A stretch of 64,000 bases of DNA from Arenicola marina (lineage: Eukaryota > Annelida > Polychaeta > Arenicolidae): the NCBI GenBank assembly GCA_964019135.1, contig OZ025248.1, forward strand, positions 38,371,670 through 38,435,669, read 5' to 3'. How positions within the stretch are numbered: the first letter of the stretch is position 1; every line of letters starts with the position of its first letter. Below, piece by piece: positions 1 through 64,000 of the stretch. The notes beneath the pieces are model-generated. The model was not told the origin of the DNA. It saw only the letters and a list, made by a program, of their open reading frames with translations, and did not search any database. A program made the translations under genes and the position numbers.

Positions 1-400
1 GGGGAAGGCCTGATCCACGATGGCCGGGGGAAGATCCTGGGAGTGGGTAGGCGGGGAGGGTCATGACGGGTCAGAGGGAATAGACCCTTGGGCGGGGGTG
101 GATGGGCGAGCCATGACGGTCACAGAGAATAAGCTCCTCAGAGGGGTGGTTGAGGAGGGTTTTGACCGCCAGCAGGGAATAGGCTCCTTGGAGGGGTGGG
201 TGGTGAGGGCCATGATGAGTAAGAGGGAATATTCTCCTGGGATGGTGTGGGTGTGGTGGGCAATAAAGACCAGAGGGAATCGGCTCCTGGGAAGCCTGGG
301 TGTGGGTGAGAAAGGCACTGACGGCCAGAGGGTATCGGCATATCCATTCTGGCAGTGGGTTGGGGGAGTGCGATGATGGCCAGGGAACGTTTACAACTCA
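1..400 (+). repeat. G-rich 3'-flank minisatellite of an upstream paralogue
   Basis: Imperfect repeat of about 45-60 bp with the theme GGGTGGGTGGGGAGGGC, then a variable ATGAxGGxCAGAGGGAATAGGCTCCTGGGAGG-like segment. The first bases (GGGGAAGGCCTGATCCACGATGG) match the sequence starting about 25 bases after the stop codon of unit F (46291 onward). The window therefore opens just after the stop codon of another class 2 receptor gene. The same repeat follows D, E, F and G. The open frames through it on both strands are not genes. Confidence 0.8.
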
Positions 401-959
401 CGGCAAGGGCGCATGGTGAGGGCCTTACCCGGATCGTCAGTGACCATACGGCCCCCTGACATGGAGTGACTAGCGTCTAGGTGAGGTGGTGGGGGGGTGG
501 GCAAATGGCTACACAGCAAGGGACAAGAGCGTGATTGCTGAAGCGGGCAGCGATCTGGTCATCTGGTCATGAGAGAATACCCCTGACAGCCAGGATAATG
601 GAGACTGTCAGGGTGTTTGGAATCATTTGCAAAAGATCATAGCTCATTAAAACTGAATGGATATTAGTCAGTTTTAGATGATGACGTGTGAGAAACAAGT
701 GGATCGCAAGAACCAAATGACGGTATGTTTTCAAGGTTTCAAGCGTTTATTTGCATCGGCGAAACCACGCCCGCTACTCGTTATGACGGTGAAACACCTG
801 ATGCTAGCTAACATATCTTTGTCGCAAGGAAAAAATCTTTGTCACGTTGTCAGTCTCTGGGATTTTTTTGTACGCGGAGCTGGGGGCGTGGGTTGGGGGG
901 TATAGGTTGATAGGTTGCAACTTACTTGTACCAAGCCTTAAACCTATCATGTGATGCAC

Positions 960-1500
960 GCAAGGTGTCACTTAGTCCTAGATGTCACGCTTCATCGCGA
1001 CGCCATGGCTGGATTGGTGTTTTAGGCCACCTTGATGCACACATGGGCTGAACCGGGCCATCAGCGCGCCACAAGCGCACCACAACATGACGTCACAGTC
1101 ATAGGTGGGCCAATAGAAACCTTACCATGCGTCCCTTTGTTTGTCTGGATAGTCGTGCCTCTTGAGAAGTCTTTACAGTAACTGAATTGGCGGACCAGGA
1201 AGCTGACAAACCCAAACCGCCAGATATGTTGTATATGCAAATACTGTAACAGTGTACCATGCGTAGTGTTGGAGCGATTCAAACACATCAGGCAGAGTAC
1301 TTGGACAGATGAATACATAAGGAACACGGATATAATGCCGCAACGCCACGACATGGGTGGATTGGTAGTTTAGGCCACCTTTGTGTACGCATGCGCTAAA
1401 CCGGGGCTTCCGCGCTACACAAGCGTACCGCTGCTGGCTGTATGTATCGCCCTACACTTGGGTTTGCCATTAAAACATCGTCAAACCTTACCATGCGTGT
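960..1500. repeat. Duplicated intergenic block (two conserved segments)
   Basis: Two segments recur downstream of class 2 units. The first, at about 975-1115, begins AGATGTCACGCTTCATCGCG and recurs at about 38992 and 61468. The second, at about 1350-1500, begins CATGGGTGGATTGGTAGTTT and recurs at about 39350, 44527 and 61843. They keep the same order and spacing, so they are part of the tandem duplication unit. I see no coding potential. Confidence 0.75.
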
Positions 1501-1509
1501 GTTCGTTAA

Positions 1510-1690
1510 AAAACTAGAAGTCGTGAGTTCCGCCTGAGGGGGATTGTCACGTTCTGCCTGAAGGAGATTGTCACGGTCTGCCTGAAGGGGAGTGGCACGT
1601 TCTGCCTGAAAGGAATGGTCGCGTTCCGTCTGAAGGAGATTGTCACGTTTCGCCTGAAGGAGATTGTCGCGTTCCACCTCAACATCGACA
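1510..1690. repeat. 24-bp minisatellite, about 7 copies
   Basis: Tandem 24-bp units with the core GTCACGTTCTGCCTGAAGG. Because 24 is a multiple of 3, the minus strand reads as an 8-residue repeat (RDNLLQAE-like). No start context, homologue or conserved neighbour supports coding, so it is called a repeat only. Confidence 0.75.
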
Positions 1691-3430
1691 TAATTCCGGT
1701 TATATGTTCTGGTTTTCTTGTACTTTATTTTGCGGTGTGGGCTTAATGTGCCACTGTGTTCATATTGTATTTTTGATAATCACGTACAAATGTATCAGCT
1801 TCAGCTTTTGTCATGTTTTATAATGTGTACTTGTACCGCTATAAAGTATCATGTAACACCTTTGATACAACAATAAAGCTGTTATCATTATATATGTACC
1901 GATATAGATGTTCTATATATACCAGAACAGAAGTGTCCCATTAGGCACCCCAGCTATACTTACCCTATATATACCCCGTCTATACTTGCCTCAAGTGTAC
2001 CCTGGCTTCAGGTGCCCGTATGTACCGACCAAGTGCCTCCATGACACTTGAAGTGGGTCCGTGAAGCGGTTCGACTGTTTTTTAAGCCGTCTGTCTACTT
2101 ACTTACCGTCTTGAAACCCGTGTCAAGCACACAGCTCAAGCATTGACTTTGTACAGCACAAGCCAAGCCAGACTTCACTGTCACGTATAGTCCTCTCACT
2201 CGCTGTAGTGACAATATTGGTTCAATATGGGCATAGTTCTAACGGATTGCTCATTTTAGTTTTATAATTAAGGCGCGTACGTGTACGTACAGGTTTGGTC
2301 TCATGGACTAGCTTAAGAGACATATATTGACGATGATCAGTGACTGAATAGACTATTTGGAAATCAAATTCATACTATTGGAGCAGGTTACGGCCACATG
2401 GGCATACGGTGTGAGCTTGCTGTATGCACTCATGCACTCTCCAGTCTTTTGTTGAACGGGAGGTCGCTACGGACGGATGGATCTAGGTCATGACACATCT
2501 TTCGTATGTTTTGTTTTGATCGCACTTATGGCGAACTTTATTATAAATAGGTACTACTCTGCATGAATTCCGCGGTCATGGGCTAGAGCTGGATGTTAGG
2601 GGTTGGGATTTAGGTTACAGGTTTATCGATTCGGGCTATGAGTTATCGACTTATAGGATTATGTTAGGGAATGTGTCATGGGTTAGGATAATACTTTAGG
2701 CGTTATGTGCTAGTTGATGTGGTTATGGATTATGGGTTGCGGTTAAGAGTCGAGGTTATGGGTTTGAGTTATGGATTTGGGTCAAGAGTTATGGAATTGG
2801 ATTGTGAGATAGGAGCTTGGGTTATGGTTAGTAGAGATACGCCATGAGTTATGGGTCATGAGTTATGGGTCATGAGTTATGGGTCAAGAGTCATGGGTCA
2901 GGAGTTATTTAATAGTTATTGATTAAGGGTCAGGTTTGGGAGAGGCTCGTTTTAAGGCACAGCGTTTCGTTATTTAGAAGTGTTATTGCTTAAGGGTTTG
3001 GTTTTGTTTTAATTTGCGGGGGAGCGGGGAGGGGGCGCTCCGTTTAAAATACAGCGATTCGTTACTTGATGTATTGTTCTTTAAGAAGGTTAAGTTAAAG
3101 TTAGAAGTGACACTTGAAACCTCGGACGCACGTACAATAGGACATTAACACAACGATGTAGTCATCAATGCGGGCTGCACGGCTCCACTCGATGTCATAC
3201 CTATCAATAAAACAGCAGAACCGCTAAACTGAAGAGCAGACAAATCACAAGAGAAACATTAGAGAAAAACACACATTGAAAAAAATATCTCAAATGGGCC
3301 CATTCAGTCGACAACAAAGCCTTATTTACCGAGGAACCAGGACGTTCAAAGTTCGCCATCACCGAGTGGCCTGTCAGACCTGAGGTAACCACGTACTCTC
3401 GTTGTCAAGAGGCCAAGACAAGCCCGACCA
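1691..3430. other. Intergenic, no gene seen
   Basis: AT-rich sequence. A polyadenylation-type AATAAA lies at 1872-1877 in a 3'-UTR-like context. At about 2600-2940 there is a degenerate short repeat of GGTTATGGGTTATGAGT type that is not telomeric TTAGGG. I found no supported exon on either strand. Confidence 0.5.
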
Positions 3431-3882
3431 GGCTATATGTGAGCCATGTACGTGAAGTGAAGTGGCCGATCATGTAGAGCTGAGTTACACCAAACACCTT
3501 CCATCAGTGCGCGTCGTTTCACAATCTGTGAAGAGCCAGTAGTAGAGCGGATACCGCACGATGAGTAATAATATACTATACAATATAATAGAGTTATGAG
3601 GATAATTCTTTGCATGTGGGTGGCCGTGTAGTGGTCTATTCCAGTTAATATAACACAGAACTCGTGGGGAGGTGGATACATGAAGAAGATCTGGTAGAAG
3701 ACAGTGTATGGAGTCACTATACGTATACAAACCTACTCGCCATGATGCATCCTTGTGATTTCTCAATGGGACAGTCCGCCAATTATACGATCATTGCCGA
3801 CTCAGTGGAAAGTGGTCGATTCCATGAAATGACAGGCCGTTAAGGGAATAGCCTATAGTTGTATGCTGTTAACGGTGGGAGA
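3430..3882 (+). promoter_or_regulatory. Conserved 5' flank of receptor unit A
   Basis: This stretch ahead of the first exon is recognisably the same as those ahead of unit C (about 18960-19338) and unit D (about 25230-25593). Shared landmarks are a TTTCACxATxTxxxA segment, GGATGCCGCACGATG-like sequence (here GGATACCGCACGATG), a TGAAGxAGAxxxxTxGxAGAAGA segment, and the final short purine run before ATGGAACxACCG. It probably holds the promoter and 5' UTR. No core promoter element was identified with confidence. Confidence 0.4.
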
Positions 3883-6800
3883 ATGGAACAACCGATCATT
3901 GTGACGTGTGCGCTACTCATCCTCGGGTTGGTGTCCAGGGTGTCAGGTCTGGCAAAAGCAATGGATGAACAAGCAGAGTTGCGTGTGATGCCCGCCATTC
4001 AGAGCACGACAAAGTGCTACAGCAGTTACTTCTCCAAAAAGTTGTGTTCTGGCAACACGACGATTGAGATAACGGACGCCGTGTATGGAGTGAGTCCCTG
4101 TAACGCTAATCTCACTCATTGCTGTCCGGATACCGGCGACTGCACCATCCCGGCCGAACAGGCCAATCCTGACGATGCCAATCACCCTGACTATTACAAT
4201 GAAATTCTGGTCAAGTGTAACAATAAACAAACATGTGATGATCTTCGTGCCCTATGGATTGCCAACGTGCACTTGTGGTGTACAGGTGTCTCTGGCACCT
4301 CGGACTTCGTCACGCTCCACTACATGTGTCTCACAGGTAATACGAACCGTTGGACGTTTCTTTTATAAGTCTGTGCCACTGATCAACCAGGAAGCCCTTC
4401 TATCACTAACATTAGAATATAAATAAATAAGTAAATAAAGAAGTGGACCAAAACGCAAATAATTTTTCAATAATGAAAGTAAGCCCTTCCTGCCTTTGAG
4501 ATTGACGTACGCTTGCTCCCTTCACCTGAACGAAATCCTTATATCTGATGTTGTTTGCCTGTGCAGTAGTTCATCGAATATCTTTTACTTTGCATAAAGG
4601 AACACAGGGTATATAAAATTCCCATTATTATGTCTTATGTCGGTGTGTTCCGTTTGTGTGTGTGTGTTTGTTTGTCTGTCTGTAACGCAACGCATTATTT
4701 GTCGAATACCTTAAGATATCGACTTCCAAATTTACAAAAAGGATGCGGAACATCGTCAGGCTAAGTTCGTAGAGGGGACATGTAGGTCAAAGGTCAAGGT
4801 TACAGGAAGTTTTCGAAATTCGAGTAATTATTGGAAGATAGAACGAAAAATCCGGAAGATCGCTATAACGTACACAGTTTTCATTTAATCACGCTCAAAG
4901 TTAATTATCGTATTGGGCCCATAGGTACCTTACATACTGTGTTTTAATTTTGGAAATCGTTCGAATAGTTCTCTGCAAACAATTCCCAAACATGGGATCC
5001 TACGAGAGCATTTTGGCGGGAATTGGCATCCAGGCATAACGCTTCCAAGGTCAAGGTCATAGCAAGGTCAAGATCACGAGACATGTTTTGCCGCGTAACT
5101 ACGTTAATATATAGTCTAGAGGTTCTTTGTTTGTTTGAGACTATTCAGAGAGAAGCGGGAACGTGCTATTGACTTAAATTTTGCCTCATATTCATTTATT
5201 CATTATTCAATTTGTTGGAAGATCAAATTTTGACATTGTCAAAAGTGCAAACAAATCGCTCTGACTACATGAATGCAGGTAGATGACCCATATGTGGAGC
5301 AGTATGTACCTATGTTCTTGAAATCATGTTTGCCAAGTGGCATCAAAATCGAACCAGTATTTTGCATGCTAGAAAATAATCACACTTTAACATGGCCAAT
5401 CCCATTATAAAGCCTCGTTGCGCCAAATGACCGACGGCGTGGTGACGTTTCGGCCTACAATCCGGTCGATTGCATGTACATAGTCGCAGTCGGTACTAAC
5501 ATGTTCAGATTGCACCCCGATTTGCGTCTTTTTTCTCAAGCAATGGGTGACAATCTCGTTTATATATCATTCTGCCTCAATAGGTGGAAGTCGGTGACCA
5601 TGTCATTATTCCTGGCAATGTGATGTTTTCAGGCAATAAAATTGTGTTACAGAAGCAGACAGGCGTACGACCACAGCAGCCGCAACGACTGACGTAACGA
5701 TATCAGCGAGTACCACCAACATCTCCACAATCAATCCAAGTCCAGGGGCACCAGTGATTACAGTAGCCACGGCAACCGCGACTGTGGTATCCACGGCAAC
5801 CGCCACTGTGGTATCCACGGCAACCGCCACTGTGGTATCCACGGCAACCGCGACTGTGGTATCCACGGCAACCACAGATGTGATATCCACGACGACCTAT
5901 GTCACTGATGATGGTGACGATGAAGCTGGCGATAATTGTAAGCCATCCGTTTCGTCTCAAACAGATACTTTTTAGAAACAAAAATCGTGTATATGTTTCA
6001 CTTTGCCTTTTTTCTCGTTACATTGATAGATCAATTTTATGCATTTAACTTAAACAACGAATAGACAATTAGCATTAGCAATATAAATATATAAGTCCAT
6101 CATAAAAGCTTTGTTTGCAAAAGTTGAAATGTGCAAAAGGAAAAATTATTGAAATAGCAAGTTGTTGTCTTTAGCTTCATAAGGTTAATTCACTGTTTTG
6201 CATCTAGTAACATACCTGCTCCTTTACCTGCTTTATATCTGACAGCCACCCAAACCACAGTGATAATAGCGGTGATTGTGGCGGTGGTCGTGGCTGTGGG
6301 GGTCGTCCTGACGGTCTGGATGGTGTGCAGGTAACGCTGATGTCCCAGATAACAAAACAACACATAATGACACAGACACAGTGAAAACGATATTTGAAAT
6401 AGGCTAATGACTCGCATACTATATGGCGACGCTTAAAAGTCTCTCCAATTAACGAAAATTTTATCGTGGCTGGCAACGATGTGGAAAAAGAGTACAACGA
6501 CATGTCCACAAAGTCTGACTCTGAATAAACCGATATGCTACGGCTGCATTAACAACGGTCGAATCACTCCCATATGCAAGATGCAAACTTGATAAAGCAG
6601 CTTCTTGACTGAATAGTCATGTCGCCGCTTGACGTAGAAAGCTTGATATATGGCCCATGACACATATTAACTTGCATCCATTGATACACTCCATAAACGC
6701 TCTTTGCCAGACAGTAAGACACTGTTTACAGTTTCTTTTATCAAAAGTAAATCCACTGTCAGCTACCGTCGCTGTTTTTAACTACCGTTTTGTTCCAACA

Positions 6801-7384
6801 GAAAAAGGCAAGCAAACAACACGTCACAAGTGCCAGGGATGATGACGTCACACGCATCAGCGTGTGTTGATGACGTAGATCCGTATCACACAGCGCGACC
6901 TGGTGGCGGCCGAGGGCCACAGGGGCTGCCACCAGCTCGGGGGCTGAATGACGTCACCGAGTCGGCCACAAACCCTTCTGACACCGGTCAGCCCCTCACT
7001 GAACCCATGGTTACCAAGAAGCCGAAACCCAATCCCAAGGCCGTAGATAAGCCTAACATCGGAGCGGATCTCTACACCGAGGTGGTTGAGGTTCGGCCGA
7101 GGAAGAATGTGGTGCTCGATAAGTCCCCGGGGGAGGAGGATGTGGAGGCCAATAATAATGGGTCTGATATGACCGAGGCGGGGGACAGGGCATCGTACGA
7201 CCTCGTGATGCAGGAAAACCATGGGTACGGTACCAGGCAGGGGGTGGGTGGGGATGGGGAGGGAGAGGGGCACAAGGTGGACGGGAAGGGCCTCCCCCAA
7301 GAGGGCCGGCAAGATGGTGACCATGACGAACAGACAGATCCAGACTACGACCTGGTCATGAGAGAGAACAACGCCTACAGCTAG
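3883..7384 (+). CDS. Unit A: single-SUEL-domain mucin-stalk membrane receptor, class 1 tail
   Basis: Predicted four-exon gene: 3883-4336, 5653-5937, 6246-6330, 6802-7384 (stop TAG). All junctions are GT-AG and the joined frame is open for 468 residues. Exon 1 encodes a signal peptide (MEQPIIVTCALLILG) and one Cys-rich domain resembling SUEL/galactose-binding lectin domains (AVYGVSPC in the middle, YVTLHYMC at the end). Residues 152-246 are a Thr/Ser/Val-rich stalk with an in-frame 24-bp repeat. Residues about 250-273 are a Val/Ile/Ala transmembrane helix followed by basic RKR. The tail (275-468) has tyrosines in YTEV (Y366), YDLV (Y407, Y457), GYGTR (Y417) and NAYS (Y467). Compared with unit C, domain D1 is cleanly missing, with the signal peptide joined in frame to the D1-D2 linker. 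The ATG at 3883 is chosen because it aligns with the start in C and D. Ligand unknown; a lectin-type immune or adhesion receptor is inferred. Confidence 0.75.
4337..5652 (+). other. Intron 1 of unit A with dispersed repeat material
   Basis: The 1.3-kb intron contains a short GT/TTTG simple repeat (about 4653-4685) and several AGGTCA half-sites. These include AGGTCAAAGGTCA at 4784-4796 and TCAAGGTCA-type sites near 5050-5075, in a context that looks like a dispersed repeat. No exon is supported. Confidence 0.45.
5764..5880 (+). repeat. In-frame 24-bp repeat in mucin exon of unit A
   Basis: About 4-5 copies of a 24-bp unit (core GTATCCACGGCAACCGC) lie inside the stalk exon. They encode the 8-residue repeat TATATVVS. 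The length keeps the frame, so copy number changes would change stalk length without breaking the protein. Confidence 0.85.
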
Positions 7385-9221
7385 GATATTGGAACTGTCG
7401 GAGGATTTCGGACGAGTTCACACATATATCGCTGACGCAGATACCAACTGTCAACGGAGACAAACTATACACCGAAAACAGTGTTCAACTATGGCAGGCA
7501 AGCCAAGCTCATAATATACTCATAAAAACATTTAGCCAACGCTTCGACTCAAATGGAAATACGTCTGTACGGACTTCTAATTTTACCCCGAGATGGAAAC
7601 ACATTGTGTGGTATCTTCAGTTTTACTCAAATATAGACGCGTATTATGGTCTACTTGGGTTAACCCAGAGCTGCTGAGTTGCCTTTTAAATGTTGTGCAC
7701 CCAAGCGAACAAGCAAATATATATAGCTGTAACGGATTTTTTTTTAACCATTGCATTGCGCTAGAAGACATTCCGTGTCTTTGTGTATTGTGGTTTCTGA
7801 CATCTAAGTATAGAAGACATGCAGTGTCGTCGTGTATTTTGGTATATGACCTGCAAGTTCACCGTGTAGCCGTTCAAACCGCTTGGTTACAGGAAACGAT
7901 TGCATAATGTTCATTGTCACGTATGGTATATGCTACGGTCTGTATGGGTCTGTCGGTCTATTATAGGGTGTGCCCTTTAATTAAGGTCAACCCAATCCAC
8001 GTGGGACTTCAAATAATAAGAAGTAATACTGATGTAAGCAAAGTAAGAGTTTAATCTTGTCATATATAGCAGTGGTTAACTTGTTATTTTGTTTAATTGA
8101 CTATCCATACTGTCTCACCCAAATGTAATGGTCGGTTAATAGCGCTAATGTTACTCTCCCAAATGTACCGCCGATAAATAAATGTTTGCTTCATGCTAAC
8201 TTAATCACGTTGAACTTGTCGCCTATTACTACCTCCTTATTACGGTCTTTGGCCATAGACATGTCCTTATCAGTTGGACATCGTCCTAATTAAACATACG
8301 CTGATCGCTTATGTTTTCAGTTGGCGAACAAATAGCGTATCTTTTTCTACAAAATCATCTTCTTGGATATTAAAAGCCAGTTAGCAAACGTGATCACAAC
8401 ATTGGCTTAAACGCCTGCTCGTTATAAGAACCATAGCTGCAGTAGGCTGGTGTACTTATGTGTGTGGTTTCCAACTCCCCTTAAGCGTGTCACTACCGCC
8501 TGCCAAAAAAGCTGCATAGCATGAATAAATGAGTAAAGTTACTCACATGGAATACCTTCACCGTCATTCCTATTCTTATATATCTTACGGTCTGTGTCGA
8601 TTGTCGGTCTCTGTAGTGTTTTTAGTGGGACATCGGTCGGCTAAAACATACGCTCGGCGATTGCTATATGTTCTTCTGTCAAACATATGGCCCTGTGTTT
8701 GCTTTAAAACGAGCTTGTGGGATATGAATGGTCCATCAGCAAAGGGGCTCACAACATCGCAGGCCTTCCTCACAATATTTGCTTAAACCCTGCTCGTCCG
8801 TATTCCGAGTTTCCTGATGCCTCAGCTAGCTTGATTTATTGGTGGCAGCATATAGGCATAAAGCTCAGTGTAAGATAGGCATCTAGCCGCAATTACTGAA
8901 TTAATCACCGAGTAGCGACATCTAGCGAAGGAAAAAGGAATTTCGCAACCATAAATTGGGGCGTAGAACCAGAGAGAGCAGCATGGTTTAGTTGTGCCTT
9001 TTTTCTGGAAGTATATATCTCGTATTGTGATCATTGGACGAGTGACTTCATCCAGCAAAGCGAAAGTCACGCCGGACCTATTTGAGTAACAGGAAGCGTC
9101 GCTTGCACGACCACCAAGCGGGAATTAATATTGGATTCAATGTTTTCGTTCGACGCGACGTGTCTCGACACCAGGTGTAATTCTTGTAAGTTTTGTAACG
9201 TTGAGACATGAAAACAACCGG
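7385..9221. repeat. Intergenic block duplicated after unit C
   Basis: No gene is seen. An AATAAA at 8177-8182 could serve polyadenylation. Segments at about 7910-8000 and 8870-9130 match segments at about 23230-23300 and 23570-23850 downstream of unit C (for example ATAGGCATCTAGC and the nearby GCGACATCT segment). The downstream flank was therefore copied together with the class 1 gene. Confidence 0.55.
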
Positions 9222-9413
9222 GAGACATCACGACCGAACACATCACGACCAGACACATCACGACCAGACACATCACGACCGGACACATCACGACCGGACA
9301 CATCACGACCGGACACATCCCAACCGGACACATCACTACCGAACACATCCCGACCGGACACATCACTACCGAACACATCACGACCGGACACATCACGACC
9401 AGACACATCACGA
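9222..9413. repeat. 15-bp minisatellite, left block
   Basis: About 12 tandem copies of CACATCACGACCGGA and point variants. The same minisatellite, in the same orientation, resumes at 16612 on the other side of the satellite array. Open frames through it exist because the unit is 15 bp and stop-free. Confidence 0.9.
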
Positions 9414-12400
9414 CCGGTGTAACATGACCAGCCGTCCCCCCATGACAGCGTGTCCCCCCTGCAGTTCGGGTATACGCGCGGAGGAGGTCACTAGTTATGG
9501 GAGGGACACATTGTCATGGGCTGAATATACCTTGAGCGGACATTGGGGTGGGGGTGAGGGGGGCATGTTGTCATGGGTTGAATATAGCTATGACCAGACG
9601 TCCCTTTAGTCTAGCATGAGATCACCGATTTACGTGGGTTAAGGGACATGGGGAAGGGGGGGGGGACATGGTGTCACGGGTTAAAATACAGCCATGACCA
9701 GGTGTCCCCTTAGTTTAGCATTGGATCACTGATCCAGATGGGTTAAGCGATAGAGAGAGGGGGGGGCATGCTGTCATGGGTTAATTATAGCTATGACCAG
9801 ATGTCCGCTTAGCTTAGCACGGGCTTACCGATATATGTGGGCTAAGGGACATGGGGAGGGGGGGGGGACATCCTGTCACGGGTTAATATACAGCCATGAC
9901 CAAATGTCCCCTTAGTTTAGCATTGGACCATACATCCAGGTGGGTTAAGGGACCCCGGAAGGGGGGGCGACGTGTTGTCATGGGTTGAATATAGCTATGA
10001 CTACAAGTCCCCTTATTCTAGCACGAAATTACCCATCTAAGTGGGTTAAGGGATATGGGCATTGGGGGGGGGGGGACATGCTGTCACGGTGTAACATGAC
10101 CTGCCGTCCCCCCATGACAGCGTGTCCCCCCTGCAATTTTAATGTATGCGCGCAAATTAGGGCACTAGTTATGGGGGGACACATTGTCATGGGCTGAATG
10201 TATCTTAAGATACATGGGGAGGCGGGGGGAGGGGGGACATACTGTCACGGGTTAAAATACAGCCATGACCAGGCATCCCCTTGGAATAGCATTGGATCGT
10301 TGATCCAAGTGGGTTAAGGGACATATGGGAAGGGCGGGGGGGGGTGGCATGTTGTCATGGGCCTAATATAGCTCTGACCAGGTCTCCCTTCAGCTTAGCA
10401 GGGAATTACCGAGGGTTAAGGGATATGGGAAGTGGGGGGGGGACATGCTATCACGGGTTAAAATACAGCTATGACCAAATGTCCCCTTAGTTTAGCATTG
10501 GATCACTGATCCAGGTGGGTTAAGGGACATAGAGAGGGGGGACATGCTGTCATGGGTTAATAATAGCTATGACCAGATGCCCCCTTAGCTTAGCACGGAA
10601 TTACCGATTTACGTGGGTTAAGGGACATGGGGAGGGGGGGGGGACATCCTGTCACGGGTTAATATACAGCTATGACCAAATGTCCCCTTAGTTTAGCATT
10701 GGACCACACATCTAGGTGGGTTAAAGGACATCTGGAGGGCGGGGAACGCGTTGTCATGGGTTGAATATAGCTATGACAAGATGTATCCTTATTCTAGCAC
10801 GAGATTGCGGTTCTATATGGGTTAAGGGACATGGGGAGGGGGGGGGACATGCTGTCACGGGTTAAAATACAGCCATGACCAGGTGTCCCCTTAGTTTATC
10901 ATTGGATCACTGATCCAGGTGGGTTAAGGGACATGGCAAGGTGGGGGGGGGGACACGTTGTCAAGGGCCTAATATAGCTAGGATTGGGTATTACCTTAGC
11001 TTAAACAGGAATTACCATGTAACATGACCAGGCGTCCCCCCATGACAGCGTGTCCTCCCTGCAATTTTAATGTATGCGCGCAAATGAGGGCACTAGTTAT
11101 GGGGGGACACATTGTCATGGGCTCAATATATCTTAAGATACATGGGGAGGCGGGGGGGGGGGGGTGACATACTGTCACGGGTTAAAATACAGCCATGACC
11201 AGGCATCCCCTTGGAATAGCATTGGATCGTTGATCCAAGTGGGTTAAGGGACATATGGGAAGGGGGGGGGGGTGGCATGTTGTCATGGGCCTAATATAGC
11301 TCTGACCAGGTCTCCCCTTAGCTTAGCACGAAATTACCAAGGGTTAAGAGACATGGGGAGGGGGGGGGGACATCCTGTCACGGGTTAATATACAGCTATG
11401 ACCAAATGTCCCCTTAGTTTAGCATTGGACTACACATCCAGGTGGGTTAAAGGACCCCGGAAGGGGGGGCGACGTGTTGTCATGGGTTGAATATAGCTAT
11501 GACTACAAGTCCCCTTATTCTAGCACGAAATTATCCATCTAAGTGGGTTAAGGGATATGGGCATTGGGGGGGGGGGACATGCTGTCACGGTGTAACATGA
11601 CCTGCCGTCCCCCCATGACAGCGTGTCCCCCCTGCAATTTTAATGTATGCGCGCAAATTAGGGCACTAGTTATGGGGGGACACATTGTCATGGGCTGAAT
11701 GTATCTTAAGATACATGGGGAGGCGGGGGGGGGGGACATACTGTCACGGGTTAAAATACAGCCATGACCAGGCATCCCCTTGGAATAGCATTGGATCGTT
11801 GATCCAAGTGGGTTAAGGGACATATGGGAAGGGGGGGGGGTGGCATGTTGTCATGGGCCTAATATAGCTCTGACCAGGTCTCCCTTCAGCTTAGCAGGGA
11901 ATTACCGAGGGTTAAGGGATATGGGAAGTGGGGGGGGGGACATGCTATCACGGGTTAAAATACAGCTATGACCAAATGTCCCCTTAGTTTAGCATTGGAT
12001 CACTGATCCAGGTGGGTTAAGGGACATAGAGAGGGGGGACATGCTGTCATGGGTTAATAATAGCTATGACCAGATGCCCCCTTAGCTTAGCACGGAATTA
12101 CCGATTTACGTGGGTTAAGGGACATGGGGAGGGGGGGGGGACATCCTGTCACGGGTTAATATACAGCTATGACCAAATGTCCCCTTAGTTTAGCATTGGA
12201 CCACACATCTAGGTGGGTTAAAGGACATCTGGAGGGCGGGGAACGCGTTGTCATGGGTTGAATATAGCTATGACAAGATGTATCCTTATTCTAGCACGAG
12301 ATTGCGGTTCTATATGGGTTAAGGGACATGGGGAGGGGGGGGGACATGCTGTCACGGGTTAAAATACAGCCATGACCAGGTGTCCCCTTAGTTTATCATT

Positions 12401-15400
12401 GGATCACTGATCCAGGTGGGTTAAGGGACATGGCAAGGTGGGGGGGGGGACACGTTGTCAAGGGCCTAATATAGCTAGGATTGGGTATTACCTTAGCTTA
12501 AACAGGAATTACCATGTAACATGACCAGGCGTCCCCCCATGACAGCGTGTCCTCCCTGCAATTTTAATGTATGCGCGCAAATGAGGGCACTAGTTATGGG
12601 GGGACACATTGTCATGGGCTCAATATATCTTAAGATACATGGGGAGGCGGGGGGGGGGGGGGTGACATACTGTCACGGGTTAAAATACAGCCATGACCAG
12701 GCATCCCCTTGGAATAGCATTGGATCGTTGATCCAAGTGGGTTAAGGGACATATGGGAAGGGGGGGGGGGTGGCATGTTGTCATGGGCCTAATATAGCTC
12801 TGACCAGGTCTCCCCTTAGCTTAGCACGAAATTACCAAGGGTTAAGAGACATGGGGAGGGGGGGGGGACATCCTGTCACGGGTTAATATACAGCTATGAC
12901 CAAATGTCCCCTTAGTTTAGCATTGGACTACACATCCAGGTGGGTTAAAGGACCCCGGAAGGGGGGGCGACGTGTTGTCATGGGTTGAATATAGCTATGA
13001 CTACAAGTCCCCTTATTCTAGCACGAAATTATCCATCTAAGTGGGTTAAGGGATATGGGCATTGGGGGGGGGGGGACATGCTGTCACGGTGTAACATGAC
13101 CTGCCGTCCCCCCATGACAGCGTGTCCCCCCTGCAATTTTAATGTATGCGCGCAAATTAGGGCACTAGTTATGGGGGGACACATTGTCATGGGCTGAATG
13201 TATCTTAAGATACATGGGGAGGCGGGGGGGGGGACATACTGTCACGGGTTAAAATACAGCCATGACCAGGCATCCCCTTGGAATAGCATTGGATCGTTGA
13301 TCCAAGTGGGTTAAGGGACATATGGGAAGGGGGGGGGGTGGCATGTTGTCATGGGCCTAATATAGCTCTGACCAGGTCTCCCTTCAGCTTAGCAGGGAAT
13401 TACCGAGGGTTAAGGGATATGGGAAGTGGGGGGGGGACATGCTATCACGGGTTAAAATACAGCTATGACCAAATGTCCCCTTAGTTTAGCATTGGATCAC
13501 TGATCCAGGTGGGTTAAGGGACATAGAGAGGGGGGACATGCTGTCATGGGTTAATAATAGCTATGACCAGATGCCCCCTTAGCTTAGCACGGAATTACCG
13601 ATTTACGTGGGTTAAGGGACATGGGGAGGGGGGGGGGACATCCTGTCACGGGTTAATATACAGCTATGACCAAATGTCCCCTTAGTTTAGCATTGGACCA
13701 CACATCTAGGTGGGTTAAAGGACATCTGGAGGGCGGGGAACGCGTTGTCATGGGTTGAATATAGCTATGACAAGATGTATCCTTATTCTAGCACGAGATT
13801 GCGGTTCTATATGGGTTAAGGGACATGGGGAGGGGGGGGACATGCTGTCACAGGTTAAAATACAGCCATGACCAGGTGTCCCCTTAGTTTATCATTGGAT
13901 CACTGATCCAGGTGGGTTAAGGGACATGGCAAGGTGGGGGGGGGGACACGTTGTCAAGGGCCTAATATAGCTAGGATTGGGTATTACCTTAGCTTAAACA
14001 GGAATTACCGATCTATGTGGGTTAAGGGACATGGGCAGGGAGGTGGGGACATGCTGTTACGGTGTAACATGACCAGGCGTCCCCCCATGACAGCGTGTCC
14101 TCCCTGCAATTTTAATGTATGCGCGCAAATGAGGGCACTAGTTATGGGGGGACACATTGTCATGGGCTCAATATATCTTAAGATACATGGGGAGGCGGGG
14201 GGGGGGGGTGACATACTGTCACGGGTTAAAATACAGCCATGACCAGGCATCCCCTTGGAATAGCATTGGATCGTTGATCCAAGTGGGTTAAGGGACATAT
14301 GGGAAGGGGGGGTGGGGTGGCATGTTGTCATGGGCCTAATATAGCTCTGACCAGGTCTCCCCTTAGCTTAGCACGAAATTACCAAGGGTTAAGAGGCATG
14401 GGGAGGGGGGGGACATCCTGTCACGGGTTAATATACAGCTATGACCAAATGTCCCCTTAGTTTAGCATTGGACTACACATCCAGGTGGGTTAAAGGACAT
14501 CGGGAGTGGGGGAACGTGTTGTCATGGATTTAATATAGCTATGACCAGATGTCCCCTTATTCTAGCACGAGATTACCGATCTATGTGGGTTGAGGGACAT
14601 GGGCGGGGGGGGGGGGACATGCTGTCACGGTGTAACATGACCAGCCGTCCCCCCATGACAGCGTGTCCCCCCTGCAATTCTAATGTATACGTGCAAATGA
14701 GGGCACTAGTTATGGGGGGACACATTGTCATGGGCTGGATGTATCTTAAGGTATATTTGGAGGGGGGCATGCTGTCACGAGTTAAATTACAGCCATGACC
14801 AGGTGTCCCCTTAGTTTATCATTGGATCACTGATACAAGTGGGTTAAGGGACATGGGAAGTGGGGGGGACATGTTGTCAAGGGCCTAATATAGCTATGAT
14901 TGGGTATTCCCTTAGCTTAAACAAGAATTACCGATTTATGTGGGTTAAGGGACATAGGGAAGTGGGGGGCATGCTGTCACGGGTTAAAATACAGCCATGA
15001 CCAGGTGTCCCATTAGGTTAGCATTGGATCACTGATCCAGGTGGGTTAAGGGACATAGAGATGGGGGACATGTTGTCATGGGTTAATTATAGCTATGACC
15101 AAATGTCCCAATAGTTTAGCTTTGGACTACACATCCAGGTGGGTTAAGGGACCCCGGGAGGGGGGGGGGGGACTTGTTGTCATGGGTTGAATATAACTAT
15201 GACCACATGTCCCCTTATTCTAGCACGGAATTACCTATCTAAGTGGGTTAAGGGACATAGGCAGGGTGGGGGGGGGACATGCGGTCACGGTGTAACATGA
15301 CCAGCCGTCCCCCCATGACAGCGTCGCCCCCCTGCAATTCTAATGTATGCGTGCAAATGAGGGCACTAGTTATGGGGGGACACATTGTCATGGGCTGAAT

Positions 15401-16611
15401 GTATTTTAAGGTAAATTAGGGGGTGGGGGGTGGGGACATGCTGTCACGGGTTAAAATACAGCCATGACCAGGTGTCCCCATAGTTTATCATTGGATCACT
15501 GATCCAGGTGGGTTAAGGGACATGGAAAGGGGGGGGGGGACATGTTGTCAAGGGCCTAATATAGCTATATTTGGGTATTCCCTTAGCTTAAACAGGAATT
15601 ACCGATCTATGTGGGTTAAGGGACATGGGCAGGGAGGTGGGGGGGGACATGCTGTCACGGTGTAACATGACCAGGCGTCCCGTCCCCCCATGACAGCGTG
15701 TCCCCCCTGCAGTTCTAATGTATGCGTGCAAATGAGGGCACTAGTTATAGGGGGACACGCTGTCATGGGGGGACGCCTGGTCATGTTACACCGTGACAGC
15801 ATGCCCCCACCCCTGCCCATGTCCCTTAACCCACATAGATCGGTAATTCCTGTTTAGGCTAAGGGAATACCCAAACATAGCTATATTAGGCCCGTGACAA
15901 CATGTCCCCCACTTCTTATGTCCCTTACCCACCTGGATCAGTGATCCAAAGCTAACCTAAAGGGACACCTGGTCATGGCTGTATTTTAACCCGTGACAGC
16001 ATGCCCCCCCCCCCTCCTCCCTATGTACCTTAAGATAGATTCAGCCCATAACAGTGTGTCCCCCCATAACTAGTGACCTCCTTTCGCGCCGTATACATTA
16101 GAACTGCAGAGGGACACGTTGTCATGGTGGGACGGCTGGTCATGTTACACACGTGACAGCATCCCCCCCCCCCCCTGCCCATGTCCCGCAACCCACATAG
16201 ATCGCTCGGTCATAGCTGCAGATAGCCCGTGACAGCATGTCTCCCCACCTCCCGCCTCCCCATGTCCTTTAACTGACATAGATCGGTAATTCCGTTCTAA
16301 GCTAAGGGAATGCCTAGTCATAGCTATATTAGGCCCATGACAACATCCTCCTCCACCCCTGCCTCCCCATGTACTTAAGGATATATTCAGCCATGACAAT
16401 GTGTCCCCCCATAAACACGAGCCTCACCACCGGTGGCCACAATCAGTACACTATTATACATAGGGCGGCCGTGTACTGACTGACACAGTACAGATCGTAG
16501 CCAACGGAGGTGAGCGCTCGTGCCCATAACTAGTGACCTCCTCCGCGCGTATATCCGAACTGCAGGGGGGGACACGCTGTCATGGGGGGACGGCTGGTCC
16601 TGTTACACCGG
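9414..16611. repeat. 7.2-kb hairpin-rich satellite array with inverted ends
   Basis: Tandem ~100-105-bp monomers. Each has a run of 7-14 G, a hairpin-forming core (GGGGACATGCTGTCATGG pairing with CTATGACCAGATGTCCCC-type sequence about 10 bases further on), and often a second small palindrome, GGATCACTGATCC. Higher-order copies of about 1.5 kb recur (for example near 9970, 11470 and 12970). The outer about 88 bases at each end (9414-9501 and 16523-16611) are inverted copies of each other. Orientation of the monomers flips near 15.72 kb. No protein is supported; short frames such as those at 9985, 11548 and 14005 are repeat artefacts. Confidence 0.85.
15530..15910. repeat. Long imperfect palindrome inside the satellite
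   Basis: The left arm (about 15535-15705) and right arm (about 15755-15910) are reverse complements over roughly 150 bases. Examples are the GATCTATGTGGGTTAAGGGA segment and its complement at about 15820-15840, and ACCAGGCGTCCC against GGGACGCCTGGT. This is the point where monomer orientation reverses. It could be a real inverted junction or an assembly fold-back. Confidence 0.75.
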
Positions 16612-17565
16612 ACACATCACGACCGGACACATCACGATCGGACACATCACGATCGGACACATCGCGACCGGACACATCACGACCGGACACATCGCGAAAG
16701 GACACATCACGACCGGACACAGCACGACCGGACACATCACGACCGGACACATCACGACCGGACACATCACGACCGGACACACCACGACCGGACACATCAC
16801 GACCGGACACATCACGACCGGACACATTACGACCGGACACATCACGACCGGACACATCACGACCGGACACATCACGACCGGACACATCACGACCGACACA
16901 TCACGACCGGACACATCACGACCGGACACATCACGACCGGACACATCACGACCGGACACATCACGACCGGACACATCACGACCGGACACATCACGACCGG
17001 ACACATTACGACCGGACACATTACGACCGGACACATTACGACCGGACACATCACGACCGGACACATCACGACCGGACACACCACGACCGGACACATCCAC
17101 GACCGGACACATTACGACCGGACACATCACGACCGGACACATCACGACCGGACACCCCACGACCGGACACATCACGACCAGGTACATCTCTACCGGACAC
17201 ATCACGACCGGACACATCACGACCGGACACATCACGATCGACACCCCACGACCGGACACATCACGACCAGGTACATCTCTACCGGACACATCACGACCGG
17301 ATACATTACGACCGGATACATTACGACCGGAGACATCACAACTAGACACCTCACGACCGGACACATCACGACCGGACACATCACGACCGGATACATTACG
17401 ACCGGAGACATCACAACTAGACACCTCACGACCGGACACATCACGACCAGGTACATCTCTACCGGACACATCACGACCGGACACATCACGACCGGACACA
17501 TCACGACCGGACACATCACGACCGGACACATCACGACCGCACATATCACGACCAGACACAAAACC
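16612..17565. repeat. 15-bp minisatellite, right block
   Basis: About 63 tandem copies of CACATCACGACCGGA with point variants and a few single-base slips (for example near 16890 and 17090) that shift the frame. The consensus and orientation match the left block. The block contains local duplicated sub-blocks such as the AGGTACATCTCTACC variants at about 17180, 17265 and 17450. Confidence 0.9.
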
Positions 17566-18955
17566 TTCCTAATATGTAGCTGAGTATCTCACTTATATCT
17601 CGCCCTATACTGTGTGACACAGTCTGGTGTGACGACGAGTCATCTCTAATCAACATTAACGCTCACTCGAGCATTCCTTAAAATTGATTTTCTAAAGCGA
17701 TCACACGAACTATTTTAAAGGGACACTTAATAAAAGTACAAACAATACGTTGATAGATTTGGAATGACAATACTGCAGATGTAAATGATCAACGTGATGT
17801 ATTTAGTAAATGCATGGCACAGAAATAGGGATGACGAGCTGCATTGAAAACGGCTGCTCAGGGTACCAAAGACCCGGAGTTGACGGAGCAGATTTGCCGG
17901 GAAAATAGAATAAACCGAGCGGGTCAACACAAAATGAGGGTTGTGGCCGTAAGATGCCACTTCCGGGCAGACTTTGGCATTGCAAAAAAAGGGGGGGGGG
18001 CTTATCGTGGAACCCTCCCCAAAGCCAGCAATGCGTTAAATAACCCCCCCCCTCCCCCGGGGCGTAGTCCAAACATTTAACTATTTTGGCACGTGCACAA
18101 ATGAATGTAAATAAGGAGCATAAAGCTGCCGAAATCATACCGTTATCACTCATTGCCACCACTGTATTTATATCAATGACGTATTGTATTAATACACATG
18201 GGTGGGTGGGCCAATGTGGCGGGCTGGAAGAGTCCGACGGGTGTGAACCAACGAATTTATGAACAGAAGTCTAAATTGGTGTCACATCATACCAACTACT
18301 GCTACTAATAAAGTGACGTCACCGCCATGCACGCTGGGGGGAGGTGGGGGGGGTGGGGTGGGGGGGTGGGGGGGCACTATCTCCACAACCAGATTCCCTT
18401 TTCGACCAATAGATGCTACATTAAAATAATAACCGTGACCAATGTCCGACTATGCCGTGACTCTCCAATCCACTTCACACTTCGTATTTATGAAAGAACT
18501 CCCGTTTAAACGATTTTACAGCTAGAGTTACTGATAACAACTTTGCCCAACCATTTTATGGAATATCCCCGGTTGTATCTATGGTAAATTAGAGGGCGAT
18601 CCTGTTGAAGGGGTCCTATATAACCTGCATCAGGAAGTGTAAAACATTCCAACCTCACGGTGGGGTTTTACCATCTCCAGGTTATCATTCAATCGCTCAG
18701 TGACATAATCCTTGTTCTAGACCCGTTTTGTAGACACACTGACTGTTATGGGAGACATAGGCCCCAGATGAGCTGGCCAAGCTGGATTTCGAGCCAAGGA
18801 GCTGTTGATCTGCAATCGACCATTCTACCACTCGACCACCGAGTTTTCTCCATCACCAAGTGGTCGAACCAAACCCGGTGAAGCTATCACTGTACAGAGG
18901 TGAAGTGACTGGAGGGTGGGGTGGGGGGGGGGTGATCTGAGGTACAAACACCAGT
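17566..18955. other. Intergenic, no gene seen
   Basis: The stretch contains poly-G and poly-C runs (about 17985-18060 and 18335-18375). A segment at about 18170-18290 is shared with about 24585-24690 ahead of unit D (GGGTGGGTGGGCCAATGTGG). Unit C's distal 5' flank therefore belongs to the same duplicated segment as D's. Confidence 0.5.
18768..18842 (-). repeat. tRNA-like sequence (SINE or decayed tRNA)
   Basis: Read on the minus strand, GGTCGAGTGGTAGAATGG resembles a Pol III A box region and GGCTCGAAATCC a degenerate B box, about 40 bases apart. A homologous copy lies at 25058-25124 in the equivalent position ahead of unit D. No good full cloverleaf is evident, so it is called a tRNA-derived remnant rather than a functional tRNA. 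Confidence 0.45.
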
Positions 18956-19338
18956 GAACATTGCACGTCATTTCACCATGTAATCAGGAAGTAGTTGAGT
19001 GGATGCCGCACGATGGGTGGTAAAAAAGGTATGACGATAACTCTTCGATCGTAGGTAGCGCTGTAAAGGTCTATTCTGAAGCGGCCGGCAGAGCTCGTGG
19101 ATTGGCGGAGACATGAAGGAGAACATGTAGAAGAAGACGGTGGATAGTGTCACAATATCTATTATACATACCTACTCGCTATATACCAGTTATCTGCCTT
19201 ACCGTAAGACAAACGTATAGTCGATCAAATGCACGCTCATTGCCGACTCCTCAGTCGAAAGGGGTCGATTCACTGAGACTACAGGCCGGATTACATAACG
19301 AAATATACCTGCATTACTAATGTGCTAAAGGTACGAGA
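18956..19338 (+). promoter_or_regulatory. Conserved 5' flank of receptor unit C
   Basis: Counterpart of the flank of units A and D, ending in the same short spacer before ATGGAACGACCG. Probable promoter and 5' UTR, based only on conservation between paralogues. Confidence 0.4.
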
Positions 19339-21735
19339 ATGGAACGACCGGTCATTTTCACGTGTGCGCTACTCATTCTCGGGTGTGTCGCGTCAGACTC
19401 CAGACAAACATGTGTCGATCGTATAGAAGATTTGCGGTTGGACTGTGGAGTTGGTGTTGTCTACGTGGAAGGAGCAGCAGCGCTGGGAGACTGTAGCGAG
19501 TTCGGGACGTGTTGCCAGGACACCAACCATGGTGATGACGTCATCACGGCGCGGGTTAGAGATTGGTGTGATGGCTTGGCGAGATGTCACGTGATGGCCT
19601 CCACTTGGTACCCTGCTGGAGGCGGCGGGCGAACCAGCCTGGTTGTGCGCTATATTTGTAAAGTTAGTGTACATATTAAGTCAGGTATGGGAATATCTGT
19701 GGATAAACTCGCAGAGTTGCGCGTGATGCCCACCATTCTAAGCACGACAAAGTGCTACGCCAGTTACTTCTCCCAACAGTTGTGTTTTGGCGACACGACG
19801 ATTGAGATAACGGAGGCCGTGTATGGAGTGAGTCCCTGTAACACTAGTAGCACTTACTGCTGTCCGGATCCCGGCGACTGTACCATCCCGGTCGAAGAGA
19901 AGGATCCTAACGAGCATCCTGACTATTACAATGAGATTCTGGTCAAGTGTAACAATAAACAGACATGTGATGACCTTCAAGCGCAATGGATCAGTTACAT
20001 TTCCCAGTGGTGTCCAGCTGCCCCTGACAACACGGATTACGTCACGCTCCACTACATGTGTCTCACAGGTATCTTCACTGTATGTTTTTGGTTTTCTTCG
20101 GTCATAATGCCCCGACACTTTCCGCCTGGACAATATCACCTCGAATTTATCTCACCGCACCGAACCACTTTTCTCATGCAATAAATCACTGATATCCGAT
20201 CTTTTTTTTTACTTAAATGATCACAGATTACAGACTTCTATCAATATAAATCGAGGCTACATATCATTCCGTAGACATGGAAATCTTAATATGTTTTTGG
20301 GCTGTAGATGCAGATAGGCTCACCACTACTGCAGCAGCTGCATCGCCTGGTGTAACCTTATCAACTACTACCACCACTCACCCCACAATCAAACCAGGAT
20401 CAGCGACTTCAGTTACTGAGGTATCCACCGCAACCTCCACTGTGAGGTCCATGACGGCCGATACCACTACTGATAGCGCTCTGGACAACAATGACGGTAA
20501 CGCATCCGTTCAGTCACACACTAAAACTAATTCTCAAATTGTATTATGATATGTCCCTTAACGTGTACTTGAAACACATTTCCATGTTGCTCTTACATTA
20601 ATCGAAAACAAAGCTTACATTTATCAACTGTACACATATTGGCAAGCCAAATTAACAGTAATATTTATATACTTCAATAATATAATAAGCCATGCCGTAT
20701 AACAGAAGAAAGAACGTTATAGGGAAATGATTTCGGAAGGTTCGTTCATTGCTTGGCGCATAGTACCATGCCTGCCTCTCTACCTGTCGTTTTTATTGAC
20801 AGTCTCCCTAACCATAGTGATAATAGCGGTGATTGTGGCGGTGGTCGTGGCTGTGGTAGTGGCCGTGACGGTCTGGCTGGTCTGCAGGTAACGCTAATGT
20901 CCAAAAAATGCTAAACAAAACATAATGACATAGAATATTAAACACATGAACGACGGCTCCACTAACTATTACTCATATTATAGGATGCAACCTTGATTAA
21001 TCAGCTTTTTGACTGTATAATCCACACGCTTGACACATGATTCAGAACGGTTATATATGGCATAAACTTTCTTTTAATATATGTACAAGTCGCTATTTTG
21101 ACTAATAACTCTCATTTTTGTCCAACAGAAAGAGGAAAGCAAACAGCACGTCACAAGAGAATAAAACTGCCGCTGCTCAGTCAGCGCCAGGCATGATGAC
21201 GTCACACGTATCAGCGTGTGTTGATGACGCAGATCCGTATCACACAGCGCGACCTGGTGGCGGCCCAGGGCCACGGGGACCGTTACCAGCTCAGGGGTTG
21301 AATGAAGTCACCAAGCCGGCCACAAACCGGTATGCCACCGGTCCGCCCCTCACTAAACCTATGGTTGCCAAGAAGCCAAAACTCAATCCAAAGGCCGTAG
21401 AAAAGCCTAACATCGGAGCGGATCTCTACACCGAGGTGGTTAAGGTGCGGCCGAGGAAGACTGTGGCGCTCGATAAGTCCCCGGGGGAGGAGGATGTGGA
21501 GGCCAATAATAATGGGTCTGATATGACCGAGGTGGGGGACAGGGCATCGTACGACCTCGTGATTCAGGAAAACCATGGGTACGGCACCCGACAGGGACTG
21601 GGTGGGGAGGGGCAGGGAGAGGGGCACGGGGACTGGGAGGGTCTCCCCCACGAGGGCCGCCAAGATGGCGACCAGGACGAACAGACAGACTCAGACTACG
21701 ACCTGGTCATGACAGAAAACAACGCCTACAGCTAA
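19339..21735 (+). CDS. Unit C: two-SUEL-domain mucin-stalk membrane receptor, class 1 tail
   Basis: The most complete lectin-type unit. Predicted exons are 19339-20068, 20308-20496, 20803-20887 and 21129-21735 (TAA), all GT-AG, joined frame 536 residues. Residues 1-22 are a signal peptide (MERPVIFTCALLILG). D1 (about 23-110, ending SLVVRYIC) and D2 (about 130-243, ending YVTLHYMC) are Cys-rich and resemble tandem SUEL/rhamnose-binding lectin domains. Residues 244-306 are a Thr-rich stalk, 307-334 a Val/Ile/Ala transmembrane segment, then RKRK and a 200-residue tail. Tail tyrosines are Y435 (YTEV), Y476 (YDLV), Y486 (GYGTR), Y525 (SDYDLV, which fits the ITIM consensus) and Y535. The ITAM site of class 2 tails is NEVT here. 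Introns 1 and 2 are phase 1; the intron after the membrane exon is phase 2. Likely a surface pattern-recognition or adhesion receptor; ligand unknown. Confidence 0.8.
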
Positions 21736-22290
21736 AGATTGGAAACTGGCGGAGTTTGTGGACGATTTATATTATTATGAGCGCCGCATTCAGTCGGGCG
21801 CACTTTGTTATACAGTGGATGATATAAGAATCGCCACGTGTCTTAACTAGACGATTACATGTCACGGTTAGTAGACATACAACATGTCATATTCAGAGGC
21901 GCCAAAGTCCTGCATTGGCCTTCATAAAGAGGATAAAAAGGTCTGCAGTGATATCTCACACTCACGCTGCATGTACAAAACGTTGGTCGTACATACGATG
22001 GGAAGATATCAGTACAAAGCCCATGAGAGGGTTCAGGGGGACTTGTCATGCAAGGTGCTCAGATATGACGGGCATGTCAAGTTCATCAGATACCCATGAA
22101 AACATTTAGCCTGAAGAGGAAGTACTGGTGCAGCAGATCTTTAGTTCTACCCTGAGATAGACACATGGTGTGCTTTACTCACTGATCGGCACGTGGTGTG
22201 AGTTACTGACTGATAGGCACGTGGTATGTTTTAATCACTGATAGACACGCGTTATCTTTACATTGATCAAGATATAACACTTGTTGCATT
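21736..22290. other. 3' flank of unit C, no gene seen
   Basis: Short frames at 21884-22109 overlap each other in different frames and have no recognisable domain. From about 22165 a degenerate ACTGATxGxCACGTGGT repeat leads into the following minisatellite. Confidence 0.4.
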
Positions 22291-23040
22291 ATCTGTAGTT
22301 TACCCTGATATAGAACTTGCGGTGTTATCATTGGCAATACCCAGTCACTTGCTGTGTAATCATTGGCAATACCCAGTCACTTGCAGTGTTATCATTGGTA
22401 ATACCCAGTCACTTGCTGCGTTATAATTGGCAATAACCAGTCACTTGTGGGTAATCATTGGCAATACCTAGAACATTTCTGTGTTATCATTGGTAATACC
22501 CAGATACTTACTGTGTTATCATTGGCAATACCCAGTCACTTGCTGTGTTATCATTGGCAATAACCAGTTACTTGCTGTGTTATCATTGGCAATACCCAGT
22601 CCCTTGCTGTGTTATCATTGACAATACCCAGATACCTTCTGTGTTATCATTGGCAATACCCAGACACTTTCTGTGTTATCATTGGCAACACCCAGTCACT
22701 TGCTGTGTTATCCTTGGCAATACAGTCACTTGCTGTGTTATCGTTGGCAGTATCCTGACACTTGCTGTGTTATCATTGGCAATACCCAGTCCCTTGCTGT
22801 GTTATCATTGACAATACCCAGATACCTTCTGTGTTATCATTGGCAATACCCAGACACTTTCTGTGTTATCATTGGCAACACCCAGTCACTTGCTGTGTTA
22901 TCCTTGGCAATACAGTCACTTGCTGTGTTATCGTTGGCAGTATCCTGACACTTGCTGTGTTATCATTGGCAATACCCAGACACTTTCTGTGTTATCATTA
23001 GCAATACCCAGACACGTGTAATACCCAGAGTTAGACACTT
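22290..23040. repeat. ~32-bp minisatellite, about 22 copies
   Basis: Tandem units with the core GCTGTGTTATCATTGGCAAT followed by ACCCAGTCACTT. A block of about 186 bp containing six units recurs almost unchanged at about 22575-22760 and 22762-22948. Short frames (22545, 22673, 22762) are artefacts of the repeat. Confidence 0.9.
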
Positions 23041-25057
23041 GCTGTATTGTTTTTTATGCTGTGAAGCAAGCGAAATACAGCTGTATGATAGTTTGTTCTT
23101 CTAACACTGCAGCGTGACAGATTAGATTCAGTGTCGCCCTGCATTGTGGCCCCTGACATGTAAACCTATATATATACGTTATATCAACGTCTATTGGTGC
23201 AAGCAGTTTGGTTACATCAAGCGGTGGCGAAATATTCATTGTTACTTATCGTGTATGTTACGGTCTCTGTGGGTCTGTCACTTATAGTGGGTGCTCTACA
23301 CGGACTAACCTTTTTATTACTGCCTTCGTTCGAAAATATGTCGTTATTAGTTGGGCAGATCTCCACTTAAGCATACCTTCCTCGCCCCTCACATATAATC
23401 TGGTTTTGATACAATCAGATATGACAGGCCTGTTAGCAAAGGTGATGACAATAATTGGCCTAAAGCCTCATCGGTATAACAAAATATCAAGGCGAGATTT
23501 TTTGTCTGTGGTTCGAATAGTCTGTCGCAGGCACTTAACTACGACAGGATATAGACATAGGGTCGGCTACAAGATAGGCATCTAGCTGCAATGACAGACT
23601 CACCGCGGTGCGACATCTGGCGAATGAAGAAGCTGAGGACAAGTTTGGAATCATAACATTGTGACGTACTGCGCATAATATCAGAACAAACGAGATAACT
23701 AAGAAGCATGGTTTAGTTTTGTTTATTTCTGCAAGTATATATGCTCTTGTCTATTGATGTATTACGATCAGCGGGGACGAGTGGCGCCATCGAACAGAAG
23801 GAAAATCACACCCGACCCATTTGAGCCACAGGTAGCGTTGAACGACACCTAGTGAGAGAATAAAATATTAAATTCAACCGGTGTTTGTTCATTCGTCGCT
23901 CCGCGGAAGTAAAGACATGAAGCCCCAAACGATCTCCCGGTAGAGGGCGTTCCGCTTACGCTATAGTCCCTCTGCCCCGGGTCAAACGTAACCATAAGAA
24001 TTAGCCTTTATACTCTAAACTTGTAAACGAATAATCGGAGATATGTTCGCAGTTTGGCATTAAATACACCACTGTCTAGCATTTGTCGCGCTTATGGTAC
24101 CGTACCGGACGAATTCCTTCGATTCTGATTAACTAGAAACCACGTTACTTTCGAACTACGACTTCAATTGAGGCTAAAGGCGTGAAGCGCATTACACTTT
24201 GACCCCGTGTTATCCTAAAATATGCATTCGCTCCATTCTTCCATTGTAATCGTATGACAACGGACTGTCTATATGTTTCAAACTCTGCATCGAACATACA
24301 AGGCCAATGGTGGGGCTGAGGTGATGTGAGAAACGAGCTCTCTCTGCTGAGAATCGAGGTCTAATATTCTGGTGTGACCAATGTGTATTAAATTCATCGC
24401 TAGAGAAATGTAGAATTGCTGAATTGGAGTCGGCTGTTTAGTGTCCCAAAAACGTAGATGTTAGGGCGAAGTTAAACCATTTAACCATTTTGCCCCCTAT
24501 ACAATTGAATACAACGAAGCAGCATAAAGCTACCGAGGTCATAACGTGCTCACTCATTGCCACCACTGTATCTATAACAACGACGTATCATATCAATACA
24601 TTGGGTGGGTGGGCCAATGTGGCGAGCCGGGAGAGTCTGGGGGGTATAAACAACGAATTTATGAACAGAAGTCTAGAGTGACTGTTACGGATGTCACTTA
24701 TCACTCATACTGCTGCCAATTAATCCAGTGATAGGCCGCCACCACCACGCGGAGGGCCCTTCCTCTATGTACATATTATCCCCACGTGTTTACGACCCTA
24801 CTATCACGACTATCGCGAGCTACTCTCAGGTCACCTCCACGCAGTGGGGAAGTATTGACAGAATAACTTTCGCAATAATTAATAGGCTGGGGCCATTTCG
24901 ACAGTCACTGGTAGGTTTACAACAGGTTAACCACTTCGTAGCTTATCTTGTAAAAACTTAATCCAGCTTCTTTAAGGAGCTATGTTGTATCTGAGATAAC
25001 ATTTGGTGCGCACGAAGGCTAAATTAGCAATGTCTGAAAATAATATGCCCCAGATTA
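23041..25057. other. Intergenic, no gene seen
   Basis: 23200-23880 is related to the region after unit A (7910-9130). 23880-24480 holds nothing I can identify. 24485-24700 is related to 18100-18300, the distal 5' flank of unit C. No supported exon. Confidence 0.45.
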
Positions 25058-25124
25058 GACTGGCCAGACCGGGCTTCGAACTAGAGACCCTTTGTCTACC
25101 GTTGGGTATCTACCACTCGGCCGC
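25058..25124 (-). repeat. tRNA-like sequence (SINE or decayed tRNA)
   Basis: On the minus strand GCGGCCGAGTGGTAGATAC looks like an A-box region and AGTTCGAAGCCC is a good B box. It is homologous to 18768-18842 and occupies the same place ahead of unit D. Duplicated with the gene rather than independently inserted. Confidence 0.5.
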
Positions 25125-25199
25125 GGGCGCTTCTCAATCGCCAAGTGGCGGAAGCAAACCCGATAAAGCTATCACTGTACAGATCAGAAGTGAAGGGGG

Positions 25200-25593
25200 C
25201 AAACGATCAGACCTGTGAAAAACAGTGGACATGGCACGCCATTTCACCATGTAATAAGGAAGTAGTGAACGGATGCCGCACGGTGGGTGGTAAATACAGT
25301 TATGAGGATCTCTTTGTATGTGAGTAGCGGTGTAGTGGTCTATTCTACTCATTCTAACACGGTCAGCAAGCTCATAGCTTGGCGGAGACATGAAGGAGAA
25401 TATGTAGAAGATGGTGGATGGAGTCACAAGACGTATACCTTCTCGCTGTCACCCAGTTATCTGACTTCCCGTAAGACTGTAGGATAGTTGACCAAATATA
25501 TGATCATTGCCGTCTACTCACATAAAAGTGGTGGATTCACTGAGATTATTGATCGGAATACACCTTTATGTGTAAGCTGTTCAAGGTAGGAGA
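25200..25593 (+). promoter_or_regulatory. Conserved 5' flank of pseudogene D
   Basis: Closest to the flank of unit C: it shares CATTTCACCATGTAAT and GGATGCCGCACGGTGGGTGG and ends just before ATGGAGCGACCG. Probable old promoter and 5' UTR. Confidence 0.35.
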
Positions 25594-27140
25594 ATGGAGC
25601 GACCGGTCATTGTCACGTGTGCACTACTCATTCTCGGGTGTGGCGCGTCAGACTCCAGACAAACATGTGTCGATCGTACAGAAGATTTACGGTTGGACTG
25701 TGGAGTTGGTGTTGTCTACGTGGAAGGAGCAGCAGCGCTGGGAGACTGTAGCCAGTCCGTGACGTGTTGCCAGGATACCAGGCATGGTGATGACGTCATC
25801 ACGGCGTGGGTTAGAGATTGGTGTCACGGCTTAGCGAGATGTCACCTGGAGGCTTCGACCTGGTACCCTGCTGCAAGCGGTGGGCGAACCAGCTTGGCTG
25901 TGAGCTATATGTGTAATGTTGCCTCACACAGTAGGTCAGGTATGGAAATATCAGTGAATCAACTAGCAGAGTTGCGTGTGATGCCCGCCATTCTAAACAC
26001 GACAAAGTGCTACGCTAGTTACTTCTCCCAACAGTTGTGTTTTGGCGACACGACGATAACGGATAACGGACGCCGTGTATGGAGTGAGTTCGTGTACCGC
26101 TATTCCTACTCACTGCTGTCCGAATCCTGACGACTGTACCATCCCGGTGGAAGAGAAGGATCCTAACGAGCACCCTGAGTATTACAATGAGATTCTGGTC
26201 AAGTGTAACAATGGTGTGCAGGTGCCCGTGACAACACGGATTACGTCACGCTCCACTACATGTGTCTCACAGGTATCTCAACTGTGTGTTTGGTTTTTGC
26301 AATTTTGGGCGCCTGGTTTTGTCCGTGATCTTTTCTTCTGTCATAATGCCCCGACACTTTCCGCCTGGACAATATCACATCGAAGTTACCTTACTAATAG
26401 TCATTTTCCTGGCTATTACAAGTTACAGGTGGAACAATAAGCAGACATGTGATGGTCGTTTTACCTCTTGGAGCGCCTTTCTGTACATGTGGTGTACTGG
26501 GGTGTCTATGGCACCACGGATTACGTCACGCTACACTACATGTGTCTCACAGGTAATACAAACTGTTGGACGTTTTGATTTGAAGCCAATGGTGGATCAC
26601 ATGGTGGCACTTGCAAAGTCTCGCATTAACGCGCTTGCAATTAAAAACACAGTGTACTAACATATCACACACTTTTGATGATATAAAATTTTTCGCGTTT
26701 CTCACTTGAATATATGTCTATATTGTGCCAGTTATATCAACAAGGTGAAGCCCATTACATAACAAGCGCCTCTCGGGTAGTTAATCTTTACTTCGTGCTC
26801 AGTATTTCATTGGAAAATTTGGATTTCTTGTTAACCATTGCACCGATAGCGTCCAATTTCAGCTTTTAGCATGCTCTTTGCACTGTTCACTTCTATAAAT
26901 AGGTTGAAGTCAATACTGAATGCATATTTCCTTTATTATCTATGCTTTGCAATGTATACTTCCATTTATGCATAGAGAAGTTAATCCCATTATGTGTTTC
27001 AATGTTATTAACCGTGCTACCTAACATCATTGACTAAAAAGATATTTCTCATGCCCATAGTTCCAGACTATGCAAATTTGTTGATACGCCCTCTAGATGC
27101 AGATCGGCTGACAACAACAACAGCTACAACGACTGACGTA

Positions 27141-30100
27141 GATAGATAGATAGATAGATATTTCGTTTATTATAGTCACTTGTGAGCTCCATAATACAAT
27201 ATACACGCAACACAAATAACAGAAAAATACAGCTCACCCAGCCATCATGGCTTATAAGTGACTTCAAGTTAAATAATATAATTGAATATGATTGAACAAT
27301 ATAATCTTTATCATTTATACTCTTACTCAGTCCAATATTATTATAATATGTAGAGAACTATGCTAAGCGTAAACAAACAAATATAACATACAGAACATAT
27401 AACCATCACTCAACGATACAACCGATTTTTCCTGATATGCCATGCTGCTGATAGGTAAGTTGTCAGAGGCTTCCAACAATATTTTAACAGATATATAAGT
27501 TGATCTTCTTTGTCCAAAATGTTAAATGTGGGATAGATCTTTGATGCGTGTTTATACAACGTTTCTCTGTATGACATATATACATCACAAACACATACAA
27601 AATGAACCTCGTTTTCAACTTCTCCCATGGAACAAAGACTACAAATTCGTTCTTCAGGCCGCAGTTTGCGATACTTTCCGGTGGAGGGGTCGACCATTAA
27701 TTTGTACCTTCCGGTTTCTAGTTCGATAGGTAACACTCCACAGCGCAACTGTGCAAGGAGTGATCTTTCCGGCCTGTTGGAATAACACGAGAGATATTTC
27801 TCAGTACCAAAGCACTCTTTAAACTTAACGTAGGTACGCAATTTCGGTTTAGTTTCTACCTCAGCACGCCATTCAACTTGTTGTAAATTAATTAAACGTT
27901 CAAGGGATACTTCAATGTTACACTGGCTCTTGGTTTCAAATACCCGAGATTGTCCAATATCGCTAAAGATATTTTCTACACTAGCGCACCAACCGTTACA
28001 GTTTAGACTCAATTCCCAATTAAAGATTGTTTTTGGGAGTCGGTAATCGGGCATTTTTATTATTTCATTCCATAATTTCAGCATTGATAAAAATCTTCTG
28101 TATCTAGGTAGCATCCATCCCATGTCCCCATTTATTGCTGCTATTGGTGCAAACTTGTGCACACCCATGAAGTATCTCAGTGCTCGATTTTGGACATTAT
28201 TGCATTTAGGAAAACGACCGTATCCCCACACTGCAGAGCCATAATCCATGATTGGTACTACCCCTGCTTCATACAATTTGCTATATGTGTGGTACCCGAC
28301 ATTTTTTACTGTCTTAAAACGCGCGATAATGGCAGACAGAGCCCTGCCACTGGCATCTGCTAGTGTTTCGGAGCATTCTAGGAATTCTAGGTATTCATCA
28401 AATATGACACCTAGGTATTTGTATTTCGTTTCCACCTGAATAACGTCCGCACCGCATCGAAATGTGACAGAGGTGCGTGCCCGCCGTCGCGGGCGGAAAT
28501 GGACAACTTTAGTCTTGTTTACATTCAGTTTCAAGCGCCACTTCATACACCACTCATGCATAATTGACAACATCTTTTGCAAGTTGCTTTCACTTTCGGC
28601 TAACAGAACAATGTCATCTGCATATAAAAGTATAGAAACTACCTCTTCTCCAATTTGGACTCCGAGCGACGCAGATTTTAATTTGAGGGCCAAGTCGTTG
28701 ATGTAGAGACCAAACAATGTCGGCGACAGGTTATCGCCCTGCCGTATACCATGGGTGACGGGGAACCAATTCGTATGAAGACCGTTGATTTTCACACATG
28801 CTTCCGTGTTCATATACAACGCCTTTATAGCATCATAGATTTTTCCATTGATATTGTAATCAAGAAGACGAACCATCAGAAGGTCCCGATCGACACGGTC
28901 AAACGCTTTTTCCATATCAACAAAGACTGCATAAGTTGACAAGCCCATTAATTTTCTATTTCGAGCAATGCTACTTAAGGTGTAAATGTGTTCTTGACAA
29001 TTACGGCCAGGTCGAAAGCCATTTTGCTCTTCTACAATTAGATCAATCAGCTCCGTATACTGACCAATTCTTTTGTTAAGTACGGACGAGTAAAGTTTCC
29101 CGATACAAGAGATAAGACTAATGGCCCGGTAGTTCAGTGGCACACATGGATCAAGTAGCGCACCTTTCGGTATTGGCTTTATCAGTGCTTTTGACCACAA
29201 GGACGGGCAAATGCCTAGACTGAAACATGCTTGGAACAGATCCCGTAATATCGTGAGTATTCTACCTGTTTTCAATACCTCATTTGGAATTAGATCTAGA
29301 CCGACCGCCTTTTTGTTTTTTAATCTAGAAACGGCAACATGTACCTCAGATAACTCAATATCGTGATTTAAAAATTCATTTGCAACCTCTTCATTTGGAT
29401 ACATCATAGCTTCAACCCTTTCTTTATAAGACATTGCATCTTTATAAAATGAGTTATCGAAGGAGGTAAAATCGCCAACCGACGGATTGTACAGGGACGA
29501 AAAGTCCTTTTCCCATACCTTAAGTACTTCTTGAGTTTCCGTGAAACAATGTTCGTCTGTGACAACTCTCATTGGAATATCCTTGTTTGAACGAGGTCCA
29601 AGTCGCTTAAGAGTGTCCCAAAATTCCTTGGGATTCTTACTGCTAATATCATCCAGTGTCTTTATCAATGTAGAACTATGCTCTCTCTTAGCCTTCCGTA
29701 ACTCCCTGTCAAATGTATGTCTAGCTGCCTGAAATTCCCTTCTCAACTTACTCTTCTCTTTAGTATTACCCTTACATTTCAGGAAAGTCTTTTCCCGTAA
29801 ACACATAGTTTTCCAGAGCTGGGTAAGTTCATCAGTCCAATACGGTTTACCATATTTGATTCTTTTTCTCGTATTTCTGTTACAGCCTACTGTGGGTGAG
29901 AGATATTCATCCATTTCTTTTGTAATAGCTTTACACATGTCATCATAGACATGGTCAACACTCTCCTGTCCGTCATGGATTTGTTCTATCCTTTCAATAA
30001 GTTGACTTACAGTTCTACCCCAAGCGGGTGATAAGAGAAAATCCGGTGGTATCATGCGTAGTTTATACTTCGGTTTCTCCACACTACGGTGGGCAACGTT

Positions 30101-30796
30101 CTCCCTTTCATTATTGTCTATAATGACGTCACAAAGATCAAATTCGGCTGTTAACACTGAGTGGTCAGGTAATTTGCATGTATCTGTAATTAACTCCTCC
30201 AGGCGATACCTTTCAACGAGATCACTTACCAAATCTACACGAAATTTACCAAATGACTTGATACTATCATGAGGAACCAACATGTAATCTACAACAGATT
30301 TTCCCCTTGTTGATACAAACGTGTAGTTATCATCTTCTCCAACTCTACCATTCAGCATACAAAACTTAATATCATGGAGAAAGGCAATTAATGAGTCTCC
30401 GTGACTGTTCTTAGATTTATCGAGAACCACTCTCGGTGGAATGTCGTCTATATCGCATATAACATCTTGGTCTCTACCCGTCCTGGCATTTAAATCACCA
30501 CAAAGGATTATGGAATCGGCATTACTTTGTAAGTATATTTCTGTGATTAAGTGAGCAAAAAAAGAACCAGCATCTCTACCCCAGGGCGAATTTTCCGGTG
30601 GCAGGTAACATGAGTAAATTACAGCAGAGAAATCAGTGCATTGATGTTTTAACCGTAGTCCGAGAATACCTTCATATTTGTCCACCACTTCAACATCAAA
30701 GACTTCGTAGAGGTTGTTCTTTACTAGTATTCCAACTCCGCCTGAACCTTTTCGCGCCCGCTTATGGGTTCCGCTTCTGTTGTTGCCGTAGAAGGA
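27141..30796 (-). mobile_element. 5'-truncated non-LTR (LINE) retrotransposon
   Basis: Inserted in the stalk exon of unit D in the opposite orientation. The 3' end is a (GATA)n-type tail at 27141-27165. The 5' end, near 30796, lies inside the endonuclease domain: reading upstream from the annotated frame gives a YGNN...KGSGGVGILV segment typical of these endonucleases before host stalk sequence resumes. The start of the endonuclease domain and any ORF1 are missing. The exact junction at the 5' end is uncertain by about 10 bases. Confidence 0.85.
27410..30688 (-). CDS. Non-LTR retrotransposon endonuclease/reverse transcriptase ORF
   Basis: One uninterrupted frame of 1092 residues from the first ATG; homology continues about 35 residues upstream of it, so the ATG is internal. 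The first about 200 residues are an APE-type endonuclease (CGDLNARTG, then VVDYMLVPHD). The middle holds a reverse transcriptase (GLDLIPNEVLK, FVDMEKAFDRVDR, GIRQGDNLSP, and YADD at about 28615-28630). The C-terminus has a Cys-rich CSLCSMGEVENEVHFVCVC motif. The element copies its own RNA at a nicked target. The intact frame suggests recent insertion, but the missing 5' end makes it non-autonomous. I do not assign a clade. Confidence 0.85.
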   Translation of the reverse strand: MVDKYEGILGLRLKHQCTDFSAVIYSCYLPPENSPWGRDAGSFFAHLITEIYLQSNADSIILCGDLNARTGRDQDVICDIDDIPPRVVLDKSKNSHGDSLIAFLHDIKFCMLNGRVGEDDNYTFVSTRGKSVVDYMLVPHDSIKSFGKFRVDLVSDLVERYRLEELITDTCKLPDHSVLTAEFDLCDVIIDNNERENVAHRSVEKPKYKLRMIPPDFLLSPAWGRTVSQLIERIEQIHDGQESVDHVYDDMCKAITKEMDEYLSPTVGCNRNTRKRIKYGKPYWTDELTQLWKTMCLREKTFLKCKGNTKEKSKLRREFQAARHTFDRELRKAKREHSSTLIKTLDDISSKNPKEFWDTLKRLGPRSNKDIPMRVVTDEHCFTETQEVLKVWEKDFSSLYNPSVGDFTSFDNSFYKDAMSYKERVEAMMYPNEEVANEFLNHDIELSEVHVAVSRLKNKKAVGLDLIPNEVLKTGRILTILRDLFQACFSLGICPSLWSKALIKPIPKGALLDPCVPLNYRAISLISCIGKLYSSVLNKRIGQYTELIDLIVEEQNGFRPGRNCQEHIYTLSSIARNRKLMGLSTYAVFVDMEKAFDRVDRDLLMVRLLDYNINGKIYDAIKALYMNTEACVKINGLHTNWFPVTHGIRQGDNLSPTLFGLYINDLALKLKSASLGVQIGEEVVSILLYADDIVLLAESESNLQKMLSIMHEWCMKWRLKLNVNKTKVVHFRPRRRARTSVTFRCGADVIQVETKYKYLGVIFDEYLEFLECSETLADASGRALSAIIARFKTVKNVGYHTYSKLYEAGVVPIMDYGSAVWGYGRFPKCNNVQNRALRYFMGVHKFAPIAAINGDMGWMLPRYRRFLSMLKLWNEIIKMPDYRLPKTIFNWELSLNCNGWCASVENIFSDIGQSRVFETKSQCNIEVSLERLINLQQVEWRAEVETKPKLRTYVKFKECFGTEKYLSCYSNRPERSLLAQLRCGVLPIELETGRYKLMVDPSTGKYRKLRPEERICSLCSMGEVENEVHFVCVCDVYMSYRETLYKHASKIYPTFNILDKEDQLIYLLKYCWKPLTTYLSAAWHIRKNRLYR

Positions 30797-31058
30797 GTAT
30801 CCACCATATCCACGAGTTTCACTTCCATCTCCACGATAAAATCAGGAACGCCAAATGGTGCGCTATCCACAGCTACCCCGGTTGTTGTATCCATGGTGAC
30901 TGATGTCACAACTAAGACTGACGCCAGTGAAAGTAACCCAGTCATCCAGCCTCACCCATCAGTGACAATATCTCTTCGTGCCAGATTCCCAGTCAAATAT
31001 GTCACGTCACGCTTACCTAGAATAATTTTTTTATCGAGGCCGACTGATTTCCTTCTGA

Positions 31059-31160
31059 TAGGGGGCGCGGACCCCGAATCCGGGCACCATGCCTGGGCTG
31101 AGTCCACTCGCGACACAGACCGTTACCGACCAGGTCATGCTCGTCATATATGTAATTAGA
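31059..31160 (-). repeat. tRNA-derived SINE-like remnant in intron of unit D
   Basis: The minus strand has ACCTGGTCGGTAACGG (A-box like) and GGGGTCCGCGCCCC (B-box like). Homologues lie in the same intron of E (41205-41295) and G (59590-59690, plus partial copies at about 58505-58565 and 59015-59065). Confidence 0.45.
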
Positions 31161-31830
31161 GCGATCGATTGGATACAAACAGATGCATCACTTGATTCGA
31201 GGCCCAACTGTCATAATCAGAACTTTGGCTTCGTAAAGTTAGATTGTTCTCTTGATGGCGTTATCATTCCTGTTTTAATTGAGTTAGCAGTCCTCTCCAG
31301 CTGTGTACCTTCGTACTTTACTTGACAGCACCACAGACCGCGGTGATAACAGCTGTAGTTGTGGTGGTTGTCGTGGTCATCGTGGCTGTGGTGGTGGCAG
31401 TGACGGTCTGCATGGTGTCCAGGTGCTACTGACATTTATCAGGGATTTAGGATTAATGAGGAACATAGGCGATAAAATAGAGCTTAAGAAAGACGTGTCG
31501 CCATCAAGTCTCGACAATCGGATACAGACGATCTACTGCTCATGTAATAATGACAAAGAACTATCTAACGCGTGCACATTCCTCATTAAATATAGCTACA
31601 ATACATACAAATCGTTTCAAGTCATATTGAAATGTCAACTAATGCAAAATATCGATTCTATTAATGCAGAATGCGAAAATCTAACACCACGTCAGAAGAG
31701 AGTACAACTGTCGGTACCCAGTCACCAGGCCTGGACAACTCGATTCACCTCCCGGAAGCTGAGCCTCTTCCACAGTCACCGGCTCGGATGATGACATCAC
31801 ACGCACCATCGGGAGTTGATGACGCAGATC

Positions 31831-32295
31831 TGTGCTATAAGTCGGTTGTTCGAATTAGTGTACCACAATTCTTCTTTGAGTCACAGTTCTTTTGGTTTAT
31901 TTAACGTGAAACTGCAACAATAAAAGTGCAGATATAGACACATTAGGATATATCATGTAAGCCAACGTCCAACTGTTAGCTGAAATGACATTAGCAATTT
32001 GATGCAGTTTGACACAGCAGAATGTCAACAAATAACAAGATGACTATGCAGAACAAATAATATAATTACACACAAATAAATAAGTATATATCGTTACTAA
32101 ATGTTACCAAGATTCAAACCAAAGACTAATTAATATACCTTCGATCCCGCAATCATGTCCAAATAGATACAACCTTCCAAAAACTGCCGGCTTATCAACA
32201 CTTCACCGAATTGAAACAAGCGGTTCTCTTCTCACTTCCGTTATGTAGGTCGCACTCTAGTAAATCAACTGCGACCTTAATTTATAACTTTTACA
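31831..32295 (-). repeat. 3' LTR of the BEL/Pao element
   Basis: 465-bp LTR directly repeated at 37255-37719. Differences are few and mostly substitutions (for example near 31856, 31932, 32061, 32096 and 32152). Confidence 0.9.
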
Positions 32296-32381
32296 TGGCT
32301 CCTCTGATTTCTGAATTTGATTATCATTGTTATCAAACTCAAAATCATTATCAAAAAAACACTTAAAAACTACATACATAG

Positions 32382-32591
32382 TTAATTGGCTCCCTCGTCG
32401 GGGTTGCCCGGTTTATACAATAGAACAAGTTTATGTATGGGTCTTTCGAAGGTTGACAAGACTGTTTTAACCTTGACTTTGCGCACAAGTTTGTCACTGC
32501 TAAGATATATGTCAATAATCCTAGCGCGAGGCCACTGACATCTTGGGACATTTTCGTCTAGCAACAACACAATGTCTCCAATTTCTCCCAT
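32382..32591 (-). pseudogene. BEL/Pao Pol C-terminal fragment (after the integrase core)
   Basis: Encodes GDIVLLLDEN, WPRARIIDIY and RPIHKLVLL, which matches the C-terminal domain found after the integrase core in BEL/Pao polyproteins. It is out of frame with, and overlaps, the end of the Gag-Pol frame. RNase H and the integrase zinc and catalytic domains, which should lie between, are gone. Confidence 0.75.
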
Positions 32592-35500
32592 TGCAATCGA
32601 ATCTCATCAGAGATAGGATCGTCCCAGTCACACTTGTCACGGCAAATTTCTTGGAGAATCCTTTTGCCTGTCAACAGAAAAGGTGCTATAAGGCCCAGGG
32701 GGTCAAAGACGGAAGATACGGTCGATAGAATCCCACGTCTCGTAAGTGGCTTGTTGGGTAATTCAACCCTGTATTGAAATGTGTCACTTTCAACGCACCA
32801 TTGTACTCCAAGGGTTCTAGATACAGGAAGCTCGTCATGCAACAGATCAATATTCTGTACATCTTTCGCTCGCTGTTCAATAGGTATAGCACCGAAGACT
32901 TCTAAGTTGTTGCAAACATATTTGTGTAAGCGAAAACCTCCATATTCACACATTTGACCAGTACTGTGTATCAATTGAAGTACTTCTGTCGGAGTTGCAA
33001 CAGATTTGAGACCATCATCCATATAAAAATCTCGTTTTACGAAATCTGCAGTTTCTCTTCCGCAGTCGTTTTCGTACTGACTTGCCGTCGTTTTCAATGC
33101 GTAATTAACACAACCTGGAGACGACCTCGCGCCGAACAAATGAGCTGTCATTCGGTATTCCACTGGATCATCTTCTATTTGATCCTTCTCATACCACAGG
33201 AAACGCAGAAAGTTTCTATGTTCTGGACTCACACTGACCTGATGGAACATGCTTTCAATGTCACAAACAAACGCTACGTCATCTTGACGGAAGCGACAGA
33301 GAATTTCGATTAAGCTGTTGATCAGATCAGGCCCTTGTAGTAAATGTTGATTGAGAGACCTCTCTTTATATTCCGCACTGCAGTCAAAAACGACTCTAAT
33401 CTTGCCAGGCTTCTTTGGGTGATACACCCCATGCTGTGGAAGGTACCATATCTTGCCACTGTCAGGTGACACATCTTCATGTGGAACTTTTTCGGCATAT
33501 CCTTTGTTAATGAGAGTCCTCATAAAGGCAACATAATCAGCTTGATAACTGATATCCCGTTTGAGCCCAGTTCTGAGACCAGCGAATCTCTTTAACGCCT
33601 GTGCTTTGTTGTTAGGTAGGTAGACATCGTCCTCCTTAAAAGGTAGAGGTATCTGGTAGTGTCCGTCTTCCCTTTGGCAAATTCCTTCGCGAACTTTCTG
33701 CAAGAACAATTTATCTTCGACTGAATTTTTTTTAAAACTCAGCCTTTCGTGGAATTCTAGATCGAACATCTGGTGAACTTGTGATGAACTGATTTCTCTC
33801 ACATTAGTCTTGAATGCAAAATGGCAGCGTCTGATTTCATTTGGTACTTGTTTGCCAGCAGAAGTATCAAACTGTCCTTTGTTGGGACGTCTGGCAGCAC
33901 CAATCACACTCCATCCTAGAGTCGTCCTTACGGCGTATGGCTCATCGTCTTCGGCACAGATCACCTCACGTGGCATAATAGCACCTGAACAGTTGAAACC
34001 GATCAACAAACCAACTTCCAAGTCTTTATCTAACGGGGAAATTTTGTGTGAAACCTTAATTAAATGAGGCCATGATCCTACCGTCTCAGGTCTTGGAATA
34101 AGGCCTCTCTCTGTTGGTATACTTTCGCGGGTATACGTGCCTGGTAAAGCAACTTCCTCTTGGTTGTTTATTCCTCTCACGACTAATCCATGAACCACCT
34201 CACTTTCGATGACGCTCTTCGAAGCTACTGTGGTGAGTTCCAGATCCACGGGTTCAGACGATACGTCAAAGCCTTTCATTATGTCACTTGAAACGAAACA
34301 CGCGCTGGACTGATTGTCGAGTAAAGCATAAGTCTTTATCTGATGTTCAGGATGATCACGGTGGTGCAAAACAACAGGCACAATCATTGAGTGATAACAG
34401 TCTTGTTCATCAGGCGTCATATTACTAGTGTTCGTCTTGAACGACGTGGCATTTTCATTTGTAGGAGTATGCCCTTCATTTACAGATTCCTCGTGTGAAG
34501 ACTGATCTTTGAATAATATACCATGCAATTTCTTCCTGCAGTTTCTAATCAGATGTCCTCTTTTGAGACAGCCAAAGCACAAACCGTTGTTCCGGGCGTA
34601 CAACTTCCTGTCAGTTGTTGACAGCTTGAGAAATTCCTCACAAGTACCTAAAGAATGTAACACTTCACACATAATACATCTCGGTTGATCGTAGTGGTCT
34701 ACTCTAGTTGGATTACTGGGGTCTGCAGCATGTGCTGGATGACTGGTTTGTGAAACGAAGCGCCGAGCTCTAGTCTGATTGTTGTTTCTAATCCATGCTT
34801 GAGGCTCTTTAACATCTTTCTTCGTATCAGTGAGATTAACGTTACCGGGACAGCAAGCAGTTCTAGCTTCATCAGCTACAAACCGACAAAATTCAGCGAA
34901 TGATGGGTAGCATCCTTCAAAAGATCCTATTCCGTGATCATCTTCATTGCCGTAAAGTGACTTGGCAATGATACGATTCCAACGTTCGCCAAGGGTACGA
35001 GGCAGTTTTCGAACAAGTTTCTTATTTGTTTCCGCTTTATCCAGACAATTAAGGTAGCTGATCGACATCATAGCTGCTTCGCAATGATGAAGGAAATCAG
35101 ACAAACTTTGCAGTCCATTACCATCACCGTATCTTACTGTTGGCCAGTTATCAATCTTCTTCTTGTATTCTTCTGCAATTTTGTATTTGTCCCCATATCT
35201 TCTCCTCAAAGTGTTTTTTGCACTTGTGTATGCATGAATATTGTCAAGATTGAGGAAACCGTATATTGATTCTTTTGCTTCTCCACTTGTGTATTTACTG
35301 AGATAATAAAGTCTCTCAGACGCATCCTCTATTTGTTTTTCGATAATTGCTTCGAATGACTTGATCCAAATAGGAAATTGAAGTAGACTGCCACTGAAGA
35401 CTTCTGGTTCCATTGGGGGCAAGCGATCTCCTTTGTTTGACAACAATTTAGCAAGTCGATTTAAAACATCTGTATCCCCACTGCTCTGTACTTGTTCATT

Positions 35501-36412
35501 CAACACCTGTTGTTTCACTTCATCTAAATTCAATCTAGTCTCAGGGATGATACTAGCTACTTCCAAAGCGTTCACATATTCTTGTGTATACTCAACGTTT
35601 CTGGCTCTACTGATAGGAGGTTGGGGGTCTCTGGAAGAGTTGAGTGAATCATTTCTTTCAATTCTTTCAATTGCATCCAATTTTGCTTTAGCCATATCCA
35701 ATTCCTTCATCGTTTGAAGCTTTTCATATTCCGCTTTCTTATGCTCTATTTCAGCTTTTCCTTTTGCTTCCATGTCTGCATATCGTAACTTTGCTTCCAA
35801 GGCTGCTGCTTCCGTTGCAGCTTCCAACTTCCTTGAAATATTCGAACTTTGAGACTGATTGGACTTTCGACTTTGTTTACTCCTATGTGACTTGTCTGAG
35901 TATCTTGACATAGTATCACTTTCAGATCTTAAATGAATTATGGTCTCTGCTAGATCCTTGGTGAGTTGATGATGTTCCTTTTCTATGTGGTCATAAGTAT
36001 CGTAGAACCTATCACCTTGATCACTAGACAAAGAAGATAGCCGATTGTATTGTTCAATAATACTGTCCATAGCCTGTTGTAAGGCATTTCGGTGTAATTT
36101 CAACTCAACCACATTGTCAGAGTCAGTCAGCAATCTTTGTATCTCATTTGAGCACTTTCTCCAGCGAGATATAGCAGTCTTGAATCTTTGTTTGCTTGTT
36201 TCAATTTGCCACGCTAAACCCTTTTCAGTGAATATCTTAGGACGGACATCAGGCAACTTTTCTGACAATTCTATGGCATGTACATCAGGTTGCGTTTCTG
36301 TCATTTCTTTGATAGGAACCTCATGATCAGTTACAGACTCTTCAAAAACCTCATCATCTTCACCACGCTCAATAGTATCACATGGCTCTTCCTTCGCCTT
36401 TGCGTCAGACAT
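32558..36412 (-). CDS. BEL/Pao Gag-protease-reverse transcriptase polyprotein
   Basis: 1284 residues from the ATG at 36412. Order: coiled-coil, charged N-terminus (residues 60-290); Gag region of DUF1759 type (around 325-480); Cys-rich CIMCEVLHSLGTC and zinc knuckle CFGCLKRGHLIRNC (about 575-625); aspartic protease with LLDNQSSACFVSSD (about 695); reverse transcriptase with DFYMDD (about 1130). The frame stops at 32558, where a deletion shifts it into CCC-stop instead of RNase H and integrase. The frame is otherwise open over 3.8 kb, so the insertion and deletion are recent or the copy was spread by a complete relative. Confidence 0.85.
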   Translation of the reverse strand: MSDAKAKEEPCDTIERGEDDEVFEESVTDHEVPIKEMTETQPDVHAIELSEKLPDVRPKIFTEKGLAWQIETSKQRFKTAISRWRKCSNEIQRLLTDSDNVVELKLHRNALQQAMDSIIEQYNRLSSLSSDQGDRFYDTYDHIEKEHHQLTKDLAETIIHLRSESDTMSRYSDKSHRSKQSRKSNQSQSSNISRKLEAATEAAALEAKLRYADMEAKGKAEIEHKKAEYEKLQTMKELDMAKAKLDAIERIERNDSLNSSRDPQPPISRARNVEYTQEYVNALEVASIIPETRLNLDEVKQQVLNEQVQSSGDTDVLNRLAKLLSNKGDRLPPMEPEVFSGSLLQFPIWIKSFEAIIEKQIEDASERLYYLSKYTSGEAKESIYGFLNLDNIHAYTSAKNTLRRRYGDKYKIAEEYKKKIDNWPTVRYGDGNGLQSLSDFLHHCEAAMMSISYLNCLDKAETNKKLVRKLPRTLGERWNRIIAKSLYGNEDDHGIGSFEGCYPSFAEFCRFVADEARTACCPGNVNLTDTKKDVKEPQAWIRNNNQTRARRFVSQTSHPAHAADPSNPTRVDHYDQPRCIMCEVLHSLGTCEEFLKLSTTDRKLYARNNGLCFGCLKRGHLIRNCRKKLHGILFKDQSSHEESVNEGHTPTNENATSFKTNTSNMTPDEQDCYHSMIVPVVLHHRDHPEHQIKTYALLDNQSSACFVSSDIMKGFDVSSEPVDLELTTVASKSVIESEVVHGLVVRGINNQEEVALPGTYTRESIPTERGLIPRPETVGSWPHLIKVSHKISPLDKDLEVGLLIGFNCSGAIMPREVICAEDDEPYAVRTTLGWSVIGAARRPNKGQFDTSAGKQVPNEIRRCHFAFKTNVREISSSQVHQMFDLEFHERLSFKKNSVEDKLFLQKVREGICQREDGHYQIPLPFKEDDVYLPNNKAQALKRFAGLRTGLKRDISYQADYVAFMRTLINKGYAEKVPHEDVSPDSGKIWYLPQHGVYHPKKPGKIRVVFDCSAEYKERSLNQHLLQGPDLINSLIEILCRFRQDDVAFVCDIESMFHQVSVSPEHRNFLRFLWYEKDQIEDDPVEYRMTAHLFGARSSPGCVNYALKTTASQYENDCGRETADFVKRDFYMDDGLKSVATPTEVLQLIHSTGQMCEYGGFRLHKYVCNNLEVFGAIPIEQRAKDVQNIDLLHDELPVSRTLGVQWCVESDTFQYRVELPNKPLTRRGILSTVSSVFDPLGLIAPFLLTGKRILQEICRDKCDWDDPISDEIRLQWEKLETLCCC

Positions 36413-37254
36413 ATTTACAAGTGCTCATCTGAGTAAAAATACGTATGTGTATATATACACCTCTGACAACCGTGGACAATTGGTTACTTATAACCAAGTC
36501 TACACCAACCAGTCTCTAGTTATATCTCATTAATCACACCTTGACAGTTATAACATATTTATATTAATATTATATTTCAATTAATATTTTATCAGAATAA
36601 ATACTAATATTCCTGTATTAACTTGTGCTATCACATGTTTGTGACCTTAAAATTGTAGACTGTAACCTTAAAGTGACTTTTAATTAGTCACTTACTCCAA
36701 CTGTCATGAACATTTCACGATAAGAATCCATCAAAACATATTTACAATTTATATCAAGATACCTTAATATGTAGCAACAGGTAACACTATTACACTAAGT
36801 GTGTTCTGTTAGATGATATCAACTTGCCAATTAATGTATTGACCAATGATCAGACACTCAGCTATGTGAATAAGTCTTGAAATCTTAAAGATTAGTCTAA
36901 ATGACGTCAGTTTAAATTCATTCGATGAAGTTCAACTAGTAATTTAAGTACTAGCAAAGATATAAAAAGGTCCAAGCAAGTTCAAATGATTGTGTCATAT
37001 CCTCTAAGTTCATCATGCTGATGGACTGGCTGAATTCTCCCTGTAGTTCAGGTGGTGAATACATTGATGTCGGGAAGGATCATCTCAGATGATGAAGGCT
37101 TGTTTCAATGTTTGTCCAGTTCTGCATCAGCTCCTGTTTCCTCAACTTCTGTTTTCTGTTGCAAATTCTCCTTGATAAATGTCATATTAAAGCTGGCTGC
37201 AGTTAACTTGGATGTTAATCTTCTGTCTTCATAACCGATCAGGCGAAGTTTCAC

Positions 37255-37719
37255 TGTGCTATAAGTCGGTTGTTCGAATTTGTGTACCACAATTCTTCTT
37301 TGAGTCACAGTTCTTTTGGTTTATTTAACGTGAAACTGCAACAATAAAAGTGCAAATATAGACACATTAGGATATATCATGTAAGCCAACGTCCAACTGT
37401 TAGCTGAAATGACATTAGCAATTTGATGCAGTTTGACACAGCAGAATGTCAACAAATAACAAGATGACTATGCAGAACAAATAATCTAATTATACACAAA
37501 TAAATAAGTATATATCGTTTCTAAATGTTACCAAGATTCAAACCAAAAACTAATTAATATACCTTCGATCCCACAATCATGTCCAAATAGATACAACCTT
37601 CCAAAAACTGCCGGCTTATCAACACTTCACCGAATTGAAACAAGCGGTTCTCTTCTCACTTCCGTTATGTAGGTCGCACTCTAGTAAATCAACTGCGACC
37701 TTAATTTATAACTTTTACC
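37255..37719 (-). repeat. 5' LTR of the BEL/Pao element
   Basis: Direct repeat of 31831-32295, same length. The leader between it and the Gag start (36413-37254) has no coding call. Confidence 0.9.
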
Positions 37720-38018
37720 CAGATCCGTATTACGTAAATTCGCAATCATCTCTTGGTTTTTATGACGTCATCAAGCCGGCCATGGAGGCCTACGAACCCT
37801 TGAGGCCCTACACTAAACCTGAGGTCTCCAAGACAACGGGAGATTATGTCAACGTTGTCGATACAACAATGGAAGGAAGGGCTCTGTACAGTGAGCTTGC
37901 CCCTGGAACGGGCATCGCGCCAGGAAAGGCCTCGGATGAGGGGAACACAACACCAGGGATGGACTGGGCATTAGACGACCTCAGGCTGGTGGAAAACGAT
38001 CAGTACGGCATGAGATAG

Positions 38019-38530
38019 GGGTGGGTGGGGAGGGCGGGTCCCTGGTTCAGAGGGACTGGTCTGACCCACGATGGTCGGGGCAAATACGGATCCTGGGAGA
38101 GGGTGGGAGGGGAGGGCTATGCATGGCCTGATGGAATTGACCCTTGGGCGAGGGTGGATGGGTAGAACTGTGAAAGAAAGAGGAAATAAACTCCTGGGAG
38201 GTGGTGGGTAAGGAGGGTTGTGACCGCCAGCAGGAAATAGGCTCATGGGAGGAGGTGGGTGCAGAGGGCGATGATGGTAAGAGGGAATCGGCATCTGGGA
38301 GAGGGTGGGTGAAAAGGGTAATGATGGCCAGCGGGAAACGGCTTCTGGAAGGAGGCCGGGGGCGGGGGGGGGACATTATTGCCAGAGAGAATAGGCTCCT
38401 GGGAGGGCGTGGGTGGGGAGGGCGTGGGTGGGAAGGGCAATGGTTTCCAGAGGGAATCGGTTTCTGGAAGGAGGTCATGGGGAGAGGGTAATCTTGGCCG
38501 GAGGGAATAGGCTCCTGAGCGCTCCCAGGG
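38019..38530 (+). repeat. G-rich 3'-flank minisatellite of unit D
   Basis: Starts right after the class 2 stop codon with GGGTGGGTGGGGAGGGCGGG. Contains about 10 imperfect units of the same family as at 1-400, 42964, 46266 and 60690. All frames through it are dismissed. Confidence 0.8.
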
Positions 38531-38959
38531 CGCATGGTGACAGCCTCACCCGCACGGTGTGGGATGATACGGCCTCAAGATAAGGGGTGACAAGTGTGGA
38601 GGGAAGGGGGGGGGGGGGGGGGCTGGCAAGATGGCTACACACCAAGGGACAAGAACGTGTTTTTGATATGACGGGTGAGAAACAAGTGACGACAAATGGT
38701 TCGCACCATGGAATATCTTTTATCGCAGAAAACCAATTGACCACAGTCTTCATAACTTCACAGTCTTTTCTTCGCAATGGCAAAACCACTGCTCGTCATG
38801 ATGGTCAAACACCTGCCACTAGTTAACTTAATGTTGTCACCATGAATCAGTTTCGTCACATTGTCAGTCTCTTGGGCTGTTTTTGTGGGCCGGGGTGTGT
38901 GGGTAAGGGTCGAGAGTTATAAATTGGTTAGTAGTTGTATCAAGCCTGAGACCTATCAT

Positions 38960-39510
38960 AGTGTACCGCATGCAAGGTGTCACGTAGTCCTAGATGTCAC
39001 GCTTCATCGCGACGCCATGGCTGGATTGGTGTTTTAGGCCACCTTGATGCACACATGGGCTGAACCGGGCCATCAGCGCGCCACAAGCGTACCACAACAT
39101 GACGTCATAGTCATAGGTTGGCCAATACACAGCTTACCACGCGTCACTTTGTTTGTCTGGGAAGTCGTGCCTCTTGAGAAGAACCTTTACAGTCACTGAA
39201 TGGAAGTTTACAAACGCAAGCCTGCCGGCGTGGTGTGTATACCATTACAGTGTGCTACGCGCAGTGTTGAAGAGCTTCAAACACATCAGGCAGAGGACTG
39301 GGACAGGTGAGGACATAAGGAACACGGATATAATGCTGCAACGCCACGTCATGGGTGGATTGGTAGTTTAGGCCACCTTTGTGAACGCATTGGCCAAACC
39401 CGGACTTCCGCGCTACACACGCTTACGGCTGCTGGCGGTACATTTCGTGTTACATTTGGATTCGCCAATAACACATCGTCAAACCTTACCATGCGTGTCT
39501 TCGTTTGTCT
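38960..39510. repeat. Duplicated intergenic block between D and E
   Basis: Same two segments as at 960-1500, in the same order. It is followed at about 39600-39760 by the 5' flank type shared with F and H (CTGTGCATAGTTG, ATCAGGCAGACTACCT). Confidence 0.75.
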
Positions 39511-39755
39511 ACAAAACTAGAAGTCGTTATTCTTGAGGAGGGCACTTAGAGTAACTGAAGAACTAGGAAGTATGCCATCCCCTGCCGACCGCTGCGGTGT
39601 GTACCGTCACGGTGTTGCACGGGGGGCTGTGCATAGTTGAGTGGTGATTAAGCTTGGTGGTTCAGTCCATCCAAACGGATCAGGCAGACTACCTGGACAG
39701 GTGGGGCCAGGAGGAACAACAATGGACGACGTGATCGGCACATCTCAATGTCTAA

Positions 39756-42700
39756 ACCGATGACCGACGGTATGACTGTGGAGTTGGTGTTGTCTACGTG
39801 GCAGGAGCAGCAGCGCTGGGAGACTGTAGCGAGTTCGGGACGTGTTGCCAGGATACCAGCCATGGTGATGACGTCATCACGGCGCGGATTAGAGTTTGGT
39901 GCGATGGCTTAGCGAGATGTCACGTGACAGCCTCCACCTGGTACCGTGCTGCGAACCGGGAGCGAACCAGCCTGGCAGTGAGCTATAAGTGTGACGTTAG
40001 GGCGCACATTAGGTCAGGTATGAAAATATCAGTGGATCTACCAGCAGAGTTACGTGTGATGCCCGCCATTCAAAACACGACACAGTGCTACGGCAGTTAC
40101 TTCTACCAACAGTTGTGTTTTGGTGACACGACGATTGAGATAACGGACGCCGTGTATGGAGTGAGTCCGTGTAACTCGGATGGTGATCCCAGGCACTGCT
40201 GTCCAGATCCCGGCGACTGTACCATCCCGGTGGAGGAGGACAATCCGCTCGATCACCCTGACTATTACAAGGAAATTTTGGTCAACTGTAACAATAAACA
40301 GACATGTGATGACCTTCAAGCGCAATGGATTAACAACATTTACAAGTGGTGTTCACCTGTCTCTGGCACCACGGATTACGTCACGCTCCACTACATGTGT
40401 CTCACAGGTAATACGAACAGCTGGACGTTTTGATTTGCACAATTTTGGATATTTATCTAACATGATCACAATGCAACGCTAATTGTGATAGTTGAATGTG
40501 TATTATATCAATAACGGTTTTCATACTTCGTTAAAAAGGTGTTTAGTCCCGTATCTGTCGAATCCTGTAGGTTTTGCTTTATGCACTGGTGTAAATAGAT
40601 TGAGACCAATATCGAACCTAAATTGTCTAAAATCGATGTGAATTATGAATGTTTCCCTGTTGGCATAGGTTACACTAATCTAGATATGCGTTTCAGTTTC
40701 AATAAACGTGCTATTATCGACTAACAACATAGTTCTTCGCGTTCAAGTAGGTTATTAATATTAAGTGTGTCCATAATTCCCAAACAATTCAGTATACGCT
40801 CTGTAAACGTCAATATGTACATAACATGGAATATTTAAATGAAATTCAACATGAACTTTAAAACATCAAATCATGACCATGACTTCTGATTATGGAAATC
40901 CGCTTGACCATCTAGAAGCAGATCGGCTGACCACTACAACAGCTGCAACGACTGACCTAATCAAAACAAGTGCCAGCACCATTTCCACGATCAAGCCAAG
41001 TCCAGTGACGGTAGCGGTATCCACAGCATCCACAGTATCCATGTCGACCGATGGGCCAACTGATAATGAATCCAGTGAAGGTAAGCCAGCCGTCCAGTCT
41101 CACCCAGTGACAGTGACTCTTCTTGTCAGATATTTCCTTGGAGGATGTCACCGTACGCTTTATTTAAAAAATCTTTACGTCGAGGCCAACTGATTTGACT
41201 TAGATAGAGGAGTGGGAAGCCCCGAGTTCTGGCACGATGGCAGGCCTGGCAGAGTTCGCTCATGACAAAGTGCCCTAACCACCAGACCATACGGATCATC
41301 TATGTAACCTGGCAGCTTTGGTCCCCAGCGGAAGCCGAACTCACGGTCTCTCGATATCGATTCAACCACTCTACATGTGCGGCTAATGGGAGGATCCCTC
41401 TAGCCGAGGTTAGCAGGCATGGTTTGACTCACTGTTATATCTTCGTAATTGGATCGATCAATTCGATGTATATATATGGTTATGTTCACTACCATCAATT
41501 AGCAAGTGTCAGCATTAACCCTAATAGGATTAGAAGCACAAGTGACTTTTAAAGGGTCAGTATAATACTGGGGAAAATTATGTTGCATTAAGCAGAACTT
41601 AGCTGGTCCTCAATGTCATAACGTAAGAGCGTTGTTTTGATCGAGTTAATTGAACCATGTTTGTACTTTACTTGACAGCCCCCCAGACCGCGGTGATAAT
41701 ACCGGTAGTTGTGACGATTGTCATGGTCGTTGTGGCTGCGGTGGTGACAGTGACGGTCTGGATGGTGTACAGGTAATGTCCACAGATACTCTTCATAATA
41801 GCCAGCTCGCCATGAAGTGGGTGAGTGCCGAGTGAGTGCCGCATGAAAGGACTCAATCACGTTAATGTCTGATCTAATGCATGGATTGATCGTGCTTTCG
41901 TTTCTAATATAAAAAAACCCCACAAAGCCTCGAGCATCTTTCGAAATATAACGAGGAACTCAACAAGCAGGACATTTGTTTGTGATTTAGTAGGATTAAT
42001 GACAAAAACCAAAGACCAAATTAGAAATTAAAGGATGCGACTGACTTCACGGATTCTCTACCATCGACGTATCCACTGCGTGTATTGCAATGATAGAAAG
42101 CGTCCGGCGTTCAAAGAGGGGTAGGGATACGTTTTCGGGTCTCCAGGCATCCAGGAATTCTTGGAGATTTGCGATCAGCTGTTGACAATTTTTAGGGATC
42201 GTTATCCGGACAATTAGTGGTTCAACGCAAAGACCCTTAGCCTATTTCCCGCGATCTGTCATAGCAGTCTGTCAATTCCTCGATATTCACGATATCACCA
42301 TTATGTTTTTTTTTCTTGTGTCCAGCTTTAAGATGTCTTAATCTTGGAGATTCGCGATTCAGAGGGAGTATCCCCCCCCACACACACACCTCCTTTATAC
42401 GTTAACATATCATCTTTTCAATCATTAAACATCGCTCAGATTTTGTTGTATAAGTGCATTCAAACATATTGATATTTTAATCAATAATATTCCCATTTTA
42501 TACCGACAGCAAGAGGAGAGCCAACACCACGTCCGGAGAGAGTAAAACTGTCGGTGCCCAGTCACCAGGTCTGGACAACTCGATTCGCCTCCCGGAAGCT
42601 GAGCCTCTCCCACAGTCACCACCGCGGATGATGACGTCACACCCCCCAGCGAGTGTTGATGACGCAGATCCGTATAACTTAAATTCGCAATCATCTCCTG

Positions 42701-42963
42701 GTTTCTATGACGTCATCAAGCCGGCCACTGAGGCCTACGAACCCTTGCAGCCCTACAATAGACCTGTGGTCGCCACGACAACGGGAGATTATGTCAACGT
42801 TGTCGATACGACAATGGAAGGAAGGGGTCTGTACACTGAACTGGCCCCGGGAACGGGCGTCGTGCCAGGAAAGGACCCGGGTGAGGGAAACACAACACCA
42901 GGGATGGACTGGGCACTGGACGACCCCATGCTGGTGGAAAATCATCAGTACGGCACGAGATAG
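39756..42963 (+). pseudogene. Unit E: receptor with intact body but lost 5' end, class 2 tail
   Basis: Exons 39756-40407, 40916-41080, 41679-41772 and 42510-42963 (TAG). The joined frame is open for 454 codons, with intact splice sites. The first exon begins mid-D1 (YDCGVGVVYV): the start codon, signal peptide and TCVDR segment are missing and a TAA lies at 39753-39755. No upstream AG acceptor or in-frame ATG repairs it nearby. Compared with unit H, the 5' flank is fused directly to D1 after CCGATGACCGA, which points to a deletion of the exon start. D1 ends SLAVSYKC, D2 ends YVTLHYMC, then a 55-codon Thr/Ser stalk, a transmembrane segment, and a tail with YDVI-x6-YEPL, YVNV, YTEL and QYGTR. 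It would be functional only if a distant exon supplied a signal peptide. Confidence 0.7.
41205..41295 (-). repeat. tRNA-derived SINE-like remnant in intron of unit E
   Basis: The minus strand starts TGGTCTGGTGGTTAGGGC, a near-textbook tRNA 5' region with A box, and ends in GAACTCGGGGCTTCC, a weak B box. Same intron and orientation as the copies in D and G. Confidence 0.55.
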
Positions 42964-43660
42964 GGGATGGTGGGGAGGGCGGGTCCCGGGTTCAGGGGGA
43001 CAGGTCTGACCCACGATGACCCACGGGGCAAGTGCGGATCCTGGGAGAGGGTGGGTAGGGAGGGATATACATGGCCAGAGGAAATAGGTTCCTTGGAGGG
43101 GTGGGTGGGGAGGGCCATACATGGTCAGAGGGAATAGGTTCCTAGGAAGGGTGGGTGGGTAGGGCCATACATGGTCAGAGGGAATAGGTTCCTAGGAGGG
43201 GTGGATGGGTAGGGCCATACATGGTCAGAGGGAATAGACATTTGGACGGGGGTGGATGGGCGAGCCATGGCGGTCACAGGGAAAAAGCTCCTCTGAAAGG
43301 TCGTTGGGGACGGTTGTGACCGCCAGCAGGGAATAGGCTCCTGAGAGTGGGTGGCTGGGGCTGGTTGTGACCGCCAGCAGGGAATAGGCTCCTGAGAGGG
43401 GGTGGCTGGGGATGGTTGTGACCGCCAACGGGGAATAGGCTCTTTGGATGGGGTGGTTGGGGAGGTTCATAAATGGCCGGAGGGAACAGGCTCCTGGGAG
43501 TGGGTGGCTGGGGATGGCTGTGACCGCCAGCAGGGAATAGGCTCCTGGGACTGGGTGGGTGGGCAGAGATATACATGGCCAGAGGGAATAGGCTCGTGGG
43601 AGGGGTTGAGTGGGGTAGGTAATGATGAGTATGGATCCTGCGAATAGGTCGGTCGGGGAG
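42964..43660 (+). repeat. G-rich 3'-flank minisatellite of unit E
   Basis: About 13 imperfect units of roughly 50 bp, theme GGTGGGTGGGTAGGGCCATAC then GAGGGAATAGG. The largest block of this family in the window. Long stop-free frames on the minus strand (for example 43274-43747) are repeat artefacts. Confidence 0.8.
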
Positions 43661-44440
43661 GGTGGGGTTGGCCATAAAGGCCGGAAGAGTTGTGCGGCTC
43701 TCGACAGCCGATGTGCGGTAAGGGTTAACTAGGCGTAGGATAAGCAAGATTACGATCTGGTCATAAAAGAACGCCTTCTATAGCTGGACACTGCCGGGAC
43801 TAGATAAATGATAAATGATAAATGAGTTCCAAACATAATAAAACATAACATAATCCCTGAACAGCGCCAGAGCATATCATCATTTTTCGTAATCATCCGC
43901 TGTCAACCGTTTTATTGGTGATTTGGGCATATCGGATGAGAAACTCGTGGCTTCAAGTGAGGCGCATGACTAAATCCTTTTGCCATAGGTGCCGCATAAC
44001 CGCCATGTTCTTGTTAGCTTTCCAAGCGTTTCTTCCCATCGGCGAAATCGCGTCCACGCCTCATCATTACGGCCGCCGTCTCTGGCCAGCTGATGCATCC
44101 TTGTCTCCAGGACTCTGCTTGTCACCTTGTCAACCCGGGAGCGCTATCACGGAGTGATGAACAGTGAACAGTTCCGGACACAGCCAGCTTGTTCTGCCGT
44201 GTCTCGTCACAACTATACCGGCTTAACGTATCAGACGGTCTGTACTGATAATCCCATGGCCCGTTACACCAGAGGGGTTCCTGGGTCCCGAGCACATTGA
44301 CGCCCCAGTACTCAACACGTTACTGCTTTCGTCCTTCTTTTTCGTGGTGGGTTGGGGGTCTCGCTTAAAAATGGAATACAAATCAGACTTTGCAGCTTTG
44401 TTGTATGAAGACCACAAACTTTCATAATGTACCGCATGTA
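43661..44440. other. Intergenic, no gene seen
   Basis: A decayed stretch downstream of E. 43940-44160 partly resembles 700-830 (TTTCCAAGCGTTT and GGCGAAA). Nothing codes convincingly. Confidence 0.35.
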
Positions 44441-44960
44441 AGGCGCCACGTAGTCCCGGATATCTATCATAATGTATCGCATGCAAGGTGTCACTTAGAC
44501 ACGGATATAATGCTGCGACGCCACGCCATGGGTGGATTGGTAGTTTAGGCCACATTTATGCACGCATAGACGAAACCGTGCCTTCCGCGCCACACAAGCG
44601 TACCAACCTAACTGTATGTATCGTCTTACACTTGGGTTTTCGAATAAAACATCGTCAAACCTCACCACGTGGTCTTCTTTTGCTTCAAAAAAAGTGCAAG
44701 TGATTCTTGAGGATAGCCCTGAGAGTCAGATAACTAAAAAACTAGGAAGCATGGGTGTGTACCGTCACGGTGCTACACGGTGGGTTGTGCATAGTTGTGT
44801 AGTGATTAAGCTTTGTGGCTCATTCCATTCACACGCATCAGGCAGACTACCTAGACAGGTGAGGACATAAGGAACAGCATGTAGACGACGGCGGACGCGA
44901 TCGGCACATCACCACATCTATACTTACGACCGAATACACCATCATTGCCGGATTTGTAAA
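44440..44960. repeat. Duplicated intergenic block ahead of F
   Basis: Contains the CATGGGTGGATTGGTAGTTT segment and then the 5' flank type shared with E and H (GTGCATAGTTGTGTAGTGAT, CAGGCAGACTACCTAGACAG). The first duplicated segment is missing or reduced here. Confidence 0.65.
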
Positions 44961-45083
44961 TATATATTTTTGCACGGTCCAGTCACTGAGACGTTTGTTG
45001 AGAGAAGGATCGTTTGTTTTCCAGATCTGCAACGGAATATACGCCTCTGTGAAACATGTCGATTGCCGCTGTTAAACATTGAA

Positions 45084-46265
45084 CGATCGATATGTTTCAC
45101 GTGTGCGCTACTCATTCTCGGGTGTGGCGCGTCAGACTGCAGACAAACATGTGTCGATCGTACAGAAGATTTACGGTTGGACTGTGGAGTTGGTGTTGTC
45201 TATGTGGAAGGAGCAGCAGCGCTGGGAGACTGTAGCGAGTCCGTGACGTGTTGCCAGGATACCAGCCATGGTGATGACGTCATCACGGCGCGGGTTAGGC
45301 ACTGGTATCAAGATCGAGAACTCTGTCACGTATGACGCTTGATCGGGGATAATCAGCAGGTTCTGGGCGATTGACGGTTATTACTCAATCAAAGCCACCA
45401 CCATGAAAGCTGCTCATACAACAATTGTCCACCTGCATTATTAATGTCCAAACAAGTTTGAACAAATGTCTTGGACTGTGACTATATGACTGTGTACATG
45501 TTAACTATGTACGAAGTGCACATATTTAAAAAGGCAAACAGCAGTAGTGATGCCCGAAGTTTGATGACTCAAGTATTACGCAAAACATTCATACGAGATG
45601 CATAAATACGTGTCATAGAGACGCCTGATCTGGCTTTGCATACTTTTCATATCCAAGAACATCATTTTGTAAAAAATTGTGCCGGTTGTCGTTATCGTCG
45701 TGGCTGTGGTGGTGGCAGTGACGGTGTGGATGGAGCGCAGGTACTACTGACATTTATCAGGGATTTAACATTAATGAGGAACATAGGCGATAAAACTAAT
45801 GCAACATTCCGATTCTAATCATACAGAATGAGAAAATCCGAGAACACCACGTCCCAAGATAATAAAACAGTCGGTGCCCAGTCCCCAGGTCTGGACAACT
45901 CGATTCACCTCCCGGAAGCTGACCCCCTCCCACAGTCTCAGCCGCCGATGATGACGCCCCACGCACCATCGGGTGTTGCTGACGTTGCTCCGTATTACGT
46001 AAATTCACAATCATCTTCGGATTTCTATGAAGTCATCAAGCCGGCCACAGAGGCCTACGAACCCTTAGGGTCATACAATAGACCTGAGGCCGCCCCGACA
46101 ACAGGAGATTATGTCAACGTTGTCGATACGACAATGGAAGGAAGGGCTCTGTACACTGAGCTTGCCCCGGGAAGGCCCCCGGGTGAGGGGAACACAACAC
46201 CAGCGACGGACTGGGCAATGAAAGACCCCATGCTTGTGGAAAGTCATCCGTACGGCACGAGATAG
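45084..46265 (+). pseudogene. Unit F: truncated receptor pseudogene, class 2 tail
   Basis: The exon 1 remnant (45084-45335) reads ERSICFTCALLILG then D1 up to RELCHV and stops; the start ATG is ATT here, and D2 is absent. No stalk exon is found. The membrane exon remnant (about 45671-45740) has lost its first third and its acceptor, but keeps VVVIVVAVVVAVTVW and its donor. The tail exon (45827-46265, TAG) is open, with YEVI-x6-YEPL, YVNV, YTEL and PYGTR and a small deletion after LAPG. The tail exon alone is well preserved, so loss may be recent, or it is kept similar by gene conversion. Confidence 0.75.
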
Positions 46266-46390
46266 GGATGGGTGGGGAGTTCGGGTCCCGGGGAAGGCCT
46301 GATCCACGATGGCCGGGGTCAGCTCCTGGGAGTGGGTGGGCGGGGAGGGCCATGCATGGTCAGAGGATATAGGCTCCAGGAACCCAGCCA
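46266..46390 (+). repeat. Short G-rich 3'-flank minisatellite of unit F
   Basis: Two to three units only. Its start closely matches positions 1-110 of the window. Confidence 0.7.
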
Positions 46391-47569
46391 ACAGGTTAAC
46401 GTCATGACAACGTCGACACAGCGTTATGTTGTGTTGCGATTACGTTGTGACCACGTAAAAATGTACTTTTTCTTTTACGTTACCAAAACCTATGCAGATA
46501 ATGTTGTCAGATTTTAATCCAGACTCTATTTACTGCGATAAACATATCTTGGTGGTGAAAAATGCAAATTTAAATTCGACAATCTAGAACCTTTAAAGTA
46601 TATTTTTGATATTGAAATAGTTAACGCGAAAGAATGCATTTTATTTGATGTACCGGATTTATCACTTTATGTGTGCATGTACATGCGTTTATGTAATAGT
46701 GTAACTTTTTTCTTTTGCCGAAATAAACTTGATGAAAGTGAAACATTGCCAACCTTATCCCGGACCGGTGAGTAAAGTCCGGCCTAGTCCATTATAACTG
46801 CCTTGAACATCTTGACGAATAATGTATTCATCCGCGCTTTATGCACTGTATAGGCTGTACATTTCTGACGAGACACCACTGGCGGAGAGTGTGTTCAGCC
46901 ACGGTTCTAGCCTAGACCTAGGATTCGCAATCGCCGCGAAGTAATGGAAGGTCTACTACATAATTCAGTGTATTTGATCGGACATCGGATAAACAACCTA
47001 ACCAATAATGAATGAATGGCGTGTATCATTGGTTTAGCGGTAGCCTTTGACTCGGTTACTGGCTCTCTGAGTGAAATATAACAGGACTCTAGTAAAAATA
47101 TAGTATCCCAACACCGAGCAGAATTTTAGAAGTCTAATCACAAATTTGTGGACCTTATAGACCCATTATAAACCGGTTTCACCCTTTACCATTTGTCAGG
47201 GGTCGGGCGTTCGTTAATGCAGTATCAGGCCCAGTGGCAAGCCTCACGCATGATGTTTACCCATTTTGAGCCCTGTACATTGGATATAGCAAGCGGTCCT
47301 GATTGAGGGAGTAGATTACGAGTTAGTTAATCTGTGTGTTTCGGGTCTGCTTGGGTCTAAGTGACTGTTTTCTCATGACGAGTGATTGCATGTGATAGGA
47401 TATGTTTTGTGTGGGATGGGTGGCGATCGGCCAATCCGGGTTGGTATGGGTGCGGCTCCACAGTATATATGTTGCCAGGTAGACTAGGTGAGGCAGGGAG
47501 AGGGTGACCGGAGACAAAACCTGCGTGCTGGCCTGCTGTGTGCTGAGCAGCTGTGTGCTGGCTGGTGTC
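46391..47569. other. Intergenic, no gene seen
   Basis: AT-rich 3' flank with AATAAA at 46722-46727 as a possible polyadenylation signal. No supported exon, RNA gene or repeat family up to the minisatellite. Confidence 0.4.
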
Positions 47570-50500
47570 TTCGCTACCGGTGTCTTCCCGCGTGACTGTG
47601 TCTTCGCTAGTCCCGCGTGACTGTGTGTCTTCGCTACCGGTATCATCCCGCGTGACTGTGTCTCGCTACCGGTGTCGTCCCGCGTGACTGTGTGTCTCGC
47701 TACCGGTGTCATCCCGCGTGACTAGGTGTCGCTACCGGTGTCGTCCCGCGTGACTGTGTCTCGCTACCGGTGTCGTCCCACGTGACTGTGTGTCTCGCTA
47801 CCGGTGTCGTCCCGCGTGACTGTGTCTCGCTACCGGTGTCGTCCCGCGTGACTGTGTGTCTTCGCTACCGGTGTCATCCCGCGTGACTGGGTGTCTCGCT
47901 ACCGGTGTCGTCCCGCGTGACTGTGTGTCTCGCTACCGGTGTCATCCCGCGTGACTAGGTGTCGCTACCGGTGTCGTCCCGCGTGACTGTGTCTCGCTAC
48001 CGGTGTCGTCCCACGTGACTGTGTGTCTCGCTACCGGTGTCGTCCCGCGTGACTGTGTCTCGCTACCGGTGTCGTCCCGCGTGACTGTGTGTCTTCGCTA
48101 CCGGTGTCATCCCGCGTGACTGGGTGTCTCGCTACCGGTGTCGTCCCGCGTGACTGTGTCTCGCTACCGGTGTCGTCCCGCGTGACTGTGTCTCGCTACC
48201 GGTGTCATCCCGCGTGACTGTGTGTGTCGCTACCGGTGTCATCCCGCGTGACTGTGTCTCGCTACCGGTGTCGTCCCGCGTGACTGTGTCTCGCTACCGG
48301 TGTCATCCCGCGTGACTGTGTGTCTCGCTACCGGTGTCATCCCGCGTGACTGTGTGTGTCGCTACCGGTGTCATCCCGCGTGACTGTGTTTCGCTACCGG
48401 TGTCATCCCGCGTGACTGTGTGTCTTCGCTACCGGTGTCATCCCGCGTGACTAGGTGTCGCTACCGGTGTCGTCCCGCGTGACTGTGTCTCGCTACCGGT
48501 GTCGTCCCGCGTGACTGTGTGTCTTCGCTACCGGTGTCATCCCGCGTGACTGTGTGTCTTCGCTACCGGTGTCATCCCGCGTGACTGTGTCTCGCTACCG
48601 GTGTCGTCCCGCGTGACTGGGTGTCTCGCTACCGGTGTCGTCCCGCGTGACTGTGTGTCTTCGCTACCGGTGTCATCCCGCGTGACTGGGTGTCTCGCTA
48701 CCGGTGTCATCCCGCGTGACTGTGTCTCGCTACCGGTGTCGTCCCGCGTGACTGTGTCTCGCTACCGGTGTCATCCCGCGTGACTGTGTCTCGCTACCGG
48801 TGTCGTCCCGCGTGACTGTGTCTCGCTACCGGTGTCATCCCGCGTGACTGTGTGTCTTCGCTACCGGTGTCATCCCGCGTGACTGTGTCTCGCTACCGGT
48901 GTCGTCCCGCGTGACTGGGTGTCTCGCTACCGGTGTCGTCCCGCGTGACTGTGTGTCTTCGCTACCGGTGTCATCCCGCGTGACTGGGTGTCTCGCTACC
49001 GGTGTCATCCCGCGTGACTGTGTCTCGCTACCGGTGTCGTCCCGCGTGACTGTGTCTCGCTACCGGTGTCATCCCGCGTGACTGTGTCTCGCTACCGGTG
49101 TCGTCCCGCGTGACTGTGTCTCGCTACCGGTGTCATCCCGCGTGACTGTGTGTCGCACTACCGGTGTCGTCCCGCGTGACTGTGTCTCGCTACCGGTGTC
49201 GTCCCGCGTGACTGTGTGTCTTCGCTACCGGTGTCGTCCCGCGTGACTGTGTCTCGCTACCGGTGTCGTCCCGCGTGACTGTGTGTCTTCGCTACCGGTG
49301 TCGTCCCGCGTGACTGTGTCTCGCTACCGGTGTCGTCCCGCGTGACTGTGTGTCTCGCTACCGGTGTCATCCCGCGTGACTGTGTCTCGCTACCGGTGTC
49401 GTCCCGCGTGACTGTGTCTCGCTACCGGTGTCGTCCCGCGTGAGTGTGTGTCTCGCTACCGGTGTCATCCCGCGTGGCTGTGTCTCGCTACCGGTGTCGT
49501 CCCGCGTGACTGTGTCTCGCTACCGGTGTCGTCCCGCGTGACTGTGTCTCGCTACCGGTGTCATCCCGCGTGACTGTGTGTCTCGCTACCGGTGTCGTCC
49601 CGCGTGACTGTGTCTCGCTACCGGTGTCGTCCCGCGTGACTGTGTCTCGCTACCGGTGTCATCCCGCGTGACTGTGTCTCGCTACCGGTGTCGTCCCGCG
49701 TGACTGTGTCTCGCTACCGGTGTCGTCCCGCGTGACTGTGTCTCGCTACCGGTGTCATCCCGCGTGACTGTGTCTCGCTACCGGTGTCATCCCGCGTGAC
49801 TGTGTCTCGCTACCGGTGTCGTCCCGCGTGACTGTGTCTCGCTACCGGTGTCATCCCGCGTGACTAGGTGTCGCTACCGGTGTCATCCCGCGTGACTGTG
49901 TCTCGCTACCGGTGTCGTCCCGCGTGACTGTGTCTCGCTACCGGTGTCATCCCGCGTGACTAGGTGTCGCTACCGGTGTCGTCCCGCGTGACTGTGTCTC
50001 GCTACCGGTGTCGTCCCACGTGACTGTGTGTCTCGCTACCGGTGTCGTCCCGCGTGACTGTGTCTCGCTACCGGTGTCGTCCCGCGTGACTGTGTGTCTT
50101 CGCTACCGGTGTCATCCCGCGTGACTGGGTGTCTCGCTACCGGTGTCGTCCCGCGTGACTGTGTCTCGCTACCGGTGTCGTCCCGCGTGACTGTGTCTCG
50201 CTACCGGTGTCATCCCGCGTGACTGTGTGTGTCGCTACCGGTGTCATCCCGCGTGACTGTGTCTCGCTACCGGTGTCGTCCCGCGTGACTGTGTCTCGCT
50301 ACCGGTGTCATCCCGCGTGACTGTGTGTCTCGCTACCGGTGTCATCCCGCGTGACTGTGTGTGTCGCTACCGGTGTCATCCCGCGTGACTGTGTTTCGCT
50401 ACCGGTGTCATCCCGCGTGACTGTGTGTCTTCGCTACCGGTGTCATCCCGCGTGACTAGGTGTCGCTACCGGTGTCGTCCCGCGTGACTGTGTCTCGCTA

Positions 50501-52215
50501 CCGGTGTCGTCCCGCGTGACTGTGTGTCTTCGCTACCGGTGTCATCCCGCGTGACTGTGTGTCTTCGCTACCGGTGTCATCCCGCGTGACTGTGTCTCGC
50601 TACCGGTGTCGTCCCGCGTGACTGGGTGTCTCGCTACCGGTGTCGTCCCGCGTGACTGTGTGTCTTCGCTACCGGTGTCATCCCGCGTGACTGGGTGTCT
50701 CGCTACCGGTGTCATCCCGCGTGACTGTGTCTCGCTACCGGTGTCGTCCCGCGTGACTGTGTCTCGCTACCGGTGTCATCCCGCGTGACTGTGTCTCGCT
50801 ACCGGTGTCGTCCCGCGTGACTGTGTCTCGCTACCGGTGTCATCCCGCGTGACTGTGTGTCTTCGCTACCGGTGTCATCCCGCGTGACTGTGTGTCTTCG
50901 CTACCGGTGTCATCCCGCGTGACTGTGTCTCGCTACCGGTGTCGTCCCGCGTGACTGGGTGTCTCGCTACCGGTGTCGTCCCGCGTGACTGTGTGTCTTC
51001 GCTACCGGTGTCATCCCGCGTGACTGGGTGTCTCGCTACCGGTGTCATCCCGCGTGACTGTGTCTCGCTACCGGTGTCGTCCCGCGTGACTGTGTCTCGC
51101 TACCGGTGTCATCCCGCGTGACTGTGTCTCGCTACCGGTGTCGTCCCGCGTGACTGTGTCTCGCTACCGGTGTCATCCCGCGTGACTGTGTGTCGCACTA
51201 CCGGTGTCGTCCCGCGTGACTGTGTCTCGCTACCGGTGTCGTCCCGCGTGACTGTGTGTCTTCGCTACCGGTGTCGTCCCGCGTGACTGTGTCTCGCTAC
51301 CGGTGTCGTCCCGCGTGACTGTGTGTCTTCGCTACCGGTGTCGTCCCGCGTGACTGTGTCTCGCTACCGGTGTCGTCCCGCGTGACTGTGTGTCTCGCTA
51401 CCGGTGTCATCCCGCGTGACTGTGTCTCGCTACCGGTGTCGTCCCGCGTGACTGTGTCTCGCTACCGGTGTCGTCCCGCGTGAGTGTGTGTCTCGCTACC
51501 GGTGTCATCCCGCGTGGCTGTGTCTCGCTACCGGTGTCGTCCCGCGTGACTGTGTCTCGCTACCGGTGTCGTCCCGCGTGACTGTGTCTCGCTACCGGTG
51601 TCATCCCGCGTGACTGTGTGTCTCGCTACCGGTGTCGTCCCGCGTGACTGTGTCTCGCTACCGGTGTCGTCCCGCGTGACTGTGTCTCGCTACCGGTGTC
51701 ATCCCGCGTGACTGTGTCTCGCTACCGGTGTCGTCCCGCGTGACTGTGTCTCGCTACCGGTGTCGTCCCGCGTGACTGTGTCTCGCTACCGGTGTCATCC
51801 CGCGTGACTGTGTCTCGCTACCGGTGTCATCCCGCGTGACTGTGTCTCGCTACCGGTGTCGTCCCGCGTGACTGTGTCTCGCTACCGGTGTCATCCCGCG
51901 TGACTAGGTGTCGCTACCGGTGTCATCCCGCGTGACTGTGTCTCGCTACCGGTGTCGTCCCGCGTGACTGTGTCTCGCTACCGGTGTCATCCCGCGTGAC
52001 TAGGTGTCGCTACCGGTGTCATCCCGCGTGACTGTGTCTCGCTACCGGTGTCATCCCGCGTGACTAGGTGTCGCTACCGGTGTCATCCCGCGTGACTGTG
52101 TCTCGCTACCGGTGTCGTCCCGCGTGACTGTGTCTCGCTACCGGTGTCGTCCCGCGTGACTGTGTCTCGCTACCGGTGTCATCCCGCGTGACTGTGTCTC
52201 GCTACCGGAGTCGTC
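47570..52215. repeat. ~32-bp minisatellite, about 140 copies
   Basis: Units of 28-36 bp (mostly 32) with the core TACCGGTGTCGTCCCGCGTG followed by ACTGTGTCTCGC. Higher-order structure is visible: rare variants recur 2.0 kb apart (CGCACTACC at about 49147 and 51187; GTGAGTGTG at about 49441 and 51481; CCACGTGAC at 48010 and 50014). Short identical frames at 48601, 48899, 50606 and 50939 are products of this. Confidence 0.9.
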
Positions 52216-52511
52216 CGCGTGAATTGTTGGTGAATTTATGTATCTATGAATTTGTGAATAGTTGAATATCAAAACTGTCAAAACCAACGGTCGTCCTTGT
52301 TTATCCGACCGCCTTGATCCCAATCTTGTCGCGTAACGCCATTATAGACCTATGCGGTTTCTCGCTTTACCCATTATATACTTAATATGCAGTTCCACGC
52401 TTTACCCATTATATACCTCATATTCAGATCACGCATTGCCTGAATATGTCAAGCGATGTTTCCAATACATTTTGTACTTCCATGTCGGATCTCGTGGTTG
52501 ATTCTGATAAC
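52216..52511. other. Spacer, no gene seen
   Basis: Unique sequence with a short direct repeat (CACGCTTTACCCATTATATAC at about 52350 and 52395). Confidence 0.4.
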
Positions 52512-53455
52512 ATTGTTGTTGTTGCTTATTTCGTCTTCAAGGCCTTCAGGCCCAAATGACAAACATATGTGCATATAACATTTTGTGCAGGAACATTAAC
52601 AATCAGTGGTGCTGAATCGGATCTGATTTTCAATGATATATACAAACATTGTTAGTTTCCGTATGACAGAGATTTCTTTCGTTGACATTAAAAATCTAAC
52701 CTTTTTCAAAGTTTTCAAAGTTTTCAAAACTTGGCGGATTCCAGTATACATATTCAATATATTCTTGGCGGATGTCAGTGAACTTGGGGCAGCATAATAG
52801 GACATGGTACTCATCTTCAATAATTGTGGTACCTATTTCCGCGCAATATTTACATGGACGGTTTTCTAGTAGCGTGCCATCTCTGCGACCTAACTCGATG
52901 GCGAGCTTATGTGCAGAACATCTGAACCGTGAAAGTGCCTTTCGTAGTCTTGTGATGCTAACATGGTATATGTACAGTTCAGGTGTCAGTTCATCCTTAA
53001 ATGTGCAATATATGTTTAATCGGCTCTGATTTTGCGAGATCGTTAACCATTCGTCTTTCATTTTATATTGAACCCTTTCATTGAAAACATGGAGAATACT
53101 TCGTTCGTCATCGTTTTCTTGATTTAACCAGATGTCATTTAGTCCGTAATTATTCAGCAGTTCTCTCACTGACGTTACCCAAGTTTTCCTGTTGTGCACA
53201 TCAAGATCTTTAAGCATTTCATAGCAACATTTAACATATCTGTTTTCCGCCATCCTTGATATCTTCAACCAATATTTGATACATTTGGCATGATAAATTC
53301 TTGCCAGAGGTAACCTTCCGCATTCGCAAAGAGCTGCGGCGTCCGACGTAAATGTGGGAAGTCCTAAAATCCTTTTGCAAAATCTTACTTGCACCTTTTC
53401 TATCTCTTTAAACTCTTTAAATCCCCAAATAACTAAACCGTTGGAAGTGCATTAA
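52512..53455 (-). mobile_element. 3' fragment of a second non-LTR retrotransposon
   Basis: The minus-strand frame (52696-53394, homology running to about 53455) is the part after the reverse transcriptase: IEKVQVRFCKRILGL, LSRFRCSAHKLAIELGR and a zinc-like CKYCAEIGTTIIEDEYHVLLCC. The 3' end carries GGGCCTGAAGGCCTTG and a CAA-type tail near 52512. It is from a different family from the element at 27-31 kb, though with a similar C-terminal layout. Only the last quarter of the ORF remains. Confidence 0.75.
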
Positions 53456-53863
53456 TGTGCAAAGGAGATATGCAGGTATTGTCTACATCAATTCGATACT
53501 CTCTTTATTCATTTGAAGAAGCAAAAATGTCGCCGATATTTCAGTTTTGCGTCCAATGGAAAACAATACAGCTACGCCACTCTCTCTTTAGGACGCCATA
53601 GCAAGGGTCAGGATGGAGGAGTCTTTGCTGAGATAAGGCCTCTCGTACTTGAACCAATGCCCTGATTTGCGTGACCACCCAGCTACATGACCAGCTTCGT
53701 ATTACGTAATGCTATACACATTTGGGACATTGTGACGGGAGCCATGCAGTCGTATGCTTGTTTCTTACACCAAACAAAGGTGGAATTCCGTTTTTTGCAA
53801 CCCTGAGGGTCGAACCAGGAAGTATTGATGACATTGTCATGAAATCCACAGGTCACATTGCTT
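53456..53863. other. Spacer, no gene seen
   Basis: Unique sequence between the LINE fragment and the next minisatellite; nothing supported. Confidence 0.4.
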
Positions 53864-55400
53864 CATTACGACATATAGCAGGTCGGTATACTGCAATGAT
53901 ACCATTACGACATATAGCAGGTCAGTATACTGCAATGATACCATCACGACATATAGCAGGTCGGTATACTGTAATGATACCATCACGACATATAGTAGGT
54001 CGGTATACTGTAATGATACCACCACGACATATAGCAGGTCGGTATACTGTAATGATACCATCACGACATATAGCAGGTCGGTATACTGTAATGATACCAT
54101 CACGACATATAGCAGGTCGGTATACTGTAATGATACCATCACGACATAGAGCAGGTCGGTATACTGTAATGATACCATCACGACATATAGCAGGTCGGTA
54201 TACTGTAATGATACCATCACGACATATAGCAGGTCGGTATACTGTATGATACCATCACGACATAGAGCAGGTCGGTGTACTGTAATGATACCATCACGAC
54301 ATATAGCAGGTCGGTATACTGTAATGATACCATCACGACATAGAGCAGGTCGGTATACTGTAATGATACCATCACGACATATAGTAGGTCGGTATACGGT
54401 ATGATACCATCACGACATATAGCAGGTCGGTATACTGTATGATACCATCACGACATGTAGCAGGTCGGTATACTGTAATGATACCATCACGACATGTAGC
54501 AGGTCGGTATACTGTAATGATACCATCACGACATATAGCAGGTCGGTATACTGTATGATACCATCACGACATATAGCAGGTCGGTATACTGTATGATACC
54601 ATCACGACATGTAGCAGGTCGGTATACTGTAATGATACCATCACGACATGTAGCAGGTCGGTATACTGTAATGATACCATCACGACATATAGCAGGTCGG
54701 TATACTGTATGATACCATCACGACATATAGCAGGTCGGTATACTGTATGATACCATCACGACATGTAGCAGGTCGGTATACTGTATGATACCATCACGAC
54801 ATGTAGCAGGTCGGTATACTGTAATGATACCATCACGACATATAGCAGGTCGGTATACTGTATGATACCATCACGACATATAGCAGGTCGGTATACTGTA
54901 ATGATACCATCACGACATATAGCAGGTCGGTATACTGTAATGATACCATCACGACATAGAGCAGGTCGGTATACTGTAATGATACCATCACGACATAGAG
55001 CAGGTCGGTATACTGTAATGATACCATCACGACATATAGTAGGTCGGTATACTGTAATGATACCATCACGACATATAGCAGGTCGGTATACTGTAATGAT
55101 ACCATCACGACATATAGCAGGTCGGTATACTGTAATGATACCATCACGACATAGAGCAGGTCGGTATACTGTAATGATACCATCACGACATATAGCAGGT
55201 CGGTATACTGTATGATACCATCACGACATATAGCAGGTCGGTATACTGTAATGATGCCATCACGACATAAAGCAGGTCGGTATACTGTAATGATACCATC
55301 ACGACATATAGCAGGGCGGTATACTGTAATGGTACTATCAGGACACATAGCAGGTCGGTATACTGTAATGATACCATCCCGACATATAGCAGGTCGGTAA
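53864..55400. repeat. 38/39-bp minisatellite, about 40 copies
   Basis: Unit core CATCACGACATATAGCAGG, then TCGGTATACTGTAATGATAC. Copies with and without one A in the TGTAATGA segment give 39- or 38-bp units, so frames switch. Variants (ATAGAGCAGG, ATGTAGCAGG) recur in blocks, pointing to local block duplication. Confidence 0.9.
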
Positions 55401-56702
55401 AAGTGGAAAATCATGGCATGTACGGCTATGTTACAGTATCTGACGAAGGTGTGTCTTGTCGTTTGTGTGTTACCGGCAAGGCAAGATGTTATGATTATTA
55501 ATGCCGTTGAGAAGAAGCGTTTGACAGATTAACATTCAAATAGCTTTGAGCAGTGTTTGCACAGCTTAATAGTGGATCCACTCCCCAGCCCCCCTTTCGA
55601 GTTTAGAACCGTAACCCCACTCCCCGTCCACCGTTATAAACTACTTACAAGGGGCTTATATGGGCCTTTCTCTCTAACTTACAATGACAATACTCTATCA
55701 GTTTATATCCCCCCATCGTACAACCCCTCATAACAAACAGAACCCATTGCCTGGGACAGCAGATGCTTGTTTCTGCGATATGTCCGTGGTATAGTTTTTG
55801 TTTTGTTAAGGAATCGACTCGTGCATAATTAAAAATAATTGTATTTTTTTACAGCAAAAATCAGGGGGAAAACCTGGTGACAAATCGATCGATTTCGTAT
55901 TGCTTCTGATGCGGCCTATTTAATTTGACAATACAGCCGCTTGGCGGCGCTGCGGAACGGCGTGTCACGCCAAATACGATTGTGACGTAACGGAGTTGGA
56001 TATCTCGTACTATATGATCTCTGTTATTATCCTGTAATCCCACTCCACACCGCCTACGTGGACTTCCACCACCACCCACCACGCCGTGCGCACGCTGGGC
56101 GGCCTTAGCGATGAGATTCCTCGAGATAAGACAAACAAAACACAGGAAGTTGCCTCTGACAGGGCCACATATCAAATCAGAACGATGTGGTGTGATGAAG
56201 GATCTGCTCAACATATCAAAGCATAAACCTCGCTATCCATGCCATAAAACAGGGGATACATAGCTATGCAGCTATACTGACTACGCCAGACCACTGTATC
56301 AACAATTGTTGTGAACGTCAAAATTACAGCAGGGTTAAAGCGAGTTATTACATAATCTATGAACACTCCAATGTTATATATCACAGGATAACAGGCATGT
56401 AGGAGGATAAATTGAGTGTTCAGTAAGCAAAAAAAGGTGCAAATCTCTTATTAATAAGTTAAATGACTGCATGTGCTGCCAAACATTTCGATACATATCA
56501 AAGAAACGGTAATATTTAAATCTGATTCATTTGGGGAGACAAAACACCACAAGGTGCATTTTGGTGAGAGGCTTTAGCAGCCCGACAACATTAATACAAC
56601 ATGCCTTTTCCAGATATGCAAAGGAATCGATGAACAAGACAGAGACGAAGTCATCAACAGTCTCATCATTGTTATACATGTATATCCAACACCCTGGTGG
56701 CG
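55401..56702. other. Intergenic ahead of unit G, no gene seen
   Basis: No repeat family or exon is recognised. It must hold the promoter of unit G, but it shows no clear similarity to the 5' flanks of the lectin-type units. Confidence 0.4.
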
Positions 56703-59700
56703 ATGCTTAAAAACAGCGCCATGTTAACAATGGATCGTCATGGTAACAACCGTCAACATTGGCTGGTACTTCCCTTGTTGGCACTAATGGCAGCATGGTT
56801 GCTGTGCAACACCCCAATTGGCCACGTGCAAAGTCTCTCGTTGGACCAACGTTTCCAAGGTAATGCACCCGGTTTTGGCCGGGACAGTCACCGGTGATAG
56901 ATATCGTTCTTTCACGCAGCAGAGCAGACTAAAGTTCGGATAAAATACACATAATTATCAGCAGTAAATTGATGATGATACAGAGCCATTAAAGTCGCCA
57001 CTTAGGAACAGAACACGTGGGTGATAATATAGGTCTAGAGAAGGACGCGGACCATTATCATTGTCATGAAGTCTCTTTTCAGCTGATGGTCGGAATGATG
57101 TTGATCCGTGTAACAAGGGGAAGTACTGTGTGGTGGACACTGTCGTGGCCAACCCGGACAATTGTACCACTTACTTTTTGTGCGTTCCTAGCGGCTGGAA
57201 TGAAATGCCGTGTAACCCCAATCTGGGGTTCAATCCTGAGACAGGACACTGCGACTACATGGCCGAGGTCACGTGTCAGCCACCCTGTCCCCCCTTCACC
57301 GGCCCCACCACCACCGAGGGGCCCACCATCTCACCAGGTATGTGTAAATCAATTAATAGGGTGACTCCCAATACCCTGCCCCCCCCCCCCACCCCACTCT
57401 CACCGGTCCCACCCACACCAAAGGGCCCACCATCTCATCAGGTATGCATCAATTAACAGGATGGTTTACCTTCCGGACGCTTTCAGCAATGCTGGTCATA
57501 TCGCTTCAATGGGAGAAAGAAGGGAGAGTGGGGCCATGTATCCGGGGGTGACCCCCTACTCTTTGCGAAGAGGACATGGGATCTTTATCCTGCGACCACG
57601 CAGACATGGCCACAGCGGGGCGCAAATCACAGATCCACGTGCCGTTGGGCTCTCAGGTGCCAAAATCACTCAAGGCTAGCGCTGTAACACAGTGGGCTAT
57701 CGAGGCAGCCCCTTGAATTAATAATCGAAAGCTAATACCCTGTCCCCCTCCCCCCTTTCGTGGCTCCACTACCACCACTGTGTCCACCGAGGTGGTACGA
57801 GTATCTTGTTATATAATTAACAATGCACAACGTGTAAGATATCACTGTGAACATGGTTCTAATAGATCTGTCCTTGAGTTATATCCAGTGGTAACGTTAC
57901 CTCTTACGCTGTCCCCGCCGCTGCCGTTTAGGTCTGTGCCACTACGTGGCGCTGCCATGTACCGCTGGGGAGAGGTTCGCCGATGTCTCCAGCTGTGAAC
58001 ATTATTACGAGTGCGTCGTCTTCAACACACTCCGCAGACTGCAGTGCCCGGGGGGACAGGTTTTCGACATCTACCTCTCGATGTGTAATGTCGTCACCCC
58101 GGGCTTCGATTGTGACTACCGCTGTACAACCACCGGGGCGCCAACGACATTACCCGCCACCACAACGTCACACACTGCCACGTCAGTGTCAAGCGTCGGT
58201 CAGGCGGCGTCATCGACAGCACAACATGACACTACCGTGTTGTCTTCTACGACGTCGGACAGCAAAACACTAACCGCCACCACCACCAGCGAGGGGCCCA
58301 CCATCTCGCCTGGTATGTGTCAAACAATAATTAGATGACTCTAAAACCCTGCGTCGCCCCCCCCCCCCCTCATCGGCACTACCACCACCAAGGGACCCAA
58401 TATCTCACTGGGTATGTGTCAATCAATTAACAAGGTGACTGCTTGCTCATTCGAACATGTCACGTCACGCTTACCTAAGATAGTTTTCCATCGAGGCCGA
58501 CTGATTTTCTTCTAATAGTGGGACGCGAACCCCGAATTTTGGCACGATGGCTGGGCTGGCCGAGTTCAATTTTCAATTAATAGGGTGACTGCTAATACCC
58601 TGCCTCCCCACCCCCATACCTCGTCGTCCCAACCACCACCAAGGGACGTGATATAATGATTATGATTATGAATAATCTGTAGACAAATGTCCATTTAAGT
58701 ATTGGCGCCGCCTAAGTGTGGATTATGAATATGGTCCCAGGTTTGTCGCACAGCTCACAAAAGTGGACGGGGAGCGCCTCACCTGCAGCAACTGCAGCAT
58801 CCACAACGACTGACGTAACCGTATCAACGAGTACCGCCTCCATCTCCACGACCAAACCAGAATCCCCCGCAGTTGCGGTGTCTACAGCAACCCCGGCTGT
58901 TGTATCCATGGTGACCAATGTCAGAACTGAGAGTGACGCCAGTGAAGGTAAGCCAGCCGTCCAGTCTCATCCTAGGATAATTTTTCATCGAGGCTGACTG
59001 ATTTGCTTCTAATACTCGGACGCGAACCCCGAATTCCGGCACGACGGCTGGGCTGGCAGCGTTCACTTTTCACAATTAAAAGGGTGACTGCTAATACCCT
59101 GTTTCACCACATCACCTCCCCCCCCCCCCTCACCTCATCGGCCCCACCCCCACCAAGGGGCCTGATATAATGATTATGATTATGAATAATCACTAGACAA
59201 ATGTCCATTTAAGTCTATTGGGGCCGCCTAAGTATGGATTATGAATATGTTCCCAGGTTTGTCGCAAAGCTCTCAAGAGTGGATGGGGAGCGCCTCACCT
59301 GCAGCAACTGCAGCATCCAAAACGACTGACGTAACCGTATCAACGAGTATCATCTCCATCTCCACGACCAAACCAGAATCTTCCACAGTTGCGGTGTCCA
59401 CAGCAACCCCGGATGTTGTATCCATGGTGACCGATGTCACCGCTGAGAGTGACGCCAGTGAATGTAAGCCAGCCGTCCAGTCTCACCCAATAGTGACAAT
59501 GTCTCTTCTTGTCGGATTTGCCATACGAATAGGTCACCTTAACCTTACCTAAGATAGTTTTTCAACGAGGCCGACTGATTTCCTTCTAATAGGGGGGCGC
59601 GAACCCCGAATTCCGGCACGACGGCTGGGCTGGCAGAGTTCACTGGCGACACAGAGCGTTAGCGACCAGGCCACGCCGGTCATACATGTAATTAAACCAA

Positions 59701-60684
59701 TCGATTGGATATATACAGATGCATCATTTGATTAGGCACAAATGTCATAATCAGAACTTTGGCTTCGTAAAGTTAGATTGTTCTGTTTATCCCATTATAA
59801 TTCCTGTTTTAATTGAGATAGCAATCTTCTTCATCTGAGTACCTTCGTACTATACTTGACAGCCCCCCAGACCGCGGTGATAATAGCGGTGGTTGTGGCG
59901 GCTGTCGTGGTCGTCGTGGCTGTGGTCATGGCAGTGACGGTCTGCATGGTGTGCAGGTACTACTGACATTTATCAGGGATTTAGGATTAATGAGGAACAT
60001 AAGCGATAAAATAGAGCTTAAAAAAGCCGTGTCGCCACCAGGTCTCGACAATCGGCAACAGACGATCTACTGCAATGGTATACTGAAAAAGAACGATTTA
60101 AGGGTTCACACATGCAAATATGAATTCCTTAAACATTACTATAATACATACAAACTGTTTCAAGCCATATTGATATGTTGACTAAAGCAAAATTCCTATT
60201 CTATTCCGAAAGAAAGAGGAGACCCGACACCATGTCCGAAGATAGTAAACCTGACGGTGCCCAGTCACAAGGTCTGTACAACACGATTTACCTCCGGGAA
60301 GCTGAGCCTCTCCCACTGTCACCGCCGCGGATGATGACGTCACACGCGTCAACGGGTTTTGATGACGTTGCTCCGTCTTACATCAATTCACAATCATCTT
60401 CGGATTTGTATGACGTCATCAAGCCGGTCTCGGAGGCCTACGAACCCTTGGGGCCCTACAATAGACCTGAGGTCGCCGAGACAACGGGAGATTATGTCAA
60501 CGTTGTGGATACGACAATGGAAGGAAGGGCTCTGTACACTGAGCTTGCCCCGGGAACGGGCGTCGTGTCAGGGAAGGTTCCGGGTGAGGGGAACACAACA
60601 CCAGGGATGGACTGGGCAATGGACGACCCCATGCTGGTGGAAAACCATCAGTACGGCACGTTCCTGTCAGGGGATGGGTGTTGA
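56703..60684 (+). CDS. Unit G: chitin-binding mucin-stalk receptor with ITAM-bearing class 2 tail
   Basis: Predicted seven exons: 56703-56859, 57083-57337, 57932-58312, 58741-58947, 59257-59463, 59863-59956, 60213-60684 (TGA). All are GT-AG and the joined frame is 590 residues. The signal peptide (LVLPLLALMAAWLL core) ends near residue 45. Residues 53-137 and 138-264 each hold a six-cysteine chitin-binding type 2 (peritrophin) domain plus a Pro/Thr linker ending EGPTISPG. Stalk exons 265-333 and 334-402 are near duplicates. A transmembrane segment (about 403-433) is followed by RKRR. Tail motifs: Y456 (YNTI), ITAM Y500/Y510 (YDVI-x6-YEPL), Y528 (YVNV, Grb2 type), Y542 (YTEL). The stop is displaced, so the end is GTFLSGDGC rather than GTR. 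It is inferred to sense chitin-containing surfaces and signal through SH2 kinases; chitin binding is not shown. Confidence 0.8.
57390..59165 (+). repeat. Repeated linker-exon-end remnants in introns of G
   Basis: Copies of the end of the chitin-domain linker exon plus the start of its intron (ACCACCA...GGGxCCxACCATCTCA, then GGTATGxxTCAATTAA) occur in introns at about 57395-57455, 58370-58435, 58600-58650 and 59120-59165. Each is preceded by a poly-C run. They look like the ends of further chitin-domain cassettes that have lost their exons. SINE-like pieces lie beside two of them. Confidence 0.55.
59590..59690 (-). repeat. tRNA-derived SINE-like remnant in intron of unit G
   Basis: Minus strand: GCCTGGTCGCTAACGC (A-box like) and GGGGTTCGCGCCCC (B-box like). 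Closely related to the copies in the same intron of D and E. Partial copies are at about 58505-58565 and 59015-59065, each after a duplicated stalk-exon-like block. Confidence 0.5.
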
Positions 60685-61230
60685 GGGCCATGCATGGTCA
60701 GATTGAATAGGCTCCTGGGATGGGGTGGGTGGGGAGGGACGTAGCGATCAGAGGGAATACGCTCCTTGGAGGGGTGGGTGGGGAGGGAAATGATGAGTAA
60801 GAGGGAATATTCTCCTGGGAATGGGTGGGCGGGGAGGCCATGTCGGGTCAGAGGGAATAAGCTCTTAGGAGGGTGTGGGTTGGCAGGGCTGTAACGATCA
60901 GAGGGAATAGACTCCTTGGAGGGGTGGGTGGGGAGGAAAACGATGAGTAAGAGGGAATATTCTCCTGGGAGAGGGTGGGCGGGAAGGGCATGTCGGGTCA
61001 GGGTGGAATATTCTCCTGGGAGAGGGTGGGCGGGAAGGGCATGCCGGGTCAGGGGGAATATTCACCTGGGAGGGGGTGGGTGGGCAGTGCTATAACGATC
61101 AGAGGGAATAGGCTTCTTGAAGGGCGTGGTTGGGGAAGGCCTTGACGGGTCAGAGGGAATGGGCTTCTTGGAGGATATTAGTGGGAAAGGCAATGAAGGC
61201 CACAGGGATTCGGCACATCCATTCTGGCAG
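60685..61230 (+). repeat. G-rich 3'-flank minisatellite of unit G
   Basis: About 10 imperfect ~55-bp units of the same family as at 1-400; the final units (CACATCCATTCTGGCAGTGG) match 335-365. This shows the upstream neighbour of the window had the same 3' flank. Confidence 0.8.
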
Positions 61231-61439
61231 TGGGTTGGTGGAGTGGGCGATGATGTCCAGAGCTCACAGCTTACGACAATGGTACATGGTGAGGGCCTTA
61301 TCCGGACCACCAGTGACCATACGGCCCCATGACAAGGAGTGACTAGCGTGGGTGAGCGGGTGTGGGGGCGTGGGTTTGGGGGTATAGGTTGATATGTTGC
61401 AACTTAGTTGTACCAAGCCTTAGATCTATCAGAGAGTAC

Positions 61440-62340
61440 CGCATGCAAGGTGCCACTTGGTCCTAGATGTCACGTTGCATCGCGACGCCATGGCTGGATT
61501 GGTGTTTTATGCCACCTTGATGCACACATGGGCTGAACCGGGCCATCAGCGCGCCACACGCGCACCACCACATGACGTCATAGTCATAGGTTGGCCAACA
61601 CAAACCTTACCATGCGTCACTTTGTTTGTCTGGAAAGTCGCGCCTTATGAGAAGAACCTTTACAGTGACTGAAATGAAGCATCAGGAGGTTGACAAACCC
61701 AAACCGCTCGATATGGTGTCTATACCATTAGAGTGTGATATACGCAGTGTTGAAGAGCTTCAAGCACATCAGGCAGAGTACATGGACAGGTGAGGACATA
61801 AGGAACACGGATATCATGCTGCAACGCCACGCCATGGGTGGATTGCTCGTTTAGGCCACCTTTGTGTACGCATGCGCTAAACCGGGGTTTCCGCGCTACA
61901 CAAGCGTACCGCTGCTGGCTGTATGTATCGCCCTACACTTGGGTCTGCCAATAAAACATCATCAGACCTTATCATGCGTGTGTGCGTTTGTTTGTCGTGA
62001 CTCTTGAGGAGAGCACTTAGAGTCAGTTCACTGAAGAACTAGGAAGTATAAGAAATCCCGCCGACTGGGGCGGTGTGTACCGTCACGGTGCTACACGGGG
62101 GGCTGTGCATAGTTGTGTAGTGAATAAGCTTGGCGGTTCATCCCATTCAAATGCATCAAGCAGACTACCTTGACAGGTGAGGCCAAGAAGAACAACAATG
62201 GACGTGATCGGCACATCTCAATGCCTATACCGATGACCGAATTCACCATCATTATCGAATTCTTAAATAAATATTGTTGCATGGTTCAGTCGCTGAAAGT
62301 TTTGTTTAAAGGCGGATCGCTTGTTTTCCAGATAAATCGC
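61440..62340. repeat. Duplicated intergenic block and 5' flank of unit H
   Basis: Both conserved segments are present (from about 61468 and 61843), followed by the E/F-type 5' flank (CTGTGCATAGTTGTGTAGTG, ACATCTCAATGCCTATACCG). Confidence 0.75.
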
Positions 62341-62368
62341 GAAATACTCCTCTGGTAAACGACAGACG

Positions 62369-64000
62369 ATGTACCGCCGGACTGGAGTTGCTGTTGTCTA
62401 CGTGGAAGGAGCAGCAGCGCTGGGAGACTGTAGCGAGTCCTTGTCGTGTTGCCCGGATACCAGCCATGGTGATGACGTCATCAAGGCGCGGGTTAGGGAT
62501 TGGTGTGACGGCTTGGCGAGATGTCACGTGACGGCCTCAAAAAATGTCAGTGGATCAACCAGCAGAGTAACGTGTGATACCCGCCATTAAAACACGACAC
62601 AGTGCTACGCCAGTTACTTCTCCCAACAGTTGTGTTTTGGTGACACGACCATTGAGATAACGGACGCCGTGTATGGAGTGAGTCCGTGGAACTCGGTTGG
62701 TAATTCCAGGTACTGCTGTCCGGATCCCGGCGACTGTACCATCCCTGTCGAAGAGAAGGATCCTAGCGATCACTCTGACTATTACAATGAGATTCTGGTC
62801 AAGTGTAACAATAAACAGACATGTGATGACCTTCAAGTGCAATGGGTCAGTTACATTTCCCAGTGGTGTCCAGGTGCCCGTGACACAACAGATTAAGTCA
62901 CGCTCCACTACATGTGTCTCACAGGTATCTCCGCTGTATGTTTGGTTTTTGCCACTTTGGGCGCCTTCTTTTGTCCGTGATCTTTTCTTCGTTCATAATG
63001 TCTCGACACGTTCCGCCTGGACAATATCATTTCGAATTTACCTCACCGCCCCTTTACTACCTGTCTTTAATGATCACACATTAAATACTTCTATGAATAT
63101 ACATCGACGCTACATATCATTCCGCAGACATGGAAGTTTTTAATCTAGTAATAAAAATAAAATCTGAGTATGTTATGCGCTATAGATGCAGAAAGGCTCA
63201 CCACGACGGTACCACCACAACCACGACTGTGGTGTCCATGGCGGCCGATACCACTACTGATAGCGCTCTGGACCACAGTGATGGTAAAGCATTCGTTCCG
63301 TCACTCACTAAAACTAATTCTGAAATTGTATTCCGGTATTACTCTTATGAAATTAACAGTAATATTTATATACTTCAATAATATAATCGGTCATGCCGTA
63401 TAACAGAAAAAAGAACGTTATACGGAAAGGATTTCGTTCATTGCTTGGCACCTAGTACCATGCCTGCCTCTCTACCTGTCGTTTTTACTTGACAGTCCCC
63501 CTAACCATAGTGTTAATAGCGGTGATTGTGGCGGTTATATATGGCATATGTTGATCACTTTCTTACATTATAAGTACGTCCTCTTTCAGCCATATCGCTA
63601 TTTTAACTAAAAACTCTCAGTCCTCTCCAACAGAAAGAGGAAAGCAAACATCACGTCACAACAGAATAAAACTGCCGCTGCCCAGTCACGGTCAGACATG
63701 ATGACGCCATACGTATCAGCGTGTATTGATGACATAGATCCGTATCACACAGCGCGACCTGGTGGCGGCCCAGGGCCAAGGGCGCCGCCACCAGCTCAGG
63801 CGTTGAATGACGTCACCAACCCGGCCACAAACTGGTATGACACCGGTCAGCCCCTCACTAAAGCTATGGTTACCAAGAAGCCAGAATCCAATCCCAAGTT
63901 CGTAAATAAGCTTAACATGGGAGCGGACCTCTACACCGGGGTGGTTAAGGTGCGGCCGAGGAAGAATGTGGTGCTCGATAGGTCCCCGAGGGAGCAGGAT
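62369..64000 (+). pseudogene. Unit H: receptor pseudogene, class 1 tail, runs off the window
   Basis: The exon 1 remnant starts at MYRRTGVAVVYVEG inside D1, with the signal peptide missing. A deletion after HVTAS joins D1 to the linker, which then has stops (GAG-TAA and beyond). D2 (from about 62600) has a Cys-to-Trp change (SPWNS) and a TAA replacing the Tyr codon before VTLHYMC (about 62893). The stalk exon (63186-63283) is 98 bp, not a multiple of 3. The membrane exon (63496 to about 63533) has lost its second half and its donor. The tail exon (63634 to beyond 64000) is open to the window end and reads as class 1 (NDVTNPAT, LYTGV). Its 5' flank is of the E/F type while its tail is of the A/C type, so it is a recombinant. 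Confidence 0.75.

Follow-up and report, generated by a model that had tools for sequence, protein, structure and literature searches.

Does the 64-kb stretch of DNA analysed here (the window) encode a family of membrane receptors with lectin- and chitin-type ectodomains and immunoreceptor-style tails, and what might such receptors do? The window holds seven receptor-gene copies in tandem, all on the plus strand, some intact and some broken. We consider it somewhat more probable than all the alternatives taken together that these form a tandem family of modular type I phosphotyrosine receptors with shuffled ectodomains and two tail classes, of which class 2 would signal through an ITAM. An immune role is likely, and the family perhaps includes paired ITAM and non-ITAM forms. 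Its members would consist of a signal peptide, an exchangeable ectodomain (Cys-rich modules A and B, or two CBM14 domains), a Thr/Ser-rich stalk, a Val-rich uncharged transmembrane helix and a tyrosine-motif tail.

Gene models and layout of the cluster

Complete gene models were obtained for U1 (468 aa), U2 (536 aa) and U6 (581 aa) only; all 12 of their introns have GT..AG boundaries, and intron phases are identical in the exons that they share.

3883..7384, plus strand: U1, complete, class 1 tail, ATG at 3883; exons 3883-4336, 5653-5937, 6246-6330 and 6802-7384; GT..AG introns, phases 1, 1, 2
5763..5891, plus strand: 24-bp tandem repeat in the U1 mucin exon, 5.4 copies (Tandem Repeats Finder)
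19339..21735, plus strand: U2, complete, class 1 tail; exons 19339-20068, 20308-20496, 20803-20887 and 21129-21735; canonical introns, phases 1, 1, 2
56730..60684, plus strand: U6, complete, class 2 tail; canonical introns, CBM_14 match
56730-56859, plus strand: U6 signal peptide exon
57083-57337 and 57932-58312, plus strand: U6 CBM14 exons
58741-58947 and 59257-59463, plus strand: U6 mucin exons
59863-59956, plus strand: U6 transmembrane exon
60213-60684, plus strand: U6 tail exon

The remaining four of the seven units are broken or truncated, U7 having a class 1 tail and U3, U4 and U5 class 2 tails, so that the mixture of intact and broken copies in the original prediction is borne out.

25594..26275, plus strand: U3 signal peptide, module A and broken (frameshifted) module B, as tblastn pieces in different frames
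26426..26597, plus strand: U3 scar, in which part of the exon 1 end is present a second time (blastn)
27096..30932, plus strand: U3 mucin exon, split by a LINE into pieces 27096-27141 and about 30796-30932
27410-30841, minus strand: LINE ORF in the U3 mucin exon
31329..38018, plus strand: U3 transmembrane exon (about 31329-31422) and class 2 tail exon, the latter split by a BEL/Pao element into pieces about 31670-31830 and 37720-38018
31830..37718, minus strand: BEL/Pao element in the U3 tail exon, LTRs 31830-32294 and 37254-37718
39756..42963, plus strand: U4, 5'-truncated, class 2 tail; exons 39756-40407, 40916-41080, 41679-41772 and 42510-42963
45078..46265, plus strand: U5 remnant, class 2 tail; signal/A module 45078-45332, transmembrane exon about 45661-45741, tail 45826-46265
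62346..64000, plus strand: U7, class 1 tail from 63634, running off the end of the window

U3 is disrupted by both retrotransposons and by the ectodomain scar. The BEL/Pao LTRs mismatch at 7 of 465 positions and the element is flanked by a 6-bp target duplication, CAGATC (the LTR ends shift by one base); a target duplication was also looked for around the LINE and none was found. The reading frame of U4 is open apart from the 5' truncation, with no start codon or signal peptide found, and an upstream search for a signal-peptide exon gave one weak candidate, at 38842, that was not accepted. The signal/A module of U5 has no ATG and its transmembrane exon is degraded, while module B of U7 is interrupted by an in-frame stop at 62894, and this unit also has a shortened transmembrane exon and no signal peptide seen in translation. 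The signal peptide expected in every unit therefore stands only in part, failing for U4 and U7 (none seen) and for U5 (a segment lacking an ATG), with complete models confined to U1, U2 and U6. Domain loss, also predicted, is seen in U1, which lacks module A, and in U5.

The tail exons of all seven units share one orientation, one being split by a retroelement and one cut at the window end, and a transmembrane exon or remnant precedes six of them by tblastn and the seventh, that of U7, by translation, in agreement with the claim of at least seven tandem units. Since every tail lies behind such an exon, we rejected the possibility that the tail exon is a dispersed repeat within the window (the window self-comparison covered matches of at least 150 bp, among the matches listed).

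Ectodomain identity and exchange

The chitin-type assignment is well founded for U6, in which CBM_14 (PF01607) matches two stretches at 54.3 bits against a Pfam gathering score of 22.1 (E 1.4e-14; 42.4 and 28.1 bits for the domains scored separately). Among the sequence relatives of its first domain are chitinases of solved structure and a chitin-binding protein from beak. The lectin assignment is weak: SUEL_Lectin (PF02140) scores 14.2 bits with full U2 and 10.1-11.9 bits with three isolated B modules, against a gathering score of 31.4, and is absent from the Pfam matches of full U1 and U4. Module A, in two copies, matched no Pfam family, and profile comparison of modules A and B (probability 3.7) does not support their relatedness. 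AlphaFold2 models of the U2 ectodomain (pLDDT 29.8) and of module B (pLDDT 43.3) are too poor for fold assignment; we distrust the fold matches of the latter to PII- and CutA-like proteins and ribosomal chains, and with this poor model as query no SUEL structure was among the best 50 matches of each search. No Ig family was among the Pfam matches of U1, U2 and U4 (E up to 1) or U6 (E up to 0.01).

Searches for relatives of full U2, the U4 tail and the ectodomain alignment found none in a 5.8-billion protein collection that is possibly poor in animal proteins, full U2 and the ectodomain alignment being scored against the best 7993 and 7992 word-sharing candidates. Likewise, none of the 76 pattern matches of module B in viral_contigs was confirmed as a relative, the U4 tail had none in phages, and neither the U2 ectodomain nor the module B profile had a match in a PDB sequence search.

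The U2 ectodomain consists of modules A and B, and similar modules occur on both tail classes. Tails of different class are 54.6-65.2% identical in all 12 pairs, yet module B is 85.4-90.4% identical across classes in all six pairs and the signal/A module 81.6-91.0% in all six; because cross-class tails differ by 35-45% while the modules are 82-91% identical, we conclude that ectodomain modules were exchanged. The two classes separate in the tail tree with support 100/100. The ectodomain tree is weakly supported (76/83), and grouping U3 with U4 by ectodomain was rejected (p-AU 0.028). The U3 scar is nearest to U1 and U4 and is preceded by an intron start resembling that of U7 and U2 (blastn). 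This duplication scar and the conflict between ectodomain and tail relationships uphold the predicted exchange.

Tail motifs and constraint

As predicted, all four class 2 tails (U3, U4, U5 and U6) carry an ITAM (YDVI/YEVI-x6-YEPL), a Grb2-type YVN and a YxxL motif (YTEL/YSEL), and the class 1 tails (U1, U2 and U7) are without an ITAM. The strict pattern, YxxL/I-x(6-8)-YxxL/I, occurs in 4/4 class 2 and 0/3 class 1 tails. The classes are nonetheless homologous (tblastn E values as low as 1e-19); their codons can be aligned across the ITAM site, both halves of which are altered in class 1. All three class 1 tails have YxxV motifs, U1 and U2 also NxxY, and one, that of U2, a strict ITIM (SDYDLV), the U7 tail being cut by the window end.

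By itself the ITAM pattern is weak evidence, since 7 of the 105 ORFs of at least 100 aa contain it (the four class 2 tails and three others), as do 0.4-1.2% of class 2 tails after shuffling. More telling are its retention in all four copies and the constraint, at codon level, on the segment beside it. That Grb2/YxxL segment, TTGDYVNVVDTTMEGR[AG]LY[TS]ELAP, has a pN/pS of 0.11, the lowest of 127 windows, from four copies of which three are themselves broken, the corresponding figure outside the full ITAM-to-YTEL block being 0.84. For the whole block against the rest, the excess of constraint is not significant (column permutation P 0.088), 15 of 105 same-length windows being as low. The ITAM consensus Y, I, Y and L are invariant in all four class 2 tails, with 3 of 10 spacer columns varying, and invariant columns comprise 6 of 8 Tyr and 51 of 83 others. 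Whole-exon rates are loose, the bootstrap interval lying wholly below 1 in only 2 of 21 pairs; for the U2-U7 tail pair it lies wholly above 1.

The gene models, the motifs, the homology of the tails, the discordant modules and the constraint on the class 2 core are observed, whereas we infer the ligand, the kinase steps, the cell type and the immune role. In class 2, binding of chitin or another glycan would cluster the receptors, a Src-family kinase would phosphorylate the ITAM (YDVI-x6-YEPL), a Syk-type kinase would bind the phosphorylated motif, and YVNV and YTEL would recruit Grb2-type and other SH2 partners, with uptake or cell activation as the presumed outcome. Class 1 tails descend from the same ancestral tail, the ITAM positions having been lost or never present; lacking an ITAM and having YxxV and (U1, U2) NxxY, they should signal differently, in a modulatory, inhibitory or endocytic manner.

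Alternative readings and known receptor systems

The receptors could instead be endocytic or scavenger receptors of the gut or another epithelium, with CBM14 binding dietary or mucus chitin and no ITAM-type kinase signalling, a possibility that we take seriously but judge improbable. Each ITAM half also fits a YxxPhi motif: YDVI, YEPL, YTEL and YDLV could all be sorting signals of this type, with NxxY serving to bind adaptors. Gut-matrix proteins often contain CBM14, and constraint is strongest in YVNV-YTEL, not in the ITAM. Against this, the spacing between YxxI and YxxL is exactly six in 4/4 class 2 tails, which also keep an invariant YVN that sorting alone would not need. Decay of the cluster into pseudogenes no longer selected in this species, which we regard as very unlikely, would fit the loose whole-exon rates and the four defective units, but sits poorly with three intact models, with canonical introns throughout, and with the low ratio of the class 2 core, though broken copies make up three of the four from which that ratio comes.

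It is unlikely that the family serves non-immune recognition (allorecognition, gamete recognition or adhesion), having diversified through the duplication and exchange described above. The window contains no fusion or gamete pointer, and Hydractinia allorecognition receptors are Ig-type. No Ig family was matched in U1, U2, U4 or U6, whereas Botryllus receptors are described as Ig-type, although ITAM/ITIM motifs are reported on candidate Hydractinia allorecognition genes and the fusion-deciding tissue of Botryllus is reported to express most of the ITAM/ITIM pathway (PMC12065747). Hydractinia Alr and Botryllus fester/FcoR resemble the present family as invertebrate recognition receptors linked to ITAM/ITIM signalling, but are presented as Ig and sushi receptors, whereas here CBM14 or unclassified Cys-rich domains are joined to their own tyrosine tails; fester itself is described as having no known signalling motif (PMC12065747).

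Within the favoured reading of modular phosphotyrosine receptors, a more specific and rather doubtful version is a non-Ig invertebrate paired system, in which Cys-rich or chitin-binding ectodomains were recombined between an ITAM tail and an ITAM-altered sister tail with YxxV/NxxY to give activating and modulating versions. Receptor pairs with an activating and a non-activating member, whose likeness recombination maintains, come chiefly from the Ig and C-type lectin families of vertebrates. CEACAM1/CEACAM3 are described as clustered genes with near-alike ectodomains on different tails, subject to recombination or gene conversion (PMC5112662), and Siglec-11/16 and CD300A/C as clustered, with similar ectodomains on different signalling tails homogenised in the same way. 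In the favoured reading recombination has likewise moved similar ectodomains between the tail classes here, and the cluster shows one hallmark of paired receptors, nearly the same ectodomain on tails of two types (module B 85.4-90.4%). This cluster differs in being non-Ig, in having a strict ITIM only once (in U2) and in that its Cys-rich ITAM copies (U3, U4 and U5) are all broken or 5'-truncated. With complete models limited to U1, U2 and U6, no intact copy in the window joins a Cys-rich ectodomain to an ITAM tail, and no two intact members with a common ectodomain represent both tail types. If true, a chitin-binding paired version would suggest that the arrangement stems from selection on modular receptors and not from the Ig fold, and would allow the responses that microbes or food bearing chitin evoke in an invertebrate to be tested directly.

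EVA-1 and latrophilin are membrane receptors with SUEL-type domains; the ectodomain was compared with this domain type, module B matching SUEL only below threshold and module A having no match. Among the open-access titles and abstract openings listed, none described an ITAM tail joined to a CBM14 or SUEL ectodomain, which is not proof of absence. The Halocynthia haemocyte ITAM glycoprotein is a further invertebrate ITAM protein, reported to act in phagocytosis and haemocyte aggregation, a likeness by description, and the available text mentions no tandem family (PMC5465252). In the amphioxus inhibitory receptor BbLcLRR, by name an LRR receptor for which the available text describes no shuffled cluster, two of the three tyrosine sites reported as needed for inhibition are YxxV, as in class 1 (PMC8211107). 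The 24-bp repeat in U1 is a candidate variable-length stalk.

Receptor units in the window

Splice-aware reading and tblastn of each module against the window recovered seven neighbouring receptor units (U1 to U7, left to right), all on the plus strand, bearing out the tandem array of the original prediction. Three of the seven are complete:

U1, 3883-7384, plus strand: 468 aa; signal peptide, one Cys-rich module (B), stalk (Ser+Thr 40%), transmembrane helix, class 1 tail
U2, 19339-21735, plus strand: 536 aa; modules A and B, rear end as in U1
U6, 56730-60684, plus strand: 581 aa; signal-peptide exon (located by a dedicated search), two CBM14 exons, two mucin exons, transmembrane exon, class 2 tail

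All 12 introns of these models have GT..AG borders. The exons for the ectodomain, CBM14 and mucin parts all end in phase 1, a pattern that fits exon exchange. The U6 mucin exon region 58474-59488 is a tandem duplication with copies 87% identical. The other four units are broken or incomplete, a mixture of intact and damaged copies as predicted. The proposed shared architecture is complete in U1, U2 and U6, with CBM14 forming the ectodomain of U6, but not throughout. U4 has an open reading frame along its whole length, and neither a start codon nor a signal peptide was detected in its reading or by upstream search; in U5 the ATG and module B are missing and the transmembrane exon is degraded. 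The U3 ectodomain is frameshifted (tblastn), its mucin exon contains a LINE around which no target duplication was found, and its tail exon contains a BEL/Pao element with a 6-bp target duplication and 7 mismatches between its LTRs over 465 sites. U7 is interrupted by an in-frame stop at 62894, its transmembrane exon is shortened, and it extends past the window end. Despite this ectodomain stop, dN exceeds dS between the U7 (63634-64000) and U2 tails (2.24, interval 1.07-6.08).

Ectodomain identity and module exchange

By sequence match the U6 ectodomain certainly carries CBM14 (54.3 bits, Pfam cut-off 22.1), upholding the predicted chitin-type ectodomain; among the solved relatives of its first CBM14 domain are chitinases and a chitin-binding protein from beak. 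Taken with the BEL/Pao element and the exon structure, the CBM14 receptor suggests an invertebrate genome. The case for the predicted lectin-type ectodomain is weak: by our own reading the length and Cys pattern of module B are similar to those of SUEL_Lectin, but it scored only 10-14 bits (cut-off 31.4) and its predicted structures were of too poor quality to decide. It is not filed as a lectin here.

Tail identity is 84.7-90.2% within classes (9 pairs) versus 54.6-65.2% between them (12 pairs), whereas module B is equally alike across (85.4-90.4%, 6 pairs) and within classes (81.5-90.5%, 4 pairs), as is the signal peptide plus module A (81.6-91.0%, 6 pairs, versus 82.7-88.2%, 4 pairs). The trees agree with this pattern: tails separate by class with 100/100 support; among ectodomains U3 groups weakly with U2 (76/83), and its union with U4 is rejected (p-AU 0.028). 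Identities and trees together support the anticipated ectodomain exchange. U3 also bears a scar, a repeated fragment from the end of exon 1 that is closest to U1 and U4 and is preceded by an intron start resembling those of U7 and U2, which may be a direct trace of module-exchanging recombination. In frog CEACAM paired receptors, ectodomain similarity is maintained through exon-restricted recombination (PMC5112662).

Tail motifs and signalling

Motif reading agrees with the predicted ITAM, Grb2-type and YxxL motifs in class 2 and absence of the ITAM from class 1. Class 2 tails (U3, U4, U5, U6) carry YDVI/YEVI-x6-YEPL, YVNV and YTEL/YSEL, and class 1 tails (U1, U2, U7) YTEV or YTGV; those of U1 and U2 add two YDLV, each with NxxY behind, a region before which the U7 tail ends at the window edge. 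Codons are alignable between classes at the ITAM site (TAT GAC/GAA GTC ATC ... TAC GAA CCC TTG/TTA in class 2; AAT GAC/GAA GTC ACC ... TCT or TAT ... GGT in class 1), indicating common ancestry of the tails. In all three class 1 tails the first ITAM Tyr is Asn and the +3 position from the second is Gly, the second Tyr being Ser in U1 and retained in U2 and U7. Judged from these codons, either class 1 lost the ITAM or class 2 gained it.

The motif by itself is no proof, since it arises in 0.4-1.2% of shuffled class 2 tails and occurs in 3 of 101 other ORFs of the window. Its four consensus positions are invariant in all four class 2 copies; variation is seen in 3 of the 10 spacer columns. The class 2 segment TTGDYVNVVDTTMEGR[AG]LY[TS]ELAP, chosen by eye before the window scan, has the lowest pN/pS (0.11) among 127 windows. 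Counted against this are the ITAM-to-YTEL block as a whole, whose constraint does not significantly exceed that of the remainder (P 0.088), the invariant columns (Tyr 6/8 versus others 51/83), and loose whole-exon dN/dS, most intervals spanning 1 (of 21 pairs, two lie entirely below and one entirely above).

The likeliest reading is a family of phosphotyrosine-signalling surface receptors, in which class 2 tails would work in the manner of ITAM receptors and class 1 tails would act in another mode; an immune role, ligand and kinase steps are putative. Transmembrane segments of U1, U2, U4 and U6 contain no charged residues in the translated models, so a charged DAP12-type adaptor is not implied. 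The main rival is a plain endocytic role, favoured by each ITAM half doubling as YxxPhi, a sorting signal motif. In the literature, YxxV makes up two of three tyrosine sites required for inhibition by an amphioxus LRR receptor (PMC8211107), and ITAM/ITIM signalling has been discussed in Hydractinia and Botryllus allorecognition (PMC12065747).

Repeats and other ORFs

35-497: G-rich repeats like those behind class 2 tails, at the left edge of the window
1396-1779, minus strand: 127-aa ORF spanning a 24-bp repeat and encoding an 8-residue repeat
9221-17560: large, partly inverted field of G-rich 101/202-bp minisatellite, flanked by 15-bp repeats
38058-38517, 43039-43631, 60671-61174: 50-bp G-rich repeats behind three of four class 2 tails (U3, U4, U6)
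47610-52222: GC-rich 32-bp minisatellite, ~140 copies
52696-53451, minus strand: 251-aa ORF resembling a LINE end by our own reading, with no match in a Pfam search
53864-55399: 39-bp tandem repeat, ~40 copies, 96% matches

The G-rich copy at the left edge suggests that a further unit probably lies outside the window and ends shortly before its left border. Several frames are open in the 15-bp repeats flanking the large minisatellite field, producing spurious ORFs.
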